64,000 nucleotides of DNA from Cellulophaga sp. F20128. GTDB taxonomy: Bacteria; Bacteroidota; Bacteroidia; Flavobacteriales; Flavobacteriaceae. The stretch covers positions 248,001 to 312,000 of the forward strand of contig NZ_JALKBA010000003.1 in assembly GCF_023015805.1 (NCBI RefSeq), in the 5' to 3' direction. The notes below the pieces were generated by a model. That model was not told the origin of the DNA. It saw only the letters and a list, made by a program, of their open reading frames with translations, and searched no databases. The position numbers and the translations under genes are program-made. Shown here piece by piece: positions 1 through 64,000 of the stretch; within the stretch, counting starts at the first letter, position 1, and each line of letters opens with the position of its first letter.

Positions 1-394
1 TACAAGACAAGGTAGTTTTGGACATTCCGAATTTAATCAGCTTTCTGTGCCTTGGCAGGGAGATGATGCTAAATTCAATAAAGTAGATTTGGACTATTGG
101 ACACCTAATAATCCTACTGCTAATAATCCAGCTTTGGAATATGGTGCAAATACAGATTATTATTATACAGATTTTGATTTTGTACGTATCGGAAACATTG
201 GTTTGGGATATAAACTTCCAAAAGATATTTTAGATACCTTGAAAATGTCTAGTTTACGTTTTTCATTAGATATTCAAAATCCATTTACTTTTACAGATTA
301 TGCTGGTTCAGATCCAGAAACAGGTCTTCAAAATAACTATAACGGAGGGTATTTGACTCAAACAGTGTTGTTTGGACTAAAATTGTCATACTAA
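1..394 (+). CDS. SusC/RagA-like TonB-dependent outer-membrane transporter, C-terminal end (5' truncated)
   Basis: Only the last 130 or so codons are in the window; the frame (from base 2) is open to the left edge, so the gene begins upstream. The segment ends in alternating beta-strand sequence typical of a SusC barrel: an FDFVRIGNIGLGYKLP strand, then FSLDIQNPFTFTDYAGSDPE and a terminal VLFGLKLSY strand with an aromatic C-terminus. SusC forms the TonB-dependent channel that imports oligosaccharides captured by SusD. The SusD gene starts 18 nt downstream, which is the usual pairing and supports the call. The plug, TonB box and carboxypeptidase-like domain cannot be seen here. Confidence 0.9.
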   Translation, partial: TRQGSFGHSEFNQLSVPWQGDDAKFNKVDLDYWTPNNPTANNPALEYGANTDYYYTDFDFVRIGNIGLGYKLPKDILDTLKMSSLRFSLDIQNPFTFTDYAGSDPETGLQNNYNGGYLTQTVLFGLKLSY

Positions 395-412
395 TTTTAA
401 AAATATATAAAT

Positions 413-2062
413 ATGGAATTATTAAAAAACATAAAATATATATCAGCTATACTAGCTTTTATGGTTTTATTAAATGCTTGTGATAACTTTATAGAAGAAG
501 ATATTTACTCAAGTGTTACAAGTGAAAATTTTATAACAGAAGATAATGCAGACCAATTGGTTGCAGGTATTTACCCCCACGTTCGCTCGGTTTATAAAAA
601 CTATGGTTATAAGTTTGAAGGGACTGATATCTTTACATCTAGAGGTGATGTTAATTCTATTAGTGCTGGTAATGATTATGTAGGTTTTGAGGCACCAACT
701 GGCAACGGGGTGTGGTCAGGTAATTATGATATTATTGCCAAAGCAAGTACAGCTCTTAATCGTTATGAAAATCAAATAAAATGGAGTGATGGAAGATTAG
801 CTGAAAAAGCCTATGGTATTGCACAAGCAAAAGCATTAAGAGCCTTGGCCTTTTTTAATTTAGCACAACAATACGGTGGTGTAGTTTTAGAATTAGATGA
901 GCCTCAAACTATTCGTGACGATTATAAAAGATCGTCAGAAGAAGAAACTTATGCCCTAATTATTTCAGAATTGGAAGCGGCTATTCCAGATTTAGAAAAT
1001 GACCCACAAACAGGAAGGTTTTCAAAAAGAGCAGCACAACATGTATTGGCAGAGGTTTATTTAACGAAAGCATATACTTCCTTTGGTACTCCCTCAGATT
1101 ATACAACTGCTGTAACTTTGGCTGAATTAGCGATAGGTAATTACGACCTTAGAAGTCAGACTTTTGCACAGGTATTTGATTATGACAATCAAGTAAATGA
1201 TGAAGTGCTTTTTGCAGCGCAATGGGGTACGGATGGTACATCAGCTGATAAAAACAACAATAAACATGCTATGTTTATGTATTCAGTAGCTAATTTACCA
1301 GGTATAAACAGAACAACAACCCCTTATGGTTTTGCTATTGGTAGCCCTATGCCTACACCATTCTTTTATTCACTTTTCGCAGACAATGACTCAAGAGAGG
1401 ATGTTACAATTCACCGTGCGCTCCTTGCAGATGCAGATGAACCTGGTGGGCCAGATAATATAGTCGCTGGAGATACAGTGGTATATTTTCCTAAAGTTGC
1501 TTTAGATGCGGTTGAATTAGCAGAACGTTTAGATCGTTATTGGGTATACCAACCCGATCAATATCTATGGGGAAGTCCTGCTGATATTCCAGGAGTAAAT
1601 TACTTATATTCTTTAAATACGGAACTTACGAATTTTCCAATTTTTAAAAAATTTGATGATGAAAATTTTAATGAATCCGCTGAAGGTGCTCGTGATACTT
1701 TTATATATAGAATCGCTGAAACTCATTTAATTGCGGCGGAGGCTCATTTAGGCGCAGGAAATACAGCAGGAGCATTAGCACATATTAATCGAGTTAGAGA
1801 ACGAGCAACTGGAGTAGCAAATGAATATACCAGCATAACCATTGATGATATTTTAAATGAACGCGCATTAGAGCTTGCAGGCGAAGATAATAGATGGGCC
1901 GTATTAAAGAGAACTGGTAAATTACAAGAACGGATAGAACTTTACAATCCACATATAATTAACCACGGAGCTTTTGATCCTACAAAGCATTTATTGCGAC
2001 CAATTCCAACGCAAGAGATATCACTTTCACCAGGGACTATGACTCAAAATCCTAAATACTAA
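413..2062 (+). CDS. SusD/RagB-like surface glycan-binding lipoprotein
   Basis: This 549-aa protein has an N-terminal lipoprotein signal (hydrophobic stretch ending LLNAC, lipid-anchor Cys about residue 23) and the usual SusD length. TPR-like helical segments with AQAKALRALAFFNLAQQYGGV around residues 137-157 and the C-terminal ILNERALELAGEDNRW followed by RPIPTQEI are SusD family hallmarks. It should sit on the outer surface and cap the SusC barrel encoded immediately upstream. The substrate cannot be read from SusD itself; the neighbouring enzymes suggest a mannose/glucuronate/inositol-containing glycan. A strong terminator-like hairpin follows at 2113-2146. Confidence 0.95.
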   Translation: MELLKNIKYISAILAFMVLLNACDNFIEEDIYSSVTSENFITEDNADQLVAGIYPHVRSVYKNYGYKFEGTDIFTSRGDVNSISAGNDYVGFEAPTGNGVWSGNYDIIAKASTALNRYENQIKWSDGRLAEKAYGIAQAKALRALAFFNLAQQYGGVVLELDEPQTIRDDYKRSSEEETYALIISELEAAIPDLENDPQTGRFSKRAAQHVLAEVYLTKAYTSFGTPSDYTTAVTLAELAIGNYDLRSQTFAQVFDYDNQVNDEVLFAAQWGTDGTSADKNNNKHAMFMYSVANLPGINRTTTPYGFAIGSPMPTPFFYSLFADNDSREDVTIHRALLADADEPGGPDNIVAGDTVVYFPKVALDAVELAERLDRYWVYQPDQYLWGSPADIPGVNYLYSLNTELTNFPIFKKFDDENFNESAEGARDTFIYRIAETHLIAAEAHLGAGNTAGALAHINRVRERATGVANEYTSITIDDILNERALELAGEDNRWAVLKRTGKLQERIELYNPHIINHGAFDPTKHLLRPIPTQEISLSPGTMTQNPKY

Positions 2063-2112
2063 GATCGTATTTATAAAAAATAAAGTGTATTAGAGTTAGT
2101 TTAAGTTGAATT

Positions 2113-2146
2113 ATAGGCAGGCGATAATTTGTCTGCCTATTTTTTT
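2113..2146 (+). terminator. Rho-independent terminator after susD
   Basis: An 8-bp perfect stem (ATAGGCAG / CTGCCTAT) closes a short loop and is followed directly by a run of seven T. It sits 50 nt after the SusD stop and before the first enzyme gene, so it may separate or attenuate susCD from the enzyme genes. Confidence 0.8.
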
Positions 2147-2194
2147 AAAAAATGGTTTAAAATAATCCTATTTTAATTTGTAATTCCACAAACC

Positions 2195-2208
2195 CACCCT
2201 ATTGTATG
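2195..2208 (+). promoter_or_regulatory. 14-mer shared with the GH92/esterase intergenic palindrome
   Basis: The 14-mer CACCCTATTGTATG occurs here, ending on the ATG of the GH115-like gene, and again at 6618-6631 inside a 43-nt inverted repeat. The identity is directly visible. A role as a binding site for the local hybrid regulator is only a guess. Confidence 0.35.
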
Positions 2209-4263
2209 ACCAATTTTTTTTGTAGAATTAAAGTAATTTTGTGTTCACTTTATGTACTGTTCTTTATGTTATTTTCGTGTTCAAAATCTCAGCCTGAAAA
2301 CTGTTACGTAATCGTTGGAGCAGCTGCAAATAATGTGGAATTAAATACTATTGATGATTTTAAAAAAGATCTTAAAAAAGTTATTGATAGCGAAGTAATA
2401 CTCTTATCAGAAACTGATGAATTGCCAGGTACAGGTACTATTTTTGTATTAGGAACAACTTTTTCAAACGGATTAATTAAGGAAATGGCAGCACAAAAAA
2501 AAATTGTATTGTCCAGTTCATTTCCAGGTTCAAGAGGTGGAATATGGGCCACAACAACACTTTCAAATGGACAAGATGCTATTGTAATTGGCGGGTCTGA
2601 TGTACAAGGTTTTCAATATGCTACCTACGATTATTCAAAAGAAGTATTAGGAGTTGATCCATTTGAATATTGGACAGGGAAATTACCCAGTAAAAAATTG
2701 GCAACTGATTTGTCTCACTTCACTTCAAAAACAATTAACCCTCCAAAGGTTCCCATACTCACTTATTTTGAAAATGATGTAGATGAACTGGCAAATTATA
2801 GAGGGAAGTTGCTAGAGTACGATTGGGAGAGTTATACCGAAATGGTTAATTCACTAGTGCGATTGCGCTATAATTCCATCCAATTGTTTGATATGCTGGG
2901 CAGACCAGAATTTTTTATTCGCCCAGAATACAAAAAACTAGCGCCAGACTACCAAATAGATATAGCCTATGTGGATAAGATGATCAACTATGCACATGCG
3001 AAGGGAATGCAAATTGCAATCGACTTTGCATTAGGGTATCAAATTCACCCTATGGCTGCCGATAAGGCAGATTGTTGGAAAACTTACAAGGAAGACTGGT
3101 TGCAGGCTTGGCGCTATTATTTAGAAAAAACGCCTTTAGCCAAAACCGATATTTTTATACTTAGACCATGGCATCAAGTTTGGGATTGGGAGTATAAAAG
3201 CAGTTGTGGCGAAAGTAAAATTGATGTTTTTAATGAGGTATATGCTGCTTTTGGCGATTTGGTAGACGAATACAAGCCAGATGCAACAAAAGTATTGGTT
3301 TGTTATTCTGATGGGATGCAAATGTGGAATGAAGGTTTTAGACCACCAAAAGACTGGACCGTATTGTGGTCCGATCACGGTTTTGGTGATTTTGAACACT
3401 TGCCAAATACCACAGATGGCTATAAGTTTGGAACCTACATGCATGCTGGGTATTGGTTAAACCATACTGTACATAATCCCTATCCCAAGAAAGTGGAATC
3501 TGTGATGAAAGATATGTTTCAGACGTATAATACAACTAATTATTGCTTGGTAAACGGACAAAATTTTAGACCATTTTTACTGAATATTGAGGCGTATAGT
3601 GAAGTGTGTAATAATCCAGAAACCTTTAACGGGGATACGTTTTATAAAGCATGGACGGAACGTTATTTTACTGAAGAAGTAGCAAATCACGCCCGTAATT
3701 CTATGAAATGGCTTCATGAAGCACAAGAAGGAAGAAAAGGCTATGTAGAACATTTGTGGGAAATTAGGGAGGCAGTTTCCTATTTATCCAATGCACCTAT
3801 ACGGAGACCGGGTAAAACGGATGTGCCTTATGACTATAAAAGGGTAGCAAATGACTTTATACATACAGCGCGTGCTAAAGACAATTTACAAAAGGCCTTA
3901 TCCGAAGCCAAAATAGGATACGACAAAGTGGAGCTAGATGGTAATTTTTATCACTCCTATATCCTATTGCCAACAATTTTATATGCAGATTTAATCGATT
4001 TTGAAACAACTTTGCATTCTATGGCAGTCTTAAAAAGGGAGTTTGAAGTTAGTAAAAATAAGGACGCTTTAGAAGAAGCAAAGTCGTTGGTAACAATTGC
4101 AAAACAAAAGCTTAAAACGATCTATCAAAATAGAACTTCAGGAGATTTGGATTCAAAATGGCAACATTGGTATTCCATAAAAATACGAAGACAAAACAAT
4201 GGATTTCCGACCTTAGAAATGATGGAAGAAATTGAAAGTAATTTAAATAAAATGACACTTTAA
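2206..4263 (+). CDS. Putative glycoside hydrolase, GH115 alpha-glucuronidase-like lipoprotein
   Basis: 685 aa with a lipoprotein signal (VLFFMLFSC, Cys about residue 25). The order of parts resembles GH115 and GH67-type proteins: an N-terminal alpha/beta domain ending IVIGGSDVQGFQYATYDYSKEV, then DPFEYW, a catalytic-barrel-like segment (LRYNSIQLFDMLGRPEFF, HAKGMQIAIDFALGYQIHP), a LWSDHGFGDFEHLP segment and a YMHAGYWLNHTVHNPYP segment, and a helical C-terminus. GH115 enzymes remove glucuronic acid from glycans. Similarity is judged by eye and is partial, so substrate and catalytic residues are not assigned. It is the first enzyme after susCD and lies 11 nt before the GH92 gene. Glucuronate linked to inositol is a plausible target given the neighbours. 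Confidence 0.55.
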   Translation: MTNFFCRIKVILCSLYVLFFMLFSCSKSQPENCYVIVGAAANNVELNTIDDFKKDLKKVIDSEVILLSETDELPGTGTIFVLGTTFSNGLIKEMAAQKKIVLSSSFPGSRGGIWATTTLSNGQDAIVIGGSDVQGFQYATYDYSKEVLGVDPFEYWTGKLPSKKLATDLSHFTSKTINPPKVPILTYFENDVDELANYRGKLLEYDWESYTEMVNSLVRLRYNSIQLFDMLGRPEFFIRPEYKKLAPDYQIDIAYVDKMINYAHAKGMQIAIDFALGYQIHPMAADKADCWKTYKEDWLQAWRYYLEKTPLAKTDIFILRPWHQVWDWEYKSSCGESKIDVFNEVYAAFGDLVDEYKPDATKVLVCYSDGMQMWNEGFRPPKDWTVLWSDHGFGDFEHLPNTTDGYKFGTYMHAGYWLNHTVHNPYPKKVESVMKDMFQTYNTTNYCLVNGQNFRPFLLNIEAYSEVCNNPETFNGDTFYKAWTERYFTEEVANHARNSMKWLHEAQEGRKGYVEHLWEIREAVSYLSNAPIRRPGKTDVPYDYKRVANDFIHTARAKDNLQKALSEAKIGYDKVELDGNFYHSYILLPTILYADLIDFETTLHSMAVLKREFEVSKNKDALEEAKSLVTIAKQKLKTIYQNRTSGDLDSKWQHWYSIKIRRQNNGFPTLEMMEEIESNLNKMTL

Positions 4264-4274
4264 TCAGATAAATA

Positions 4275-6602
4275 ATGAAGCTAAACCAAAAAATCAGAAA
4301 TAGCGTTGTGGGAATAGGTTTTATACTATGCGCTCTAATTTCCTGTAAAAATGAGGACAAAAGAGTAGCTGTTGTTGATAGCGATGAACCAACGGATTAT
4401 GTAGCCAAAGTATATCCTCAACTTGATTCTGAAAACTCCAGATGGTTTTTCTTTGCTTCTGCTAATCGTCCATTTGGAATGGTAAATTTAAGTCCAGACA
4501 CTCAAATTGGCGGAGCTTGGGGTAGTGGCTATCGCTATAAAACGGATACGATAAAAGGGTTTAGTCATATTCATGCATGGCAAATGTCTGGTGTTTCTGT
4601 AATGCCTGTAACGGTATCGGAGTCAAATAAAGCGACAGTTTTTACAGACTTTTATTCAAAATTTAGTCATGAAACAGAAAAAATTGCACCGGGTTACCAT
4701 TATTTAGAATTAGATAGGTATCAAATCACTTCAGAATTAACGAGTACCAAAAGGGTAGGGTTTCATCAATACACATTTCCTGAAAATGAAAAAGCAGCCA
4801 TTCTTTTTAATCTAAATACCTTATTGGGACCCTGTGAAAATTCAGCCGGGGTATTGCAACAAAACGGTCCAAAAGAAATTACGGGCTCATTGGTTATGGA
4901 GCCAACACGCCGAAGACCTAAACCACTAACTGTTTATTTTAAAGCACTTTTTAATACGCCTATTTCTTCCATTGAAAAGGATGAAACTACAGGCAATTAT
5001 CTTGTGAATCTAAAAGAAACCACATCAAAAGTTCTGATGAAAATAGGTATTTCATATACGTCGGTAGCGAATGCAGGGAACAATTTAAAAGAAGAACTAG
5101 GGCATTGGAATTTTGATACAATTGTCTCCCAATCAAAAACAGAATGGAATGATTTACTTCGTAGAATTGACGTCCAAGGTGGTACAGAAAAAAGTCAAAA
5201 AAGATTTTATACAGACTTGTGGCATGCCTTACAAGGACGTAGAATTATTAATGATATAAATGGTGCCTATCCAGACAATACAGCCAAGGAATTTAGAATA
5301 GGTCAATTGCCTTTAGATGATAATGGTATTCCAAAATTCAATCATTTTAATTCAGATTCTTTTTGGGGAGCTCAGTGGACAATTAACACTCTTTGGGGCC
5401 TTGCTTATCCTGAAATTATGGAAGATTTTACCCATTCCTTGCTTCAGTATTATAAGGACGGTGGCTTAATTCCTCGCGGACCTTCAGGTGGTAATTATAC
5501 CTACGTGATGACCGGAGCTTCATCTACCCCCTTTATTGTGAGTGCCATTCAAAAGGGTATTGTTAAGGATGATATAGAAGGTATTTATCAGGCCTTGAAA
5601 AAGAACCATATGCCAAATGGAATTATGGAAAAATCTGGGTATGAACACATCACTAATAAAGGAGGTGGATTGGCTCATTATATTAAAAATGGATATGTGC
5701 CTTATCCAATTCCAGAAGGGCAATTTGGAGGGCACCAAGATGGTGCTAGTTTAACGATGGAATATGCATACCAAGATTGGACCTTAGCACAATTAGCTAA
5801 AAAGTTGGGTCACACGGCAGATTATGATTATTTTATGGAGCGTTCTAAAAACTATGGGAATGTTTTTGATAAAAATACCGGCTGGATGCGGCCTAAAAAC
5901 TTAGAAGGCGAATGGTATCAAAAATTTGATCCATATGAAGTAAAGGTTGGTTTTATAGAGTCTAATAGCGCTCAATCTACATGGTTTGTACCGCATGATT
6001 TGGAAGGCTTGGCAACACTAATGGGAGGAACAGAAAAGGCCGTAGAGAAATTAAATCAGCAGTTTGTAAAAGCAGCAGAAATAAACTTTACATCGGGTAC
6101 CTCTCATTCCCTAGAAAATCACCCAGAGTATAGTAGGATTCCCGTTAATTTTGGAAATCAACCATCGATACAAACCTCTTTTGTATTTAATATGTTACAA
6201 AGACCAGACCTTACGCAATATTGGACCAGAAATGTTATTGATAAAACATTTAGTGGGTTGTCTCCTGCCACCGGTTATAATGGAGATGAAGATCAAGGTT
6301 TAATGGGAAGTTTAAATGTACTTCTCAAAATAGGGTTGTTTCAAATGAATGGAGGTACGGAGGATAATCCAGAATATCAAATTGGGAGTCCAATTTTTGA
6401 CAAAATTACCATTGCGCTACATCCAAAGTATTATTCAAAGAATACCTTTGTTATAAAAACCATTAACAATAGCCCCACAAACGTTTATGTCAATAAGGTT
6501 ACCTTCAATAATAAAACAATTGATGGTTATAAAATTACGCAGAAGGAAATTGCAAATGGAGGGGAATTAGTGCTAGAAATGAGTGAAAAACCAAAGGAAT
6601 AA
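4275..6602 (+). CDS. GH92 family alpha-mannosidase lipoprotein
   Basis: 775 aa, the usual GH92 length, with a lipobox at about residue 24 (CALISC). GH92 hallmarks in order: YVAKVYPQLDSENSRWFFFASANRPFG at the start of the N-terminal beta domain, GFSHIHAWQMSG, the (alpha/alpha)6 barrel segments FNSDSFWGAQWTINTLWGL and GGHQDGASLTMEYAYQDW, and the C-terminal GYNGDEDQGLMG followed by YQIGSPIFDKITI. Family members are Ca2+-dependent inverting exo-alpha-mannosidases acting mainly on 1,2-, 1,3-, 1,4- or 1,6-linked mannose. The exact linkage cannot be predicted here. It is co-directional with the GH115-like gene 11 nt upstream and is followed by a 43-nt inverted repeat. Confidence 0.93.
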   Translation: MKLNQKIRNSVVGIGFILCALISCKNEDKRVAVVDSDEPTDYVAKVYPQLDSENSRWFFFASANRPFGMVNLSPDTQIGGAWGSGYRYKTDTIKGFSHIHAWQMSGVSVMPVTVSESNKATVFTDFYSKFSHETEKIAPGYHYLELDRYQITSELTSTKRVGFHQYTFPENEKAAILFNLNTLLGPCENSAGVLQQNGPKEITGSLVMEPTRRRPKPLTVYFKALFNTPISSIEKDETTGNYLVNLKETTSKVLMKIGISYTSVANAGNNLKEELGHWNFDTIVSQSKTEWNDLLRRIDVQGGTEKSQKRFYTDLWHALQGRRIINDINGAYPDNTAKEFRIGQLPLDDNGIPKFNHFNSDSFWGAQWTINTLWGLAYPEIMEDFTHSLLQYYKDGGLIPRGPSGGNYTYVMTGASSTPFIVSAIQKGIVKDDIEGIYQALKKNHMPNGIMEKSGYEHITNKGGGLAHYIKNGYVPYPIPEGQFGGHQDGASLTMEYAYQDWTLAQLAKKLGHTADYDYFMERSKNYGNVFDKNTGWMRPKNLEGEWYQKFDPYEVKVGFIESNSAQSTWFVPHDLEGLATLMGGTEKAVEKLNQQFVKAAEINFTSGTSHSLENHPEYSRIPVNFGNQPSIQTSFVFNMLQRPDLTQYWTRNVIDKTFSGLSPATGYNGDEDQGLMGSLNVLLKIGLFQMNGGTEDNPEYQIGSPIFDKITIALHPKYYSKNTFVIKTINNSPTNVYVNKVTFNNKTIDGYKITQKEIANGGELVLEMSEKPKE

Positions 6603-6615
6603 TTCGTTGTATTTT

Positions 6616-6658
6616 CACACCCTATTGTATGTGTATTTACGTACATAATAGGGTTGTG
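6616..6658 (+). promoter_or_regulatory. 43-nt inverted repeat between GH92 and esterase genes
   Basis: The arms CACACCCTATT and AATAGGG-T-TGTG pair with one bulged base, and inner bases extend the stem around a short loop. No T-run follows, so it is not a standard terminator. It contains the 14-mer also found at 2195-2208. It could be a transcript-processing hairpin or an operator. Confidence 0.5.
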
Positions 6659-6737
6659 ATAAGGTAAAAGCCAACAGGAATGCCTATTATTGTAAATAGG
6701 TAAGGGTTTTTAAATAACCTTAATTTTAAGCTAAAGT

Positions 6738-8357
6738 ATGAAGATTATTGTAATAGCTATAGGTGTCTTTTTTTCCTGTTCGGTTACGGCTCAAACTAGA
6801 GATACACTTTTGTTGTGGAATGATAAAGTGCCAAATGAAACCCGGGAAAAACAGCGAGCAAGACAGACAGACGACACTAGCGGTGGCGTTATTCGATTAA
6901 CTGATGTCACCAATCCTATACTTACGGTTTTTAAACCTAAAATTCCAAATGGTTCTAAGGCCGGGATTATAATTTGTCCGGGTGGAGGATATAAAATATT
7001 GGCAATAGATAAAGGGGGTACTGAAGTTGCCGAATGGATAAACAGCTTGGGATATACAGCCTTTGTACTGCAATATCGTGTTCCAAATAAACAACAGGGT
7101 GCCCTACAAGATGCCCAGCGTGCTATTCGATTGGTGCGGGCCAATGCCACTTTATACGATGTAGACCCTCAGAAAATTGGTTTTATGGGTTTTTCAGCAG
7201 GCGGACATTTAGCGGCAAATGCGGCTACAAATTTTCAGAAGAATACCTATGTCCAAGTTGATGCAATAGACGATTTATCAAGTCGCCCAGATTTTACAAT
7301 GCTTATTTACCCAGCTTATCTAGATAAAGGGGAAAACAGGAGTTTAAGTCCAGAACTTAAATTAGAAGAAAATACATCACCATTTTTTATTTTCGGGACC
7401 GTTGATGACCCCTATGGAAATAGTTCTTTGGTGATGACTACGGCCTTGCGAGATACTAAAATACCTGTTACGTTACACATGTTGCCCCAAGGTGGACACG
7501 GTTATGGGTTGCGAAAAGGAAATATAGCGGCAGAAACATGGCCTCTATTAGCTGAAAATTGGTTGCATAAGATGGTACCGCCTAAGGAAGGAGTCAAATT
7601 TAAAAGGACCCATAATTTTCCAAAAATAGTTGAGTACCCAAAAAATATACCGCCTAAGAAGGATGTATGGGTATTTCTAATGGCAGGACAATCCAATATG
7701 GCTGGTCGCGGGTTAGTAGAACCGTTAGATACCATATCTTCAACTCGAATTTTAACCATTAATAAAAACAACGAAATTATACTAGCCAAAGAACCACTGC
7801 ATTTTTATGAGCCTACAATGGCAGGCTTAGACAGTGGTATGTCCTTTGCTAGAAATCTTATAAAAGAGGTTCCAGAAAACGTATCTGTTTTGTTAATTCC
7901 AACCGCTGTGGGGGGAAGTGCTATAGGCCAATGGATAGGAGATTCTCTCCATCGAAATGTAAAATTATTATCCAACTTTAAACAGAAGGTAGTATTGGCT
8001 AAAAAATATGGAACTGTAAAAGGAATTTTGTGGCATCAAGGCGAGAGTGATGCATCACCACAAGGGGTTGCCGCCTACGCCAAAAATATGAGCATTTTAG
8101 CGAAGGAGTTTAGAAGTGCTGTTGGCCAAAAAAACCTACCAATTGTGGCTGGGGAACTTGGGAATTATTCAAAAAAAGAAGCATTATGGATGGCTCTAAA
8201 TCGTGAGCTTCATAACTATACCAAAAAAGATAAAAACTTCGCTGTCATTAGTGCAGCGGACTTGGATGATAAAGGCGACAGGGTGCATTTTAATTCAGAA
8301 GGTCAAAGAATGTTGGGACTCAGGTATGCTGAGGCATATCTTAAAATTAAAAAATAG
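6738..8357 (+). CDS. Two-domain carbohydrate esterase: alpha/beta-hydrolase plus SGNH sialate-O-acetylesterase-like domain
   Basis: 539 aa with a cleavable signal peptide (ends SVTAQ, about residue 19). Residues about 25-280 form an alpha/beta-hydrolase of the BD-FAE/acetylxylan-esterase type: PGGGY oxyanion region at 81-85, nucleophile Ser153 in GFSAGG, an acid in FGTVDDP near 223 and His254 in GGHGYG. Residues about 305-539 form a separate SGNH/DUF303-like esterase: FLMAGQSNMAGRG with Ser319, a GG block (VGGSAIGQW), the LWHQGESDA motif, and a C-terminal D-x-V-H-F (DRVHFNSEGQ). Both sets of catalytic residues look intact, so it could remove two different acyl decorations, or acetyl groups at two positions. 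Secreted, probably periplasmic. Confidence 0.88.
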   Translation: MKIIVIAIGVFFSCSVTAQTRDTLLLWNDKVPNETREKQRARQTDDTSGGVIRLTDVTNPILTVFKPKIPNGSKAGIIICPGGGYKILAIDKGGTEVAEWINSLGYTAFVLQYRVPNKQQGALQDAQRAIRLVRANATLYDVDPQKIGFMGFSAGGHLAANAATNFQKNTYVQVDAIDDLSSRPDFTMLIYPAYLDKGENRSLSPELKLEENTSPFFIFGTVDDPYGNSSLVMTTALRDTKIPVTLHMLPQGGHGYGLRKGNIAAETWPLLAENWLHKMVPPKEGVKFKRTHNFPKIVEYPKNIPPKKDVWVFLMAGQSNMAGRGLVEPLDTISSTRILTINKNNEIILAKEPLHFYEPTMAGLDSGMSFARNLIKEVPENVSVLLIPTAVGGSAIGQWIGDSLHRNVKLLSNFKQKVVLAKKYGTVKGILWHQGESDASPQGVAAYAKNMSILAKEFRSAVGQKNLPIVAGELGNYSKKEALWMALNRELHNYTKKDKNFAVISAADLDDKGDRVHFNSEGQRMLGLRYAEAYLKIKK

Positions 8358-8361
8358 AGGC

Positions 8362-9423
8362 ATGTTTAGAATAAAAATTAGTATACTTTTAGGTGCTGTC
8401 TTGGCAGTGTCAGCTTGTAGTGAAAACCAAATAGCACTTCAGGATGTGCAAGTGATTGGGAGTCATAATTCCTATAAAATTCCAATTGAGCCTGCGCTTT
8501 TCGAGTATTTAAAAACTGTAGATTCTTCAAGAGCAAATGCCTTGCAATACGGGCATATATCAGTGGAGGCCCAACTGGATTTAGGCCTGCGGAATTTAGA
8601 GTTCGATGTATTTCACGATCCATTAGGTGGCCGTTATTCAAGCCCCAAAGGATTGGATATTGTTAAGGCTAGTGGAGACAAACCATTGGTGTTTGATAAA
8701 GAACAAAAACTACAAACCCCTGGTTTAAAAATGTTTCATATTCAGGATATAGATTTTAGAAGCCATCACTTGGTTTTTAAGGAAGGCTTAGAAACCTTAA
8801 AAAAATGGTCCGATGCCAACCCCAATCACAGTCCAATTTATATTCTGATAAATGCCAAAGATCAAAAAATAGTGGGCACCACAGAACCTTTGCCTTTTAC
8901 CAAAGAGGCATTAGATAATATAGATGTTGAAATTAAGAGTGTTTTTTCTGACGATAAATTAATTACCCCAGATTTGGTACGAGGTGATTTTGAAACGCTT
9001 GAAGCTGCAATTCTAGCTAAAGGTTGGCCAAAGTTATCAGCGGTTAAAGGGCGATTCCTTTTTGTGCTCGACGAGAAGGAAGAAAAAATAAATCGTTATA
9101 TTGAAAATCATGCCGCATTAAAAAATAGGATCTTGTTTGTAAATAGTAAAGAAGGAAAACCAGAGGCGGCTTTTAGGATTGTAAACGACCCCATTAAAGA
9201 TTTTAATTATATTCAAGAATTAGTGGCCAAAGGGTATATGGTTCGTACACGGGCAGACGCTAGTACCAAAGAAGCTCGTACTGCTAATTACGATAGATTT
9301 GAAAAGGCAAAAGCATCAGGAGCACAAGTAATTTCAACGGATTATTATAGTCCTTCTACACTTTTTCCATCTACATTTGAAATAAATTTCGGAAAAGGCA
9401 CCTATGAGAAAATCAAAAACTAA
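8362..9423 (+). CDS. Ca2+-dependent phosphoinositide phospholipase C-like lipoprotein
   Basis: The chosen ATG at 8362 gives 353 aa with a proper lipobox (LAVSAC, Cys19); a longer in-frame extension from 8203 overlaps the upstream gene and is rejected. It matches the bacterial Ca2+-dependent PI-PLC family: GSHNSYK with His35 (candidate catalytic base), LRNLEFDVFHD with Glu80 and Asp82 (candidate Ca2+ ligands), and LKMFHIQDIDFRSHH with His126 (candidate second catalytic His). The family cleaves phosphoinositides to inositol phosphate and a lipid. It starts 4 nt after the esterase stop and its end overlaps the next gene by 20 nt, so it is tightly co-translated. In this locus it would release a glycosyl-inositol-phosphate head group or trim residual inositol phosphate lipid. 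The family call is good; the exact substrate is inference. Confidence 0.8.
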   Translation: MFRIKISILLGAVLAVSACSENQIALQDVQVIGSHNSYKIPIEPALFEYLKTVDSSRANALQYGHISVEAQLDLGLRNLEFDVFHDPLGGRYSSPKGLDIVKASGDKPLVFDKEQKLQTPGLKMFHIQDIDFRSHHLVFKEGLETLKKWSDANPNHSPIYILINAKDQKIVGTTEPLPFTKEALDNIDVEIKSVFSDDKLITPDLVRGDFETLEAAILAKGWPKLSAVKGRFLFVLDEKEEKINRYIENHAALKNRILFVNSKEGKPEAAFRIVNDPIKDFNYIQELVAKGYMVRTRADASTKEARTANYDRFEKAKASGAQVISTDYYSPSTLFPSTFEINFGKGTYEKIKN

Positions 9424-11239
9424 ATTGTTAATTAAGGGGCTATATGTACTGTTAGTTGTGGTTTGTTTTTCCTGTACAGAAAAACAGTTTAAAAAAGGGC
9501 AAAACATACAAGTTGCTTTTTTAGCCGATGTTCATTTGCAGGATATTTATGGTGCATTTCAGGATACCGATTATAAGGGTGTTAAAAATACGAAGACCGG
9601 TAAATTTACTTTGGCGCGTACTATGAAGTCACAATTAGAATCAACTCGCTTGTTCAATGAGAATTATTATGCTTTCTTATCGGCCTTAGATGATGTGGCT
9701 GCCAGAGGTGTAAAATATGTGGTATTACCCGGAGATTTTAGCGATGATGGGCAGCTTATTAATATCAGAGGCCTACAGCGTATTCTTGCAGCTTATGCCA
9801 AGGAACACAGTATCAATTTTTTGTTGACAACAGGCAATCACGATCCGGTAAAACCATTTTTTCAAGATGCAGGTAAAAGTGATTTTTTGGGTGAAGGAGG
9901 TAAGGCACAACCAATTTTTAGTAGCTCAGATCTCTATAGTGTTCAAGATACCTTAGCCTTACCCTTAGTTATTACAAAAGATATTGCAAAACTAGGGTAT
10001 GATGAAATTTTAAAAGAATTACATGCCTTTGGCTTTTTTCCCAAGAAATCTGATGTTTATTGGGAAACTCCCTTTACGAACTATACGTATGATGAGTATT
10101 CATTTAGTACAGCAGCCAGCCAAGCAGTAGTAGACAATAGGGTATACCGTCTGCCAGATACCGCTTATAAGATACCAGATGTAAGCTATTTGGTGGAGCC
10201 AAGTGAAGATTTATGGTTTTTAGCTATAGATGCTAATGTTTATATACCAAAAGGGAACAGTGAAGAAGATGGCTTTACTCCCTCAAACTATGGCAGTGCA
10301 AGTGTAGGGTATAACCATGTTCTAACACATAAAAAACATTTAATTTCTTGGGTCAATACAGTGACAAAACGTGCAGAACAATTAGGGAAAACATTAATTA
10401 CTTTTAGTCATTACCCTATGGTAGATTTTAATGATGATGCTTCAAACGAATTAAAGTTATTGTTTGGAGAAGATAAAATGCAGTTGCATCGGGTGCCAAA
10501 TGATCAAGTAGCTGAGGCCTTTGCGGATGCTGGACTAAAAATTCATTTTGGGGGTCATATGCATAGTAATGATACAGGGGTCAGGACTACAAAGCTTGGA
10601 AACAAATTAGTAAATATTCAAATACCATCCTTGGCAGCTTATATTCCAGCTTATAAACTACTTACTATCCATTCTCCTACAGCCTTTGAAATAGAAACTA
10701 TAGTTATCGATTCCGTGCAAGGGTTTACTGATTTGTTTCCTTTGTATGAAGAAGAGTATCGGCATTTAAAAGAAACGAAAGATAGTAGTAGCCTTTGGAA
10801 TGCGAATGTTTTAACGGCTAAAACGTATAAAGAATTTACCCAATGGCATTTAAAAGAATTGGTGAGACTGCGATTTTTACCAAGAGATTGGCCAGCTGAG
10901 TTTAAGAATGATTTGGTCCATTTAACGGGGGAAGACCTCATGAGACTTGCTGCCAATGATAAAACCATAAACTATCCTGAATATAAAGAATGGACAGGGG
11001 CCGATATGATTTTTGATTTTTATCAATTGCGAAGTGCAGATGAAATGGCGGTACCTGATATTGGGCTAAAGCGGTTAGAGCAGTATAAGATTGTTTGTGA
11101 TAGGCTAAAGACATCTGACAATGTGCAATTTGCATTGTGGGGAAAAATTTTCAACAAAACAGCAGCTGGACAACCATCAAATCATTTTAAAATAAATTTA
11201 AATACGAATGCAATGCAACGAATTTCGCCTCAAGAATGA
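9404..11239 (+). CDS. Calcineurin-like metallophosphoesterase lipoprotein
   Basis: 611 aa, lipobox at about residue 24 (VVCFSC). The metallophosphoesterase blocks are complete: FLADVHLQD (Asp42, His44), VVLPGDFSDDG (Asp111), TTGNHDP (Asn145, His146), FSHYPM and HFGGHMHSND, which together supply the two-metal centre. A C-terminal extension of about 170 residues (after the last motif) is not recognised. The gene overlaps the PI-PLC-like gene by 20 nt, which suggests coupled translation and a shared substrate. A natural role is removing phosphate from inositol phosphate released by the PLC, although many phosphomonoesters or diesters are possible. Located in the periplasm or on the outer membrane. 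Confidence 0.85.
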   Translation: MRKSKTKLLIKGLYVLLVVVCFSCTEKQFKKGQNIQVAFLADVHLQDIYGAFQDTDYKGVKNTKTGKFTLARTMKSQLESTRLFNENYYAFLSALDDVAARGVKYVVLPGDFSDDGQLINIRGLQRILAAYAKEHSINFLLTTGNHDPVKPFFQDAGKSDFLGEGGKAQPIFSSSDLYSVQDTLALPLVITKDIAKLGYDEILKELHAFGFFPKKSDVYWETPFTNYTYDEYSFSTAASQAVVDNRVYRLPDTAYKIPDVSYLVEPSEDLWFLAIDANVYIPKGNSEEDGFTPSNYGSASVGYNHVLTHKKHLISWVNTVTKRAEQLGKTLITFSHYPMVDFNDDASNELKLLFGEDKMQLHRVPNDQVAEAFADAGLKIHFGGHMHSNDTGVRTTKLGNKLVNIQIPSLAAYIPAYKLLTIHSPTAFEIETIVIDSVQGFTDLFPLYEEEYRHLKETKDSSSLWNANVLTAKTYKEFTQWHLKELVRLRFLPRDWPAEFKNDLVHLTGEDLMRLAANDKTINYPEYKEWTGADMIFDFYQLRSADEMAVPDIGLKRLEQYKIVCDRLKTSDNVQFALWGKIFNKTAAGQPSNHFKINLNTNAMQRISPQE

Positions 11240-11264
11240 TTTAAATGGAAGTTGCCATTTAAAT
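11239..11264. promoter_or_regulatory. Perfect 10-bp inverted repeat upstream of the hybrid regulator
   Basis: ATTTAAATGG and CCATTTAAAT are exact inverted copies separated by 6 nt, starting on the last base of the metallophosphoesterase stop codon and ending 30 nt before the regulator ATG. No T-run follows, so an operator or processing hairpin is as likely as a terminator. Confidence 0.5.
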
Positions 11265-11294
11265 TTATAAATTGCAGCTACGGTATACACTACA

Positions 11295-14200
11295 ATGAAA
11301 CTAAAAGTATTCATAGTCATAAGTTTTGTTTTTTTATTTTGGAAGGTAAATGGGCAAAACATAAAGTTTGAACACTATAATGATAACGATGGATTATCGC
11401 ACAATTCCGTACGCCATATTGTTCAAGATAAACATGGGTTTTTATGGTTGGGAACTTTTCACGGCCTCAATAGGTTTGATGGGTATGAATTTAAGTCGTA
11501 TTTAAGTAAAACTTCAACAGAAAACACTCTGTACAATGATGATATTACGGCACTAGAACTCGATGAAGAGTCTAATAATTTGTGGATAGGAACAAGAAAA
11601 GGTTTATCTCTTTTTAAAACCGACACCCATAAATTCACAACCTTTTTACCGGAAGCAGATGGGGCTAATGGCTTGGAAGACGAAGAGATTAGGTCGGTTC
11701 ATATTGATAAATACAAACGTGTTTGGGTAGGGACAAAGACCAAAGGGCTTTATGTTTTTTATGTTGCAGAGAATAGGTTTAAAAAGGTTGAAATTGAAGG
11801 TTTTAATTATATTAAGGAGATTTTTGAAGATAAAAATGGGACCATTTGGGTGGGAAGTTATATCAGCGGTTCTGTGGCCCGAATCAAGGTTAGCCAAAAT
11901 GGAGATATTGACCAAATAATTACTTATTCCTTAGATATTCCTAACTCAACAGATAAGAACCCTTACGTTAACTTTATATACGAAGATCGTAAGTCCGATA
12001 TTTTTGTTGGGTCAAGAGAGGGCTTGTATAAATTAGATAAGTTAACAAATACCTTCGTTAATTTATATATAGAAGATGATGAGGTTCGAGATGATTTAGG
12101 GCCTTATTTTCTGTCGGTAGCCCAAGCACCAGATGGTAAATATTGGGTGGGAACTCTTGGGGGACTTTTAGAATGTAACCAACTAGAAGACATTGCTAAA
12201 GGGGAATTTAAGAATCATTATGCCGTGTTGTCAGAAGACACATCACTTGTTGATAATTTGGTTTCTTCACTCTATTTTGATGCCTCTGGAGTGCTTTGGA
12301 TTGGTACAGAAGATGGCTTAGATAAGTACGATCCATTTGAAAATCAGTTTAATTTTAATAAGGATATTTCTTCATATATAGGTAACAAAGCTCCAAGGAT
12401 ACGTGGGTTTTCTAAAACATATGATAAAAAAATAATTGTAGCCACCAGACACAACGGATTGTTCATTACTAAGGATACAAGATTTATTCCACTTTATAAT
12501 AACGAAAAAGATATCGCTAGTATTTATTCAATCGATGGTAGTATATTTTATTGCGGTTTGTGGAATGGAGAAGTCTTGGTGTATAATTATAAAACAAACA
12601 CTTCTAAAGTAATCTATGTTGGCTTTAACCAATCTCCGGTAACGGCCTTTGAGCAGTTAGAAGATGGTAGGCTCGTATTAGGTTCTTTTGGCGAAGGCGC
12701 AGTAATCTTAGACAGCAAAACACAAAAAATACAAACTGATTTTGGCGTTTTATTACCTGATTATGAGATAAATGAAATTAGGAATGACAAAAATGGTTCT
12801 TTGTGGTTTGCGACAGAAACAGGTGTTGTAAAATACAAGATGGCCCCCAAAGAAAAACGGTCTTATATGGCTTCTTCTTATCCTGAAGAAGGGCTATTGC
12901 ATGACAATGTAAGTGATATAATTTTTGATAAAAACGGAAAACTCTGGGCTTCTACTCGTAAGGGAATTAGCTTTTTTGATGCCGAAACTAATGCGTTTGT
13001 AGCTTTAAAAGAACCAGAAGAACTGGTCGGTAAATGGGTAACCGATATGCTAACAGATGCCAATGGAGATCTGTGGTTTAACATTAATAATAATAGCGTT
13101 GCAAAACTTAATTTAAGCACGCAAGGTTTTAATCTTTATCATGTGAATAGTGGAAATAGGTTAGACTTTTTTAGTTCTGGTGGTTTTTATAATTTTGAAA
13201 ACTCCAACATTTATTTGGGTGGAAAAAATGGAGTTATTTACTTTTCTCCTTATACCATACAAGAAAATCAATTGGCACCAAATCCAGTAATTACGGGCTT
13301 TAAAATTCAAAATAAAGAGGTATTTCCTGGGATGGAAATTAATGGTCAAATTCCATTAGAAAAAGACTTTAACGATACCAAAAGTATAGCACTTAATTAT
13401 AAAAATAGAAACTTTTCAATTCAGTTTACAGCTCCGTCTTATGCCAATGAAAAACTGAACAAGTTTGAATATATGTTGGAAGGTTTTGATGAGGATTGGA
13501 TTGCTGCCAATAGTAATTCTAGAGCCATACAGTACACTAATTTATTTCCCGGAGCCTATGTTTTTAAAATAAAAGCGAGTAATAGTGATGGGCAATGGAG
13601 TAAGGTAGTACCCTATAAAATAAAGATTAACCCCCCATTTTGGTTAACTTATCCAGCGCTTTTACTATTCTTATTGATTGTATTTTTAGCCTTCTATTTT
13701 ATAAGAAAGGAAGTTAAAAATAGGATGCGATTAAAGCAAGAATTGGTTACTGAAAAAGTAAACAGAGAGCGAGATATTAAACTAAATAACGAAAAACTTC
13801 GTTTTTTTACGAATATTTCACATGAACTTAGAACTCCCTTAACCCTTATTTTAGGCCCCGTAAAACAATTGATAGAAGAGGGGAAAGAGAAAAGTAGTGC
13901 ATATCAAAAAAGCAGATTTAATCTCATACATCAAAATGCAAGTAGGCTCTTAAATCTAGTAAATCAAGTACTCGATTTTAGAAAGGCACAAACAGGAGAA
14001 CTTAAGCTTAAAGTGTCAAAAACAGATATTCTGTTATATACAAAAAACATTTTTGATACCATTAAAGAATTTGCCTATAACAAACAAATTGAATTAATTT
14101 TTAATACGGAAGAGAAGACTCTTTTTGGATGGATAGACAGGGATAAATACGATAAAATTTTATACAATTTATTGTCTAATGCTATAAAATTCACCAATAA

Positions 14201-15317
14201 ATACGGACATGTAGAACTGTATGTAAACTTAGGAGAACAGCACTTAATTGTGGAAGTGACCGATGATGGTATTGGTATTCCATTAAACAGTCAAGAAAAA
14301 ATATTTACTAGATTTTACCAGGCAACCAATAGTAAAGCAAACAATACAGGTTCTGGTATTGGGTTATCGTTGGTAAAATCTTTGGTAGAACTTCATAAAG
14401 GTGTTATAAAAGTTAAAAGTATTCCAGGTAAAGGAAGTGTGTTTACGCTTGAAATTCCCATAGATCGTAATTCCTACAGTAAGGAAGAGGTTTTTGAATA
14501 TGTTACCAAGGAAAACGAACCAGAAACTGTGGTGTATGCACCCGTGAAAAAAGCGGTTAGTACGACTACTATCAAAGAAAAAATCCTTGTTGTTGAAGAC
14601 AATATGGAACTTCGGAATTATTTAAAGGACTATTTGTCTGACTACTACAAAGTGTATGAGGCTGAAAATGGCGAAGAAGGACTTCAAATTTGTCGTCAAG
14701 TAAAACCCATCCTATGTGTGGCAGATGTAATGATGCCGGTTATGGACGGACTCCAATTTTGTGAAGAATTAAAAAACGATGAATTTATTAGTCATATTCC
14801 CGTTGTTCTATTAACGGCACTTTCCGAAAATGAAGATAAGGTGAAAGGGTATAATATGGGTGCTGATGGGTACTTAGTAAAACCTTTTGATCCTGCTTTA
14901 TTAAAAACCGTTATACAAAATGTTATAAAAACCAGGTTGGAATTAAAAGCAAAATTTTCGGGCGAAGTAGAAAGTGAAATAAGTTTACTTACACACTCAC
15001 CTATAGATAAAGCTTTAATGGAAAAAATAACAAACCTTATCGATGAAAATTTAAATGATACGGAGTTAACTACGACTTACCTGTGCAGCGAACTAGGTAT
15101 GAGTTCATCAAAGTTATACAGAAAAGTAAAAGAATTAACAGATTTAGCACCCAACGAATTTCTCAGGACAGTTCGACTAAAGAAATCGGCTCACTTCTTA
15201 AAAACTAAAAAATACAACGTGTCTGAAGTAGCTAACTTGGTGGGCTTTAATGATCCTTTGTATTTTAGTAGGTGTTTTAAAAAGCAATTTGGTTTTCCAC
15301 CGAGCAAATTGTTATAA
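11295..15317 (+). CDS. Hybrid two-component system regulator (SusCD-locus type)
   Basis: 1340 aa. Order: signal peptide, two seven-bladed propellers made of Reg_prop repeats (many WLGTFHGLNRFD, LWIGTRKGLSLF, VWVGT-type units) over about residues 25-690, a Y_Y_Y domain ending IKINPPFW near 780, one membrane helix about 785-805, HisKA with FFTNISHELRTPLTL, HATPase with NLLSNAIKF, DDGIGIP and GSGIGLSL, a receiver domain (VVEDN, ADVMMPVMDG, LLTALSE, VKPFD) and a C-terminal AraC-type HTH. Such proteins sense a periplasmic oligosaccharide or released sugar and activate the local locus from one polypeptide. Its place inside the enzyme cluster makes it the likely regulator of this locus. All phosphorelay residues appear present. 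Confidence 0.96.
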   Translation: MKLKVFIVISFVFLFWKVNGQNIKFEHYNDNDGLSHNSVRHIVQDKHGFLWLGTFHGLNRFDGYEFKSYLSKTSTENTLYNDDITALELDEESNNLWIGTRKGLSLFKTDTHKFTTFLPEADGANGLEDEEIRSVHIDKYKRVWVGTKTKGLYVFYVAENRFKKVEIEGFNYIKEIFEDKNGTIWVGSYISGSVARIKVSQNGDIDQIITYSLDIPNSTDKNPYVNFIYEDRKSDIFVGSREGLYKLDKLTNTFVNLYIEDDEVRDDLGPYFLSVAQAPDGKYWVGTLGGLLECNQLEDIAKGEFKNHYAVLSEDTSLVDNLVSSLYFDASGVLWIGTEDGLDKYDPFENQFNFNKDISSYIGNKAPRIRGFSKTYDKKIIVATRHNGLFITKDTRFIPLYNNEKDIASIYSIDGSIFYCGLWNGEVLVYNYKTNTSKVIYVGFNQSPVTAFEQLEDGRLVLGSFGEGAVILDSKTQKIQTDFGVLLPDYEINEIRNDKNGSLWFATETGVVKYKMAPKEKRSYMASSYPEEGLLHDNVSDIIFDKNGKLWASTRKGISFFDAETNAFVALKEPEELVGKWVTDMLTDANGDLWFNINNNSVAKLNLSTQGFNLYHVNSGNRLDFFSSGGFYNFENSNIYLGGKNGVIYFSPYTIQENQLAPNPVITGFKIQNKEVFPGMEINGQIPLEKDFNDTKSIALNYKNRNFSIQFTAPSYANEKLNKFEYMLEGFDEDWIAANSNSRAIQYTNLFPGAYVFKIKASNSDGQWSKVVPYKIKINPPFWLTYPALLLFLLIVFLAFYFIRKEVKNRMRLKQELVTEKVNRERDIKLNNEKLRFFTNISHELRTPLTLILGPVKQLIEEGKEKSSAYQKSRFNLIHQNASRLLNLVNQVLDFRKAQTGELKLKVSKTDILLYTKNIFDTIKEFAYNKQIELIFNTEEKTLFGWIDRDKYDKILYNLLSNAIKFTNKYGHVELYVNLGEQHLIVEVTDDGIGIPLNSQEKIFTRFYQATNSKANNTGSGIGLSLVKSLVELHKGVIKVKSIPGKGSVFTLEIPIDRNSYSKEEVFEYVTKENEPETVVYAPVKKAVSTTTIKEKILVVEDNMELRNYLKDYLSDYYKVYEAENGEEGLQICRQVKPILCVADVMMPVMDGLQFCEELKNDEFISHIPVVLLTALSENEDKVKGYNMGADGYLVKPFDPALLKTVIQNVIKTRLELKAKFSGEVESEISLLTHSPIDKALMEKITNLIDENLNDTELTTTYLCSELGMSSSKLYRKVKELTDLAPNEFLRTVRLKKSAHFLKTKKYNVSEVANLVGFNDPLYFSRCFKKQFGFPPSKLL

Positions 15318-15491
15318 TCCCAATAGGGATAGTATCCATATTTTTGATGTATTCATCCATCTACGTAATTCGTTAATATTCTAAATTGCATAAGACTATG
15401 GTTTATGGTGTTAGTTGGTTATACCTTAAAATTAATGATTAAATTTAGTTGATGAATTAGTGTTGGTTTTTTACCAGTAAATAGAAGAGAT

Positions 15492-16370
15492 ATGAGAAAA
15501 GATGCACTTAAGAATGAACAAAACCCTATGGGTAATATAGACGATTGGGAAGAAAACTTGTTAGACAGATATCCAGATCCTTCTGAGCAGGTAAAGGAAA
15601 AGGAGGAGTTTAGAAATTATATAGATTCCGAACGTTTAGATACCGTTAAAGAGTTCTATAGAATAAATCACCAGTATCAAACCTATGATTTTGTTTGTGA
15701 AAAGGAAGCCGAGTTCTTAAAATTTGATCGCAAGGAAATGTCTATTTGGGAAGCTGTCGATTTTTTAAATACTTTGGTGGATGATAGTGATCCTGATATT
15801 GACTTAGACCAATTACAACACTTGTTACAAACGTCGGAGGCAATTAGAGGAGATGGGCACCCAGATTGGTTTGTACTCACTGGATTTATTCATGATTTAG
15901 GTAAAATTTTATGCTTGTTTGACGAACCACAATGGGCCGTTGTTGGTGATACGTTTCCTGTTGGTTGTGCCTATTCAGATAAGATAGTATATGCTGAATT
16001 CTTTAAAGAAAATCCAGATTACACCAATAAACGCTTCAATACAAAGTATGGTGTTTACAAGCCCAATTGCGGTTTAGATAAGGTAAAGATGAGTTGGGGA
16101 CATGATGAATATTTATACCAAATAATGAAAGATTATTTGCCAGAGCCAGCATTGTATATGATTCGTTATCATTCCTTTTATGCACAACATAAAGAAAATG
16201 AGTACAGGCATTTGATGAATGAAAAGGATGTTGAAATGTTTGAATGGGTAAAGAAATTTAATCCATACGATTTATATTCAAAAGCACCAGAACCGCCAAA
16301 TGTTGAAGAATTATTGCCCTATTATAAGGAGCTTGTGGCAAAATATTTACCTGAAAAGCTAAAATTTTAA
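15492..16370 (+). CDS. Myo-inositol oxygenase (eukaryotic-type)
   Basis: 292 aa, full length for the family. All six residues expected to bind the mixed-valent di-iron centre are visible: His110 ([12 protein letters not shown]), His134-Asp135 (TGFIHDLGK), His204 ([11 protein letters not shown]), His227 (YMIRYHSFY) and Asp260 (NPYDLYSK). Substrate-loop motifs resemble animal and plant enzymes closely. It oxidises myo-inositol with O2 to D-glucuronate in the cytoplasm. No signal peptide is present. It follows the hybrid regulator by 174 nt and precedes the symporter by 94 nt. In this locus it would feed inositol from the PLC/phosphatase steps into glucuronate catabolism, the same acid a GH115 enzyme would release. 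Most bacteria use the Iol pathway instead, so this gene is notable. Confidence 0.95.
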
Positions 16371-16464
16371 ACAACCTATAATTCATATAGTTTAATTGAA
16401 TGGGTGTAAGACATTAATTCAATTGCCTTTTTGTGCTTTTCATTAACCAAACCAAACCACCTTT

Positions 16465-18042
16465 ATGTACACCTTTCTTACCTTTTTTGCGTTTACAGCC
16501 TTTGTTGCGCTTTATTCTTGGTACAAACTCCGAAGCGAAAAACTCGACTCAAAAGATGGTTATTTTCTTGGCGGAAGAAGTCTTACCGGGGTTGTTATTG
16601 CGGGTTCCATGTTGCTCACCAATATTTCTACCGAACACCTAATAGGTATGAACGGGTCATCTTATAAAAACGGATTTATTATTATAGCATGGGAAGTAAC
16701 ATCGGCCTTAGCCCTAGTGGCAGCGGCAATTTATTTTGTGCCCAAATATTTAAAAATGGGACTTACCACCATCCCAGAGTATCTAGAGAAGCGATTTGAT
16801 AGTACCACGCGAACTTTAGTGGCCCTATTTTTAATGATTTCGTTTATCGTTACCTTATTGCCAATTGTTCTCTATACTGGAGCCATAAATATTGAAAGCA
16901 TTTTTAATATTTCAGAAGTTTTAGAAGTTTCAAAGGGACAGGGACTTTGGATTACGGTGGTTGCCATTGGAGTTTTAGGTTCTATTTATGCCATCTTTGG
17001 CGGATTAAAAGCAGTGGCGGTATCTGACACCATAAATGGGTATGGATTATTAATAGGCGGGTTAGCCATACCCCTAATTGCCTTGGTTAGTATTGGCGAA
17101 GGCAACCCAGTAGATGGATTGGTAAAGGTGTATAATCACAGTCCAGAAAAATTTAATGTGATAGGGGCAAAGGATTCTGTATTGCCTTTTGGGGTTTTGT
17201 TTACAGGCTTAATCATCAATCAGTTGTATTTTTGGAGTATGAATCAAACCATAATTCAACGTGCCTTAGGTGCAAAAAATTTGGTGGAAGCACAAAAAGG
17301 TTTATTGTTTACAGGGGTTTTGAAAATATTGGTTCCCATAATCATCATCTTGCCAGGGGTTATTGGTTTTTATTACTTTGGAGATTCCTTGTATGATGAT
17401 CAAGATATGATTTATCCAGAACTCATTAAAAAAGTGCTACCCGTTGGTTTGGTTGGGGTTTTTGCTGCCATTGTAATGGGGGCGGTATTAAGTACCTTTA
17501 ATAGCGTTTTAAATAGTGCGGCAACTATTTTTAGTATCGATGTTTATAAAAGACATATCAGAAAAAATAGCAGTGATAAAAATTTGGTGAGAGTAGGGAA
17601 GCTCACTTCTGCCATCTTAGCTATTTTTGCTATTCTTGTAGCGCCTATGGTGGCCAATGCCCCTGATGGTTTGTATCAACTTCTCCAACAATTAAATGGT
17701 ATCTTTTTTATTCCCATCGCTTCTATTATGTTGGCAGGATTCTTTCTTAAGAAAATATCGGCTATGGGAGCCAAAGTAGCCTTGTTTGTAGGGCTTGCAT
17801 TTTATATTCTAACCACTTTTGTTTTTAAAGTCGATATTCATTTTGTACATATTTGGGGTATAGAATTTTTACTGAATTTGGCCGTGATGTTTGGCGTTTC
17901 CTATATGTACCCTGCAAACAGTGAAGACAACCAAGAAGATATGCATGTGGTCGATTTAAAGGAATGGAAATATACCAAGCCAATGGCTATCTTTTTATGT
18001 ATTGTTACCATTGTTATCTACATTTTATTGGGTAGCAACTAA
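16465..18042 (+). CDS. SSS-family Na+/solute symporter (SGLT-like)
   Basis: 525 aa, strongly hydrophobic, about 13-14 membrane segments. Characteristic SSS features: YFLGGRSLTG near the N-terminus, LLTNISTEHLIGMNGSSYKNGF, IYAIFGGLKAVAVSDTING, NQLYFWSMNQTIIQRALGAKN and a helix with GAVLSTFNSVLNSAATIFSIDVYKR, the Na+-site region. Closest in type to the bacterial galactose and eukaryotic glucose/inositol carriers. Substrate cannot be set from sequence alone; next to myo-inositol oxygenase the best guess is inositol or glucuronate uptake across the inner membrane. The ATG at 16465 gives MYTFLTFFAF, a proper first helix. It closes the locus. Confidence 0.9.
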   Translation: MYTFLTFFAFTAFVALYSWYKLRSEKLDSKDGYFLGGRSLTGVVIAGSMLLTNISTEHLIGMNGSSYKNGFIIIAWEVTSALALVAAAIYFVPKYLKMGLTTIPEYLEKRFDSTTRTLVALFLMISFIVTLLPIVLYTGAINIESIFNISEVLEVSKGQGLWITVVAIGVLGSIYAIFGGLKAVAVSDTINGYGLLIGGLAIPLIALVSIGEGNPVDGLVKVYNHSPEKFNVIGAKDSVLPFGVLFTGLIINQLYFWSMNQTIIQRALGAKNLVEAQKGLLFTGVLKILVPIIIILPGVIGFYYFGDSLYDDQDMIYPELIKKVLPVGLVGVFAAIVMGAVLSTFNSVLNSAATIFSIDVYKRHIRKNSSDKNLVRVGKLTSAILAIFAILVAPMVANAPDGLYQLLQQLNGIFFIPIASIMLAGFFLKKISAMGAKVALFVGLAFYILTTFVFKVDIHFVHIWGIEFLLNLAVMFGVSYMYPANSEDNQEDMHVVDLKEWKYTKPMAIFLCIVTIVIYILLGSN

Positions 18043-18226
18043 ATAGGTTCCTCTGCTGGGTTTTATTTTACTTGGAATAGTTTTTTGTAAACTTTCATTA
18101 GATCCATATAATGTTATTTAAACCAATTTTGAGTGATTTCAAAAGAACTTTTAAAATTCTAAGGTTGCCCAGATCTACTTCAATTAAACTGTATGCTTTT
18201 AAATAAATCCAAGGCGAACTTAGTAG

Positions 18227-18436
18227 CTATTTTTTTATTCCTAAGCGTTTTAAAATAGTTTCTAGTAAGCACCATTTTGTAAATGCAGATTGAATTAAAT
18301 TGACACCTATAAATACGGTAAACCACATCCAATTGGGACTTACAAAGGCACTTAGTACCACGCTTAATAATACCATTACTCCAACAATAACTCTAAAATA
18401 TGTATTTAGCATTTTAATTAATTTTAAATTAAACAA
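18227..18436 (-). CDS. YgaP-like (DUF2892-type) small membrane protein
   Basis: 69 aa (61 if the second Met, MLNTYFRVI, is used). Two membrane helices, with the pattern RVIVGVMVLLSVVLS then WMWFTVFIGVNLIQSAFTKWCLLETILKRLG, match the membrane domain found fused to rhodanese in E. coli YgaP. Here it stands alone as the last gene after the RND system, 5 nt after the PII-like gene. The family association with sulfur-transfer proteins fits the island upstream. Function is not established. Confidence 0.75.
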   Translation of the reverse strand: MFNLKLIKMLNTYFRVIVGVMVLLSVVLSAFVSPNWMWFTVFIGVNLIQSAFTKWCLLETILKRLGIKK

Positions 18437-18441
18437 CTTCT

Positions 18442-18747
18442 TTATATAAATTTCTCAATAGGAACAACAATCCCTTTAATTGGATTATTAGATTCTAAAT
18501 TGGAATTGAATTCTTTTATGAATTCAAACAAAACATCAATATTCTCGGCTTCAGTAAAGGAGAAGAATAATCTTGATTCATGACCAAATTTTTCGCCTGG
18601 AAACCAACTCGAGGCTATTAAAACAGAGGCGCCGTTTTTATATCCATCAATGTCAGAACTACTAAAGTTTTCAATATTTGCTTTTTTAAATAGTTTCAAA
18701 AGATCTTTTTGAAATTCTTCCACTGCAGTAACTATAACTAATTTCAT
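18442..18747 (-). CDS. Small PII-like-fold hypothetical protein in RND operon
   Basis: 101 aa, soluble. The start MKLVIVTAVEEFQKDLLKLFKKANIENFSSSDIDG resembles the ferredoxin-like opening strand-helix of PII-like proteins often encoded with RND pumps, and the end GIVVPIEKFI resembles a closing beta strand. I do not recognise a specific family with confidence. It lies 165 nt after the RND permease and 5 nt before the YgaP-like gene. A regulatory role on the pump or an associated enzyme is inference. Confidence 0.6.
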   Translation of the reverse strand: MKLVIVTAVEEFQKDLLKLFKKANIENFSSSDIDGYKNGASVLIASSWFPGEKFGHESRLFFSFTEAENIDVLFEFIKEFNSNLESNNPIKGIVVPIEKFI

Positions 18748-18912
18748 GATTTCTATTTTTTTATGTTTTCGTCAGTTCCGGTAATTTTGAATACTTTCTT
18801 ACTTGTTTGGAAGAGCATTAGAACTTCTTGTTACAATTTTTTTAAAGCTGATTTTCGTTATCTTCAATCAAAATATATTTTGATTTCAAAAATCAGGTTA
18901 AGAGATCTAACT

Positions 18913-21900
18913 TTATTTATAATTCTTCCGCTCTATCATATAATACACCAAGGGTACTACCAACAGTGTCAAGACGGTTGAAACAATAGTTCCACCCATT
19001 AATGAAATGGCTAAACCTTGAAAAATTGGATCAAACAAAATCACAAAGGCTCCAATAACAACCGTACCAGCGGTTAATAATATTGGTGTTGTTCTCACGG
19101 CTCCTGCTTCTATGGCCGCTTGTTTTAAAGGGACCCCTTCTGCTGTTCTCAGATTTATAAAGTCGATGAGCAATACGGAGTTTCGCACCATAATTCCTGC
19201 TAGAGCAATCATTCCAATAAACGAAGTTGCCGTAAAAAAGGCACCCATAATCCAATGCCCTAAAATAATTCCGATCAATGATAACGGAATCGCAACCATC
19301 ATAACAATGGGGGCTTTAAAGTTTTGGAACCAACCTACAATTAAGATGTAAATCAATATGATTGCTCCTAAAAAGGCAATCCCTAAATCCCGAAAGACCT
19401 CCAAGGTGATTTGCCATTCTCCGTCCCATTTTACGGTATAATTATCTTCAAATTCCGGTTGGCCTAAATACAATTCGTTTAACTCATATCCTTGAGGTAA
19501 TGGAATCTCTTTCAATTTGTCTTCCATTCCTAAAATAGCGTAGGCAGGACTTTCTAATTCTCCAGCCATATCTGCTAATACATAAACCACACGCTTTTGG
19601 TTTTTACGATATATGCTTTTTGCAGCGGTCGTTTCTGTAATAGTTACCAAATCTGAAATTGGAACCATATTGCCTTGTTTCGACTTTACTTTTAATTGAG
19701 AAATATCAGTAATTGTAGACTTCTCTTTTTCGTCTAAAGCTAGTATTAAACCTATTTGGCTTACCGCATCTTCATCATATAAATTTGTAATAGGTCTGTT
19801 AGCCATGGCCAATTGCATGGTATGTGTTATTTGTTGTGGTGCAATACCATACAACATTGCTTTTTCTTTATTGATTTCAAACAGGTATTCAATTTGGTCA
19901 TCTTCAACCATCCAATCAATATCTACCACATCAGCAGTATGGTGCAAAATATCCTGAATGCTATTTGCAATTCTAATTTGCTCTTGATAATCGGGGCCAT
20001 AAACTTCTGCAACAATTGTGGAGAGTACTGGTGGTCCTGGCGGAACTTCAACTAGTTTTACATTGGCATTGTATTTGGCTGCAATCTTCTGAATATCTGG
20101 GCGTAATAATTTTGCAATACCATGGCTTTGAAGGTCACGCTCATCTTTACCAATAAGGTTCACTTGAATATCTGCCATATTGCTACCGCCACGTAAATCG
20201 TAATGTCGCACCAAACCATTAAAGGTTATAGGCGCAGAAGTACCAACATAATTTTGATAATTCACCACTTCGGGTCTCGTAGACAAATACTGTGATATCT
20301 CTTGAGTTACTACCCCAGTACGTTCTAATGTTGTGCCTTCTGGCATATCAATAACCACTTGAAATTCATTCTTATTATCAAACGGTAACATTTTTACAGC
20401 CACTGAATTGGTGAAAAATAGAACCATTGTTACCATAAGAATTACAAAGGTACCTCCTAAAAACAACCAACGTTTGGATTTGCTTTCTAATAAAGGACGT
20501 TCCAACTTATTATAAATTCGGTAAATAAAGGTTTCTTCTAAGGGTTTTTCTACCTTTTTAGGGAGGCCTTTTTTATCTTTTTCTCTTAAGAAAATATAGC
20601 CCAAATAAGGTGTAATGGTTAAGGCTACAAAGAGTGATAAAATCATAGCAATTGATGCTCCAATGGGCATCGGTGCCATATAAGGACCCATTAATCCAGA
20701 AACAAAAGCCATCGGTAAAACAGAGGCAATTACAGTAAAGGTTGCCAGAATTGTTGGATTACCAACCTCATTTATCGCATATAAGGCTGCTTGTTTAAAG
20801 GGCAGGCGTTTCATTTTAAAATGCCGGTGCATATTTTCGGCAATAATAATGGAGTCATCTACAACGATTCCTGTAACAAATACCAAGGCAAATAGGGTAA
20901 TTCGGTTTAGAGTATAGTCCATCATATAATAACTCAACAACGTTAAGGCAAACGTAATTGGAACCGATAAGAATACAACCAAGCCACCACGCCAACCCAT
21001 GGCTAACATAACAACTAGGGTTACCGCGAAGATAGAACCTATAAGATGCCATAAGAGTTCAGCTACTTTTTGTGAAGCTGTTTCCCCATAATTTCGGGTT
21101 ATTTCAACATGTACATCATCAGGAATTAAGCTGCCCCGTAAATGTTCTACCTTGTCAATAATCACTTCCGAAATTTTCATGGCATCTGCACCTTTTCGTT
21201 TAGCGATAGAAATGGTGACCGCTGGATATTCAGAATTATAGTCCGATGATTTTAGGCTTCCTTTTCCAAACCCTAAACTGACATAATTTAATGGCACTTC
21301 TGGCCCATCAATTATTTGAGCAATTTGTTTTAAGTAGATCGGCTGATTTTGTTGTACACCAACCACCAAATTTTCAACATCAGCAGCAGATTCTAAAAAC
21401 GTACCGGTTTTAATTAAAAATTCGGTATCATTTTTATCAAAACTTCCAGTGCTTAATTGACTGTTGTTGGCCCTAATCATTTCAGAAACCGATAAAAAAT
21501 CCAAACCGCTGGCCACTAATTTGTCTTTATCTAATACCACACGCAATTGCCTGTTTCTTCCACCAATTTTATGTGTAATTGCCACATCATTTACCTTTTT
21601 AACTTCAGCCTCTAACTCTTGTGCTATCTGACTTAGTTGGTAATCGTCATACTGTTCACTCCACAGGGTTAAGCCCAACATGGGTACATCATCAATGGCA
21701 CGGGTTTTTACTAATGGAAAGGTAACACCTTGCGGCATTTGGTCCATATGCTTGTTAATTTCATTGTATAATTTCACAAATGAACGCTCAATATCTTCCC
21801 CAACATAAAACTGGACAATGACCATACCTTGCTCCTTCATCGAGGTAGAATACACATATTCTACCCCTTTAATATTGGAAATTAACTGCTCTAATGGCTT

Positions 21901-22107
21901 AATCACGCGCGATTCTACTTCCGTAGGGCTAGCCCCAGGATACCCCACAAAAATGTCGGCCATTGGCACATCAATTTGTGGCTCTTCCTCACGCGGAATT
22001 AAAAACGAACTATAGACTCCAACGACCATAAACACAATCATTAACAATACAGTTAATTTTGATTGCATAAAGACTTTGGCAATTTTTCCTGCGATACCTT
22101 CTTTCAT
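18913..22107 (-). CDS. RND efflux transporter permease
   Basis: 1064 aa, typical RND inner-membrane pump length. N-terminal helix, large periplasmic domain with GYPGASPTEVESRVIKPLEQ, helices 2-6 containing FALVFVTGIVVDDSIIIAENMHRH (proton-relay helix with Asp pair), a second periplasmic domain and a second helix set with IALAGIMVRNSVLLIDFIN. It works with the membrane-fusion protein and TolC-type channel encoded just upstream on the same strand. The substrate is unknown. Its operon shares an operator with a persulfide-dioxygenase operon, so export of a sulfur compound or related toxic metabolite is a reasonable hypothesis. A 185-nt spacer with no visible gene separates it from the fusion protein. 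Confidence 0.95.
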   Translation of the reverse strand: MKEGIAGKIAKVFMQSKLTVLLMIVFMVVGVYSSFLIPREEEPQIDVPMADIFVGYPGASPTEVESRVIKPLEQLISNIKGVEYVYSTSMKEQGMVIVQFYVGEDIERSFVKLYNEINKHMDQMPQGVTFPLVKTRAIDDVPMLGLTLWSEQYDDYQLSQIAQELEAEVKKVNDVAITHKIGGRNRQLRVVLDKDKLVASGLDFLSVSEMIRANNSQLSTGSFDKNDTEFLIKTGTFLESAADVENLVVGVQQNQPIYLKQIAQIIDGPEVPLNYVSLGFGKGSLKSSDYNSEYPAVTISIAKRKGADAMKISEVIIDKVEHLRGSLIPDDVHVEITRNYGETASQKVAELLWHLIGSIFAVTLVVMLAMGWRGGLVVFLSVPITFALTLLSYYMMDYTLNRITLFALVFVTGIVVDDSIIIAENMHRHFKMKRLPFKQAALYAINEVGNPTILATFTVIASVLPMAFVSGLMGPYMAPMPIGASIAMILSLFVALTITPYLGYIFLREKDKKGLPKKVEKPLEETFIYRIYNKLERPLLESKSKRWLFLGGTFVILMVTMVLFFTNSVAVKMLPFDNKNEFQVVIDMPEGTTLERTGVVTQEISQYLSTRPEVVNYQNYVGTSAPITFNGLVRHYDLRGGSNMADIQVNLIGKDERDLQSHGIAKLLRPDIQKIAAKYNANVKLVEVPPGPPVLSTIVAEVYGPDYQEQIRIANSIQDILHHTADVVDIDWMVEDDQIEYLFEINKEKAMLYGIAPQQITHTMQLAMANRPITNLYDEDAVSQIGLILALDEKEKSTITDISQLKVKSKQGNMVPISDLVTITETTAAKSIYRKNQKRVVYVLADMAGELESPAYAILGMEDKLKEIPLPQGYELNELYLGQPEFEDNYTVKWDGEWQITLEVFRDLGIAFLGAIILIYILIVGWFQNFKAPIVMMVAIPLSLIGIILGHWIMGAFFTATSFIGMIALAGIMVRNSVLLIDFINLRTAEGVPLKQAAIEAGAVRTTPILLTAGTVVIGAFVILFDPIFQGLAISLMGGTIVSTVLTLLVVPLVYYMIERKNYK

Positions 22108-22292
22108 TTTATTTTTTTTTGACGTTTTAACAGGCTATCCACTATATCTTTTTACTTGTTCTCGATACAAATTTGCTCGGGCAAATTCACTCGAATTGAC
22201 GTAAAAAGGATGTCGTTTCTATCCTTAACGCGATATTTTTTATTTTTTAGTGCACCATGATTTTTAAAACCTAGTCGTATCTTCAATACAAC

Positions 22293-23387
22293 CTATTGAA
22301 GATTAACCCTCACCCCATTGTAAAGTTTGCCTTCAGCAGAGACGATATAGGCTTCATCTGCTTGTAAGCCCGATAATACCTCTACCTGATCTCCAAAACT
22401 TCGTCCCAGACGTAACCAGCGCAGTAAGGCTGTATTACGCTGACTTACGGTATAAACACCCGATAACTGTCCGTTTGTAACAATAGCTTGCTTTGGTATC
22501 ATAACCGTCCTTACTTGCTCTTTTCTTTCCACTGGAAATTGTACCGTTGTAAACATGCCAGATAAGATATTTGCATCTGTTTTATCCAATTCTATTTTTA
22601 CTAAGTATTGACCTCCTGTATTTTTTGCCGAACTGCTCACTTCCATAACTTTTCCTGCGATCGTTTTATGGATTGATTTTACCACCACAGCAACAGTTGT
22701 TCCCTTTTTAATTTCAGTAATTTCCGTTTCAGGGACTAGCGCCATCACTTCAAAATTCCCTGGTGCTTCCATACTTATTATAGGCATACCCGGATTTGCC
22801 ATAGCACCTTCTTTACTGTTTTGAGCCGTAATAACTCCGCTAAACGGAGCCGTTATATTACTGTAAGCAAACTGAGCGTTAACTTCGTTTTTCATTTGGT
22901 TTGCAGATTCTAATTGTGCCTTTGCTATTTCAAAATTCGCCGTCATATCATCCATCTCCTTTTGAGATGCACTTTGTTTTGCAAACAAATTTTTATAGCG
23001 TTTGTAATCCGTTTGTGCAGTAGTGAAAGCAACTGTAGCTTGGGTTATTCCAGCATTTACTTGCGCTCTTTTTGCCTGTAAGTCTGTATTGTTAATCGCT
23101 ACTAACAACTGACCTTTTTGTACGTTATCGCCCACATTAACATATACTTTAGAAACATAACCCATTATCCTGGTACTTATATCAGCACTTTGGATTGCTT
23201 GTATTTTTCCACTTACACTTAAAAAAGGACTGCTGCCATTTACGGCAACCAGACTGGTTGTAACAGATATTGCTGGTGAATTATCTTCCACCAATTTTTG
23301 GTCTTTTGGTCCACAACTCCCAACGAAAAGGACTATAGAAAATGTTAGTATGGTATGAATTTTTTTCATTGTATTGATTTTTTTCAT
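22293..23387 (-). CDS. RND efflux periplasmic adaptor (membrane-fusion lipoprotein)
   Basis: 364 aa; lipobox LFVGSC near residue 25 (a second start MKKIHTILT, six residues in, is equally possible). Standard adaptor order: barrel-sandwich half (VSGKIQAIQSADISTRIMGYVSKVYVNVGDNVQKGQLLVAINN), a coiled-coil hairpin (about 105-165), the second half (YSNITAPFSGVITAQNSKEGAMANPG), a beta-barrel and a membrane-proximal domain. It links the RND permease to the outer-membrane channel. The TolC-type gene ends 130 nt upstream. Confidence 0.93.
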   Translation of the reverse strand: MKKINTMKKIHTILTFSIVLFVGSCGPKDQKLVEDNSPAISVTTSLVAVNGSSPFLSVSGKIQAIQSADISTRIMGYVSKVYVNVGDNVQKGQLLVAINNTDLQAKRAQVNAGITQATVAFTTAQTDYKRYKNLFAKQSASQKEMDDMTANFEIAKAQLESANQMKNEVNAQFAYSNITAPFSGVITAQNSKEGAMANPGMPIISMEAPGNFEVMALVPETEITEIKKGTTVAVVVKSIHKTIAGKVMEVSSSAKNTGGQYLVKIELDKTDANILSGMFTTVQFPVERKEQVRTVMIPKQAIVTNGQLSGVYTVSQRNTALLRWLRLGRSFGDQVEVLSGLQADEAYIVSAEGKLYNGVRVNLQ

Positions 23388-23516
23388 GTTTTTAAGTTTT
23401 GTTGCATTTCCACAAGTTTCACTTGCTCCTGTATTACATTATATTTTAATGCTGCTTTTCCTTCATGTTCATTGTGGTACTCTCTAAATACAGCAACTAC
23501 CAGATGAACTCTTCTT

Positions 23517-24827
23517 TTATTCTTTTGTTAAAAATTGTAAATAGGCCTGTGCGTAGTTGTATTCAAAAATGGTTTGATAGTATGCCAGTTGTTTTTGGGC
23601 ATATTTTGTTTCTGCCAATAATACATCTGAAGTTTTTTCAAGCCCTTCTTTAAATCGGTTGCTAAATATTCTTAGCGATTCTTCCGATTGTTCCATAGCT
23701 AAGGAGGTCAGTTTTAATTTGTTTTCAGCGTCTGTAAAAGCCCGTTTTGCTTTATTCAACTCCAAATTACTTTGCGAAACATATTGCTTGTATTCTAATT
23801 TCGATTTTTGAACTTCGGCGGTACTTTTTTGAACCTTTCCAAAACGCTTAGAACCTTTAAAAATATCCCACTGTATTTGTGCGCCAAAGAGGTAACCCTT
23901 GGCATCCCCTTGAAAAATTTCATCATCATAAAGTTCAAAGCTCCCAAACGCATTCAGTCTTGGTAAAAATGCCATTTTATCCGCTTTATTCATTGCTTCA
24001 TAGGCATTGGTTGCCAACTGCATAGCTTTAATGTCCGACCTGTTTTTAGAAATGTTTTTGGAGGTGTTACTATTTAATGCATTAATAGACAGGCTATCGC
24101 TAGGTTGGTAGATCACGTAGGTTTCATCATTCATTAAATAGGACAAATAATTAGAGGCATTTTGCAGATTGCTTTTAGCCTGTTGTAATTGATTTTGTAC
24201 CTCGGTCATATGCACTTCTACTTGTAATACATCTGTACGTTGTACATAGCCTTGTGTAAAACTGTTTGCAATAAAATTTTTATTGGCTTGGGCAGCTTCC
24301 AATGCTTTTTCTAAAACAGCTACGGCCTTATATGCTAATTGTAATTCCATATAGGACTTATCAACTTCCAATGCTAAATAATCGGAAGTCCGTGCTGTTT
24401 TTAATAACATTGCTTCCATTGTAGACTTTGCCGCTTTGCGCTGAAAAAAACCGTCTAAATTAAGTAAGGGTTGCTGAATTTCGAATTTTGTAGCAAAGTT
24501 TTCAATTTGAGAAGGGTTGTTTAATACTGAAGGATTAAAATCGTTTGATGCTAAAATTTCCTGATTTAATTTAGATCCAAATGCCATCAAGGGGTTGGTG
24601 GTAGCAATACCAGTATGACTTGCCGTTATATTGGGTAAAAAAACAGCATTGGTTTGTCTATAATCACCCTTAGCAGCATTAAAATCTTCTTCAGAAATTT
24701 TAATAGAAGTATTCTTGTCTGTAACCTTAACTAAAACCTCGGTTTTGGAAATAGGGATTACATCTTGGCTTTGAACGGACAAGGTGAAAGTGAAGAGTAC
24801 AAGAAGATAGAAAATATGCTTTTTCAT
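23517..24827 (-). CDS. TolC-family outer-membrane efflux channel
   Basis: 436 aa with a signal peptide (MKKHIFYLLVLFTFTLSVQS). Two long helical repeats typical of the TolC alpha-barrel, each with internal coiled-coil sequence (LEVDKSYMELQLAYKAVAVLEKALEAAQANKNFIANSFTQGYVQRTDVLQ and the matching C-terminal copy with RFKEGLEKTSDVLLAETKYAQKQLAYYQTIFEYNYAQAYLQFL). First gene of the efflux operon. Its promoter carries a TACATTTG -7 element and a GTAAC-N4-GTTAC operator 50 nt upstream of the ATG. Confidence 0.93.
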   Translation of the reverse strand: MKKHIFYLLVLFTFTLSVQSQDVIPISKTEVLVKVTDKNTSIKISEEDFNAAKGDYRQTNAVFLPNITASHTGIATTNPLMAFGSKLNQEILASNDFNPSVLNNPSQIENFATKFEIQQPLLNLDGFFQRKAAKSTMEAMLLKTARTSDYLALEVDKSYMELQLAYKAVAVLEKALEAAQANKNFIANSFTQGYVQRTDVLQVEVHMTEVQNQLQQAKSNLQNASNYLSYLMNDETYVIYQPSDSLSINALNSNTSKNISKNRSDIKAMQLATNAYEAMNKADKMAFLPRLNAFGSFELYDDEIFQGDAKGYLFGAQIQWDIFKGSKRFGKVQKSTAEVQKSKLEYKQYVSQSNLELNKAKRAFTDAENKLKLTSLAMEQSEESLRIFSNRFKEGLEKTSDVLLAETKYAQKQLAYYQTIFEYNYAQAYLQFLTKE

Positions 24828-25278
24828 TAACTATTAATTTAGGTAACAAATGTAGCGTAGATAAAATCTCTGGTCAGTAACAAAGGTTACCTAGGCACAA
24901 CTTTGTTTGTAGGTGAACAAGTTTGCCTTTTAATAGCTATCTCGCCTTTTCTAGAGCAGTCTAAAAAAAGTAAATTTTTATTGTGAATTTTAGTTTTGTT
25001 CTACCTAAATATCTTAGCCATTTATTCCTTCAGGTTTTTTAATGAAAGGGCTAGAGGATGGGCATACAACTATAGTAAGACGGAATGAATAGAGTGTGAC
25101 AATGGGTGAGACCTTTAGTATGCTATTGAATTTTTAATGCAAACTCGCTGTAAGACATTACCAATCTCCTACAAGTTTTCCTCATTGAAAAACGGCTTTG
25201 GTTGTATCTGGGCTGTAAAAGGGACTATTAAATTTCTAAAAAAAAGGATTGGAGTAGTCTTATTTATTTAGGAAATAA
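24828..25278. other. Intergenic region with RND-operon promoter, otherwise no gene
   Basis: 451 nt between the TolC-type gene start and the methyltransferase stop. Apart from the operator and -7 element at 24847-24890 I see no convincing coding frame, RNA or repeat. Confidence 0.6.
24847..24890 (-). promoter_or_regulatory. Promoter with Crp/Fnr-type operator GTAAC-N4-GTTAC (RND operon)
   Basis: The palindrome GTAAC-AAAG-GTTAC lies at 24877-24890 and a perfect Bacteroidota -7 element TACATTTG at 24854-24847 on the minus strand. The palindrome centre is 29.5 nt from the first base of the -7 element, placing it near -41 of the expected start, a class II activator position. The arrangement is the same to the base as at the CstB-like gene (28141-28184). 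Confidence 0.75.
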
Positions 25279-25863
25279 TTAGGTTTTCTTTTCAATTTTA
25301 AAAAATAATTCTTTCCCTTTTCTACTCTCGATAGAGTTCGTTGCTTTCTCCATTTTTAGAATGTAAAAATAAGGGTCAAAATAGGGTAAATACTCTTCTT
25401 TACTACCACCAAACGGCGGATGTGTAGTGTTTAGGGGAACATTAAAAAGTAAGCCTACAACCTTTCCTTTCGTATGTAATAAATCATAGGTTTTTTTTGC
25501 ATACGTTGGTCTCAATTTTGGGTGAATAGCGCAGAAAAAAGTTTGTTCAAGAATTAAATCGAAAGTCATTTCTAGCTCAAAAAAATCGAGCTGTATAAGA
25601 TGTGATTCCGGAAAAGAGGGAACCCTGGATTTTAAATGGTGGAGTGCTGTTTTTGATACATCTACAACATATACATTTTTGAAACCATTTAAATGGAGAT
25701 ATTCGGCTTCATAGCTATGTCCACCACCTGGAATTAGAATCTGGATGTCTTTTTGAGACAGTTGATCAATATAGGTTTTTATTGGAGGTGAAACAACACC
25801 TAAATCCCAACCAATATCGTTAGAGATATATCTGTCATCCCAAAAGGTCTCTGTTAGATCCAT
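25279..25863 (-). CDS. TPMT-like SAM-dependent methyltransferase
   Basis: 194 aa from the ATG at 25863, 2 nt after the thioredoxin stop; the longer frame to 25926 runs inside thioredoxin and lacks family sequence. The start FWDDRYISNDIGWDLGVVSPPIKTYIDQL is the thiopurine-methyltransferase family opening, followed by the SAM site ILIPGGGHSYEAEYLHLNGFKNVYVVDVSKTAL and LDFFELEMTFDLILEQTFFCAI. Family members methylate thiol or metalloid substrates. In an operon with thioredoxin and rhodanese proteins, methylation of sulfide or a thiol is plausible, but substrate is not shown. Confidence 0.85.
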   Translation of the reverse strand: MDLTETFWDDRYISNDIGWDLGVVSPPIKTYIDQLSQKDIQILIPGGGHSYEAEYLHLNGFKNVYVVDVSKTALHHLKSRVPSFPESHLIQLDFFELEMTFDLILEQTFFCAIHPKLRPTYAKKTYDLLHTKGKVVGLLFNVPLNTTHPPFGGSKEEYLPYFDPYFYILKMEKATNSIESRKGKELFFKIEKKT

Positions 25864-25865
25864 AC

Positions 25866-26159
25866 TTAGGATGCTGTAATTATTTGAATGAGTTCCTCTT
25901 TTTGCACCACTCCAGATTGTCTCCAAACCTGTGCCCCATTTTTAAAGAGTATCATAGTGGGTACGCCTCTTACTTGGTATTTTGCTGCTAAGGGCTGATT
26001 TTTGTCAACGTCTATTTTAAGGATCGAAACACGATCACCTAAATTATCTTTAACCTGTTTTAAAATGGGACTCATCATTTTACATGGTCCACACCATTCG
26101 GCAAAAAAATCGACTAAAACAGGTTTGTCTTGATTTATTATTTCTGAAAATTTGCTCAT
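25866..26159 (-). CDS. trxA: Thioredoxin
   Basis: 97 aa. Complete minimal thioredoxin with the active site FFAEWCGPCKMM (Cys23, Cys26), the buried Asp (LVDFF), and the cis-Pro segment RGVPTMILFKNG. Cytoplasmic dithiol reductant. Within this sulfur island it could reduce persulfides on the rhodanese or dioxygenase proteins or on substrates. It follows the single-domain rhodanese by 189 nt and is immediately followed by the methyltransferase. Confidence 0.95.
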   Translation of the reverse strand: MSKFSEIINQDKPVLVDFFAEWCGPCKMMSPILKQVKDNLGDRVSILKIDVDKNQPLAAKYQVRGVPTMILFKNGAQVWRQSGVVQKEELIQIITAS

Positions 26160-26348
26160 ACCTTTTTTAATTTATTGATCAAATGTAATACGCCATATGC
26201 CCCTCACTTCATTTAAAGAACTGAAAGATACTTATCTTTTTTTTATAGCCATATCAATGCCTAAAATATATTGTATTTCAGACATTTTTGTTGTTATCGT
26301 ATGGGTGCAACGCTTACATTTTGTATAACTAGCGATGCCGTCATAGGT

Positions 26349-26693
26349 TTAGTTGTAGTTAGATATGCCACCTTTTAAATCGTAAATTTCGTTAAACCCC
26401 ATGGCCGATAGCTTGTTGGCTGCTTGTCTGCTCCGGGCGCCACTTCTACAGTAGATATAAACGGGCATATCTTTGTCTAATTTATTAAATTCTGTTTGAA
26501 ATACGCCAGAAAAGTAATCTATATTTTTGGCTCGGACTATATGCCCAGACTGAAACTCATTTGGGGTTCTTACATCAATTAATTGGATTTTTTTAGAAGC
26601 TATAGCCTCTTTAAATGTTTGAGCATCTAATTTTTTAATAGCATTATTTTGCTTTGACTTTATGCCGAAAATTGTTCTTAATAGTGATATCAT
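26349..26693 (-). CDS. Single-domain rhodanese
   Basis: 114 aa. Rhodanese fold with IQLIDVRTPNEFQSGHIVRAKNID and the active-site loop YIYCRSGARSRQAANKL (Cys82), ending GFNEIYDLKGGISNYN. The Cys-Arg-Ser-Gly-x-Arg loop is that of a sulfane-sulfur transferase. An N-terminal extension of about 20 residues with a short hydrophobic start is of unknown role. It begins 18 nt after the CstB-like gene, in the same operon. Confidence 0.93.
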   Translation of the reverse strand: MISLLRTIFGIKSKQNNAIKKLDAQTFKEAIASKKIQLIDVRTPNEFQSGHIVRAKNIDYFSGVFQTEFNKLDKDMPVYIYCRSGARSRQAANKLSAMGFNEIYDLKGGISNYN

Positions 26694-26711
26694 TGTTTAT
26701 CGTTTATTTTT

Positions 26712-28121
26712 TTATAGGGTTGTTGGGCAAATAAAGTGAGATACCTCTATGCCTATTTCTTTAATAGAAGTAAAGCCTTCTTCAATATTAATGAAGTTAT
26801 GAATACCGCGATTTTTTAAAATAGAGGCAGCAATCATACTTCTATATCCTCCGGCACAATGTATGTAAAACAGTTCATTTGTTGGGAACTCGGCTAAATG
26901 GTTGTTAATAGCACCCAAAGGCGTATTAATTGCATTTAAAACATGTTCTGATGCAAATTCATTTTCTTTTCGAACATCAAAAACGGGCACATCAGTTACC
27001 TCTATAATTTCTTTAAATGTTATGGCCTTTATGGATGAAACCGTATCATATTCATTAGCTGTTTTTTTCCAGGCTTCAAACCCACCTTTTAAATATCCTA
27101 AGGTATTGTCAAAACCAACTCTAGAAAGTCGCGTAATAGTTTCTTTTATCCGGTCTTTATGGGCCACTAAAAGAATGGGCTGTTGCACATCTTTTATCAA
27201 ATCGCCTACCCATGGCGCAAAATTTCCATCAATACCGATAAAGATTGCACCTGGGATATGACCTTTAGCGAAATCATCTTGATGTCGCACATCGAGAATA
27301 ACAGCTCCTGTTTCATTAGCAGCAACTTCAAAGGCTTTAGGGCTCAATGCATTTTCTCCCTGGGCTAGAACCTCGTTAATATCTTTGTAGCCCTCTTTAT
27401 TCATCTTTACATTCATTGGAAAATAGGCTGGTGGAGGTAAAAGCCCCTCTGTTACTTCATTGATGAATTCTTCCTTGGTCATATCGCTTCGTAAGGCGTA
27501 ATTAACTTCCTTTTGATTCCCTAAGGTGTCTACGGTTTCTTTCATCATATTTTTACCACAGGCAGAACCAGCGCCATGTGCAGGATATACGATAACATCA
27601 TCGGCCAATGGCATTATTTTAGTACGTAGGCTGTCAAATAAGGTTCCAGCAAGTTCTTCTTGTGTCATATTTGATGCTTTTTGAGCAAGATCTGGCCGAC
27701 CAACATCACCTAGAAATAAGGTATCTCCTGTGAACAAGGCGTGGTCTTTACCATTCTTATCTCTTAAAAGGTAGGAGGTACTTTCCATTGTATGCCCTGG
27801 CGTATGTAGCGCTGTAATTGTAATTTCACCTAACGCAAAATCCTGACCATCCTTTGCGATGGTAGCTTCAAATGAAGGATCTGCATTTGGACCATAAATG
27901 ATCTTAGCACCAGTTGCTTTTGCAAGGGTTATATGGCCGCTAACAAAGTCTGCGTGAAAATGTGTTTCAAAGATGTATTTAATTTTGCCCTTGTCTAATT
28001 TTGTCCTATCTAAATAAGGGCTAACCTCTCTTAAAGGGTCAATTATAGCTACTTCTCCCTTGCTTTCTATATAGTAAGCTCCTTGTGCTAAGCAACCTGT
28101 ATAAATTTGTTCTATTTTCAT
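26712..28121 (-). CDS. CstB-like persulfide dioxygenase/sulfurtransferase (MBL + two rhodanese domains)
   Basis: 469 aa. Residues 1-250: metallo-beta-lactamase fold of the ETHE1 type with THFHADF (His54, His56, Asp58), HTPGH (His110), FTGDTLFLGDVGRPDL (Asp133) and YPAHGAGSACGK (His182). Residues about 265-355: a rhodanese-like domain lacking the catalytic Cys (LLVAHKDR at that place). Residues about 365-465: a second rhodanese domain with Cys422 in IHCAGGYRS. This architecture, including the inactive middle domain, is that of Staphylococcus CstB, which oxidises persulfide and produces thiosulfate. First gene of an operon with rhodanese, thioredoxin and methyltransferase, under the GTAAC-N4-GTTAC operator. 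Confidence 0.93.
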   Translation of the reverse strand: MKIEQIYTGCLAQGAYYIESKGEVAIIDPLREVSPYLDRTKLDKGKIKYIFETHFHADFVSGHITLAKATGAKIIYGPNADPSFEATIAKDGQDFALGEITITALHTPGHTMESTSYLLRDKNGKDHALFTGDTLFLGDVGRPDLAQKASNMTQEELAGTLFDSLRTKIMPLADDVIVYPAHGAGSACGKNMMKETVDTLGNQKEVNYALRSDMTKEEFINEVTEGLLPPPAYFPMNVKMNKEGYKDINEVLAQGENALSPKAFEVAANETGAVILDVRHQDDFAKGHIPGAIFIGIDGNFAPWVGDLIKDVQQPILLVAHKDRIKETITRLSRVGFDNTLGYLKGGFEAWKKTANEYDTVSSIKAITFKEIIEVTDVPVFDVRKENEFASEHVLNAINTPLGAINNHLAEFPTNELFYIHCAGGYRSMIAASILKNRGIHNFINIEEGFTSIKEIGIEVSHFICPTTL

Positions 28122-28465
28122 TTTTCTATAATTAATAGGTCAAAGGTATAATCTATTGTCTTTACTCACAGTAACATAAGTTACAGTGTTTATTTCTTTA
28201 AAACCACTGCTATTGGAAGCTTAATACTGATAGTTTTACTAGGAAGTTGGCGAATTTTACTGTTTTAAGAAAATCAAAATTTCGCGCAGGAGGTAGGATA
28301 AAAGTAGCTGGTTAAGAGAGGATACAACCAGTAGATTTAGGGTTAAAATATTAATTAGTACAATAAATGTAAAAACCCCAACAGCCTTCTATAGTACTTT
28401 TTTAGTTGATTATTTGTATGCCTCCCAGAACGACATAGTATGGGGTAAATATGGCAATGATGAGT
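28122..28465. other. Intergenic region between Crp/Fnr and CstB-like genes
   Basis: 344 nt. Contains the operator-promoter described at 28141-28184. The rest shows no coding frame of note. Confidence 0.6.
28141..28184 (-). promoter_or_regulatory. Promoter with Crp/Fnr-type operator GTAAC-N4-GTTAC (CstB operon)
   Basis: GTAAC-ATAA-GTTAC at 28171-28184, perfect -7 element TACCTTTG at 28148-28141 on the minus strand, ATG 20 nt further on. Operator-to-ATG and operator-to-(-7) distances equal those at the RND operon, so one regulator probably controls both. Confidence 0.75.
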
Positions 28466-29098
28466 TTATAAATTTATTATTTTTATAAAATTTCTGTGCA
28501 ATTCTATTTTACCCAACTGTTCTAGTTTTTTTAATAATCTAGAGATCACTACTCTTGAAGTGTGAAGGTCATACGCAATTTCTTGATGTGTATTTTTAAT
28601 GCGATGATCATTATTAATCCTTGCCTTTTCTTTTAAATATTGTATTAGGCGTTCATCCAATTTATAGAAGGCAATACTGTCTACCGTAGTCAGTAGTTCA
28701 TTGATTCTATTGTGGTAACTTTCAAAAACAAAATTACGCCAAGATTTATAGTTTTTTGTCCATTCTTCCATTTTAGAAACGGGTACCATAATGAGTTTGG
28801 CGTCTGTTTCAGCGATAGCTCTTATTTCACTTTTCTGTTGGCCTAGGCAACATGCCATAGTCATGGAACATGTTTCTCCTTTTTCTAAATAGTACAATAA
28901 TAATTCATCCCCATTACTATCTTCTCTCATAATTTTAATTGCGCCAGAAATAAGCAAAGGCATTGATTTTACATAGTCTCCTATTTCCATCATTTTATGG
29001 CCTTCTGGTATTTCTTTATAGGTGCCTACTTGAATGATCTCATTGATTAAAGCGTCTTCAAATAAATGTCCATAGCTAGTTTTCAATTCTTGAATCAT
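28466..29098 (-). CDS. Crp/Fnr-family regulator with Cys-rich motif
   Basis: 210 aa: cyclic-nucleotide-binding-like domain (about 15-115), a dimer helix and a winged HTH whose recognition segment is HTSRVVISRLLKKLE. At the position where FNR has the Glu that reads the TTGAT box, this protein has Val, which suggests a different half-site, such as the GTAAC found upstream of the two sulfur operons. Cys77, Cys83 and Cys84 lie together in GETCSMTMACCLGQQ, the region normally holding the cNMP phosphate cassette; they could form a persulfide- or redox-sensing site. No N-terminal FNR Fe-S cysteine cluster. It is transcribed toward the CstB-like operon. Confidence 0.88.
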   Translation of the reverse strand: MIQELKTSYGHLFEDALINEIIQVGTYKEIPEGHKMMEIGDYVKSMPLLISGAIKIMREDSNGDELLLYYLEKGETCSMTMACCLGQQKSEIRAIAETDAKLIMVPVSKMEEWTKNYKSWRNFVFESYHNRINELLTTVDSIAFYKLDERLIQYLKEKARINNDHRIKNTHQEIAYDLHTSRVVISRLLKKLEQLGKIELHRNFIKIINL

Positions 29099-29282
29099 CT
29101 TGTAAAGTTATTTTTTTTAAACATAGTAACCAAATAGGTTGGGATACTGCTTCACTAGTAAAACCGCTGTAAATGAAGATCAATATTCCCTTAGATCCAA
29201 TCATAAAACTAAGTGATATAATAATGATATATAGCAATTCATTTCGTTTTATTGTAAACCCTAAACTTAATAAGGAATTAAA

Positions 29283-29963
29283 TTAATAAAAATTAGCTAT
29301 TTGGATGAGACGTTCAATGTTTAATAATTGAATTTTACGACCATCAATAGTAATAAGTTTATCGTATTTAAAATCATGTAGTACACGAGCCAAGGTTTCA
29401 ACAACTGTACCTGCCATATTCGCTAAATCGGAGCGAGAGAGCTTAATCGTTGTTGTTAAAACACCGTCAACTTTATATTTATCTTGTAAAATTAATAAAT
29501 TAAGAGCTACTCGCTCTCTTACGGTACGCTGTGATAGTACCGCCATTAGATTTGCCAATACATTAAATTCATGGCTTAAGCTTTTTAATAATAAACGTGA
29601 AAATGATGAAGAATTTTCAAGTATTTCATTAAAATCTTTTGTACTAATAAATGAGATAATAGAATTTTCTATAGCAACTGCAGTATCTCCATAGCTGCTC
29701 TCGCTTAAAACAGATGAATAGCCAAAAAATTCCCCTTGCTTATAGATGTATATGATTTGTTCACGTCCGTCATTGTCCATTTTATATTTTTTTACTTTCC
29801 CGCTTTGTAAGTAAAAAATACCAGGAGGCAATGTCCCTTCCGTAAATATAGGTTGGTTTTTACGGAACTTTTTATCGTGCATAATTTTTTCAAGCATTGC
29901 CTTTTCAGCAGAAGGTAATTCGCTTAAGATATATTGGCTATTGAATTTAAATTTAGTAATCAT
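29283..29963 (-). CDS. Crp/Fnr-family regulator with FNR-like recognition helix
   Basis: 226 aa: effector-domain barrel with PPGIFYLQSGKVKKYKMDNDGREQIIYIYKQGEFFGY, a long dimer helix and a winged HTH. The recognition helix GTVVETLARVLHDF keeps the Glu and Arg that contact a TTGAT half-site in FNR/FixK proteins, with Ala in place of FNR Ser. It lacks Fe-S cysteines, so oxygen is not sensed directly as in FNR. A perfect TTGAT-TTAA-ATCAA box lies 47 nt upstream of its ATG, suggesting autoregulation. Likely regulator of the FNR-type boxes at usp and the PNPOx-like gene. Confidence 0.9.
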   Translation of the reverse strand: MITKFKFNSQYILSELPSAEKAMLEKIMHDKKFRKNQPIFTEGTLPPGIFYLQSGKVKKYKMDNDGREQIIYIYKQGEFFGYSSVLSESSYGDTAVAIENSIISFISTKDFNEILENSSSFSRLLLKSLSHEFNVLANLMAVLSQRTVRERVALNLLILQDKYKVDGVLTTTIKLSRSDLANMAGTVVETLARVLHDFKYDKLITIDGRKIQLLNIERLIQIANFY

Positions 29964-30009
29964 AATTGTGCCGTAAAGTTAAATCTTAATTTGTTTTCTA
30001 ATTCAAAAC

Positions 30010-30023
30010 TTGATTTAAATCAA
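30010..30023. promoter_or_regulatory. Perfect FNR-type box (TTGATTTAAATCAA)
   Basis: Exact TTGAT-N4-ATCAA palindrome, 47 nt upstream of the Crp/Fnr ATG at 29963 and 148 nt upstream of the divergent small Cys-rich gene. A TAACTTTA -7-like element lies at 29981-29974, about 6 nt further away than in the other promoters of this window, so repression or a different activation geometry is possible. Confidence 0.75.
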
Positions 30024-30170
30024 ATTTTTGCAAGATTCCAATTAAGCTCCATTGCTTTTTGGCCTTGTACTTTTACACCTAAGAATAGAGTTCATTCCGA
30101 ATTAACAAAATAACAATGAAATCTACTATGAAGCACTATAAATTACTTGAAAATTAAATAAATACAGCCT

Positions 30171-30383
30171 ATGCTAAAAAACAATAAAGAAGCTATGATG
30201 TGCTGTCCTAACTGCGGCTCAAAATACAAACAAAAAATGCCACTAATAGGTAAACATATTAATAATCAGTGTGTTTTTTGTCATACTTTTTTTGGAATAA
30301 CCAATAGTGACGATTGTTGTGTTTATTGTAAATATAGTAATGTGTTATGTCCAAAGGCACAAAAAAATATAGAAATAAAATAA
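30171..30383 (+). CDS. Small Cys-rich putative zinc-ribbon protein
   Basis: 70 aa (62 if the Met of MMCCPNCG is the start). Nine cysteines: CCPNCG near the start, then QCVFCH, CCVYC and a late Cys in NVLCPK. Two CxxC pairs could bind one or two Zn ions. It is divergent from the FNR-like gene and lies downstream of the FNR-type box. No family is recognised. The C-terminal part is basic and polar with no membrane segment. Confidence 0.6.
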   Translation: MLKNNKEAMMCCPNCGSKYKQKMPLIGKHINNQCVFCHTFFGITNSDDCCVYCKYSNVLCPKAQKNIEIK

Positions 30384-30567
30384 GTATTTCAAAATACTTT
30401 TAAAGTCTGGGTGATAATAAAAATCATCTACGTTGTCAAAAATGGCCATTGAAAGTATAGATATTTGGAGAAGGTAGGAAGGCAGAACAAATAAGGAAAA
30501 ATAACAAACAGTAAAAATGGGTAGTAGTTGCCTTATTTCCATTGTAAAATAATATACAATTTATAAA

Positions 30568-31164
30568 ATGATATTCAAAAACCTGCGATTACATATCGAC
30601 ATAGGTGACAAACTTTTTAATACCCTTTACCCCTTGAGTATCCAAAGGCTTTCAGAACACCATTGGACGTCTGTAGAAGTAGCTCAAATATCAGCTGATT
30701 ATTTAGTTCATAAACCTAATTGTAAAGTTTTGGATATTGGCTCTGGAGTAGGGAAATTTTGTTTGATAGGAGCTACGTCTACAAAAGGTCATTTTTATGG
30801 TGTTGAGCAACGAGAGAGGCTCATTAAGTTGTCACAAAAAATTGCAAAAACTCATAAAGTCAATAATGTAACCTTTATTCACTCCAATATTACAGAGGTT
30901 TCCTTTTCGGATTATGATGCATTTTATTTTTATAATCCTTTTTATGAAAACATAGATCATTCATTTTTAATAGACAACAAAGTTGTTTTAGACGAGAAAT
31001 TATATACCACGTATTCAGAATATGTAGCAAATCAATTAAAAAATACAGCCATAGGTACTAAACTGGTGACCTATTGGAGTACCTGGGTAGAAATTCCTGA
31101 GGGTTTTGATTTAGAATTTACGGCCTATAATGGGAAACTAAACTTTTGGAAAAAGAAATTTTAA
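30568..31164 (+). CDS. Class I SAM-dependent methyltransferase
   Basis: 198 aa. SAM-binding motif I CKVLDIGSGVGKFCLIGA (about residues 52-69) followed by GHFYGVEQRERLI (motif II acidic residue) and VTFIHSNITEVSFSDYDAFYFYNPFYEN, where NPF resembles the NPP/DPP substrate loop. The substrate is unknown. The 86-aa gene starts 6 nt after it and the alpha-oxoamine synthase gene follows, so a small lipid- or cofactor-related operon is possible. Confidence 0.85.
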   Translation: MIFKNLRLHIDIGDKLFNTLYPLSIQRLSEHHWTSVEVAQISADYLVHKPNCKVLDIGSGVGKFCLIGATSTKGHFYGVEQRERLIKLSQKIAKTHKVNNVTFIHSNITEVSFSDYDAFYFYNPFYENIDHSFLIDNKVVLDEKLYTTYSEYVANQLKNTAIGTKLVTYWSTWVEIPEGFDLEFTAYNGKLNFWKKKF

Positions 31165-31169
31165 CGTTT

Positions 31170-31406
31170 ATGGATAAGCAATTAAAACGAATACAAAAAA
31201 GTAAGGAATTACTATTAGTTCAGGGTGTTAAAAAACTCCAAATCATTGGTTTTACAAATGTTACTATGCATAATATTTTGACAGATGAAACTTATCGGAT
31301 TTACTTCTTAAGTTTTCTTAAAAACAGATCTATTTCTAAAACCGATGATGAAATTAATGCAATAAAAGAACTAAAGTCATTCATTGCTAAACTACTTAAA
31401 ATGTAA
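31170..31406 (+). CDS. Hypothetical protein
   Basis: 78 aa from the ATG at 31170, which avoids overlap with the methyltransferase (an upstream in-frame Met at 31146 exists). Basic, largely helical, no motif recognised; sequence includes RIQKSKELLLVQGVKKLQIIGFTNVTMHNIL. It sits between a methyltransferase and an alpha-oxoamine synthase gene, 38 nt before the latter, likely co-transcribed. Confidence 0.6.
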   Translation: MDKQLKRIQKSKELLLVQGVKKLQIIGFTNVTMHNILTDETYRIYFLSFLKNRSISKTDDEINAIKELKSFIAKLLKM

Positions 31407-31444
31407 AAAGTGAACAACATTATAATTAATTTTAAACTTAATTT

Positions 31445-32689
31445 ATGAATATACTTGAAAAACTAGAAACACGTCTAGGTCCCTTGGGTGAACACGCACA
31501 CTATGCACATGGTTATTATGCCTATCCACGACTAGAAGGTGAAATTAGCAACAAAATGATTTTTAATGGGAAAGAGAAATTAGTATGGAGTCTTAATAAT
31601 TACTTAGGATTGGCAAACCACCCAGAAGTTAGAACGGCCGATAGGGAAGGGGCAAGGCGTTATGGATTAGCATATCCTATGGGAGCTAGAATGATGAGTG
31701 GAAATACTGAACTCCATGAAAGCTTTGAAACAGAAATTGCAGATTATGTAGGCAAAGAAGATGCTTTTCTGTTAAACTATGGCTATCAAGGTATGGTATC
31801 CATAATTGATAGTTTGGTAGATAGGAATGATGTTATTGTGTACGATGCAGAGTCTCACGCTTGTATTTTAGACGGTGCAAGATTACATATGGGACAACGG
31901 TTTGTTTTTAAACATAATGATATTGAAGATTGTGAAAAACAATTACGCCGTGCTCAAAAAATAACACAAAAAACCAAAGGTGCAATTTTAGTAATTACCG
32001 AAGGAGTTTTTGGCATGCGTGGTGACCAAGGGAAACTTAAAGAAATTGTCTCTTTAAAAGAAAAATATTGCTTTTCATTATTAGTCGATGATGCACATGG
32101 CATAGGCTGTATGGGAAAAACAGGGGCAGGGACAGGTGAAGAACAAGGAGTTCAAGATGGGATTGACTTTTATTTTGGGACCTTTGCAAAGTCATTTGCA
32201 GGAATAGGAGCCTTTATTGCAAGTACTAAAGAGGCCATAATGTTTTTCAAATATAATATGCGGTCTCAAATCTTTGCAAAAGCTTTACCCATGCCAATGG
32301 TTTTTGGAGCTTTAAAGCGTCTTGAATTGATGCGAACAAGACCACTATTAAGAGAAAGATTATGGCGAACCACAGAAGCATTGCAAAATGGATTAACAGA
32401 TGCAGGTTTTGATATTGGCAATACAAACTCACCTATTACTCCAATATATTTAAATGGAACAATTGAAGAAGCTACAGCATTGGTTAGTGATTTACGTGAA
32501 AACCACCATATTTTTTGTTCCATGGTAGTATATCCTGTGGTTCCAAAAGGGATGATTATTTTAAGATTAATTCCAACGGCAGATCATAGCTTAGAAGATG
32601 TAAGTAGAACTATTACTGCTTTTAGTGAGATAAAATTAAAGCTTATAAATGGTCATTATAAAAAGGAGGAGATTGAAACAGTAATGTGA
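31445..32689 (+). CDS. Alpha-oxoamine synthase family PLP enzyme (SPT/AONS/KBL-like)
   Basis: 414 aa. Family hallmarks: NNYLGLANHPEV, GARMMSGNTELHESFETEIADYVGKEDAFLLNYGYQG, DAESHACILDGARL, ITEGVFGMRGDQGKL, VDDAHGIGCMGKTGAG and the PLP-lysine in FGTFAKSFAG (Lys about 249). These enzymes condense an amino acid with an acyl-CoA. In Bacteroidota close relatives make sphingoid bases (serine palmitoyltransferase) or sulfonolipid precursors; others make 7-keto-8-aminopelargonate or 2-amino-3-ketobutyrate. The sequence alone does not decide. No biotin genes are nearby, which favours a lipid role. A bidirectional terminator follows. Confidence 0.85.
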   Translation: MNILEKLETRLGPLGEHAHYAHGYYAYPRLEGEISNKMIFNGKEKLVWSLNNYLGLANHPEVRTADREGARRYGLAYPMGARMMSGNTELHESFETEIADYVGKEDAFLLNYGYQGMVSIIDSLVDRNDVIVYDAESHACILDGARLHMGQRFVFKHNDIEDCEKQLRRAQKITQKTKGAILVITEGVFGMRGDQGKLKEIVSLKEKYCFSLLVDDAHGIGCMGKTGAGTGEEQGVQDGIDFYFGTFAKSFAGIGAFIASTKEAIMFFKYNMRSQIFAKALPMPMVFGALKRLELMRTRPLLRERLWRTTEALQNGLTDAGFDIGNTNSPITPIYLNGTIEEATALVSDLRENHHIFCSMVVYPVVPKGMIILRLIPTADHSLEDVSRTITAFSEIKLKLINGHYKKEEIETVM

Positions 32690-32711
32690 TTCAATTTTTC
32701 AATATAGAATT

Positions 32712-32757
32712 AAGACAAAAAGGCTTTACATTTGATCATGAATAGCCTTTTTGTTCT
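32712..32757. terminator. Bidirectional terminator between convergent genes
   Basis: Long stem AAGACAAAAAGGCT / AGCCTTTTTGTTCTT with an 18-nt loop; the A-rich and T-rich arms provide U-tracts in both directions. It separates the oxoamine synthase gene from the SulP permease gene. Confidence 0.8.
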
Positions 32758-32773
32758 TGTCCATTCTGCTGAA

Positions 32774-34423
32774 CTACAAAAATTCTTTGGCCTTTTTAAT
32801 AGCGGTATCAATATCTTCTACAACAAGATCATCTGCTATAAAGGAGAAAATTTCATTTTTTTTAAAATCTTTCCGCAAGGGTTTCCCGATACCTGAAATT
32901 ATGACCTTTATTTTTCTGGTCTTATAGGTTTTTATAATTGCTTTGATACTCTGGTATCCTGTAGCATCTATTAATGGTACATAGCGCATTCTAATGATAA
33001 TAACTTGGGGCTGTATATGAGTATTGGTAATGGTTTCCTGAAATTGTCTGGCCGCTCCAAAGAATAGGGGGCCATTAATTTCATACAAAATAACTCCTTT
33101 AGGTATATCCAATAGTTCTTCATCAAAAAGATGCTCGTCATTACCATTTTCGGACGAAAAATCCTGTATTTTAATAGATTCACTCATTCTTTTCATAAAC
33201 ATAAAACTGGATAATACGATACCAATTTCTATGGCTATTACCAAATCAAAGATAACGGTGAGAAAAAATGTAGTCAGTAAGATAACAACATCCATTCTAT
33301 TGCCTTTTAGAATAGATCTGAATTGTTTCCATTCGCTCATATGATACGCAACAACCATTAGAATACCGGCTAAACATGACATAGGGATTAATTTGGCATA
33401 GGGTGCAAATAAAAGCATAATAGCCAATAAGACTAGAGCGTGCACGATACCGGCAATAGGGGTGCGTCCTCCGTTTTTTACATTGGTTGCGGTTCTTGCA
33501 ATGGCCCCCGTAGCGGGGATTCCACCAAAGAGAGAAGAGAAGATATTGGCCGCTCCTTGTGCTATTAACTCCATATTTGAACGGTGTTTACCACCTATCA
33601 TCGAATCGGATACCACGGCAGAAAGGAGCGATTCTATACTTCCTAAAATGGCAATAGCAAATGCAGGTTGAATAAGCGCTTTAATGGTATCAAAATTAAC
33701 ATTGGGTATATGGGGCAAGCCCAACTGGTTGGGGATATTCCCAAAATTACTTTCAATGGTATCTACCGGAAGATCAAATACAACGACAACTATGGTAGAT
33801 AGAATTATGGCAATAATAGACCCCGGAATTTTTTTTATAATTTTTTGGAAATAAAGTGTAATCAGTACGGTTGCCAAGGCAATACTAATTGCATACCAAT
33901 TAATTTTATGAAAATTACTAAAATATACCATCCATTTATCTATAAAATCAGCAGGTAATTTAGTAATATGAAGGCCAAAAAAGTCATTAATTTGAGAGGA
34001 GAAAATAATAAGGGCAATCCCACTTGTGAATCCAACAATTAGAGAATATGGGATGTATTTTAATAAATTTCCGAGTCGTGCTAATCCAAATCCGATAATT
34101 ATAAAACCAGCCATAAAAGTAGCGATGGTTAAGCCGTCTGTCCCGTATTGTTGAACAATGCCATAAACAATAACAATAAAAGCTCCGGTAGGACCCCCTA
34201 TTTGAACCCGACTACCTCCAAAAGTCGAAATAATGATTCCAGCTATAATTGCGGTTACTATTCCCTTTTCAGGAGAAACACCGGAGGCTATGGCAAAGGC
34301 AATAGCCAAGGGCAAAGCAACTATCCCCACAATTAATCCCGAAAGAGTATCTTTTGTTATAGTTTCCTTGGATATCCCCTGTTTTAAAAGGGAAAATAAT
34401 TTTGGTATAAATTCTTTGCCCAT
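32774..34423 (-). CDS. SulP-family anion permease with STAS domain
   Basis: 549 aa. About 10-14 hydrophobic segments over residues 20-430, with SulP signature stretches such as TLSGLIVGIVALPLAIAFAIASGVSPEKG, GGSRVQIGGPTGAFIVIV and NIFSSLFGGIPATGAIARTATNVKNGGRTPIAGIVHA, then a C-terminal STAS domain (about 445-545, VIIIRMRYVPLIDATGYQSIKAI). Transports sulfate, bicarbonate, sulfite or another anion across the inner membrane. Proximity to a persulfide-oxidation island makes a sulfur oxyanion attractive, but bicarbonate transport is equally possible. Confidence 0.92.
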   Translation of the reverse strand: MGKEFIPKLFSLLKQGISKETITKDTLSGLIVGIVALPLAIAFAIASGVSPEKGIVTAIIAGIIISTFGGSRVQIGGPTGAFIVIVYGIVQQYGTDGLTIATFMAGFIIIGFGLARLGNLLKYIPYSLIVGFTSGIALIIFSSQINDFFGLHITKLPADFIDKWMVYFSNFHKINWYAISIALATVLITLYFQKIIKKIPGSIIAIILSTIVVVVFDLPVDTIESNFGNIPNQLGLPHIPNVNFDTIKALIQPAFAIAILGSIESLLSAVVSDSMIGGKHRSNMELIAQGAANIFSSLFGGIPATGAIARTATNVKNGGRTPIAGIVHALVLLAIMLLFAPYAKLIPMSCLAGILMVVAYHMSEWKQFRSILKGNRMDVVILLTTFFLTVIFDLVIAIEIGIVLSSFMFMKRMSESIKIQDFSSENGNDEHLFDEELLDIPKGVILYEINGPLFFGAARQFQETITNTHIQPQVIIIRMRYVPLIDATGYQSIKAIIKTYKTRKIKVIISGIGKPLRKDFKKNEIFSFIADDLVVEDIDTAIKKAKEFL

Positions 34424-34476
34424 TGGTTTATAGATTAATCATTTAATAAATAAGGCGCTTAAAATTTTAGTATGTT

Positions 34477-34854
34477 TTACCTGTTTGTTGTATAATCTAT
34501 GGTCATATTCAACAAAATAGCTCTTGAGATACGCATTAATGGAATCTGTAACATAAAACTAAAGAGTATAATAAAGGGGTATATAATTGTAAAAAAACCG
34601 TTTAGACTATGTAAAGAGAATCCTAGTATTAGTAACGGTATAAAAATTAGTACTACCATAGGATAGCTTATCCATAAAGCAGCTGTATAAAACCCTGGTT
34701 CCATCTTAAAATTTTGCTTGCAAGAAGAGCATTTATCTGGCATTTCTAAGATTCTTGAAAATACAAATAATCCTGGATTATTGAATAAATTTCCAATTTG
34801 ACAACGTGGACATTTTAATTTTAAAATACTGTACAGCTTGGTTCCCCTTTTCAT
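34477..34854 (-). CDS. DUF983 family membrane protein
   Basis: 125 aa. Two CxxC pairs (KCPRCQIGNLF and KCSSCKQNF) in the N-terminal part followed by EPGFYTAALWISYPM and two membrane helices, the pattern of DUF983. A zinc-binding head plus membrane anchor is expected; function unknown. Encoded 43 nt after the isocitrate dehydrogenase gene on the same strand. Confidence 0.9.
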   Translation of the reverse strand: MKRGTKLYSILKLKCPRCQIGNLFNNPGLFVFSRILEMPDKCSSCKQNFKMEPGFYTAALWISYPMVVLIFIPLLILGFSLHSLNGFFTIIYPFIILFSFMLQIPLMRISRAILLNMTIDYTTNR

Positions 34855-34897
34855 TGACTATTTTCTTTTAAAGTGAACAATTTTTTCTCAAATAAAT

Positions 34898-36118
34898 TTA
34901 CATATTGTCAACTATTGCTTTCCCAAATTCAGAACATTTAAGTAACGTGGCATCCTTCATTAATCTTTCGAAATCATAGGTGACGGTTTTGTTGTGAATA
35001 GCACCTTTTAAACCTTTAACTATTAGATCAGCGGCTTCTTGCCATCCTAAATATTCCAACATCATGACACCAGAAAGGATTTCTGAAGATGGGTTTACCT
35101 TATCTTGATCTTTGTATTTGGGCGCTGTACCATGTGTTGCTTCAAATATGGAAACTCCTGTTTTATAATTGATGTTGGCACCTGGTGCAATTCCAATTCC
35201 ACCTACTATGGCAGCCAAAGCATCAGAAATGTAATCCCCATTTAAGTTTAATGTTGCAATAATATCATATTGCTCAGGTCTCAAAATAATTTGTTGCAAA
35301 AAAGCATCGGCAATGACATCCTTTATAATTAGTTGATGTCCACCGCTATGAATAACCTGCCAAGGACCACCTTCATAATCTTTCGCGGAAAATTCATCTT
35401 GGGCCAACTGATAGCCCCATTCTTTGAATTTGCCTTCGGTAAATTTCATAATATTCCCTTTATGAACAATAGTTACCGAATCTTTTTTATGGTCAATGGC
35501 ATATTGAATAGCAGCTCTCACCAAACGCTCGGTTCCTTCTTTTGAAACGGGTTTAATTCCTATAGATACAGTATTGGGAAAGCGAATGTCAGTTACACCC
35601 ATCTCATTGATTAGAAAGTTTTTTACTTTTTCGAGTTCAGGAGTACCATTCATCCATTCAATACCTGCGTAAATATCTTCCGTGTTTTCCCTAAAAATAA
35701 CCATATCTACCTTTTCGGGATTTTTAACAGGGGAGGGTACGCCTTTATACCATTTAACAGGTCTAACACATGCATATAAATCAAGTTGTTGCCGTAAAGC
35801 CACATTAAGAGATCGCATTCCACCACCTATAGGTGTAGTTAAAGGTCCTTTAATGGCTACAAGATATTTCTCAATACTTTTAATAGTAGTTTCTGGTAAC
35901 CATTCCCCAGTTTTTTCAAAAGCCTTTTCACCGGCATATACTTCTTTCCATTTAATTGCTCTGTAATCACCATATGCTTTTAGAATAGCAGTATCAATTA
36001 CCATTTTAGTGGCTTTCCAAATATCTGGACCAGTCCCGTCACCTTCAATAAATGGGATTATGGGTTTATTGGGAACGTGGAGCTTTCCATTAACTAAACT
36101 TATTTTACTTTCATTCAT
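34898..36118 (-). CDS. icd: NADP-dependent isocitrate dehydrogenase (dimeric, E. coli type)
   Basis: 406 aa. [39 protein letters not shown] (with the Ser phosphorylated in the E. coli enzyme by AceK), [34 protein letters not shown] and [25 protein letters not shown] identify a homodimeric Icd. It converts isocitrate to 2-oxoglutarate in the TCA cycle. Its promoter contains TATATTTG at 36151-36144, beside a 28-bp palindrome shared with the divergent Crp/Fnr gene, so its expression is probably under that regulator. Confidence 0.95.
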
Positions 36119-36143
36119 ATTGAAAACTAAGTTAAATTGAATG

Positions 36144-36215
36144 CAAATATACCATAAATGTTATTTAAAAACATAACAATTGTTATGTTTTTATGTGTTT
36201 TTTATTATATATTTG
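36144..36215. promoter_or_regulatory. Divergent promoters flanking a 28-bp perfect palindrome
   Basis: Bases 36166-36193 are a perfect palindrome with core ATAAC-AATT-GTTAT. On each side lies an exact TATATTTG -7 element (36151-36144 for icd, 36208-36215 for the Crp/Fnr gene), each 28.5 nt from the palindrome centre. The layout is symmetrical and suits one Crp/Fnr dimer acting on both promoters. Confidence 0.8.
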
Positions 36216-36219
36216 ATTG

Positions 36220-36915
36220 ATGAAAAATTTCTATACACAATTTGATTTTCAGAGTGATCAACTTTTTGAGGTATTGACTTCTGAAGAAAAGAAAGTAGTT
36301 TATAATACTATGGAGCCATTGACCATAAAGAAAGGTGGGCTCTTGTTTTATGAAGAAGGAATCCCTACCGGTATTTTTCAAATTAAAAAAGGAAAAGCAA
36401 AAAAATTTAAGCACGGTTTTTCTGGAGTAGAACAAATTTTTTATATATACACCAATGGAGATGTATTAGGATATCACGCTTTATTTGGAGAAGAACGGTA
36501 TCAAGATTCTTGCGAAGCATTGGAAGATTTGGAAGTGAATTTTATAGCTAAAGATGTTTTTTTTCAATTGTTACAAGACATACCTACTTTGCAACACACT
36601 TTTACAAAAAATATTGGTCATGAATTTGGGGTTCTGGCCAATATTATTGCTGTACTTGCTCAAAAAAATCTAAATGCACGCTTAGCTATTAATTTGCTAA
36701 TTCTAGAAAATCGTTTTCAGAAGCATTTCAACGTTGGAGGTATTGATTTAACGCGAGAAGATTTGGCTAATATTATAGGCACTTCCCCTGAAAGCTTAGG
36801 AAGGATATTAAAACAGTTTAAGGATGAAGGAGTAATTGCAATAGATAAAAGAATTATTTCTATAAAAAACAAAGGTACCCTATTTCAATTGTTAAATATA
36901 GATATGAATTCCTGA
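36220..36915 (+). CDS. Crp/Fnr-family regulator
   Basis: 231 aa from ATG 36220 (a TTG at 36217 also reads in frame). Effector barrel with KKGGLLFYEEGIPTGIFQIKKGKAKKFKHGFSGVEQIFYIYTNGDVLGYHALFGEE, dimer helix and HTH with recognition segment TSPESLGRILKQFKDEG (Glu and Arg kept as in FNR-like proteins). No Fe-S cysteines. The -7 element ends only 4 nt before the ATG, so the mRNA may be leaderless or nearly so. The overlapping palindrome suggests autoregulation together with control of icd. Confidence 0.9.
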   Translation: MKNFYTQFDFQSDQLFEVLTSEEKKVVYNTMEPLTIKKGGLLFYEEGIPTGIFQIKKGKAKKFKHGFSGVEQIFYIYTNGDVLGYHALFGEERYQDSCEALEDLEVNFIAKDVFFQLLQDIPTLQHTFTKNIGHEFGVLANIIAVLAQKNLNARLAINLLILENRFQKHFNVGGIDLTREDLANIIGTSPESLGRILKQFKDEGVIAIDKRIISIKNKGTLFQLLNIDMNS

Positions 36916-36980
36916 GCTTAAGTAAACTTAGTGATTCATTGGGGAACCAAATCATCTTTTTTATAATTTCAAAAGGGATT

Positions 36981-38372
36981 TTAGAGAACTACTTTTTCTA
37001 CGTCTGATATTTTTGGAATGCAAACATTCCAGCCATATACCTGTTCTATTTTAACTCTAAAAGCATCTAGGGCAATTGGTTCTCCATGAAGTAAATAAAC
37101 TTTTTCTGGAATATTTTTAATTGTTTTCATCCAGTTTAGCAACCCTTGTTGATCGGCATGTCCAGATAAGCTTTCAATATTTTTTATAGTGGCCTTAACT
37201 GGGTAATATTTACCGAAAAATCTAATTTCGTGTGCGCCTTCCTGAAGTTGTCTGCCCCGAGTACCTTCCGCTTGATACCCAGCTAATAAAACGGTCGTAG
37301 AGGGCTCATCTATAAGCTGTTGTAAATAGGTTAATACACGTCCGCCCGTAACCATACCACTACCTGCAATTATAATTTTAGATCTAGGGTCGTCAATAGT
37401 TTCCCATGTTTCTTTATAGCATTCTATGATCTTAAAATGGTTACACATTGCATTGTATTCTTGACTAGTTAATTTATGCCAATCCGGGAAATTTTTAAAA
37501 ACTTCAAGCACATTGTTTCCCATAGGACTATCAATAAATATGGGGATATTTGGAATTTTATTGAGTTTATACAATTTCCAAAGGATATACATTAAAGTTT
37601 GAAGCCTTTCCACTGCAAAACTAGGAATGATTAAATTTCCATGGTTCTGTATTGTTTCTGTAATGATTTCTACTAAAGTGTTCTCCACACTCACTTCCGG
37701 GTGATTTTTGTTGCCATATGTACTCTCCATAAACAAGAAATCTGCCCATTCTGGAGTTTTAGGATTATTCAATAAATAATCATCCTGTCTGCCAATATCC
37801 CCAGAAAAGACAAAGCGCTTCCCTTTAATTTCAATTTCAATAAAAGTTGCACCTATAATATGACCGTTGTATTGAAAACGATAGGAAATATGAGCCGATA
37901 ACTGTACCCATTTGTCTTCCTCCTCTACTTCAAATAATGCTATAATAGCCTCAGCCTCCCTTTTGGTGTAAAAGGGTAATGCAGGGTTATGTTTGCTATA
38001 ATTTTCTTTATTTGCCTTACTAGCTTCTTCTTCATGGATTTTTGCGCTATCCCTTAGAATAATAGTCGCTATAGCCAAGCTTGGTGCGGTTCCCGTAATT
38101 CGACCTTTAAAACCTTGTTTAAGTAGACGGGGTAAATAACCAATATGGTCTAAGTGACCATGGGTTATTAATACAATATCAACGGAAGCAACTTCTATTG
38201 GTAGGTCACTCCAGTTTAATTCTCTTAGTTCTTTTAATCCTTGAAACATTCCACAATCAACAAGTATGTTTTTTTCTGAGGTTTCAATAAGAAATTTAGA
38301 ACCAGTGACAACTCCGGCTGCACCTAAAAAGTTTATTTTTCCAAATTTTTCCATGGTATTATTAGTTGGCAC
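36981..38372 (-). CDS. Beta-CASP metallo-beta-lactamase RNA nuclease (CPSF-like)
   Basis: 463 aa; the ATG giving MEKFGKINFLG a few codons in is an alternative start. MBL motifs: THGHLDHIGYLPRL, GDIGRQDD, then beta-CASP domain motifs ESTYGN, KIIIAGSGMVTGGRVLTYLQ and SLSGHADQQGLLNWM, ending VYLLHGEPIAL. These are the features of the CPSF73/YSH1-type RNA endonuclease group. The 5' end overlaps the ATP-cone nuclease gene by 11 nt, so the two are translationally coupled. Cytoplasmic, expected to act on RNA. Confidence 0.92.
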   Translation of the reverse strand: MPTNNTMEKFGKINFLGAAGVVTGSKFLIETSEKNILVDCGMFQGLKELRELNWSDLPIEVASVDIVLITHGHLDHIGYLPRLLKQGFKGRITGTAPSLAIATIILRDSAKIHEEEASKANKENYSKHNPALPFYTKREAEAIIALFEVEEEDKWVQLSAHISYRFQYNGHIIGATFIEIEIKGKRFVFSGDIGRQDDYLLNNPKTPEWADFLFMESTYGNKNHPEVSVENTLVEIITETIQNHGNLIIPSFAVERLQTLMYILWKLYKLNKIPNIPIFIDSPMGNNVLEVFKNFPDWHKLTSQEYNAMCNHFKIIECYKETWETIDDPRSKIIIAGSGMVTGGRVLTYLQQLIDEPSTTVLLAGYQAEGTRGRQLQEGAHEIRFFGKYYPVKATIKNIESLSGHADQQGLLNWMKTIKNIPEKVYLLHGEPIALDAFRVKIEQVYGWNVCIPKISDVEKVVL

Positions 38373-39204
38373 ATAATAGTGAAATTTCTTGTAAAATTTT
38401 TGTTTTCCGTACTTCAGAAACTCCCAAGTGATCTAAGTAAAATTTATCATTAATTAAATCTCTACAGAGCACAATAGACCTACTTAAAAGAAATTGTTTT
38501 TCTCGGTTGCTAAGTAATGTTGAAACTGTAATTGGATACAAGCCCAAACGATCTATTCTGTCTTTTAAACCGTCGTTTAATGGATAATCCCAACTTAATA
38601 AATACAAACCAACACAATTGCCAAATTGAATTGCATCTTGCGTAAATCGTGTATTGGTCACAACCCAGCCTTGCGTAAGTGCACTTTTCTTTTTAGTGCT
38701 ATTAGTCCAGTTGGCTTTAACATCTTGATACCTTGAGTTGATATATAAAGGTATTTTAACATTGCAATTAAGACCTTGGGCACTGTGAAATTTACACTCA
38801 ATAATTGTAGCTTCGGAATTTTTAGAGGCTATTATATCTATCTCGTGCGATACACATTTACCTTGTAAAATGGTGCCCACTTCAGTACTGTACCCTGAAT
38901 AACTGAGAATTGCACTCACAAAGCGTTCAAATGGGAAGCCAGTGGGACCTAGTTCATAAATAGCTTTTTTGAGCTTGTACTTTGAGGCCAAATGACTATT
39001 GTTTTTTTTAAGTAAGGCGAAGGCCCTATTGTAAATTTCCTTGGTGGATATGCCTTGATAAAGTTCATCTCGAACTTTGTCTAAAATTTGATTCACAATT
39101 TTGGTATCTGCTCCAGTTCTGTTTAAGGATGTACGTAATTTTTCCAGTGAAAATTTCACCTTTTCACCTGAAGATTTAATTATTTCTATATTTTGTATAT
39201 CCAT
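38362..39204 (-). CDS. ATP-cone plus Mrr-like PD-(D/E)XK nuclease-domain protein
   Basis: 280 aa. Residues about 5-88 are an ATP-cone (IEIIKSSGEKVKFSLEKLRTSLNRTGAD), the nucleotide-sensing module best known from ribonucleotide reductase. Residues about 90-200 are restriction-endonuclease-like: GPTGFPFERFVSAILSYSGYSTEVG, then HEIDIIA (Asp123) and TIIECKFH (Glu136, Lys138), a full PD-(D/E)XK core. The C-terminal 80 residues are unassigned. Coupled to a beta-CASP nuclease and downstream of the usp genes. An ATP-level-controlled nuclease is a plausible reading. Confidence 0.85.
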   Translation of the reverse strand: MDIQNIEIIKSSGEKVKFSLEKLRTSLNRTGADTKIVNQILDKVRDELYQGISTKEIYNRAFALLKKNNSHLASKYKLKKAIYELGPTGFPFERFVSAILSYSGYSTEVGTILQGKCVSHEIDIIASKNSEATIIECKFHSAQGLNCNVKIPLYINSRYQDVKANWTNSTKKKSALTQGWVVTNTRFTQDAIQFGNCVGLYLLSWDYPLNDGLKDRIDRLGLYPITVSTLLSNREKQFLLSRSIVLCRDLINDKFYLDHLGVSEVRKTKILQEISLLCAN

Positions 39205-39379
39205 ATTGAACGGTATTTGAAATTTATTAAAATCAATTACTTACGCAGTTTAATCCAACGATCTCATAAAAGCAATAATTATTGAATTCGTTGTTACAGC
39301 TAAATTTAGCCAGAAGCGGTTTCCTGAAATTTTAAGAATACGGATAACTTCCCTTGTAAAAATTGTAGTAACCCGGTAA

Positions 39380-40207
39380 CTATTCTGGTATTACTAGCAA
39401 AGGAATTAAAGGTTGAAATCCAATTTTTTTGATCACAGGTTCTTTAATAATATCTTCTATAAAACTGTGCTTATAATTTACCATTACAAGTAAATTAATG
39501 TCTAATTCATCAATAAAATTATTTATCTCTTGTGTTTTCTTTGCATATTCTGGCATCCAATGGAAACTACAGGAATAATCCTTTAGATATAATTTTAGCA
39601 TCTCCAAGTTATTACTTTGCGCTGCTGTTAATTTATCTTTTTCGTTAATATGTACTATTCTTAGTTTAGAATTAAACAAAGATGCCATATGTTTTAAAGG
39701 AAGTAATACTTCTCCATAAGTACGATTATAATCTGTAGGGAAGGCTATTTGCTTCGGTTCAACATAATCATATTCATCTGGTACAACTAATACCGGTGCT
39801 AATTTTATTTTTTCAATAGTGTTTACGGTATTACTTCCAAAAAAAAGTCCTTTGGCTTTTGTAGCACCTTTAGTTCCCATAACTACAAGGTCTATACTGA
39901 ATTTTTTCACAGCTTTTTCTATGGCTGTATTTAAATCGTCAGAGCTTAAAATGCTGTTAAATTCATGCTTAACATTCGTATTTGAAGCTTCTGCCATTTC
40001 CTTTAGCTCTGTTAGTTCTTTTAGTGCGTTAACTTCCATAATTTTTGACAGCTTATTTGTCATATTAGACATTCGAGATACTGTCACTTTCGTGGAGTTC
40101 AAAAAATAAAAGGTACATTTTTCGTGAGCATAGAGATTTAAGGCGTAAACCGCAGCGCTCCATGCATTGTCTGAAAAATCTGTTGGGAATAGAATCTTTT
40201 TTCTCAT
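39380..40207 (-). CDS. Universal stress protein (tandem Usp domains), third of three
   Basis: 275 aa, two Usp domains. The first ends with the ATP-binding signature VVMGTKGATKAKGLFFGSNTVNTIEKIKLAPVLVVP; the second (about 150-275) is degenerate in that loop. Starts MRKKILFPTDFSDNAWSA like its two upstream paralogues. Last gene of the usp trio, 44 nt after the second. Confidence 0.93.
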   Translation of the reverse strand: MRKKILFPTDFSDNAWSAAVYALNLYAHEKCTFYFLNSTKVTVSRMSNMTNKLSKIMEVNALKELTELKEMAEASNTNVKHEFNSILSSDDLNTAIEKAVKKFSIDLVVMGTKGATKAKGLFFGSNTVNTIEKIKLAPVLVVPDEYDYVEPKQIAFPTDYNRTYGEVLLPLKHMASLFNSKLRIVHINEKDKLTAAQSNNLEMLKLYLKDYSCSFHWMPEYAKKTQEINNFIDELDINLLVMVNYKHSFIEDIIKEPVIKKIGFQPLIPLLVIPE

Positions 40208-40251
40208 AGTCGTTCGTCTTACGTTTATATATAATTTTTATGGTTTAATTG

Positions 40252-41115
40252 CTATTTATTATCAAGGTCTGTGGCCATTGATGGTATTACCAAAAATGGA
40301 ATCGTTAAATGAAATCCAATCTGATTGATAGTATTTTTAAAGAACAAACTTTCAAAAAAGGAATGTTTGTTATTAATCATAGCCAACAGGTTAATTTTAT
40401 ATTTGAGCTGAAATTCATTGACAGCATCGGAGATATTCATACTCTTTACGGCATGAAATAAAAATGCCGTTTCCTGGAACAAAATTTCTAATTGGGCTTT
40501 GTTGTTTTCTTGTATTTCCGTGAGATCATTACCTGTTGAAACGTGCATAGCATTTACTCTAGCATGCTTAGATACGGCCAAATTTTTGAGGAAACTGAGT
40601 TTTGAGTTTTTATAACTTACCTCTAAATCTGTTGGAAAGAGAATTTCTTGTGGAGCCTCATATGTAAACGCTGAAGGAATAGCCAAAATAGGGCATTTTA
40701 CTTTTTGAAATAGTTGTACGGTATTTGAGCCAAACAACACTTCCTTTGCACCCGTGGCCCCTTTGGTTCCCACAACAATGAGATCAATAGGATACTTTTG
40801 TACAAAGGCTTGTATGCCCGATATAAAGGCATCAAATTTGGCATAGGTTTTAAAATTATGCTTTTTATTGTTTTTAAAGGTTGTAGAGATTCTCAACACC
40901 AATTGGTTTAGGTTTTCTTCTGCAGTATTTTTTATGGTATCTACAATACCAAATTGCTCTGGATTCACGAGTACATATTCAAGGTGATAAATAATTGGGG
41001 TGTAGGCATGGTATAGGTAAAAGGTGCATTCTTCTTCCTTAAATAATTGCATAGCATAAGCAATGCCGTTCCATGAATTTTCCGAAAAATCTGTTGGTAA
41101 AAGTATGTGTTTCAT
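40252..41115 (-). CDS. Universal stress protein (tandem Usp domains), second of three
   Basis: 287 aa. ILLPTDFSENSWNGIAYAMQLF at the start and the ATP-binding loop VVGTKGATGAKEVLFGSNTVQLFQKVKCPILAIP near residue 115-150; second domain degenerate. Starts 14 nt after the first usp gene. Paralogues diverged well beyond recent duplication. Confidence 0.93.
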   Translation of the reverse strand: MKHILLPTDFSENSWNGIAYAMQLFKEEECTFYLYHAYTPIIYHLEYVLVNPEQFGIVDTIKNTAEENLNQLVLRISTTFKNNKKHNFKTYAKFDAFISGIQAFVQKYPIDLIVVGTKGATGAKEVLFGSNTVQLFQKVKCPILAIPSAFTYEAPQEILFPTDLEVSYKNSKLSFLKNLAVSKHARVNAMHVSTGNDLTEIQENNKAQLEILFQETAFLFHAVKSMNISDAVNEFQLKYKINLLAMINNKHSFFESLFFKNTINQIGFHLTIPFLVIPSMATDLDNK

Positions 41116-41129
41116 AGCTTGGAGAATTA

Positions 41130-41975
41130 TTAACGTGTGATGTTTTGCATCGCCAATAGTGGAATCTGTAAACCAAGACTCACTGCATCAATTGTAGATG
41201 GAAATAATAGAGTTTCTAAAAATGAATGTTGGGTATTGACCATAGTTATCACATCAATATTCTTTTCTTTTATATAATTTTTAATTGTTGAAGCTACATT
41301 ATCGCTGCTTTCATGTAAAAAATTAACCTTATTCTCTTGCAGGGTAAGGGCTAAAAATACTTTGTTGTCCTCTTGCCTAATAGATAATTGCTCGCTGTTA
41401 GAAACATATAGTACATCGATACTGCTTCGGTAAGATTTTGCTAAAACCGACAGAAGTTTTAATTCTCGTCGTTTGTAGGGAACTAAATAGTTGGTCGGAA
41501 ATAAAATATGTTTTGGTTGTGTGTTTGAATACAAGGCAGGAATTGCCAAAACCGGACATTTTACGTATTTTAACACTGCAAGGGTTTGGCTGCCAAATTC
41601 AATGTCACGATCATTAGATACGCCCTTTGTACCCATTACTATTAAATCAATGTTTTTAGCAATAGCGGTAAGCTGAGCCTCTTCAACCAAATTGTTATTC
41701 GCAGATATGGTATGGTAGGTATACCTCGGGTTATGCGAGATATCTTTTACCTCCTGCAGTAAGTTTTCTAGGTTCGCTTGAGATTCATTTCTAACGGTCA
41801 TCAAAACATCCCCAAAAACCTCACGAGATTTTAAATCCTTATGATTATAAAACTCATTCTGGTAAGCATGCATAAAATAAAATTCGGTATGTTGATATTT
41901 AAAAAACTCCAAAGCATATTTAATAGCATTCATAGCGTTTTCTGAAAAATCAGTTGGAAGTAATATGGATAACAT
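41130..41975 (-). CDS. Universal stress protein (tandem Usp domains), first of three
   Basis: 281 aa. ILLPTDFSENAMNAIKYALEFF and VMGTKGVSNDRDIEFGSQTLAVLKYVKCPVLAIP are the Usp nucleotide-site motifs. Heads the operon under an FNR-type box (42031-42044) and a TAACTTTA -7-like element (42008-42001), which suggests induction under low oxygen or low energy. Confidence 0.93.
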   Translation of the reverse strand: MLSILLPTDFSENAMNAIKYALEFFKYQHTEFYFMHAYQNEFYNHKDLKSREVFGDVLMTVRNESQANLENLLQEVKDISHNPRYTYHTISANNNLVEEAQLTAIAKNIDLIVMGTKGVSNDRDIEFGSQTLAVLKYVKCPVLAIPALYSNTQPKHILFPTNYLVPYKRRELKLLSVLAKSYRSSIDVLYVSNSEQLSIRQEDNKVFLALTLQENKVNFLHESSDNVASTIKNYIKEKNIDVITMVNTQHSFLETLLFPSTIDAVSLGLQIPLLAMQNITR

Positions 41976-42000
41976 AGCGTGTGTATTTAGATGACTTGGA

Positions 42001-42044
42001 TAAAGTTACCGCCTTCATTACTTCTAAAATATGATATATATCAT
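42001..42044 (-). promoter_or_regulatory. Promoter with FNR-type box (usp operon)
   Basis: ATGAT-ATAT-ATCAT palindrome at 42031-42044 has the TGAT-N4-ATCA core of FNR boxes. Its centre is 29.5 nt from the first base of TAACTTTA (42008-42001), the same spacing as in the GTAAC-type promoters at 24.8 and 28.1 kb. Confidence 0.7.
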
Positions 42045-42267
42045 GTTATTATTGTAAAGTAAAGTGAAAACTTTGTATAGTGTTATTTAGAGTTTAAGTT
42101 GTTGTAAATCTGAGGATAAGTTAATGATTTTATGGCAATAAGTTGATTTAATCCAATGAAAGAATAACGTATATTGTTGTTCTAGTTGAAGTTGAATGTA
42201 ATTGATTTATTGTATACTATACTACATCAAAAATTGCTAATTTTAAATTCAATATAAAATTAAAAGG

Positions 42268-42678
42268 ATGAATTCTAAAAAGAGAATGTCAATGCGGTTT
42301 TATCAAAATTTAGGCAAGTTATTTTATGCTATTGCGGCTGCTGATGGTAAAGTAAGAGTAGAAGAGTTTGCACAGTTAAAGAAACTAGTAAGAGACCAAT
42401 GGTTAGTTGTCGATGCTATTGACGATTCCTTTGATGTTGATGCTACCGATCAAATGGAAGTGGTTTTTGACAATCTAAGAGCAACAGACGAACTTGATGC
42501 TACAACCTGCTATGACGAATTTGTGCACTATAAAAACAAGAAACCCCATTTGTTTACCGATGAGGTAAAAAAGTTAATTATAAAAACAGCATCATCCATT
42601 GCACATGCATTTGCTGGAATTAATAAAGCAGAATTAATTATGCTAGCAAGACTTGACATCGAATTAAAAAAAGCATAA
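42268..42678 (+). CDS. TerB-like helical protein
   Basis: 136 aa, all-helical. FYQNLGKLFYAIAAADGKVRVEEFAQLKKLV is the typical TerB opening with the acidic ADG loop, and a later TASSIAHAFAGINKAELIMLARLDIEL helix pair follows. Its family is linked to stress and tellurite resistance, but the biochemical role is unknown. A chaperone gene follows after 65 nt on the same strand. Confidence 0.75.
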   Translation: MNSKKRMSMRFYQNLGKLFYAIAAADGKVRVEEFAQLKKLVRDQWLVVDAIDDSFDVDATDQMEVVFDNLRATDELDATTCYDEFVHYKNKKPHLFTDEVKKLIIKTASSIAHAFAGINKAELIMLARLDIELKKA

Positions 42679-42743
42679 CTTAAGTATAATTATAACGTGG
42701 AATCCTTTTTAAATATTCATCTTACCTATTAAATTATTAATAA

Positions 42744-43637
42744 ATGGCATTTATAGATTATTACAGCATATTAGGAGTCACTAAAAAGGCAACTGAAGGC
42801 GATATAAAAAAAGCTTATCGGAAACTTGCTCGGAAGTATCACCCAGATCTCAATCCTAACGATAAAGAAGCTGAACAAAAATTCAAAGAAATTAACGAGG
42901 CCAATGAAGTCTTGAGTAACCCAGAAAATCGTAAAAAATACGATGACCATGGGGAACATTGGCAACATGCAGAAGCGTACGAAAAAGCAAAGCAACAACA
43001 AAAACAAAATGCCCAACAACAAACATATCAAGGTGATTTTGGCGGGTATTCGGAGAGTGATTTTTCAGATTTTTTCAGTGCAACCTTTGGGGGTTCTAAG
43101 GCTAAAGGTGGGCGTAGAGAAGCAAAATTTAGAGGACAAGATTTTAACGCAAAATTAGAGCTGAACCTCGAGGATGTTTACCGTTCGCACAAACAAACAT
43201 TAACAGTCAATGCTAAAAATATACGGATCACCATTCCTGCGGGTGTAGAAAATGGGCAGATCATAAAAATAAAAGGCCACGGAGGAAAAGGGGTTAATGG
43301 AGGGCCAAATGGTGATTTGTATATTGAATTTTCAATACGCAATACAACTCAATTTAGAAGAGATGGCTCTAATTTATATGCTTCGGTTGATTTGGATATC
43401 TACAAAGCACTTTTAGGCGGGGAGATAACCGTGGATACCATAGACGGAAAAGTAAAACTGACGGTAAAACCTGAGACGCAGAACGGAACAAAAGTAAAAC
43501 TCACAGGAAAAGGATTTCCAAAATATAAAAAAGAAGGGCAATTTGGCGATTTATATGTAACCTACTCTATAAAAATGCCGGTAAACCTTTCAGCCAAAGA
43601 AAAAGAACTCTTTACTGAACTTTCAAAATTGCGATAA
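42744..43637 (+). CDS. cbpA: CbpA-type J-domain co-chaperone
   Basis: 297 aa. J domain residues 4-70 with HPD at 33-35 (RKYHPDLNP); a Gly/Gln-rich linker; then two C-terminal beta domains ([22 protein letters not shown] and [34 protein letters not shown]). No zinc-finger CxxCxGxG repeats, so it is CbpA rather than DnaJ. Stimulates DnaK ATPase. The CbpM-like gene begins 2 nt later, which supports the assignment. Confidence 0.93.
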
Positions 43638-43639
43638 TT

Positions 43640-43936
43640 ATGAACACAACAAACCTTATTTCAATCCAACATTTTTGTACGCATTACAAGGTTCCTATAA
43701 CCTTTATTACAGCACTACAGGAATATGAGCTCGTAGAGATTACCGTAACTGATAATGAACACTACCTGCGAACGAATCAAATTTACGACCTTGAAAAAAT
43801 GATACGCTTGCATTATGAGCTCCATATAAATCTTGAAGGAATTGATGCGATTTACAATTTATTAAAACAAGTAGAAAGTCTTCAATCTCAAGTTAAAACC
43901 CTAAAGAATAAGTTAAATTCTTACGAAGATTTATAA
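43640..43936 (+). CDS. CbpM-like modulator (MerR-type HTH)
   Basis: 98 aa. Opens ISIQHFCTHYKVPITFITALQEYELVEI, the MerR-like fold used by CbpM, followed by YDLEKMIRLHYELHINLEGIDAIYNLLKQVESLQSQVKTLKNKL, a terminal coiled coil. CbpM binds the J domain of CbpA and limits its activity. Adjacent to and coupled with cbpA. Confidence 0.88.
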   Translation: MNTTNLISIQHFCTHYKVPITFITALQEYELVEITVTDNEHYLRTNQIYDLEKMIRLHYELHINLEGIDAIYNLLKQVESLQSQVKTLKNKLNSYEDL

Positions 43937-43946
43937 TCAGCATACT

Positions 43947-44867
43947 ATGGCAGACCTTGAATACTTTAAAGAATGGATGTTGGGTAATGCACAACTTTGG
44001 ATTGTGATTAAATACGTTATTATACTGGTTTCAGTTTTACTAGCCATTCAATTGTTAAGACGGTATCTGAAAAGGAAAATATCAAATTCAGTCATACGGT
44101 ATAAAACACAAAAAGGAATTGAGGTCTTGGGTTATCTATTACTAGTGGTTTTAACCATAACCTATTTTTCTGGTGCGATTAAAGATTTTACCATTATTGT
44201 AGGCTTATTCACTGCTGGAATAGCCTTTACACTTCAAGAATTAATATTGAGTATTGCAGGTTCTATTTATATTTTCTTGGTGCAAGTATACAAACCCGGA
44301 GACCGCATAGAGATTAACGGAATTAAAGGGGATGTAATTGATGTTGATAGCATATACACAACAATGATGGAAATAGGAGAATGGGTGAGTAGTGATAATT
44401 ATAGTGGACGAATTGTAAAGCTCAGTAATGCATTTGTCTTTAAAGGACCAATTTATAACTATTCGCAAGACTTTCCTTTTATTTGGGATGAATTGAATGT
44501 GCCAATTCGTTATGGTTCCGATATGGATTTGGCAAAATCTATTGTAGTTAAAATTGCAACGGAAACACTTTCGGACTATGTTGTGAATTCAAAAACGGAA
44601 TGGGAATCCGTGGTTAGTAAATATTATATTGAAGATGCACAACTAGACCCTACCTTGGCAATTTCACTAACGGATAATTGGATTCAGTTTAATTTGAGAT
44701 ATATTGTAGACTTTAAGAAACGTCGCATTACAAAGCATTTGCTTTATGATAAAATAAGAACTGCAATTGAAAATTCGGAGGGAAAAATTACCCTAGCGTC
44801 TTCAACGCTTGAGATTATTAAAATTCCAAACCTCAAAGTGGATTTAAATGATGACAAAACCCGATAA
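43947..44867 (+). CDS. MscS-family mechanosensitive channel
   Basis: 306 aa. Three N-terminal membrane helices; the pore-lining and beta segment FTAGIAFTLQELILSIAGSIYIFLVQVYKPGDRIEINGIKGDVIDVDSIYTTMMEIG is the MscS signature; the C-terminal domain is soluble. Opens under membrane tension to release solutes. 10 nt after the CbpM-like gene. Confidence 0.92.
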   Translation: MADLEYFKEWMLGNAQLWIVIKYVIILVSVLLAIQLLRRYLKRKISNSVIRYKTQKGIEVLGYLLLVVLTITYFSGAIKDFTIIVGLFTAGIAFTLQELILSIAGSIYIFLVQVYKPGDRIEINGIKGDVIDVDSIYTTMMEIGEWVSSDNYSGRIVKLSNAFVFKGPIYNYSQDFPFIWDELNVPIRYGSDMDLAKSIVVKIATETLSDYVVNSKTEWESVVSKYYIEDAQLDPTLAISLTDNWIQFNLRYIVDFKKRRITKHLLYDKIRTAIENSEGKITLASSTLEIIKIPNLKVDLNDDKTR

Positions 44868-45030
44868 AAGGTGGTGTCAAGTGTTTGTATTGAAGTAGGG
44901 TTGTATTTTAAAGGGATTCCACGGGTTGTTTTTGGGAAAAGTATAATCCTCATTTATTTGAAGGTACCCAAGTATGTATTGTACAACCTTAATATTGCTT
45001 ATTGTTTGAATTTATAAGACCTAATTTTAC

Positions 45031-46998
45031 ATGAATAATAATCACGAAAAAATCCACCAGCACAATCAAATTTTTGGAAAGAAAACAGAACTCTATTTTG
45101 CCATTCTAAGTGGCGTCTTTTTGTCTATTGGTTTTTTGGTTGAAAAGGCAACGGAATTCCCCAACTGGATTCCGTCCTTATGTTACCTTTTTGCCTACTT
45201 TTTCGGGGGTTATTTTATTAGTATTGAGGCCTTTCAAAAGCTGACTAAAGGAGGTTTTGATATTGACTTTTTAATGATTGCGGCTGCTGTAGGTGCCGCA
45301 TATATAGGCAGCTGGCCTGAAGGTGCTTTGCTTTTATTTCTATTTAGTTTAGGGCACGCACTGGAAAGCCATGCGATGAATAAAGCGAAAAAATCCATTG
45401 AAGCTTTAGGCCATTTGTCACCAAAATCAGCTGTGGTTAAACGCAATGGTAAACTAGAAGAGATTGCTATTGAGGAATTAAAGATCGGTGATGTTATTGT
45501 GGTAAAGCCGAATACAAAAATTGCTGCAGATGGCGTTGTAATAAGTGGGAGTAGTAGTGTTAATCAGGCTCCAATAACGGGCGAAAGTATGCCCGTAGAT
45601 AAAACATTTATGGCCTTTTCAGGAAATTTGCCAAAACTGAATGAGGTGGATAAAAAACATATTGTTTTTACAGGAACTATCAACGGTGATCACATGTTAG
45701 AAGTGATAGTTCTTAAACTGAGTATGGACTCTTCGGTTTCAAGGTTAATTAAAATGGTTAGTGAAGTTGAAGCCCAAAAATCGCCAACACAACGACTTAC
45801 CCTTAAATTTGAAAAATGGTATGTACCTATAGTCATCCTTGTCGTTTTTTTATTGTGTTTTGCTTACCTGATTATAGATGAAAGTTTTGAGGAGAGTTTG
45901 TATAGAGCAATTACGGTTTTAGTGGCTGCAAGTCCCTGTGCGCTGGCCATATCAACTCCCAGTGCGGTTTTAAGCGGAATAGCTAGAGCTGCTCAAAAAG
46001 GGGTGCTGATAAAAGGAGGGAAAGCCCTAGAAGATTTAGGTTCCATAACGAGCATTGCATTTGATAAAACAGGAACCTTAACAGAAGGTAAACCAAAATT
46101 AACGAATGTAATTCCGTTTCTTAACTATGATGAAATCGCTTTTGTAAAACTAGTTTTAGAAGTAGAAAGTTTAAGTAATCATCCATTGGCAAAAGCCATA
46201 GCACATGATATAAAAACACAATACCAAATTGTACCTCAAAACAAGGCTTCCGATGTAAAAGCGATGCATGGAATGGGAGTAAAAGCATTTTATAACGCAG
46301 ATGAAGTATTCATAGGCAATGTGAAACTGATGCATATCTCAAATATAGAGGTGACTGAGCACGTAATCTCTAAAATGGGTAATCTATTAGATAATGGGCA
46401 TACGGTTATGCTTGTGGCATATCAACATCAAATTATTGGGCTTATAAGTGTTATGGATACTCCTCGAAAAAGTGCGGCAAGTACCCTGAGAAAATTGAAA
46501 GAAATAGGTATCAAACATATGATTATGTTAACTGGGGATCATCAAAATGTTGGTGATGCCATTGGCAGGCAAATTGGACTCACCGAAGTCAAAGGTAATT
46601 TATTGCCAGAAGATAAAGTTGAAGCGATAAAAACACTCTTGCAAAGAGATAAAAAAATTGCTATGGTAGGAGATGGAGTAAATGATGCACCCGCAATGGC
46701 TTTAAGTACAGTTAGCGTTGCTATGGGAGCGGCTGGGAGTGATGTTGCGTTAGAAACAGCTGATGTTGCTTTAATGTCTGACAAAATAGAAAGATTACCA
46801 TTTGTAATTGGATTGAGTAGGGCATCCAAGCGAATTATTAAACAGAATATATTCATTAGTTTGGGTGTCGTTGTTTTGTTGGTTCCTGTAACTATCCTTG
46901 GTTTAACAAACATTGGTTTGGCCGTTATTTTTCATGAAGGCTCAACGCTTGTAGTTGTATTAAATGCATTGCGTTTACTTCGTTATGAAACGAATTAA
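45031..46998 (+). CDS. Heavy-metal P1B-type ATPase (Zn/Cd/Co class)
   Basis: 655 aa, no N-terminal HMA metal-binding domain. TGES actuator motif (NQAPITGESMPVDK), the metal-site helix with Ser-Pro-Cys (VAASPCALAISTP, about residue 300), DKTGTLTEG with the phosphorylated Asp near 347, SNHPLAKAI (HP motif), and MVGDGVNDAPA. SPC rather than CPC suggests Zn2+, Cd2+ or Co2+ export rather than Cu+, although some SPC proteins move other metals. Inner membrane. A cluster of Usp, Crp/Fnr and P-type ATPase is common near respiratory genes in this phylum. Confidence 0.93.
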   Translation: MNNNHEKIHQHNQIFGKKTELYFAILSGVFLSIGFLVEKATEFPNWIPSLCYLFAYFFGGYFISIEAFQKLTKGGFDIDFLMIAAAVGAAYIGSWPEGALLLFLFSLGHALESHAMNKAKKSIEALGHLSPKSAVVKRNGKLEEIAIEELKIGDVIVVKPNTKIAADGVVISGSSSVNQAPITGESMPVDKTFMAFSGNLPKLNEVDKKHIVFTGTINGDHMLEVIVLKLSMDSSVSRLIKMVSEVEAQKSPTQRLTLKFEKWYVPIVILVVFLLCFAYLIIDESFEESLYRAITVLVAASPCALAISTPSAVLSGIARAAQKGVLIKGGKALEDLGSITSIAFDKTGTLTEGKPKLTNVIPFLNYDEIAFVKLVLEVESLSNHPLAKAIAHDIKTQYQIVPQNKASDVKAMHGMGVKAFYNADEVFIGNVKLMHISNIEVTEHVISKMGNLLDNGHTVMLVAYQHQIIGLISVMDTPRKSAASTLRKLKEIGIKHMIMLTGDHQNVGDAIGRQIGLTEVKGNLLPEDKVEAIKTLLQRDKKIAMVGDGVNDAPAMALSTVSVAMGAAGSDVALETADVALMSDKIERLPFVIGLSRASKRIIKQNIFISLGVVVLLVPVTILGLTNIGLAVIFHEGSTLVVVLNALRLLRYETN

Positions 46999-47040
46999 AT
47001 AGAATTTAAAAACAATACTTATTAAAAAAGGGGTTAAGAA

Positions 47041-47084
47041 CTGATATTTGTCATATTTTTAGAGTTAACTTCTAAGTAATTTAG
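47041..47084 (+). promoter_or_regulatory. Promoter with FNR-like box (PNPOx-like gene)
   Basis: CTGAT-ATTT-GTCAT at 47041-47054 matches TGAT-N4-ATCA at seven of eight core positions. TAATTTAG at 47077-47084 is a one-mismatch -7 element, again 29.5 nt from the box centre. Spacing agreement raises confidence in a weak box. Confidence 0.5.
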
Positions 47085-47107
47085 CTAAAACACTTAATTT
47101 TTAAGCC

Positions 47108-47563
47108 ATGATTAGAACTTTAAATCAGAAAGAAAACACCAAGATTCTAGAATCTAATTATATCGGTAATTTATCCTATATCTATAGAGATAGACCTTAT
47201 GTAGTGCCAATTACTTATTATTTTGATAAAGAAAATAACGTGATACTTGGGTATTCTGCTGAAGGTCATAAAATAAAAGCCATGCGTAAAAATAACAATG
47301 TTTCTCTAGGTGTTTCAGAGGTGGAATCTGTAAATGATTGGGAGTCAGTTTTGGCTCAGGGTAAGTTTGTAGAACTATCGGGAAGTGAAGCAAAAGCGAA
47401 ACTTCATATTTTTTCCTTGGGTGTCAAAGATTTAATTATCAACAAAGAACAACGAAAATTAGATTATATAAGTGAATTTTCAAGCAAAATATATACGGAT
47501 GATTTCCCTGTAGTTTTTCAAATTAAAGTGGAAGAACTTACGGGTAGAATGCGACGGAATTAG
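47108..47563 (+). CDS. PNPOx-like split-barrel flavoprotein
   Basis: 151 aa. The opening LNQKENTKILESNYIGNLSYIYRDRPYVVPITYYFDKENNVILGYSAEGHKIKAMRKNNNVSL is that of the pyridoxamine-5'-phosphate-oxidase-like stress family that binds FMN or a related cofactor. Not a true PdxH. Soluble; substrate unknown. The upstream FNR-like box suggests induction in low oxygen or stress. Confidence 0.9.
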   Translation: MIRTLNQKENTKILESNYIGNLSYIYRDRPYVVPITYYFDKENNVILGYSAEGHKIKAMRKNNNVSLGVSEVESVNDWESVLAQGKFVELSGSEAKAKLHIFSLGVKDLIINKEQRKLDYISEFSSKIYTDDFPVVFQIKVEELTGRMRRN

Positions 47564-47597
47564 GGAATTCAAAGCCTAAAAAAACTAAATTAAACGA

Positions 47598-48497
47598 ATG
47601 AAATATACCTATCTTATTGTAGTAATGCTACTCTTTTTTAATTGTAAACGTAACAGTCCTGATGAAAAAAATGGGAATGCAAACAAGACAGAAGATGTAA
47701 AACAATTAGGTAGTGATACCTTACAAAATGATGCTGTAGTACCTACCTACCAAAATATTGAACTCACCGATGTAGACAAATCAATTACTATAGAATTGAA
47801 ACAAAAAACACTCATTGAGAAAAAGGACGAAAGAGAGGAGCTTCAAGAATTGATTATTAATAAATCGTACATTAACGCTACTAAGGATTTTACTGTTAAT
47901 TTCACCTATCCTTTGCTCAATGAATCATACAAAGATTCACACCGCAACTTCAATGAGTTTATAACCGACCATTATGTGAATATTACGGCAACTGAAGCCG
48001 ATATATTAGAGAGTAAATCACTTTGCGATAGTATTGAAGCTGAAAATTTCAGAGAAGAACGGCTTATCGATTATAAAATTTATAATGTTAATGATCGGCT
48101 TGTAAGTGTGCTATTTTATAAAGAGAATTTTTACTCGGGTGCCATGCATCCGAGTTATACCTTTGATTGTTTTAATTTCGATTTAAATGAAGGAGTTTTT
48201 ATGACCTATGAAGATTTCTTTGTTCAAGGGTCTGAAAATGAAGTATTGGAAATTCTCAATGAGAAGATCACTGCCAAAATACAAAGTGGGGACATGTATT
48301 ACGATTGTTGGGAAGTATCTAGTGCTGATTTTTTAGTCAGTAAAAACAACTTTGTACTCAATGAAACCAATATCGAATTTTATTTTGATGATTGTGTCAT
48401 GTGTCCCTCCTATACGGGTTCATATTCTATTGAAATTCCGCTGGTAGATTTTATGTCCGTTTTAAAAAAATACGAATTAAACCCGTTGTTGTTATAG
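47598..48497 (+). CDS. DUF3298-domain lipoprotein
   Basis: 299 aa; lipobox MLLFFNC (Cys16). The second half has the DUF3298 pattern: NVNDRLVSVLFYKENFYSGAMHPSYTFDCFNFDLNEGVFMTYEDFF, then YFDDCVMCPSYTGSYSIEIPLVDF. Relatives include the RsiV anti-sigma extracytoplasmic region that binds lysozyme, but no membrane or sigma-binding part is present here. Periplasmic or outer-membrane attached. 34 nt after the flavoprotein gene. Confidence 0.8.
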   Translation: MKYTYLIVVMLLFFNCKRNSPDEKNGNANKTEDVKQLGSDTLQNDAVVPTYQNIELTDVDKSITIELKQKTLIEKKDEREELQELIINKSYINATKDFTVNFTYPLLNESYKDSHRNFNEFITDHYVNITATEADILESKSLCDSIEAENFREERLIDYKIYNVNDRLVSVLFYKENFYSGAMHPSYTFDCFNFDLNEGVFMTYEDFFVQGSENEVLEILNEKITAKIQSGDMYYDCWEVSSADFLVSKNNFVLNETNIEFYFDDCVMCPSYTGSYSIEIPLVDFMSVLKKYELNPLLL

Positions 48498-48679
48498 GTG
48501 TGATATTCCCTGAATTTTTAAGAGAAAATAGATATATATTCCGTGGGCTCCATAGCAGTCTGAATTAAATAGAATCAAACAAGTTAACCCCTTAAACTCC
48601 AAGCAAAGGTTACTTAAAATTTTTATTTTTCCCGTCAATTCTTTGCTTTTTTGGGTTAATTTATAGCCTTTATTATTTC

Positions 48680-48687
48680 TATTTTTG
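48680..48687 (+). promoter_or_regulatory. Candidate -7 element for csbD
   Basis: TATTTTTG is an exact TAnnTTTG match 42 nt before the CsbD start. No TTG lies at the usual -33 spacing, so activator dependence or an alternative sigma factor is possible. Confidence 0.4.
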
Positions 48688-48729
48688 AGTAATCAATAAT
48701 TTATTATTAATCTTTAAAAACAGAAAATT

Positions 48730-48915
48730 ATGAACTCTAAAATAATAGAAGGTAAGTGGAATCAAGTAAAAGGTAAATTAAAACAAAAATATGGCGATTT
48801 AACCGATAAAGATCTTACTTATGCAGAAGGTAAATTTGATGAAATGCTTGGTAAACTGCAGGAAAAAACAGGAAGAACCAAGGAACAATTACAGGAAGAA
48901 ATAGGCAAGTATTAA
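48730..48915 (+). CDS. CsbD-family stress protein
   Basis: 61 aa. [61 protein letters not shown] matches CsbD end to end: a charged, largely helical, soluble protein induced by general stress in many bacteria. Function is unknown. A strong terminator follows. Confidence 0.95.
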
Positions 48916-48947
48916 GGCGCCATATAATTTCTAACGACTAATTTAAA

Positions 48948-48977
48948 AACCTCCAATAATTGATTATTGGAGGTTTT
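48948..48977 (+). terminator. Rho-independent terminator after csbD
   Basis: Perfect 13-bp inverted repeat (arms 48948-48960 and 48963-48975, beginning AACCTCC) followed by T-rich sequence, 33 nt after the CsbD stop. Confidence 0.88.
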
Positions 48978-49107
48978 ATTGTTTAAAATATCATTTTTAA
49001 CAATATTGTTTACCTCAAAACAGTGCAAATCTTCTGAGAATAAAAATGAATTTATTCACCCGGGTAAGTACGAGTATATAATTATTACGATAAAAAAATT
49101 ATAGGAT

Positions 49108-50460
49108 ATGAAAGAAGAAAGTTATGATGTTTTTGTTATAGGGAGTGGTACTGCAGGTAAATTGGTTGCCGAAAATTGTGCCCGCGAGGGCTTAAAAGTT
49201 GCTATTGCTGAAAATAGGGAATATGGTGGTACTTGCGCTAACCGAGGATGTGACCCTAAGAAGGTACTGTTAGGGCCTACTGAGATTATTCAACGAACTA
49301 ATGATATGGTAGGTAAGGATATATTTAGACCATTAAAACTGAACTTTAAAAAGCTTCAAAAGTTTAAGAAATCTTTTACCACAGACGTTTCTAAAAATAC
49401 AAAAGAAGGTTTTGAGAAGTTAGGTATAAAAATGTTTTATCAAACTCCAGAATTTATTGATAAAAAAGTATTGAAAATTGGAGATACTCAAGTTTTAGCT
49501 GATAAAATTATAATAGCAACAGGAAATATTCCAAGAGCTTTGGATATTAAAGGGAGTGAATATTTAAAAAATAGTGATGACTTTCTTTTACTGAAGAAAG
49601 TGCCGAAAAAAGTTGTATTTATTGGCGCAGGATATATCGGTATGGAATTCGCTCATCTTGCGGCAAGGGCAGGGAGTAAGGTTGTTGTTATTGATGAAGG
49701 TCAAGGTTCTTTACAAAAGTTTGACAAAGATTTAGTCTCCTTGTTAGAATCTACTTCTCAAAAGCTAGGAATTCAATTTATTTTTAATGCAGGCGTAAAT
49801 TCAGTTCAAAAAAACAAAAAGAAACTGGAGATTGAATATACTATTGATAACAAAACAAAATTCAAAAAGGCTGATATTATTTACAATACAACTGGTAGAG
49901 TGCCTTCTATTTCTATGCTCAATTTAGAAGTTGGAGGGGTAGATTATAACGCCAAGGGAATAGCAGTTGACAATTATCTAAGAAGTAAATCAAATAAGGA
50001 TGTGTATGCTTGTGGTGATGTTTCAGATTTTAGTTTATCACTAACACCTTTATCAGGTATTGAGGGAAATATCGTTTCCAAAAATATTATTAATGGAAAT
50101 AAGCATAAAATTGAAATTCCTTTAGTTCCAACGGTTGTTTTTACAATCCCTAATTTGGCATCAGTTGGATACGCTGAAGAGGAAGCCAAGAAACGGTATA
50201 AAAATATTTCAGTTAAGTATGGTGAAATATCGGGTTGGTTTAATAATAAACGTATAAATGGCGATGCCTACGCTTATAAAATTATTATAAATGATAGGAC
50301 CAATTTAATCGTTGGTGCCCACATATTAAGTCCAGAGGCTGCTGAAATTATTAACCTTTTTACATTGGCGATGAATGCTAATATAAAAATTGACGTTTTG
50401 AGAAAAATGATATTTACATATCCTTCTTGGAGTAATGATATTAAAAGTATGCTGTCTTAA
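49108..50460 (+). CDS. FAD-dependent pyridine-nucleotide disulfide oxidoreductase, atypical C-terminus
   Basis: 450 aa. FAD site IGSGTAGKLVAEN (residues 11-23), redox-active pair in GGTCANRGCDPKK (Cys43, Cys48), NAD(P) site FIGAGYIGMEFAHLAARAG and the second FAD motif VYACGDVSD. Overall like mercuric/glutathione reductase or dihydrolipoamide dehydrogenase. At the C-terminus, where glutathione and lipoamide enzymes have HPxxxE, this protein reads TYPSWSND, so the catalytic His/Glu pair is missing. No HMA domain or MerA terminal Cys pair either. Natural substrate unknown. Confidence 0.88.
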   Translation: MKEESYDVFVIGSGTAGKLVAENCAREGLKVAIAENREYGGTCANRGCDPKKVLLGPTEIIQRTNDMVGKDIFRPLKLNFKKLQKFKKSFTTDVSKNTKEGFEKLGIKMFYQTPEFIDKKVLKIGDTQVLADKIIIATGNIPRALDIKGSEYLKNSDDFLLLKKVPKKVVFIGAGYIGMEFAHLAARAGSKVVVIDEGQGSLQKFDKDLVSLLESTSQKLGIQFIFNAGVNSVQKNKKKLEIEYTIDNKTKFKKADIIYNTTGRVPSISMLNLEVGGVDYNAKGIAVDNYLRSKSNKDVYACGDVSDFSLSLTPLSGIEGNIVSKNIINGNKHKIEIPLVPTVVFTIPNLASVGYAEEEAKKRYKNISVKYGEISGWFNNKRINGDAYAYKIIINDRTNLIVGAHILSPEAAEIINLFTLAMNANIKIDVLRKMIFTYPSWSNDIKSMLS

Positions 50461-50827
50461 GCAGATTTATTTGAAGTGGACAAAAGAGCCATAAACTAAA
50501 ATTAAGGGTGCTTTTAACCGCCAAACATAGCAAGGTAATTCCTTGTGGCAATTAACACTTAATATTTAATTCCTTTGATTCTATTGGTATGCATCGTGGT
50601 AGCTATAATTCATTGGAATATGATTTCTGTTATTATAAAACTCCAGATAAAAGAAGAATTATTTACTTGTTAATAATTCTCTATTTATCTGGAGATCAAT
50701 AGTCCTCACTATTTTAAACCTTTTTTCTACTATAGGTGAATACATCCTTGGATGCAAATTTCAGGCATTCATTCTATGAATATTAAACTCCAATAGTTCT
50801 TTTGAATCTCTGCCAACATATAGCATA
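50461..50827. other. Intergenic region with large inverted repeat
   Basis: 367 nt between the oxidoreductase stop and the ferritin stop (convergent). Contains the 54-nt inverted repeat at 50641-50694; no coding frame seen. Confidence 0.6.
50641..50694. repeat. 54-nt inverted repeat / hairpin
   Basis: Outer arms CTCCAGATAAA / TTTATCTGGAG are perfect (11 bp), a 3-nt internal loop follows, then a second perfect 9-bp stem AGAATTATT / AATAATTCT around an 8-nt loop. No T-run. Lies between convergent genes. It could be a long-range terminator, an RNA-stability hairpin or a miniature mobile element remnant. Confidence 0.65.
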
Positions 50828-51370
50828 TTATAATTTCTCTTCTCTAGGAATAGTGGCATGTTGTGAAGCCGATGCTAAATCTTTATCCATTTCGTATAAA
50901 TTTACATTGTCCGTAACTTCTTTAGAGGCTAGGGTATACTTATCTATAAGCTCGTTTATTAAAGTTTCTTCTTCAATTTGCTCTTTAACAAACCATTGTC
51001 CAAAACTAAATGTTGCCCAGTCCTTTTCTTTATGAGCTAGATTAACGATTTTATCAATCTCTTTGGAATTGTCTATTTCATGTTTAAGTATTTTTTCTAA
51101 ACAATCCCCAATATCTTTTGGGGCTTTAGGAGCCGCTTTAATAGTATCAATACTTATACTGCCACCTCTATCCAAAATGTATTTTACGAATTTAAACATA
51201 TGCTCGCGTTCCTCTTGCATATGTCTATATAGAAATTCAGAAACGCCCACAAAACTATTTTCTTCTGCCCAGCACCCAAACGAAAGGTAAACTTGAGCCT
51301 GATATGCTTCCCGTGTCATTTGTTCGTTCAACATTTTTTCCATTGCTGATGAAATTCTTTTTGTCTTCAT
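50828..51370 (-). CDS. Ferritin (iron storage)
   Basis: 180 aa. Four-helix ferritin with the ferroxidase residues in NEQMTREAYQAQVYLSFGCWAEE, YRHMQEEREHMFKFVKYI (EExxH) and FGQWFVKEQIEEETLINELI. No N-terminal heme-Met arrangement of bacterioferritin. Stores iron and limits Fenton damage. A TAATTTTG -7 match lies at 51402-51395, 25 nt upstream of the ATG. Confidence 0.95.
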   Translation of the reverse strand: MKTKRISSAMEKMLNEQMTREAYQAQVYLSFGCWAEENSFVGVSEFLYRHMQEEREHMFKFVKYILDRGGSISIDTIKAAPKAPKDIGDCLEKILKHEIDNSKEIDKIVNLAHKEKDWATFSFGQWFVKEQIEEETLINELIDKYTLASKEVTDNVNLYEMDKDLASASQHATIPREEKL

Positions 51371-51773
51371 TTTATATCCTTTTTGTTAAGTAAACAAAAT
51401 TAGGAAGCGGACGTATAACGGCTTGTCTTAAATGGAGTAATGTGTAACGCATTTGAAAAAATGTGAATAAAAATAAAGAATACTATAATGCAAAACTGAA
51501 GCAATTAAATTTTAGTTGTCATTTGTTTGTTGGAATTTTTTTAAGCCCTTGTAGTATGTTTTTTTAATCTAAAGCGCTTATTGAAAAAGAAATATTGATG
51601 CTTCTCCTCATTAAATTATGGTTGTTTTTTTTCTTAATGCCTAATGAGAACTATCTAAAGAATTCCTAAATAATATTGCAAACACTTTGGGAAGATATTT
51701 TATAGAATTTGAAATGAAATAGAATAAAAAACACCTGCCTATAAATAAAAGTCAGGTGCTTCTTTTAATGGAG
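51371..51773. other. Intergenic region upstream of ferritin
   Basis: 403 nt. Holds the ferritin promoter (TAATTTTG at 51402-51395) and, at the far end, the terminator of the small DUF5670-like gene. No further gene seen. Confidence 0.6.
51727..51762 (-). terminator. Terminator of small membrane-protein gene
   Basis: CACCTG (51732-51737) pairs with CAGGTG (51753-51758); on the minus strand the stem is followed by a T-run (51731 downward). Lies 12 nt after the stop of the 56-aa gene. Confidence 0.7.
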
Positions 51774-53052
<1,279 letters not shown>

Positions 53053-53081
53053 AATCGTTTGTGTACGTTAAAGTTCTTTGT

Positions 53082-53228
53082 TTATTTTTCTTTGATCATT
53101 TTAATAATTAAGCTAATAACTGCAGCTAGTAATACAAAATGTATTAAGAGTCCTAAGCCATAAATAAAAAAACCAATTGCCCAGATTATTAAAAATAGTA
53201 TTGCTAAGCCGTATAGTATTTTAGACAT
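53082..53228 (-). CDS. lmo0937/DUF5670-like small membrane protein, second copy
   Basis: 48 aa: starts MSKILYGLAILFLIIWAIG, a second helix LLIHFVLLAAVISLII and a basic tail KMIKEK. Same layout as the protein at 51774-51944. It starts 28 nt after a possible 48-aa gene on the same strand and precedes the AraC gene. Confidence 0.8.
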   Translation of the reverse strand: MSKILYGLAILFLIIWAIGFFIYGLGLLIHFVLLAAVISLIIKMIKEK

Positions 53229-53255
53229 AATCAATTGTATAACATATTCCAAGAT

Positions 53256-53402
53256 TTACTGTTTTTCAAAAGCCTTAGATTCATTATTAGAAACTAACAT
53301 AGTGTTGGTGTTAGCTTTAGCTCGTACTGCTTTGGTCTGATCTTTTTGATAAACTCTTCCCACTCTTGAGAATTGCTGCTGATTTGAGTTCCGATTTTCC
53401 AT
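53256..53402 (-). CDS. Possible small hydrophilic protein
   Basis: A 48-aa open frame (starts MENRNSNQQQFSRVGRVYQK, ends NESKAFEKQ) on the minus strand, positioned immediately upstream of the DUF5670-like gene. Polar and basic, no hydrophobic segment, no recognised family. The position and in-operon spacing (27 nt between stop and next ATG) support it; its shortness does not. Confidence 0.4.
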   Translation of the reverse strand: MENRNSNQQQFSRVGRVYQKDQTKAVRAKANTNTMLVSNNESKAFEKQ

Positions 53403-53720
53403 AAGGGTTCTATTTTCCGTTGTATAGGCTTATTTGCTTTCCTATACTACAAATGTCAAACTTTACCTCCCTTACTGCCTTACAGAGTTTTATGATTATG
53501 TTATATAATTAATGGTTTTTCTTACAAATGAGATGTGCTTTGATGGTGATTTCCTAGATTTAAGATCTTTTTAAGTGTCTTAGATAGGGCTACCTTAACA
53601 TCTGAATGCTAAGGAATTTTGAATTGATTGTAGAAAGAATTAAGTAAATAGGATTATACCTAGAAGTCACTAAACAGTGGAATTCTTTAGGTAAAATTAA
53701 GAGTATACAAGAAAAATTAT
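53403..53720. other. Intergenic region
   Basis: 318 nt between the possible 48-aa gene and the histidine kinase stop. No coding frame, repeat or clear terminator seen. Confidence 0.5.
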
Positions 53721-55889
53721 CTAGACTGGAAGATAAATGTAGAAGGTTGAACCTATGCCAATTTTACTTGTAGCACATATATAACCGTGATGGTTGTCAA
53801 CTATTTTTTTACAGATAGCAAGACCAATTCCGGTACCTGAATATTCTGTTTTTTGATGTAAACGCTCAAAAATATTAAATATTTTTTCAGCATTTTCTTG
53901 CTCAAACCCAATGCCGTTGTCGCTAATTTTTATTTCATAATAGGCATTTTCAGTATTTTTAAAAGGTGTAGGCAATTGGTTAGGCTTCACCTTAGTAGCA
54001 TCAATTACAATTAGAGCACCTTCGGTTAATTTTTTATACTTGATAGCATTTGAAATTAGATTGGTAAACAATTGCTCTATTTGAAATGGAATTCCATTTA
54101 TTGTAGGGAGGTTATTTTCTACAATGGTTATATTACTTTCTTTAATACTTTCAGAAAGATTATCCTTTACCTTTTTCATTTTATTATTCAAATCGATGGC
54201 TTGTATATCTTCAAGGGTATTGTCTATCCTGGAATAAGTCAATAAATTATTAATCAACAATTGCATCCGACCGGCAGAATTATCGATCTTGTCTAAATAA
54301 TTCAAACCTTTCTCTGAAAAGTTATTTCGTTCCGTCTCGGATAATAAGGAAATAAACATTTGAATTTTACGCAATGGTTCTTGCAAATCATGACTTGCTA
54401 CCCGATTGAATGATTCCAGTTCAGCATTAGAAAGCTTTAAGGCTTTATTTTTTTGTTCCAGTTTTTTATCTTTTTTAATACTTTGTGTTATGTTTTGTAT
54501 AACTCCTACCATTTTTTTTGTGCCATTTTCGACAATCATTAAAGTGGTAGATTTAAAATACCTTCGCTTTCTGTCTTTTGTAATTATTCGATAAGTAACT
54601 TCCGTTGTTCCCTTTGATGATAAACCTTTGGCAAAAGATTTTTTAAATTTTTGTACATCCTCTGGATGAACATAGGTCATAAGATTTTCCAAACAGGGTT
54701 CAAAATCACCGGGTTTCACACCTAACAGCCTATAGAGGTTATCTGACATATCTGTGACACCCATTTCTGGATAGGATGTAAAGCTGCCAATTTTGGCAAC
54801 TACTTCTGCATTGTTTAATATTGCATTTTTTAAAAATAAACTTTCATTTAGTTTTTTTAAATTTTCACTGGCATGTTTTTCCTGACTAACATCAATTGTG
54901 GTCACATTTACTCCCGTCTCTAATTTTGAAACGATACTTTTTAACCATACCTCCTCTTCCTTAAAAGTATAGGGCCGTGTAAGCTGACTCACTTTGCCAG
55001 TGTTTAAGCAGGTAACATACATCTCAAAAAGTCCATTGGTCATCGTAAGGGGGAAACTTTCAGATAACTTGGTTCCGATAATTTGTTGGGCAGGTATGCC
55101 TGTTATTTCTTCTATTTTATTGTTAGAGTATTCAAAAATAAAATCAATTACTTTTCCATTGTCATCTGTAACGGGTTTAAAATAATTTACGAGATTGTTA
55201 CTGTTTGATATAATATTATCTACAAACCCTTGAGCGCTTAGCAATTCTTTCCGAGAATTATTGATTTTTACAAAGGCTAACAAAAAGACGGTTAGTGAAA
55301 ATAACACCAGTAATAATGATATAAATGGCGTAAAAAAGGTCTCTGTTTTATAAGCATTTATTCGTTCTCTAAACAAGACATCTTTTTTTTGAGACATTCC
55401 TAGTTTAAGGCTTGCTAATTTTTGAAAGATGGATGCCATTTTTACCACTTCTGCCATTAATTTATCTTCAACATCTTCTTCTAAGAGTCCCCGATAGTTG
55501 TTTATATTGTTTAGACTTATATCTAAACTATCTCTCCAATGATTAATGGTGTCTAAGTATTGACGTTGTTCAGGAATGTCCTGGGTGAGTTTAGCTAACT
55601 GTTTAAAAGAGGTTTCTGCCTCATTTTTATATACGCTATAAGTGTCTTTAAATGTGGAGTCATTTACAATTAAAGATTTATAGCCAGAAGCTTCAATTAG
55701 GCTGAATTTGGAAAACAAGTTGTTTATTTCCTTATCCACGAGCAGAGAACCAGAAACCAGATCAGCAGAATTTCTCATATTAATGATCTGCCTATATGAA
55801 ATACTAGAAAGCAATAACAACAAGGCTATGGCAATTACCAGTGCTATTTTATATGATTTAGTAGAAGATATTATTCCATTAAAATCCAT
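53721..55889 (-). CDS. Sensor histidine kinase with periplasmic sensor and PAS domains
   Basis: 722 aa. TM helix about 14-30, a CHASE3-like helical periplasmic domain to about 180, second TM (FISLLLVLFSLTVFLLAF), one PAS region about 220-325, a second PAS with PAC (GSFTSYPEMGVTDMSDNLYRLLGV ... VTYRIITKDRKRRYFKSTTLMIV) about 350-470, HisKA with SHDLQEPLRKIQ (His about 500) and HATPase with LFTNLISNAIKYKK, ISDNGIGF and YSGTGIGLAICKKI. The SHDLQEPLR H-box is of the phytochrome-kinase type. A response regulator gene ends 6 nt before it, so the two form a pair. Confidence 0.93.
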   Translation of the reverse strand: MDFNGIISSTKSYKIALVIAIALLLLLSSISYRQIINMRNSADLVSGSLLVDKEINNLFSKFSLIEASGYKSLIVNDSTFKDTYSVYKNEAETSFKQLAKLTQDIPEQRQYLDTINHWRDSLDISLNNINNYRGLLEEDVEDKLMAEVVKMASIFQKLASLKLGMSQKKDVLFRERINAYKTETFFTPFISLLLVLFSLTVFLLAFVKINNSRKELLSAQGFVDNIISNSNNLVNYFKPVTDDNGKVIDFIFEYSNNKIEEITGIPAQQIIGTKLSESFPLTMTNGLFEMYVTCLNTGKVSQLTRPYTFKEEEVWLKSIVSKLETGVNVTTIDVSQEKHASENLKKLNESLFLKNAILNNAEVVAKIGSFTSYPEMGVTDMSDNLYRLLGVKPGDFEPCLENLMTYVHPEDVQKFKKSFAKGLSSKGTTEVTYRIITKDRKRRYFKSTTLMIVENGTKKMVGVIQNITQSIKKDKKLEQKNKALKLSNAELESFNRVASHDLQEPLRKIQMFISLLSETERNNFSEKGLNYLDKIDNSAGRMQLLINNLLTYSRIDNTLEDIQAIDLNNKMKKVKDNLSESIKESNITIVENNLPTINGIPFQIEQLFTNLISNAIKYKKLTEGALIVIDATKVKPNQLPTPFKNTENAYYEIKISDNGIGFEQENAEKIFNIFERLHQKTEYSGTGIGLAICKKIVDNHHGYICATSKIGIGSTFYIYLPV

Positions 55890-55895
55890 AGTGAC

Positions 55896-56339
55896 TTAAA
55901 TTCTGAATAAAAAATTATCCTTGTTTAAATTTGAGGTATGGTATTGCCAATTCAATTGTAATACTTTATCAATGGCATTTTTTAAATCTGCAAAATTACT
56001 GGGTTTGTTAATATAAATATTTGCCCCGTTTACAAATGTATTTTCAATATCCTTTTCCGAAGATGATGTGGAGTAAATGGCAACAGGTATTGCTTTTAAA
56101 TTACAACTGCTCCGAATTTCTGTTAGACATTCCATTCCGTTTTTTAAAGGCATATTTAAATCCAAAAAAATAAGGTGTGGCGTAGTTTCCGTTCTTATTA
56201 AATGCTCCATCAACTCTTTGCCATTTTTAAATAAAGAAAGATTTGTTTTTATTTTTAAATCGCTCAACGCCTTTTGAAACAACCATCTGTCATCTTCATC
56301 GTCATCGGCTAGTAAAATATTTAAAATTTTCAGGGACAT
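55896..56339 (-). CDS. Rcp1-like single-domain response regulator
   Basis: 147 aa. Receiver domain only: ILLADDDEDDRWLFQKAL (acidic pocket), LIFLDLNMPLKNG with phosphoacceptor Asp60, VAIYSTSS and INKPSNF (Lys). No output domain. The ADDDEDD start is typical of response regulators paired with phytochrome-type kinases. Upstream partner of the histidine kinase. Confidence 0.92.
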   Translation of the reverse strand: MSLKILNILLADDDEDDRWLFQKALSDLKIKTNLSLFKNGKELMEHLIRTETTPHLIFLDLNMPLKNGMECLTEIRSSCNLKAIPVAIYSTSSSEKDIENTFVNGANIYINKPSNFADLKNAIDKVLQLNWQYHTSNLNKDNFLFRI

Positions 56340-56386
56340 AAATATAATTGTATTTAGAACACAAGCAAATGGGTTCCTTATTTAAA

Positions 56387-56938
56387 TTAAATATTAAATT
56401 CTTTTCGTTTTTTAATAATTTTTTGAAATGTGGAAGGCGTTAAGCCCGTCGTTTTTTTAAATTGACCAGATAAGTGGGCAACACTGCTATAATTAAGTCT
56501 ATAGGCAATTTCAGTTAAGGTTAAATCAGTATTCGCAATTAATTCTTTAGCTTGATCTACTTTTTTTAGTATCACAAAATTCTCAATAGAGGTATACGTG
56601 CTCTCTGAAAAAAGATTGGACAAATAGGCGTAGGAATAATTTAACTTATCCGCCAAGTAGGATGATATTTTGTAAAGGTTTGCTTCCTCATCGGCTAACA
56701 TTTCATTAATGGTATCTTTAATTCGCTGCACCAATTCTGTTTTTTGGTCATCTATAATAGTAATCCCGTAGGTAGATAGCGATTCAGCCAATACTAATTG
56801 CTGTTCAGTTGTCAGTTTATTTTTAAATGAAATTTCTTGGGTATTTTCTATGGTATAATCAAACCCCAACCTATCCAATTGCTCCTTTAAAATAGCATTG
56901 CGGGTAATGTTTAGATTAAATGTTACATAAATTTTCAT
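56387..56938 (-). CDS. Short AraC-family transcriptional regulator
   Basis: 183 aa. N-terminal 75 residues form a small alpha/beta unit of unknown role; residues about 80-180 are an AraC HTH pair (KISSYLADKLNYSYAYLSNLFSESTYTSIENFVI and LTLTEIAYRLNYSSVAHLSGQFKKTTGLTPSTF). Encoded 47 nt before the response regulator on the same strand, so it could be the output protein of the kinase/receiver pair. Confidence 0.9.
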   Translation of the reverse strand: MKIYVTFNLNITRNAILKEQLDRLGFDYTIENTQEISFKNKLTTEQQLVLAESLSTYGITIIDDQKTELVQRIKDTINEMLADEEANLYKISSYLADKLNYSYAYLSNLFSESTYTSIENFVILKKVDQAKELIANTDLTLTEIAYRLNYSSVAHLSGQFKKTTGLTPSTFQKIIKKRKEFNI

Positions 56939-57106
56939 AAAACCACCTTACTTTAGTAAAATACAATAGAATTAGAATAGCTATATAAAAAAAAACAGCG
57001 CGTAGCGAAAGTAATCTTTTTAATTTTTAATTTTTAGCAAAAATTATTATTTTTTAACCATTACATTTTTTATTAATTGATGATTAATTCCAAAGCATAA
57101 AATACT

Positions 57107-57643
57107 ATGAAGCTAAGCAAACAAAACAAACGGGCAATAATAGGAGGCTTTATTTCTTTAGCAATAATGCTATTAGGGGGCATCCTTATTGGCAGATTAA
57201 GTGGGTATGAAGCCAAAGTTCTTATAAAAAATTCCTTGGATGGTATGAACACCTTGTGCAATACCATAGCACTGGCATCTGCAACCATTTTAGCCTTATT
57301 ACTTACTTTATTGGGCTTAAGTTCTAATTCTAAATCGCGTTTAAAAGCAGATCATTATTATCATGTATTGCAGATTGCGAAATTAGATACGGCTGTTTTT
57401 ATTGCTGCAGTAATTAGTTTTTTACTGTTTAATTTACCAATTACAGAATCGGAAAATGTACCAAACAATTGGTACAACGCCTTGTATTATATTTCATTGG
57501 GAATATCTAGCTTATTAAGCGCAGGCTTAATTGTGGTGGTTTTAATGCTATACAATACAGTAGTTAATATTATAAAAATTGTGGGACTGGGTATGACGGA
57601 TCATCCGTTAACTATAACTGAAGACGAGGAAGAAGAAGAATAA
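57107..57643 (+). CDS. Hypothetical membrane protein
   Basis: 178 aa with about four membrane helices (AIIGGFISLAIMLLGGILIG, TIALASATILALLLTLLGL, TAVFIAAVISFLLFNL, YYISLGISSLLSAGLIVVVLMLY) and a very acidic C-terminal tail (EDEEEEE). No family recognised. Followed by a strong terminator. Confidence 0.8.
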   Translation: MKLSKQNKRAIIGGFISLAIMLLGGILIGRLSGYEAKVLIKNSLDGMNTLCNTIALASATILALLLTLLGLSSNSKSRLKADHYYHVLQIAKLDTAVFIAAVISFLLFNLPITESENVPNNWYNALYYISLGISSLLSAGLIVVVLMLYNTVVNIIKIVGLGMTDHPLTITEDEEEEE

Positions 57644-57717
57644 GTAGTGCAAAGAAAATAGTGTTTATGGACAAAACATAGCATATGATTAAATAAGTAC
57701 AATAAGAAGCTCAACGT

Positions 57718-57756
57718 AAAATGCCCAACTAGGACTTTCCAGGTTGGGCATTTTAT
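57718..57756. terminator. Bidirectional terminator
   Basis: AAATGCCCAAC / GTTGGGCATTT stem with a 13-nt loop; A-run and T-run on the two sides serve the convergent genes at 57643 and 57776. Confidence 0.85.
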
Positions 57757-57775
57757 TACGATGCTTACAAATATA

Positions 57776-58225
57776 CTACGCTAGATCTTCTAATTTTTTG
57801 ATAGTTGCTAAATCACCTTTAATGTTGTTTACTTGATTCGTAAGTAATGTTAAGGTGCTAGGAGGTAAACTTGTTTCCTTTAAAACATCTTCATAATCAT
57901 CAATCGCAGCTTTTTCTCCTGTAATAGCGGCCTCTAACATAGATTCATCGGAATCAGCAGAAAAGAACGATTTTACATCCATCCATGCTCGATGAGCCGA
58001 TCCGGATACGCTTCCTCCTTTTTCAGCTTCCTGTCCAAAGTTTCTGATTTCTGATTCTATAGCATGACCAAATTGGTTACGTTCTTTTGATTTTCTTTCA
58101 AAATAGGCTTTAAGTGCAGGGTTATTTGTATGATCTGCCGCTTTGTGATAGCCTTGTTTTGCATCATAACTTTTTTCTAATAAAGTATTTAATTTTTCAC
58201 TAACTTTTTCTGTGTATGTACTCAT
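57776..58225 (-). CDS. DUF2383 (PA2169-like) four-helix-bundle protein
   Basis: 149 aa. STYTEKVSEKLNTLLEKSYDAKQGYHKAADHTNNPALKAYFERKSKERNQFGHAIESEIRNFG is the family opening; the second half AWMDVKSFFSADSDESMLEAAITGEKAAIDDYEDVLKE resembles a ferritin-like helix pair. Soluble, stress-linked, biochemical role unknown. Confidence 0.9.
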   Translation of the reverse strand: MSTYTEKVSEKLNTLLEKSYDAKQGYHKAADHTNNPALKAYFERKSKERNQFGHAIESEIRNFGQEAEKGGSVSGSAHRAWMDVKSFFSADSDESMLEAAITGEKAAIDDYEDVLKETSLPPSTLTLLTNQVNNIKGDLATIKKLEDLA

Positions 58226-58388
58226 AATAGTAATTTTAAGGTTATTGGTTTATTTGAAGATGCTAAACCAATCAACATCATTTCTTCTGTTGTAAAATTA
58301 GAAAGTTCATAGGCTTGCTATTAATTCAATTAATTATTTTATTGATTCAAAAGATAAAATCAATACAAACAAATCTTGAATTTAGCTT

Positions 58389-58814
58389 TTAAAAGGAGAG
58401 TGCTTTTTTTATTTGCTTCCAGAAATTCAATTCCGTTTTGGTGACCGAAGTTGTTAATTTAGTCAATAATAGTAGATTGCTTTTAAACTGTTTAAATTCA
58501 GATTTATTGCACCTATTTTCGGCAATAGGGTAATAGGCCATTCCCCAATTGGGAAATATTCTATTTTTTGTTAAGCCTTCAGCGATAAGTTCAATCTTAG
58601 TATGTCTATGGTCTCGTTTTATCTCATTATACAATGAAATGACATCCTGCTCGTCACCTTCTAAAAGTTGATAAAATTTAGTGTTATAAAACACCAAACA
58701 GCCTGTAATATTTAATTTTTTATTTTTTTTGTCGGCTAATGAATGTATGCTTTCTAAATCTGTCGTATTAATGGTATTAATTGAAGTAGATCTATAGGTT
58801 AATTGGTATATCAT
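58389..58814 (-). CDS. BLUF-domain blue-light photoreceptor
   Basis: 141 aa, mostly one BLUF domain. The FAD-site residues Tyr7, Asn31 and Gln49 and the switching pair Trp90/Met92 are all present at the same relative spacing as in known BLUF proteins; KLNITGCLVFYNTKFYQLLEGDE is the core motif. The C-terminal 45 residues form a helical cap, no output enzyme. Short BLUF proteins act through protein-protein contacts. It responds to blue light; partner unknown. Confidence 0.93.
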   Translation of the reverse strand: MIYQLTYRSTSINTINTTDLESIHSLADKKNKKLNITGCLVFYNTKFYQLLEGDEQDVISLYNEIKRDHRHTKIELIAEGLTKNRIFPNWGMAYYPIAENRCNKSEFKQFKSNLLLLTKLTTSVTKTELNFWKQIKKALSF

Positions 58815-59078
58815 ATTAAATACAAATATAATTGTTTTTATTAAGAGTATTTAAGGAGAAATACAGGGCTATTGTACTGAATTGCTAATGCCATAATAAA
58901 TGGATAATTTATGAATGTTAGCTGTTTAATTCAGATTGACTTTTTCTAAGTATCTGAAATTTATTAAAAATTTGAGAGTGTAGAATGACTCCTGTTTTTA
59001 TTCAAGTCAATGAGATCTTTATATGAGTTAATATTTGGGATATAATAAGTATAATATTGTATTATAAAACTTAGAACT

Positions 59079-59381
59079 ATGCAAATTATATATGAATATG
59101 ACAATGTTAACAGTAGCGAAAATTTAGAAAGCTTTGCGGCCGAAAAATTAAATAAATTAGAGGAAAAATTTGATTTTGTACATAGAGCAGATGTCTTCTT
59201 TAAAAAAGAAAATACAACAGCTACTGAAACGGGTTCAATATGCAATATTAGATTGAGTATGCCTGGTCCAAGAATCTTTGCCGAAGCATCACATGCTAAT
59301 TTTCAGCAATCTATTTCAGAGTCTATTAACGATTTGGAAAGACAATTGCGTAAGCATAAAGAAAAAATGAGAAATTATTAA
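59079..59381 (+). CDS. RaiA/HPF-type ribosome hibernation factor
   Basis: 100 aa. MQIIYEYDNVNSSENLESFAAEKLNKLEEKFDFVHRADVFFKKENTTATETGSICNIRLSMPGPRIFAEASHANFQQSISESINDLERQLRKHKEK matches the short HPF/RaiA fold (beta-alpha-beta-beta-beta-alpha, basic last helix). Binds the 30S A/P sites in stationary phase. Confidence 0.9.
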   Translation: MQIIYEYDNVNSSENLESFAAEKLNKLEEKFDFVHRADVFFKKENTTATETGSICNIRLSMPGPRIFAEASHANFQQSISESINDLERQLRKHKEKMRNY

Positions 59382-59600
59382 TTTTAAAACACCGATAGGT
59401 TTTTATATTGAATTTCTTGCCATAAATCAGGAAACCAATTTGTTTAATGAAGTAACTTAGGGTTCCTTTTGTGGGTGGTATACGTCTAAATTAAGATTAC
59501 AAACGATGATTAAATGTAACTACTGAAATTTATTTTTAATTCATTCCTCATCAAAGTAGGTCTCATTTAATTTGCATCGGCCTTTTTTAAAATTTTTAAA

Positions 59601-60881
59601 ATGTTCAAGACTATTTTAAAATTCATCAAGAAGAAGTATAAAGATGTAATACACAGTATTGCTTTTTATCCTGTCTTAATTAGTTTTTCCTTTTTAATAT
59701 TGGCTATTGTAGGTTTGCAAGTTGAGCATTTGGGTTGGATTAATGGTTTGAAGAAAGACATTCCATACCTTTTTATAGAAGATTATGAAACGGCACGTTC
59801 CATTTTATCAACTATTATTAGTGGTATTTTATCGCTTACTGTATTTAGTTTTACTATGGTAATGGTCGTTTTAAATCAGGCTTCTTCCAATTTCTCGCCA
59901 AGGCTATTACCCAATCTTATATCCAATAAAAAACATCAAATTATCTTAGGAATATACATAGGCACCTTACTCTATTGTATTTTTGTTTTGATCTCGTTAG
60001 GTGCCTATGGGATCGACTCAAAATCCCTTGGATTGTCTACTATGATTGCTGCGATATCAAGTTTTGTTTGCATTGGTCTGTTTGTGTATTTTATTGATAG
60101 TATTTCAAAGGCCATTCAGATACATAATATTATAGATAGAATTTATGAGTCTAGTAGCAATTATCTAAAGAAAAGAAGAGATACTCAAAAAACAAACAAG
60201 GCCGCACATACTATAATTAATACGGAAAATTGGAGAGCGCTTACAATAAGTAAAACGGGATATTTTAGAGGTTTTGATGTTTCACTTATAAAGGATTCTT
60301 TAATAGAAAAAGACATTCAAATTGAAATAATTCCATATATCAATCAACATATCTGGAACGGAAATCCCATCCTAAAAATTAAAGGAGATCTTACAAATGA
60401 AGAAGATGATAATCTAATTTTTTGTTGTAGTATATCTTCCGATAGGCATGAAGGAGATAGAGGTATTACAGGAATGATAAAATTAATGGAAATTGCAGTG
60501 AAGGCAATGTCGCCAGGAATTAATGATCCTGGAACGGCTATTGATGCCATTAATAAAATTGGATTATTATTGAGTGAATTTCTACAGTTTCCTAGCATTA
60601 CTTCCAAAACTGTGGCAAACAAGTCTCTTGTTATTGTAGAAAATTCTATTTCGGCAAAAGAGCTTATGCGAATTTTAATACAACCTATTCGCTTGTACTC
60701 AAAACAAGATAATTCCGTACTCTATGTGCTTATTAAGTCCCTGCAGTTTATTGTAAACATTCCTTCTATTTCACCTTTAAATAAGGAAATTGTAAAAATT
60801 GAACTGGATGCTCTTGCATTTGATATTGATAAAAATATTGATAACAAATTGGACAAAGAGCATTTAATGAAATTGTTTTGA
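59601..60881 (+). CDS. DUF2254 family membrane protein
   Basis: 426 aa. Four N-terminal membrane helices with the family motif LSTIISGILSLTVFSFTMVMVVLNQASSNFSPRLLPNL and the conserved MKLMEIAVKAMSPGINDPGTAIDAINKIG in the soluble C-terminal half. Function unknown. Confidence 0.93.
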   Translation: MFKTILKFIKKKYKDVIHSIAFYPVLISFSFLILAIVGLQVEHLGWINGLKKDIPYLFIEDYETARSILSTIISGILSLTVFSFTMVMVVLNQASSNFSPRLLPNLISNKKHQIILGIYIGTLLYCIFVLISLGAYGIDSKSLGLSTMIAAISSFVCIGLFVYFIDSISKAIQIHNIIDRIYESSSNYLKKRRDTQKTNKAAHTIINTENWRALTISKTGYFRGFDVSLIKDSLIEKDIQIEIIPYINQHIWNGNPILKIKGDLTNEEDDNLIFCCSISSDRHEGDRGITGMIKLMEIAVKAMSPGINDPGTAIDAINKIGLLLSEFLQFPSITSKTVANKSLVIVENSISAKELMRILIQPIRLYSKQDNSVLYVLIKSLQFIVNIPSISPLNKEIVKIELDALAFDIDKNIDNKLDKEHLMKLF

Positions 60882-61049
60882 ACCTAAATAAGGTAAGGTT
60901 AAAAGAGAACAGAACTCACCCATATAGTATAAAACGAAATTCGAATTAATAGAGGTAGGCAAGATCCAGATCGTATCTCTCCATAGCCCTATTAAAGCTA
61001 CAATTGCATAAGGTACTTTATCTATAGCCCTATGTTTAAGGAAAATAAC

Positions 61050-61427
61050 TTATTCTAGATACTTTTCAACATCAGATGGTGACTTTATCTGTAAAAATTG
61101 GTTCCCATTAATGGCAATAGGATAGTTTACAATTATGGGATTCTTTTCGATCAGTTTTAACCAGTCATGGTCTTCTAAGTGTACTTCTTTATCTCCATAT
61201 ATTTGGACAAAATCAGGGTGTTTTTGATTTACTAGTTGCGAAATATGAAGGTTTAAATTACCTGCGATTTCTACCCATTGAGTGCCAGTGACCTTAGTCT
61301 TAGAGATATCAATAGTTGCGATTTCTTTCTCAGAAGCTTCAACGTAAGGCAAGGTTTGTTTGCCTATTGATGTTTCTGAATTATAATACAATTTTAGTTC
61401 TCGATCGTTTTTAGCTATCACACCCAT
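61050..61427 (-). CDS. ArsC/Spx-like glutaredoxin-fold protein
   Basis: 125 aa. The fold and the segments LKLYYNSETSIGKQTLPYVEASEKEIATIDI and IIVNYPIAINGNQFLQIKSPSDVEKYL resemble ArsC/Spx proteins (arsenate-reductase-like), but the usual active-site Cys at the N-terminal CxxC/S position is absent (NSETSIGKQ). Not a functional arsenate reductase by sequence; role unknown. Confidence 0.75.
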   Translation of the reverse strand: MGVIAKNDRELKLYYNSETSIGKQTLPYVEASEKEIATIDISKTKVTGTQWVEIAGNLNLHISQLVNQKHPDFVQIYGDKEVHLEDHDWLKLIEKNPIIVNYPIAINGNQFLQIKSPSDVEKYLE

Positions 61428-61486
61428 TTGTTTTAATTTAAAAATTTACGTTTTAGACCCTAACCATTGTCTATTAAATTTGTTGT

Positions 61487-62503
61487 TTATACTAGCTCTG
61501 TATCACTATACTCTTTCTTATAGATCTTTATCACCACAAGAAAGAGGCTCACCAATAGAGGCCCAAAAATTAACCCGATAAACCCAAATAATGGCACGCC
61601 AATAACTACACCAATTACGGTAATTAAGGGGTGTACATTATCTAATTTTTTCAATACAAAAAGTCTAATAATATTATCTGTTGCTCCTACAATGAGTATT
61701 CCATACAACAAAATAGCCCATGCTTCAAAAACATCACCATTGGCGTAGGTTAGGATAAAAGCCGGTACAATACCTAACAATCCTCCTACAAAGGGAATCA
61801 TAGATCCAATGGTGACCATAACGAACCAAAAAACTGGATTCTCAATTCCGAAAATTAAAAACCCAATAAGAGCAACAAGACCTTGTGCAATAGCAACAAG
61901 CGGAATACCCAAGGCATTAGAACGGACCATAGTGTTGATGTCTGCACCTATAATTTTTAAATTTTCGTTTTTTAAAGGAATGTATTCATACAAACTTTCT
62001 TTTAATTTTCTTCGATTTGTAAGCATGTAATAGAGTAAAAAATACATGATAAAAATTGAAAGAAAAGTCTCGAAAGTGCCTCCAGCAAAACTTTGTAGCT
62101 TGGTAGAAACCATAGAAGAAACTTCCGAGCTGTCGATCTGAGAAGTTAAATCGAAGCCCAAATAACGCTCAATATTTTCTAATTGTGTTTTGAACGCATT
62201 GGTGACACGTTCAGAATTTTGTACCACATTACTGATTTTTGTACTTAACATCAGTACAATACCGGCTAAAGGCAACAATATACAAATGATCGATAAGATT
62301 AAAAGTACAACGGCGGCAAGTTCAGTATTCCATCCTTTTTTAACTAATTTCTTCAGCGGTTTTCGCAGTAGCACATACATTGTTATAGCTCCTAAAACCC
62401 CCGATAGATAGGGTGTTATTTCAAAAAATATAAGTCCTGCCATACAGATGACAACGAATAACAAAAAAAGTTGATTGATAATTTTATGGCTGATATGTTT
62501 CAC
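61487..62503 (-). CDS. AI-2E family permease (PerM/YdiK-like)
   Basis: 338 aa with about eight membrane helices and the family region MVTIGSMIPFVGGLLGIVPAFILTYANGDVFEAWAILLYGILIVGATDNIIRLFVLKK. Named after AI-2 exporters but function is diverse; some export Na+ or other solutes. It lies 59 nt upstream of the ArsC-like gene on the same strand. Confidence 0.92.
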   Translation of the reverse strand: MKHISHKIINQLFLLFVVICMAGLIFFEITPYLSGVLGAITMYVLLRKPLKKLVKKGWNTELAAVVLLILSIICILLPLAGIVLMLSTKISNVVQNSERVTNAFKTQLENIERYLGFDLTSQIDSSEVSSMVSTKLQSFAGGTFETFLSIFIMYFLLYYMLTNRRKLKESLYEYIPLKNENLKIIGADINTMVRSNALGIPLVAIAQGLVALIGFLIFGIENPVFWFVMVTIGSMIPFVGGLLGIVPAFILTYANGDVFEAWAILLYGILIVGATDNIIRLFVLKKLDNVHPLITVIGVVIGVPLFGFIGLIFGPLLVSLFLVVIKIYKKEYSDTELV

Positions 62504-63090
62504 GATGGATTACTATTTAAATTATTCATTGCGCCTAAGGTTTTGCTGAATTTTATTTTTTTAATGTAACCCTTAGTTTTTAAATCAAATTTAAATTGAT
62601 TGGTTGTTCTTTATTAATCGCTTTGACTAACATTTTAACTGTATTGGTAATTGTAGTATTAAAATAATACAACTAAAACTGGAATCAAGAATCATTTTTC
62701 GGGCAATTTAAGGTCTACGAAGTAATGCTTTTTGTACATAGTAGCATAAAATAGGATTCATTAGTACCAAGAGCAGTCTTAAATTTTAATTCTATGTTAG
62801 GGTTTTAGGCTGAATGATTTAGCTTAAGTTCAAAAAATAAATGTTATTTATAGATAAGTAGGCCGGGTTTTTATAAAAGATAAGCATTAACCTTATAAAA
62901 ACTTATATGAATTTGTGAATTTAATTGAATTACCTGCAGATTACCATAAAAGCGCTGCTTTAAAATTAGTCTAAACAAAAAAACGATCAAGCAAAATTGG
63001 CGTTTTTTCTAATTGTACTATTTTTTCGTGACCTCGACTGGATTGACTTCGTCTTTCCATAAAGCTCCGCTTTGAAAATAATACAAACAA

Positions 63091-63119
63091 AAAAACGCTC
63101 AAGCAAGCTTGGCGTTTTT
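63091..63119. terminator. Terminator-like hairpin in repeat unit 2
   Basis: AAAAACGC-T-CAAG paired with CTTG-GCGTTTTT around a 4-nt loop, with A-run and T-run flanks, so it can act in both directions. A degenerate copy lies in unit 1. Confidence 0.65.
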
Positions 63120-63214
63120 TCTTATTGTACTATTTTTAGTGACCTCGACTGGATTGACTTCGTCTTTCCATAAAGCTCCGCTTTGAAAGTCCGCAAAAGA
63201 AAATTTCGCAATTT

Positions 63215-63255
63215 AAAAAACAAAAGCAAGCTATGTTTTTTAGCTTGCTTGTTTT
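63215..63255 (-). terminator. Terminator downstream of tRNA-Arg
   Basis: AGCAAGCTA (63225-63233) pairs with TAGCTTGCT (63241-63249), 9 bp, and the minus-strand transcript runs on into TTTGTTTTTT. It lies 29 nt beyond the tRNA 3' end. Confidence 0.75.
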
Positions 63256-63277
63256 CAACTTTTTGTTGACTTTTTCG

Positions 63278-63351
63278 TGACCTCGACTGGATTCAAACCA
63301 GTAACCTCTTGAGCCGTAATCAAGTGCGCTATTCAGTTGCGCCACGAGGCC
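63278..63351 (-). tRNA. tRNA-Arg (ACG)
   Basis: 74 nt on the minus strand. Acceptor stem GGCCTCG/CGAGGTC (7 bp with one G-U), D arm with GCGCAACTGAATAGCGC, anticodon arm CTTGA-TTACGGC-TCAAG giving ACG, T arm CTGG-TTTGAATC-CCAG type and discriminator A. CCA is not encoded. Its 3' end is repeated twice downstream. Confidence 0.95.
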
Positions 63352-63429
63352 ATTTTATTTAATCTCCCCGAATGGGGCTGCAAATATATTTCTTTTTACA
63401 TTTACCACAAAATAAGAATAGGAAAATAA

Positions 63430-63942
63430 ATGAATTTTAAAGACTACATAAGGGATATAGATAATTTTCCAAAGCAAGGTGTTGTTTTTAAGGATATTAC
63501 GCCATTGCTAAATGATGCTGCTATTTTAAAAAAAGCAACCAAAGCCCTACTGAATTTGGTAAATGAACATAAAATAGACAAAGTTATCGGTATGGAAAGC
63601 CGCGGTTTCTTCTTTGCAACACTATTAGCGACCGAGTTAAATGCAGGTTTTGTACCTGTTCGTAAAAAAGGAAAGTTGCCCTTTACGGTCTTATCTAAAC
63701 CGTATTCTTTAGAATATGGCGATGATGCTTTGGAGATTCATGCCGATGCCATTCAGAAAAATGACCGTGTTCTAATTCATGATGATGTACTTGCAACTGG
63801 TGGAACAGCGAAAGCCGTGTGTGAACTCGTAGAAGAATTAGGAGGAGAAATTATACAGTGTAACTTCTTAATTGAATTAGATTTTCTTCAAGGAAGAGAA
63901 CAACTAGAAGCGTATAAAGTAGCCTCATTAATACATTACTAA
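63430..63942 (+). CDS. apt: Adenine phosphoribosyltransferase
   Basis: 170 aa, standard length. MNFKDYIRDIDNFPKQGVVFKDITPLL opening, VIGMESRGFFFATLLA, VRKKGKLP, SLEYGDDALEIHADAI and the PRPP-binding loop VLIHDDVLATGGTAKAV identify Apt. It converts adenine and PRPP to AMP (purine salvage). The downstream gene is convergent and overlaps it by 4 nt. Confidence 0.96.
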   Translation: MNFKDYIRDIDNFPKQGVVFKDITPLLNDAAILKKATKALLNLVNEHKIDKVIGMESRGFFFATLLATELNAGFVPVRKKGKLPFTVLSKPYSLEYGDDALEIHADAIQKNDRVLIHDDVLATGGTAKAVCELVEELGGEIIQCNFLIELDFLQGREQLEAYKVASLIHY

Positions 63943-64000
63943 GCAATAGCATTTGTAGTTACGTAATAGCGCCAACCAATAATGGCGAGTTCAAATTTTG
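63939..64000 (-). CDS. 3' end of a convergent gene (partial)
   Basis: On the minus strand the last 20 codons of an open frame run from the window edge to a TAG at 63941-63939 (C-terminus KFELAIIGWRYYVTTNAIA). Composition looks coding. The rest of the gene is outside the window and no family is assigned. Confidence 0.5.
   Translation of the reverse strand, partial: KFELAIIGWRYYVTTNAIA

Follow-up and report, generated by a model that had tools for sequence, protein, structure and literature searches.

The closest described systems are the SusCD/HTCS polysaccharide-utilisation loci (PULs) of Bacteroidota, for example the GH92-rich PULs for yeast mannan and N-glycans. These systems and the locus from Cellulophaga sp. 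F20128 analysed here have in common a SusC/D pair, secreted glycosidases, a hybrid two-component system regulator (HTCS) and sugar catabolism genes, whereas the latter adds a phospholipase C of the PI-PLC type (PLC), a metallophosphoesterase (MPE), a myo-inositol oxygenase (MIOX) and an SSS symporter, and would be directed at the head group of a phospho-glycolipid and not at a polysaccharide. Within the open PMC subset of the literature, we found no description of such a locus or of bacterial GIPC use. Here, we propose with a probability of roughly 0.6 that the locus is a PUL-type system for head groups of GIPC-type (glycosyl inositol phosphoryl) lipids, i.e. hexose/hexosamine-alpha-GlcA-inositol-phosphate-lipid, with plant and algal GIPC sphingolipids as the most likely lipid source.

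GIPCs have been termed the major sphingolipids on Earth (PMC7570276, available excerpt). The release of an inositol-phosphate glycan (Man-GlcA-Ino-P), which we propose as the first step, is also the reaction of a Botrytis GIPC-phospholipase C and of plant NPC4; the Botrytis enzyme bears a sphingomyelinase annotation, whereas the PLC described here belongs to the PF16670 family of Ca2+-dependent PI-PLCs and is adjoined by genes for glycan and inositol catabolism (PMC11496612, in the part available).

Gene content of the Cellulophaga locus

The window, a stretch of 64,000 nucleotides, was analysed through its ORF list and profile searches. From the susC end to the SSS gene, all ten genes lie on the forward strand, separated by -20 to 174 bp (Table 1), and the profile matches bear out the gene list, single strand and short gaps given by the earlier sequence-only reading. 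Beyond the SSS gene, the next ORF of at least 100 aa sits on the opposite strand. The whole SusC has 1023 aa and starts 2.7 kb upstream of the window (G000:C48:245323). With adjacent susC and susD homologues and linked CAZymes and HTCS, the locus qualifies as a SusCD-type PUL. Upstream of it, the genome encodes glycerate kinase, UPF0261, PEP-hydrolase-like, Gfo/Idh and ThuA proteins, which were not counted into the locus.

Table 1. Features of the locus, in window coordinates
Feature	Position	Strand	Evidence
SusC, C-terminal end	2..394	+	TIGR04056 9e-21
SusD-like outer-membrane glycan-binding protein	413..2062	+	PF07980 1e-30, PF14322 2e-19
GH115L, short and divergent member of the GH115 family (candidate alpha-uronidase)	2206..4263	+	PF15979 7e-19
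GH92 'core' alpha-mannosidase	4275..6602	+	PF07971 1e-133
Two-domain esterase, BD-FAE + SASA/acetylesterase	6738..8357	+	BD-FAE 8e-15, SASA 1e-54
Ca2+-dependent PI-PLC-like protein (PLC)	8362..9423	+	PF16670 4e-123
Calcineurin-like metallophosphoesterase (MPE)	9404..11239	+	PF00149 1.5e-9
HTCS	11295..15317	+	Reg_prop, Y_Y_Y, HisKA, HATPase, receiver, AraC-type HTH
MIOX	15492..16370	+	PF05153 7e-112
SSS-family sodium/solute symporter	16465..18042	+	PF00474 1e-54; NF007790 719 bits

The window thus combines an alpha-mannosidase, an alpha-glucuronidase type (via GH115L only), a PLC, a phosphatase and inositol catabolism. By inspection, GH115L, GH92, PLC and MPE carry lipoprotein-like signals, and in MIOX, taken as cytosolic, no signal peptide was seen.

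In the GH92 protein, both the N-terminal and the catalytic domain were matched, with 6f8z as the best PDB sequence match; it carries the motif GDEDQGLM, and one motif is unlike the GH92b/c paralogues. The PLC probably starts at 8362 and not at the listed ORF start 8203, because a signal-peptide-like start lies there, 4 bp past the esterase stop. Its fold matches are the Ca-dependent PI-PLCs 5fyr and 3h4w, and H35, N36, E80, D82 and H126 are invariant across 30 sequences, keeping His-Asn and Glu-x-Asp motifs that correspond to active-site residues of PLC-delta. For the PI-PLC of Streptomyces antibioticus, a 1,6-cyclic phosphate route has reportedly been proposed, which would leave O-2 free for GlcA; our reading of the locus does not draw on this.

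MIOX aligned to mouse MIOX 2huo (4e-87) with retention of the iron-ligand motifs. The SSS symporter, matched to vSGLT at 6e-64, adjoins MIOX in 27 of 27 fetched stretches showing both, and is a candidate importer of inositol and/or uronate. The genome itself encodes UxaC and UxuA, and in some relatives UxuA and a D-mannonate oxidoreductase lie beside MIOX.

GH115L is the only GH115 match in its own genome. It shows PF15979 alone, above the curated cut-off (residues 186-508), with no match to GH115_C. The nearest folds of its predicted model are GH115, then GH138 and GH67, although the model reaches only a moderate mean pLDDT of 70.6, with low values across much of the barrel; hhalign against full GH115 gave a probability of 98.9. 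D191, Y411 and H413 align with Asp206, Tyr420 and His422 of BoAgu115A, with numbering carried over from motif spacing. Compared with BoAgu115A, GH115L is short and has an Asp, D369, at the position of Glu375, while equivalents of Arg328/Asp332 were not aligned (numbering by inspection). Full-length GH115 proteins, the family of the xylan/arabinogalactan alpha-glucuronidases BoAgu115A and BtGH115A, do occur in the loci of relatives, and 16 of the 48 window-type loci described below carry GH115L alongside a full GH115. We therefore rejected pure replacement of GH115 by GH115L as the sole explanation, and GH115L may have a different job from the full enzyme.

Recurrence of the locus among Bacteroidota

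Is this combination of genes common to related loci? Among the best 80 GTDB loci by PLC similarity, we classified 48 as window-type. Almost all of these encode an MPE (47) and an HTCS (47), 43 a full or short GH115 and 35 a GH92 core, and the order PLC-GH115-MPE-HTCS is found in 33. MIOX is encoded in 45 of 46 searchable genomes with window-type loci versus 29 of 199 in the family sample, and lies at most 23 kb from PLC in 42 of these 45. The sequence-only reading had suggested looking for co-occurrence near susCD, and these counts support PLC, MPE, GH92, GH115-type enzyme, HTCS, MIOX and SSS as a recurrent unit; as the set recurs across many genera, it is more than chance. Carriers include Maribacter stanieri, which has a full GH115, Cellulophaga baltica and Flavobacterium pokkalii. 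In some relatives, the linkage to MIOX extends to genes for UxuA, mannonate oxidoreductase and NagB. Other members vary: a relative of the esterase is present in 5/48 loci and also in G121 and G173 (G and L numbers are our own handles), and for L083, L091 and L105 the sequence that was read, which took in upstream stretches, contained no GH115.

MIOX is often a separate transcription unit. It runs opposite to susC in 18 of 40 PLC-anchored loci with readable orientation, so that operon membership was dropped as a general rule; separate transcription of MIOX, which the earlier reading had named as evidence against itself, is thus found in part of the family.

The remaining 32 of the 80 loci form a second class, in which the stretches read contained no window-type GH92, GH115 or MIOX. 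An MPE is present in 21 of these, and most adjoin an unrelated SusC; in L128, the only such locus tested, an alkaline phosphatase-GDPD protein adjoins the PLC. These loci would suit a phosphate-scavenging function, in which phosphatidylinositol is stripped for phosphorus. For the window type, whose HTCS, glycosidases, MIOX and SSS speak for carbon catabolism, we regard this as very improbable.

A survey anchored on the GH92 core gave a more divided picture. With a cut-off of 1260 bits, 21 loci were retained, while G006 (1129), G004 (1064), G020 (1007) and weaker matches were not counted as core. Twelve of the 21 have neither PLC nor linked MIOX (e.g. G001, G011, G184, G121, G173), 11 of these also lack MPE, and four (G001, G011, G117, G100) retain a GH115-type enzyme. 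Linked MIOX and MPE occur together in 8 of the 21 loci, each alone in 1 and neither in 11. Glycosidases without PLC, phosphatase and MIOX, the other outcome that would have spoken against the earlier reading, are therefore found in part. The lipid module (PLC and linked MIOX) is optional beside the GH92 backbone, and since so many core loci do without it, SusCD-GH92-HTCS may be the backbone of a system for a wider glycan that contains Man.

At the genome level, full-length MIOX was found in 17/21 GH92-core genomes versus 12/178 others, counting matches of at least 30 bits and scoring at most five candidates per genome for the alignment query, in genomes related to one another and with association tests that ignore kinship. 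With GH67 present, the figures are 9/9 versus 3/14, and with GH67 absent 8/12 versus 9/164. MIOX also tracks GH67 itself (12/23 genomes with it, 17/176 without), so that lifestyle accounts for part of the association. In G006, MIOX is interrupted by stops, and G004 and G020 are absent from the MIOX matches.

These data bear on a reading in which SusCD-GH92-HTCS serves a Man/uronate algal polysaccharide or an N-glycan, with PLC, MPE and MIOX as a separately acquired phospholipid-inositol module alongside. The PLC-less core loci, the frequent opposite orientation of MIOX and the recurrence of GH29, GH3 and GH28 in window-type loci are in its favour. It accords less well with MIOX being present somewhere in most GH92-core genomes, in 8 of the 17 unlinked to GH92, with PLC and MPE lying within the glycosidase run, or with amino-sugar and uronate catabolic genes being integrated in some loci. 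We consider it unlikely.

Head-group chemistry and proposed route

The enzymes added in variant loci, as judged from sequence, fit the known chemistry of GIPC head groups. They comprise GH89 with an HGSNAT/NagX-like glucosamine N-acetyltransferase (the pair occurs in F. glycines and F. pokkalii, for example), NagB, fucosidases, an arabinofuranosidase and GH43; proteins U598 (598 aa) and U188 (188 aa) had no Pfam match. According to the accessible text, the cabbage head is Man-alpha(1-4)-GlcA-alpha(1-2)-inositol, the second sugar in plants is Hex, HexN or HexNAc, and Man-alpha(1-4)-GlcA resisted several tested alpha-mannosidases (PMC12498067); Ara, Gal, Man and Fuc are further sugars (PMC12201980, excerpt). 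Acetylated series A heads are also on record (PMC11496612, excerpt), which suggests a possible job for the two-domain esterase. Many of the host genera, however, are marine, and the available parts of the listed literature gave no proof that macroalgae contain GlcA-type GIPC, which counts against the GIPC reading.

In the PLC-anchored set, 35 of the 48 loci have the GH92 core only, 7 a close GH89 only and 6 neither. Mutual exclusion of the two failed as a rule, as G115, G117 and G100 of the GH92-anchored set carry both, and diverged GH89 genes (35-38%) lie beside L083, L091, L085, G127 and G164. The seven close-GH89 loci may be one event, because all are from Flavobacterium, with a different SusC (30-31%) in the four where SusC was read.

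Could the target instead be GPI anchors? These have the structure Man-alpha1,4-GlcN-alpha1,6-inositol-phosphate-lipid and contain no GlcA. GH92 and GH125 would then trim the mannoses, GH89 and the acetyltransferase would remove GlcN, and PLC and MIOX would handle the inositol. PLC, MPE, MIOX and GH92 are all compatible with this, GH125 is present in 10/48 window-type loci, and the three loci with both GH92 core and GH89 also have the acetyltransferase. Yet most window-type loci carry a GH115-type enzyme for which GPI offers no GlcA, the fucosidases and arabinosidases would have no evident role, and a profile search of the nine window proteins (413-18042) found no GH89 or other hexosaminidase family, i.e. 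no enzyme for alpha-GlcN-inositol. Moreover, no GH92 core was seen in the sequence read for the seven close-GH89 loci, four of which were covered from PLC across susC as far as MIOX, and the GH92/GH89 exclusion in the PLC-anchored set argues weakly against GPI. We thus hold GPI anchors to be quite unlikely. Of the three substrates offered by the sequence-only reading, GIPC is favoured, with GPI and PI-mannosides fitting less well.

For GIPC-type head groups, we propose that the surface PLC would cut the phospho-inositol glycan from the lipid, after which SusCD would import it, the esterase strip acetyl groups, the GH92 alpha-mannosidase trim mannose, the GH115-type enzyme cleave GlcA from inositol and MPE take off the phosphate. 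The SSS symporter would bring in inositol and/or GlcA. As MIOX would convert inositol to GlcA, both core units could then enter the UxaC-UxuB-UxuA route. Substrates, linkages, step order, enzyme locations and the symporter substrate are those we infer. The lipid-to-glucuronate route of the earlier reading thus gains a recurrent unit and a genome encoding UxaC and UxuA, while the route itself is still a proposal. Phosphate-linked inositol as the aglycone is probable, and its support is better than that for an inositol whose first sugar is GlcA, which we judge moderately probable. Counting against the proposal are the GH92-core loci that lack PLC and linked MIOX, the absence of a full-length GH115 from the window, the unaligned residues of GH115L and its coexistence with full GH115 elsewhere, and the three loci in which no GH115 was seen.

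In summary, we see about even odds for a Bacteroidota locus family dedicated to mining plant and algal GIPC sphingolipids, with gene content matched to the host head group: a mannose type with the GH92 core, a GlcN/GlcNAc type with GH89, heparan-type N-acetyltransferase and NagB, and some loci with both. Such a family would include a PF16670 GIPC-phospholipase C, a Man-alpha(1-4)-GlcA alpha-mannosidase and a new short GH115-type GlcA-inositol alpha-glucuronidase, with inositol and GlcA burned via glucuronate. If true, this would explain the return of plant and algal membrane-lipid head groups to the carbon and phosphorus cycles, provide enzymes with which GIPC structures could be analysed, among them a mannosidase for the linkage resistant to tested enzymes, and tie the type of head group in the host to the genes of the bacteria in a way that can be tested.

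Genes of the locus and their setting

The sequence-only reading had proposed a polysaccharide-utilisation locus (PUL) for inositol-phosphate glycolipids, and the order, strand and families of its genes were all borne out by ORF and profile analysis. SusC reads complete once 2.7 kb upstream of the window are included. The model of the Ca2+-dependent PI-PLC-like protein (PLC, PF16670; mean pLDDT 80.6) matches the Ca2+-dependent PI-PLCs of Pseudomonas (5fyr) and Streptomyces antibioticus (3h4w), then PLC-delta. Of the 292 residues of the myo-inositol oxygenase (MIOX), 28-290 align with the mouse enzyme and retain its ligand motifs, and the nearest solved structures of the SSS symporter by sequence are vSGLT and SGLT1. 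Searches of the genome (4.17 Mb, 114 contigs) found a single copy each of MIOX and of the PF16670 protein; UxaC is also single-copy and adjoined by an intact UxuA, and the one GH115-family match is the window's own. The genes upstream of the window look like a separate, sugar-acid-like cluster.

Coordinates of the features discussed (G, sampled genome, G000 being the organism's own; C, contig; L, DNA stretch read around an anchor gene)
Feature	Coordinates	Strand	Content
Window	G000:C48:248001-312000		
PLC start	window 8362		most likely start, rather than 8203
Genes upstream of window	L003:1830-15879		glycerate kinase, UPF0261, PEP-hydrolase-like, cupin, two DUF7133/ThuA/cupredoxin proteins, Gfo/Idh, sugar-isomerase-like TIM barrel protein; AraC-like regulators (by inspection)
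Genes directly after locus	window 18913-24827	minus	RND-pump-like gene (by inspection), outer-membrane efflux protein (PF02321); looks ordinary
Second UxuA copy	G000:C37:444485-445372		apparently broken, beside intact uxaC-uxuA pair
PLC region of G006 (L056/L057)	G006:C3:60000-99999		PLC with SSS remnants, MIOX interrupted by two stop codons; GH92 genes near
U598	L083:7175-8971		598 aa, no Pfam match; in 7/48 window-type loci
U188	L085:9154-9720		188 aa, no Pfam match; in 3/48 window-type loci

Conservation around the PLC

Among 199 sampled genomes of the same family, PF16670 was found in 17 (full length in 14) and full-length MIOX (at least 313 bits) in 29, the G006 copy among these having two internal stops. 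In the 33-42 kb read around each of the 14 full-length PLC genes, two classes emerged. SusC/D, GH92, PLC, a metallophosphoesterase (MPE), a hybrid regulator (HTCS), MIOX and SSS stand together in five genomes (G000, G002, G044, G152 and G061), with GH92 proteins 65-72% identical to that of the window. In eight other genomes the SusC next to the PLC shows 27-31% identity; an MPE lies somewhere in the DNA read for six of them, and no MIOX was found within the 33-42 kb. The PLC region of G006 appears to be a copy of the module in decay.

A GTDB scan with the PLC profile, taken as a census of the best 80 loci, returned genera including Flavivirga, Maribacter, Flavobacterium, Mariniflexile, Aureibaculum, Cellulophaga, Algibacter, Seonamhaeicola and Hyunsoonleella, as well as Prolixibacteraceae and Ancylomarina. 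By gene order, 48 of these loci (L078-L124, L129; some cut short) are window-type. Because many are truncated, at 10 kb or by the end of a contig, their gene counts are lower bounds: in the DNA read, MPE and HTCS each occur in at least 47, MIOX in at least 40, SSS in at least 27, a full GH115 in at least 38, the window's short divergent GH115-family protein (GH115L) in at least 21, either of these two in at least 43, and the window-type GH92 (GH92 core, 60% identity or more) in at least 35. Nineteen loci had been extended before this count, and four (L083, L085, L091, L105) were extended after it. Whole-genome searches found MIOX in 45 of 46 window-type genomes (L100 and L102 left out), the sole miss being a Prolixibacteraceae MAG (L098); the only background rate is the 29/199 of the family sample. 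In 42 of the 45, MIOX and PLC are 7-23 kb apart, contig identity being taken from coordinates for genes beyond the fetched locus; in L093, L095 and L108 the two are not, or not evidently, linked. In a 395-genome sample of the phylum, the window-type profile gave a PLC score of more than 600 bits only for the own genome and G437; the locus is thus uncommon.

The other 32 loci (L125-L128, L130-L157), many from Algoriphagus, mostly have the PLC beside an unrelated SusC, with MPE in 21; L128, the one tested, also encodes an alkaline phosphatase-GDPD protein. This second class seems to scavenge phospholipid or phosphate through SusCD, with no sugars involved; phosphate scavenging, a rival reading of the window locus, fits this class better.

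The GH92 core as independent anchor

To avoid the circularity of a PLC anchor, we ran a GH92-core profile against the same 199 genomes. It matched at 1260 bits or more in 21, with G006, G004 and G020 (1007-1129 bits) and weaker matches left out, and 40 kb were read around the 16 loci not already read. PLC is linked at five of the 21 loci, MPE at nine and MIOX at nine, while 12 have neither PLC nor linked MIOX. The latter range from SusCD-GH115L-GH92-HTCS (G001, G011) and SusCD-GH92-HTCS (G184) to loci that add GH28 and U598 (G075), GH29 and the esterase (G121, G173), or GH89, an acetyltransferase and a full GH115 (G117, G100); G129, G080, G172 and G189 hold little else of the set, G189 having MPE and the acetyltransferase. 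The sequence-only reading had held that homologous loci keeping the glycosidases without PLC, phosphatase and MIOX would refute it, and these 12 do so in part: the lipid-and-inositol module is optional. In G127, G153, G117, G100 and G172, whose GH92-core locus lacks the PLC, a full-length PLC lies elsewhere, beside another SusC. GH115L occurs in four of the 199 genomes, adjoined by the GH92 core in all four.

MIOX and MPE tend to be linked together at these 21 loci: both are linked in 8, MIOX alone in 1, MPE alone in 1 and neither in 11 (Fisher p 4e-4). At the level of whole genomes, full-length MIOX was found in 17/21 with the GH92 core versus 12/178 others (p 1e-13, rough, as are the p values here generally, because phylogeny and genome size are ignored). 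GH67, another alpha-glucuronidase family, served to control for a lifestyle of degrading plants or algae; MIOX is commoner in GH67 genomes (12/23 versus 17/176), which indicates some lifestyle confounding. The GH92-core effect persists both with GH67 present (9/9 versus 3/14) and with GH67 absent (8/12 versus 9/164), while that of GH67 without the GH92 core was 3/14 versus 9/164 (rough p 0.056).

Proposed substrate and route

Three lipids had been offered as targets, and they do not fare equally. We favour GIPC-type head groups (Hex/HexN-GlcA-inositol-phosphate-lipid). GPI is less likely, given the GH115-type enzymes in the loci and the lack of a hexosaminidase match among the locus proteins of the window, and so are PI-mannosides, which are not known to hold uronate.

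The GH92 core proteins (36 sequences) carry the motif GDEDQG where one GH92b paralogue has MDDDAG and one GH92c paralogue GNDDSG, and from their sequences seem to form a distinct group. An hhalign comparison shows GH115L to be a homologue of the relatives' full GH115 (probability 98.9); the folds closest to its model, which is weak around the barrel, are GH115, followed by GH138 and GH67. In the hhalign alignment, with BoAgu115A numbers transferred by motif spacing rather than by a tool, it keeps equivalents of Asp206, Tyr420 and His422, has Asp at the Glu375 position and leaves Arg328/Asp332 unaligned; passages of PMC3879575 describe Tyr420 and His422 as contacting O1 and the uronate carboxylate. 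GH115L is likely to be an alpha-uronidase with an altered active site; were it not, the organism would be without a known enzyme for the GlcA-inositol bond. GH115 enzymes are alpha-1,2-glucuronidases on xylan (titles of solved structures; PMC3879575, in part), which is the basis for matching them to the GIPC head; they may act on GlcA-inositol.

Seven Flavobacterium loci (L093, L095, L099, L102, L104, L113, L115) carry a GH89 alpha-N-acetylglucosaminidase (PF05089 1e-148 for L093, the others being 88-90% identical to it). Alongside it they encode a membrane protein with similarity to human heparan-alpha-glucosaminide N-acetyltransferase (8jkv, 5e-19 for L093) and, below cut-off, to NagX. In all four that were extended, a 642-aa gene lies beside SSS-MIOX (NagB above NCBIfam cut-offs in L164, the one tested), and a 270-282-aa gene is present in three, scoring above cut-off as D-mannonate oxidoreductase in L164. 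In L080, L081, L082 (Maribacter) and L106 (Algibacter), 395-aa and 235-290-aa genes lie between MIOX and susC, and in L158 (L080) the two score above cut-offs as UxuA and D-mannonate oxidoreductase; in G115 and G164 UxuA is beside or near MIOX. Further loci hold fucosidases (GH29), arabinofuranosidase-type enzymes, GH43, GH3, GH28, GH125 and extra GH92.

According to excerpts of PMC12498067, GIPC heads are built on GlcA-alpha(1-2)-inositol, which bears Man-alpha(1-4) in cabbage but Hex, HexN or HexNAc in other cases; Man-alpha(1-4)-GlcA resisted several alpha-mannosidases. Passages of PMC12201980 report as many as 19 sugars, Ara, Gal, Man and Fuc among them, and heads in which GlcN/GlcNAc replaces Man; part of PMC9113257 discusses HexNAc-type GIPC in connection with rice and with the roots and nodules of Medicago. 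The enzyme set predicted for the locus family matches this sugar list well.

In the open PMC literature, we found no published PUL joining phospholipase C, inositol and GH92, no paper on MIOX in a Flavobacteriia PUL and no description of GIPC degradation by Bacteroidota (one match was unrelated by its abstract); for paired PUL and GIPC terms, the PUL term was absent among the matches listed. As far as that literature goes, the novelty lies in the inferred substrate class and its module, the PUL architecture being known.

Gene identities apart, we infer the following route. A surface PLC would free the phospho-inositol glycan, which SusCD would take in and the two-domain esterase (BD-FAE + SASA), GH92, GH115-type enzyme and MPE would dismantle; SSS would carry inositol, perhaps GlcA too, inside, where MIOX would convert inositol to GlcA for UxaC-UxuB-UxuA (UxaC and UxuA are found in the own genome). 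During Botrytis infection, Man-GlcA-Ino-P and acetylated series A heads of plants are set free, as part of PMC11496612 describes. Loci without PLC may use head groups already freed by hosts or fungi, or the PLC of another locus.
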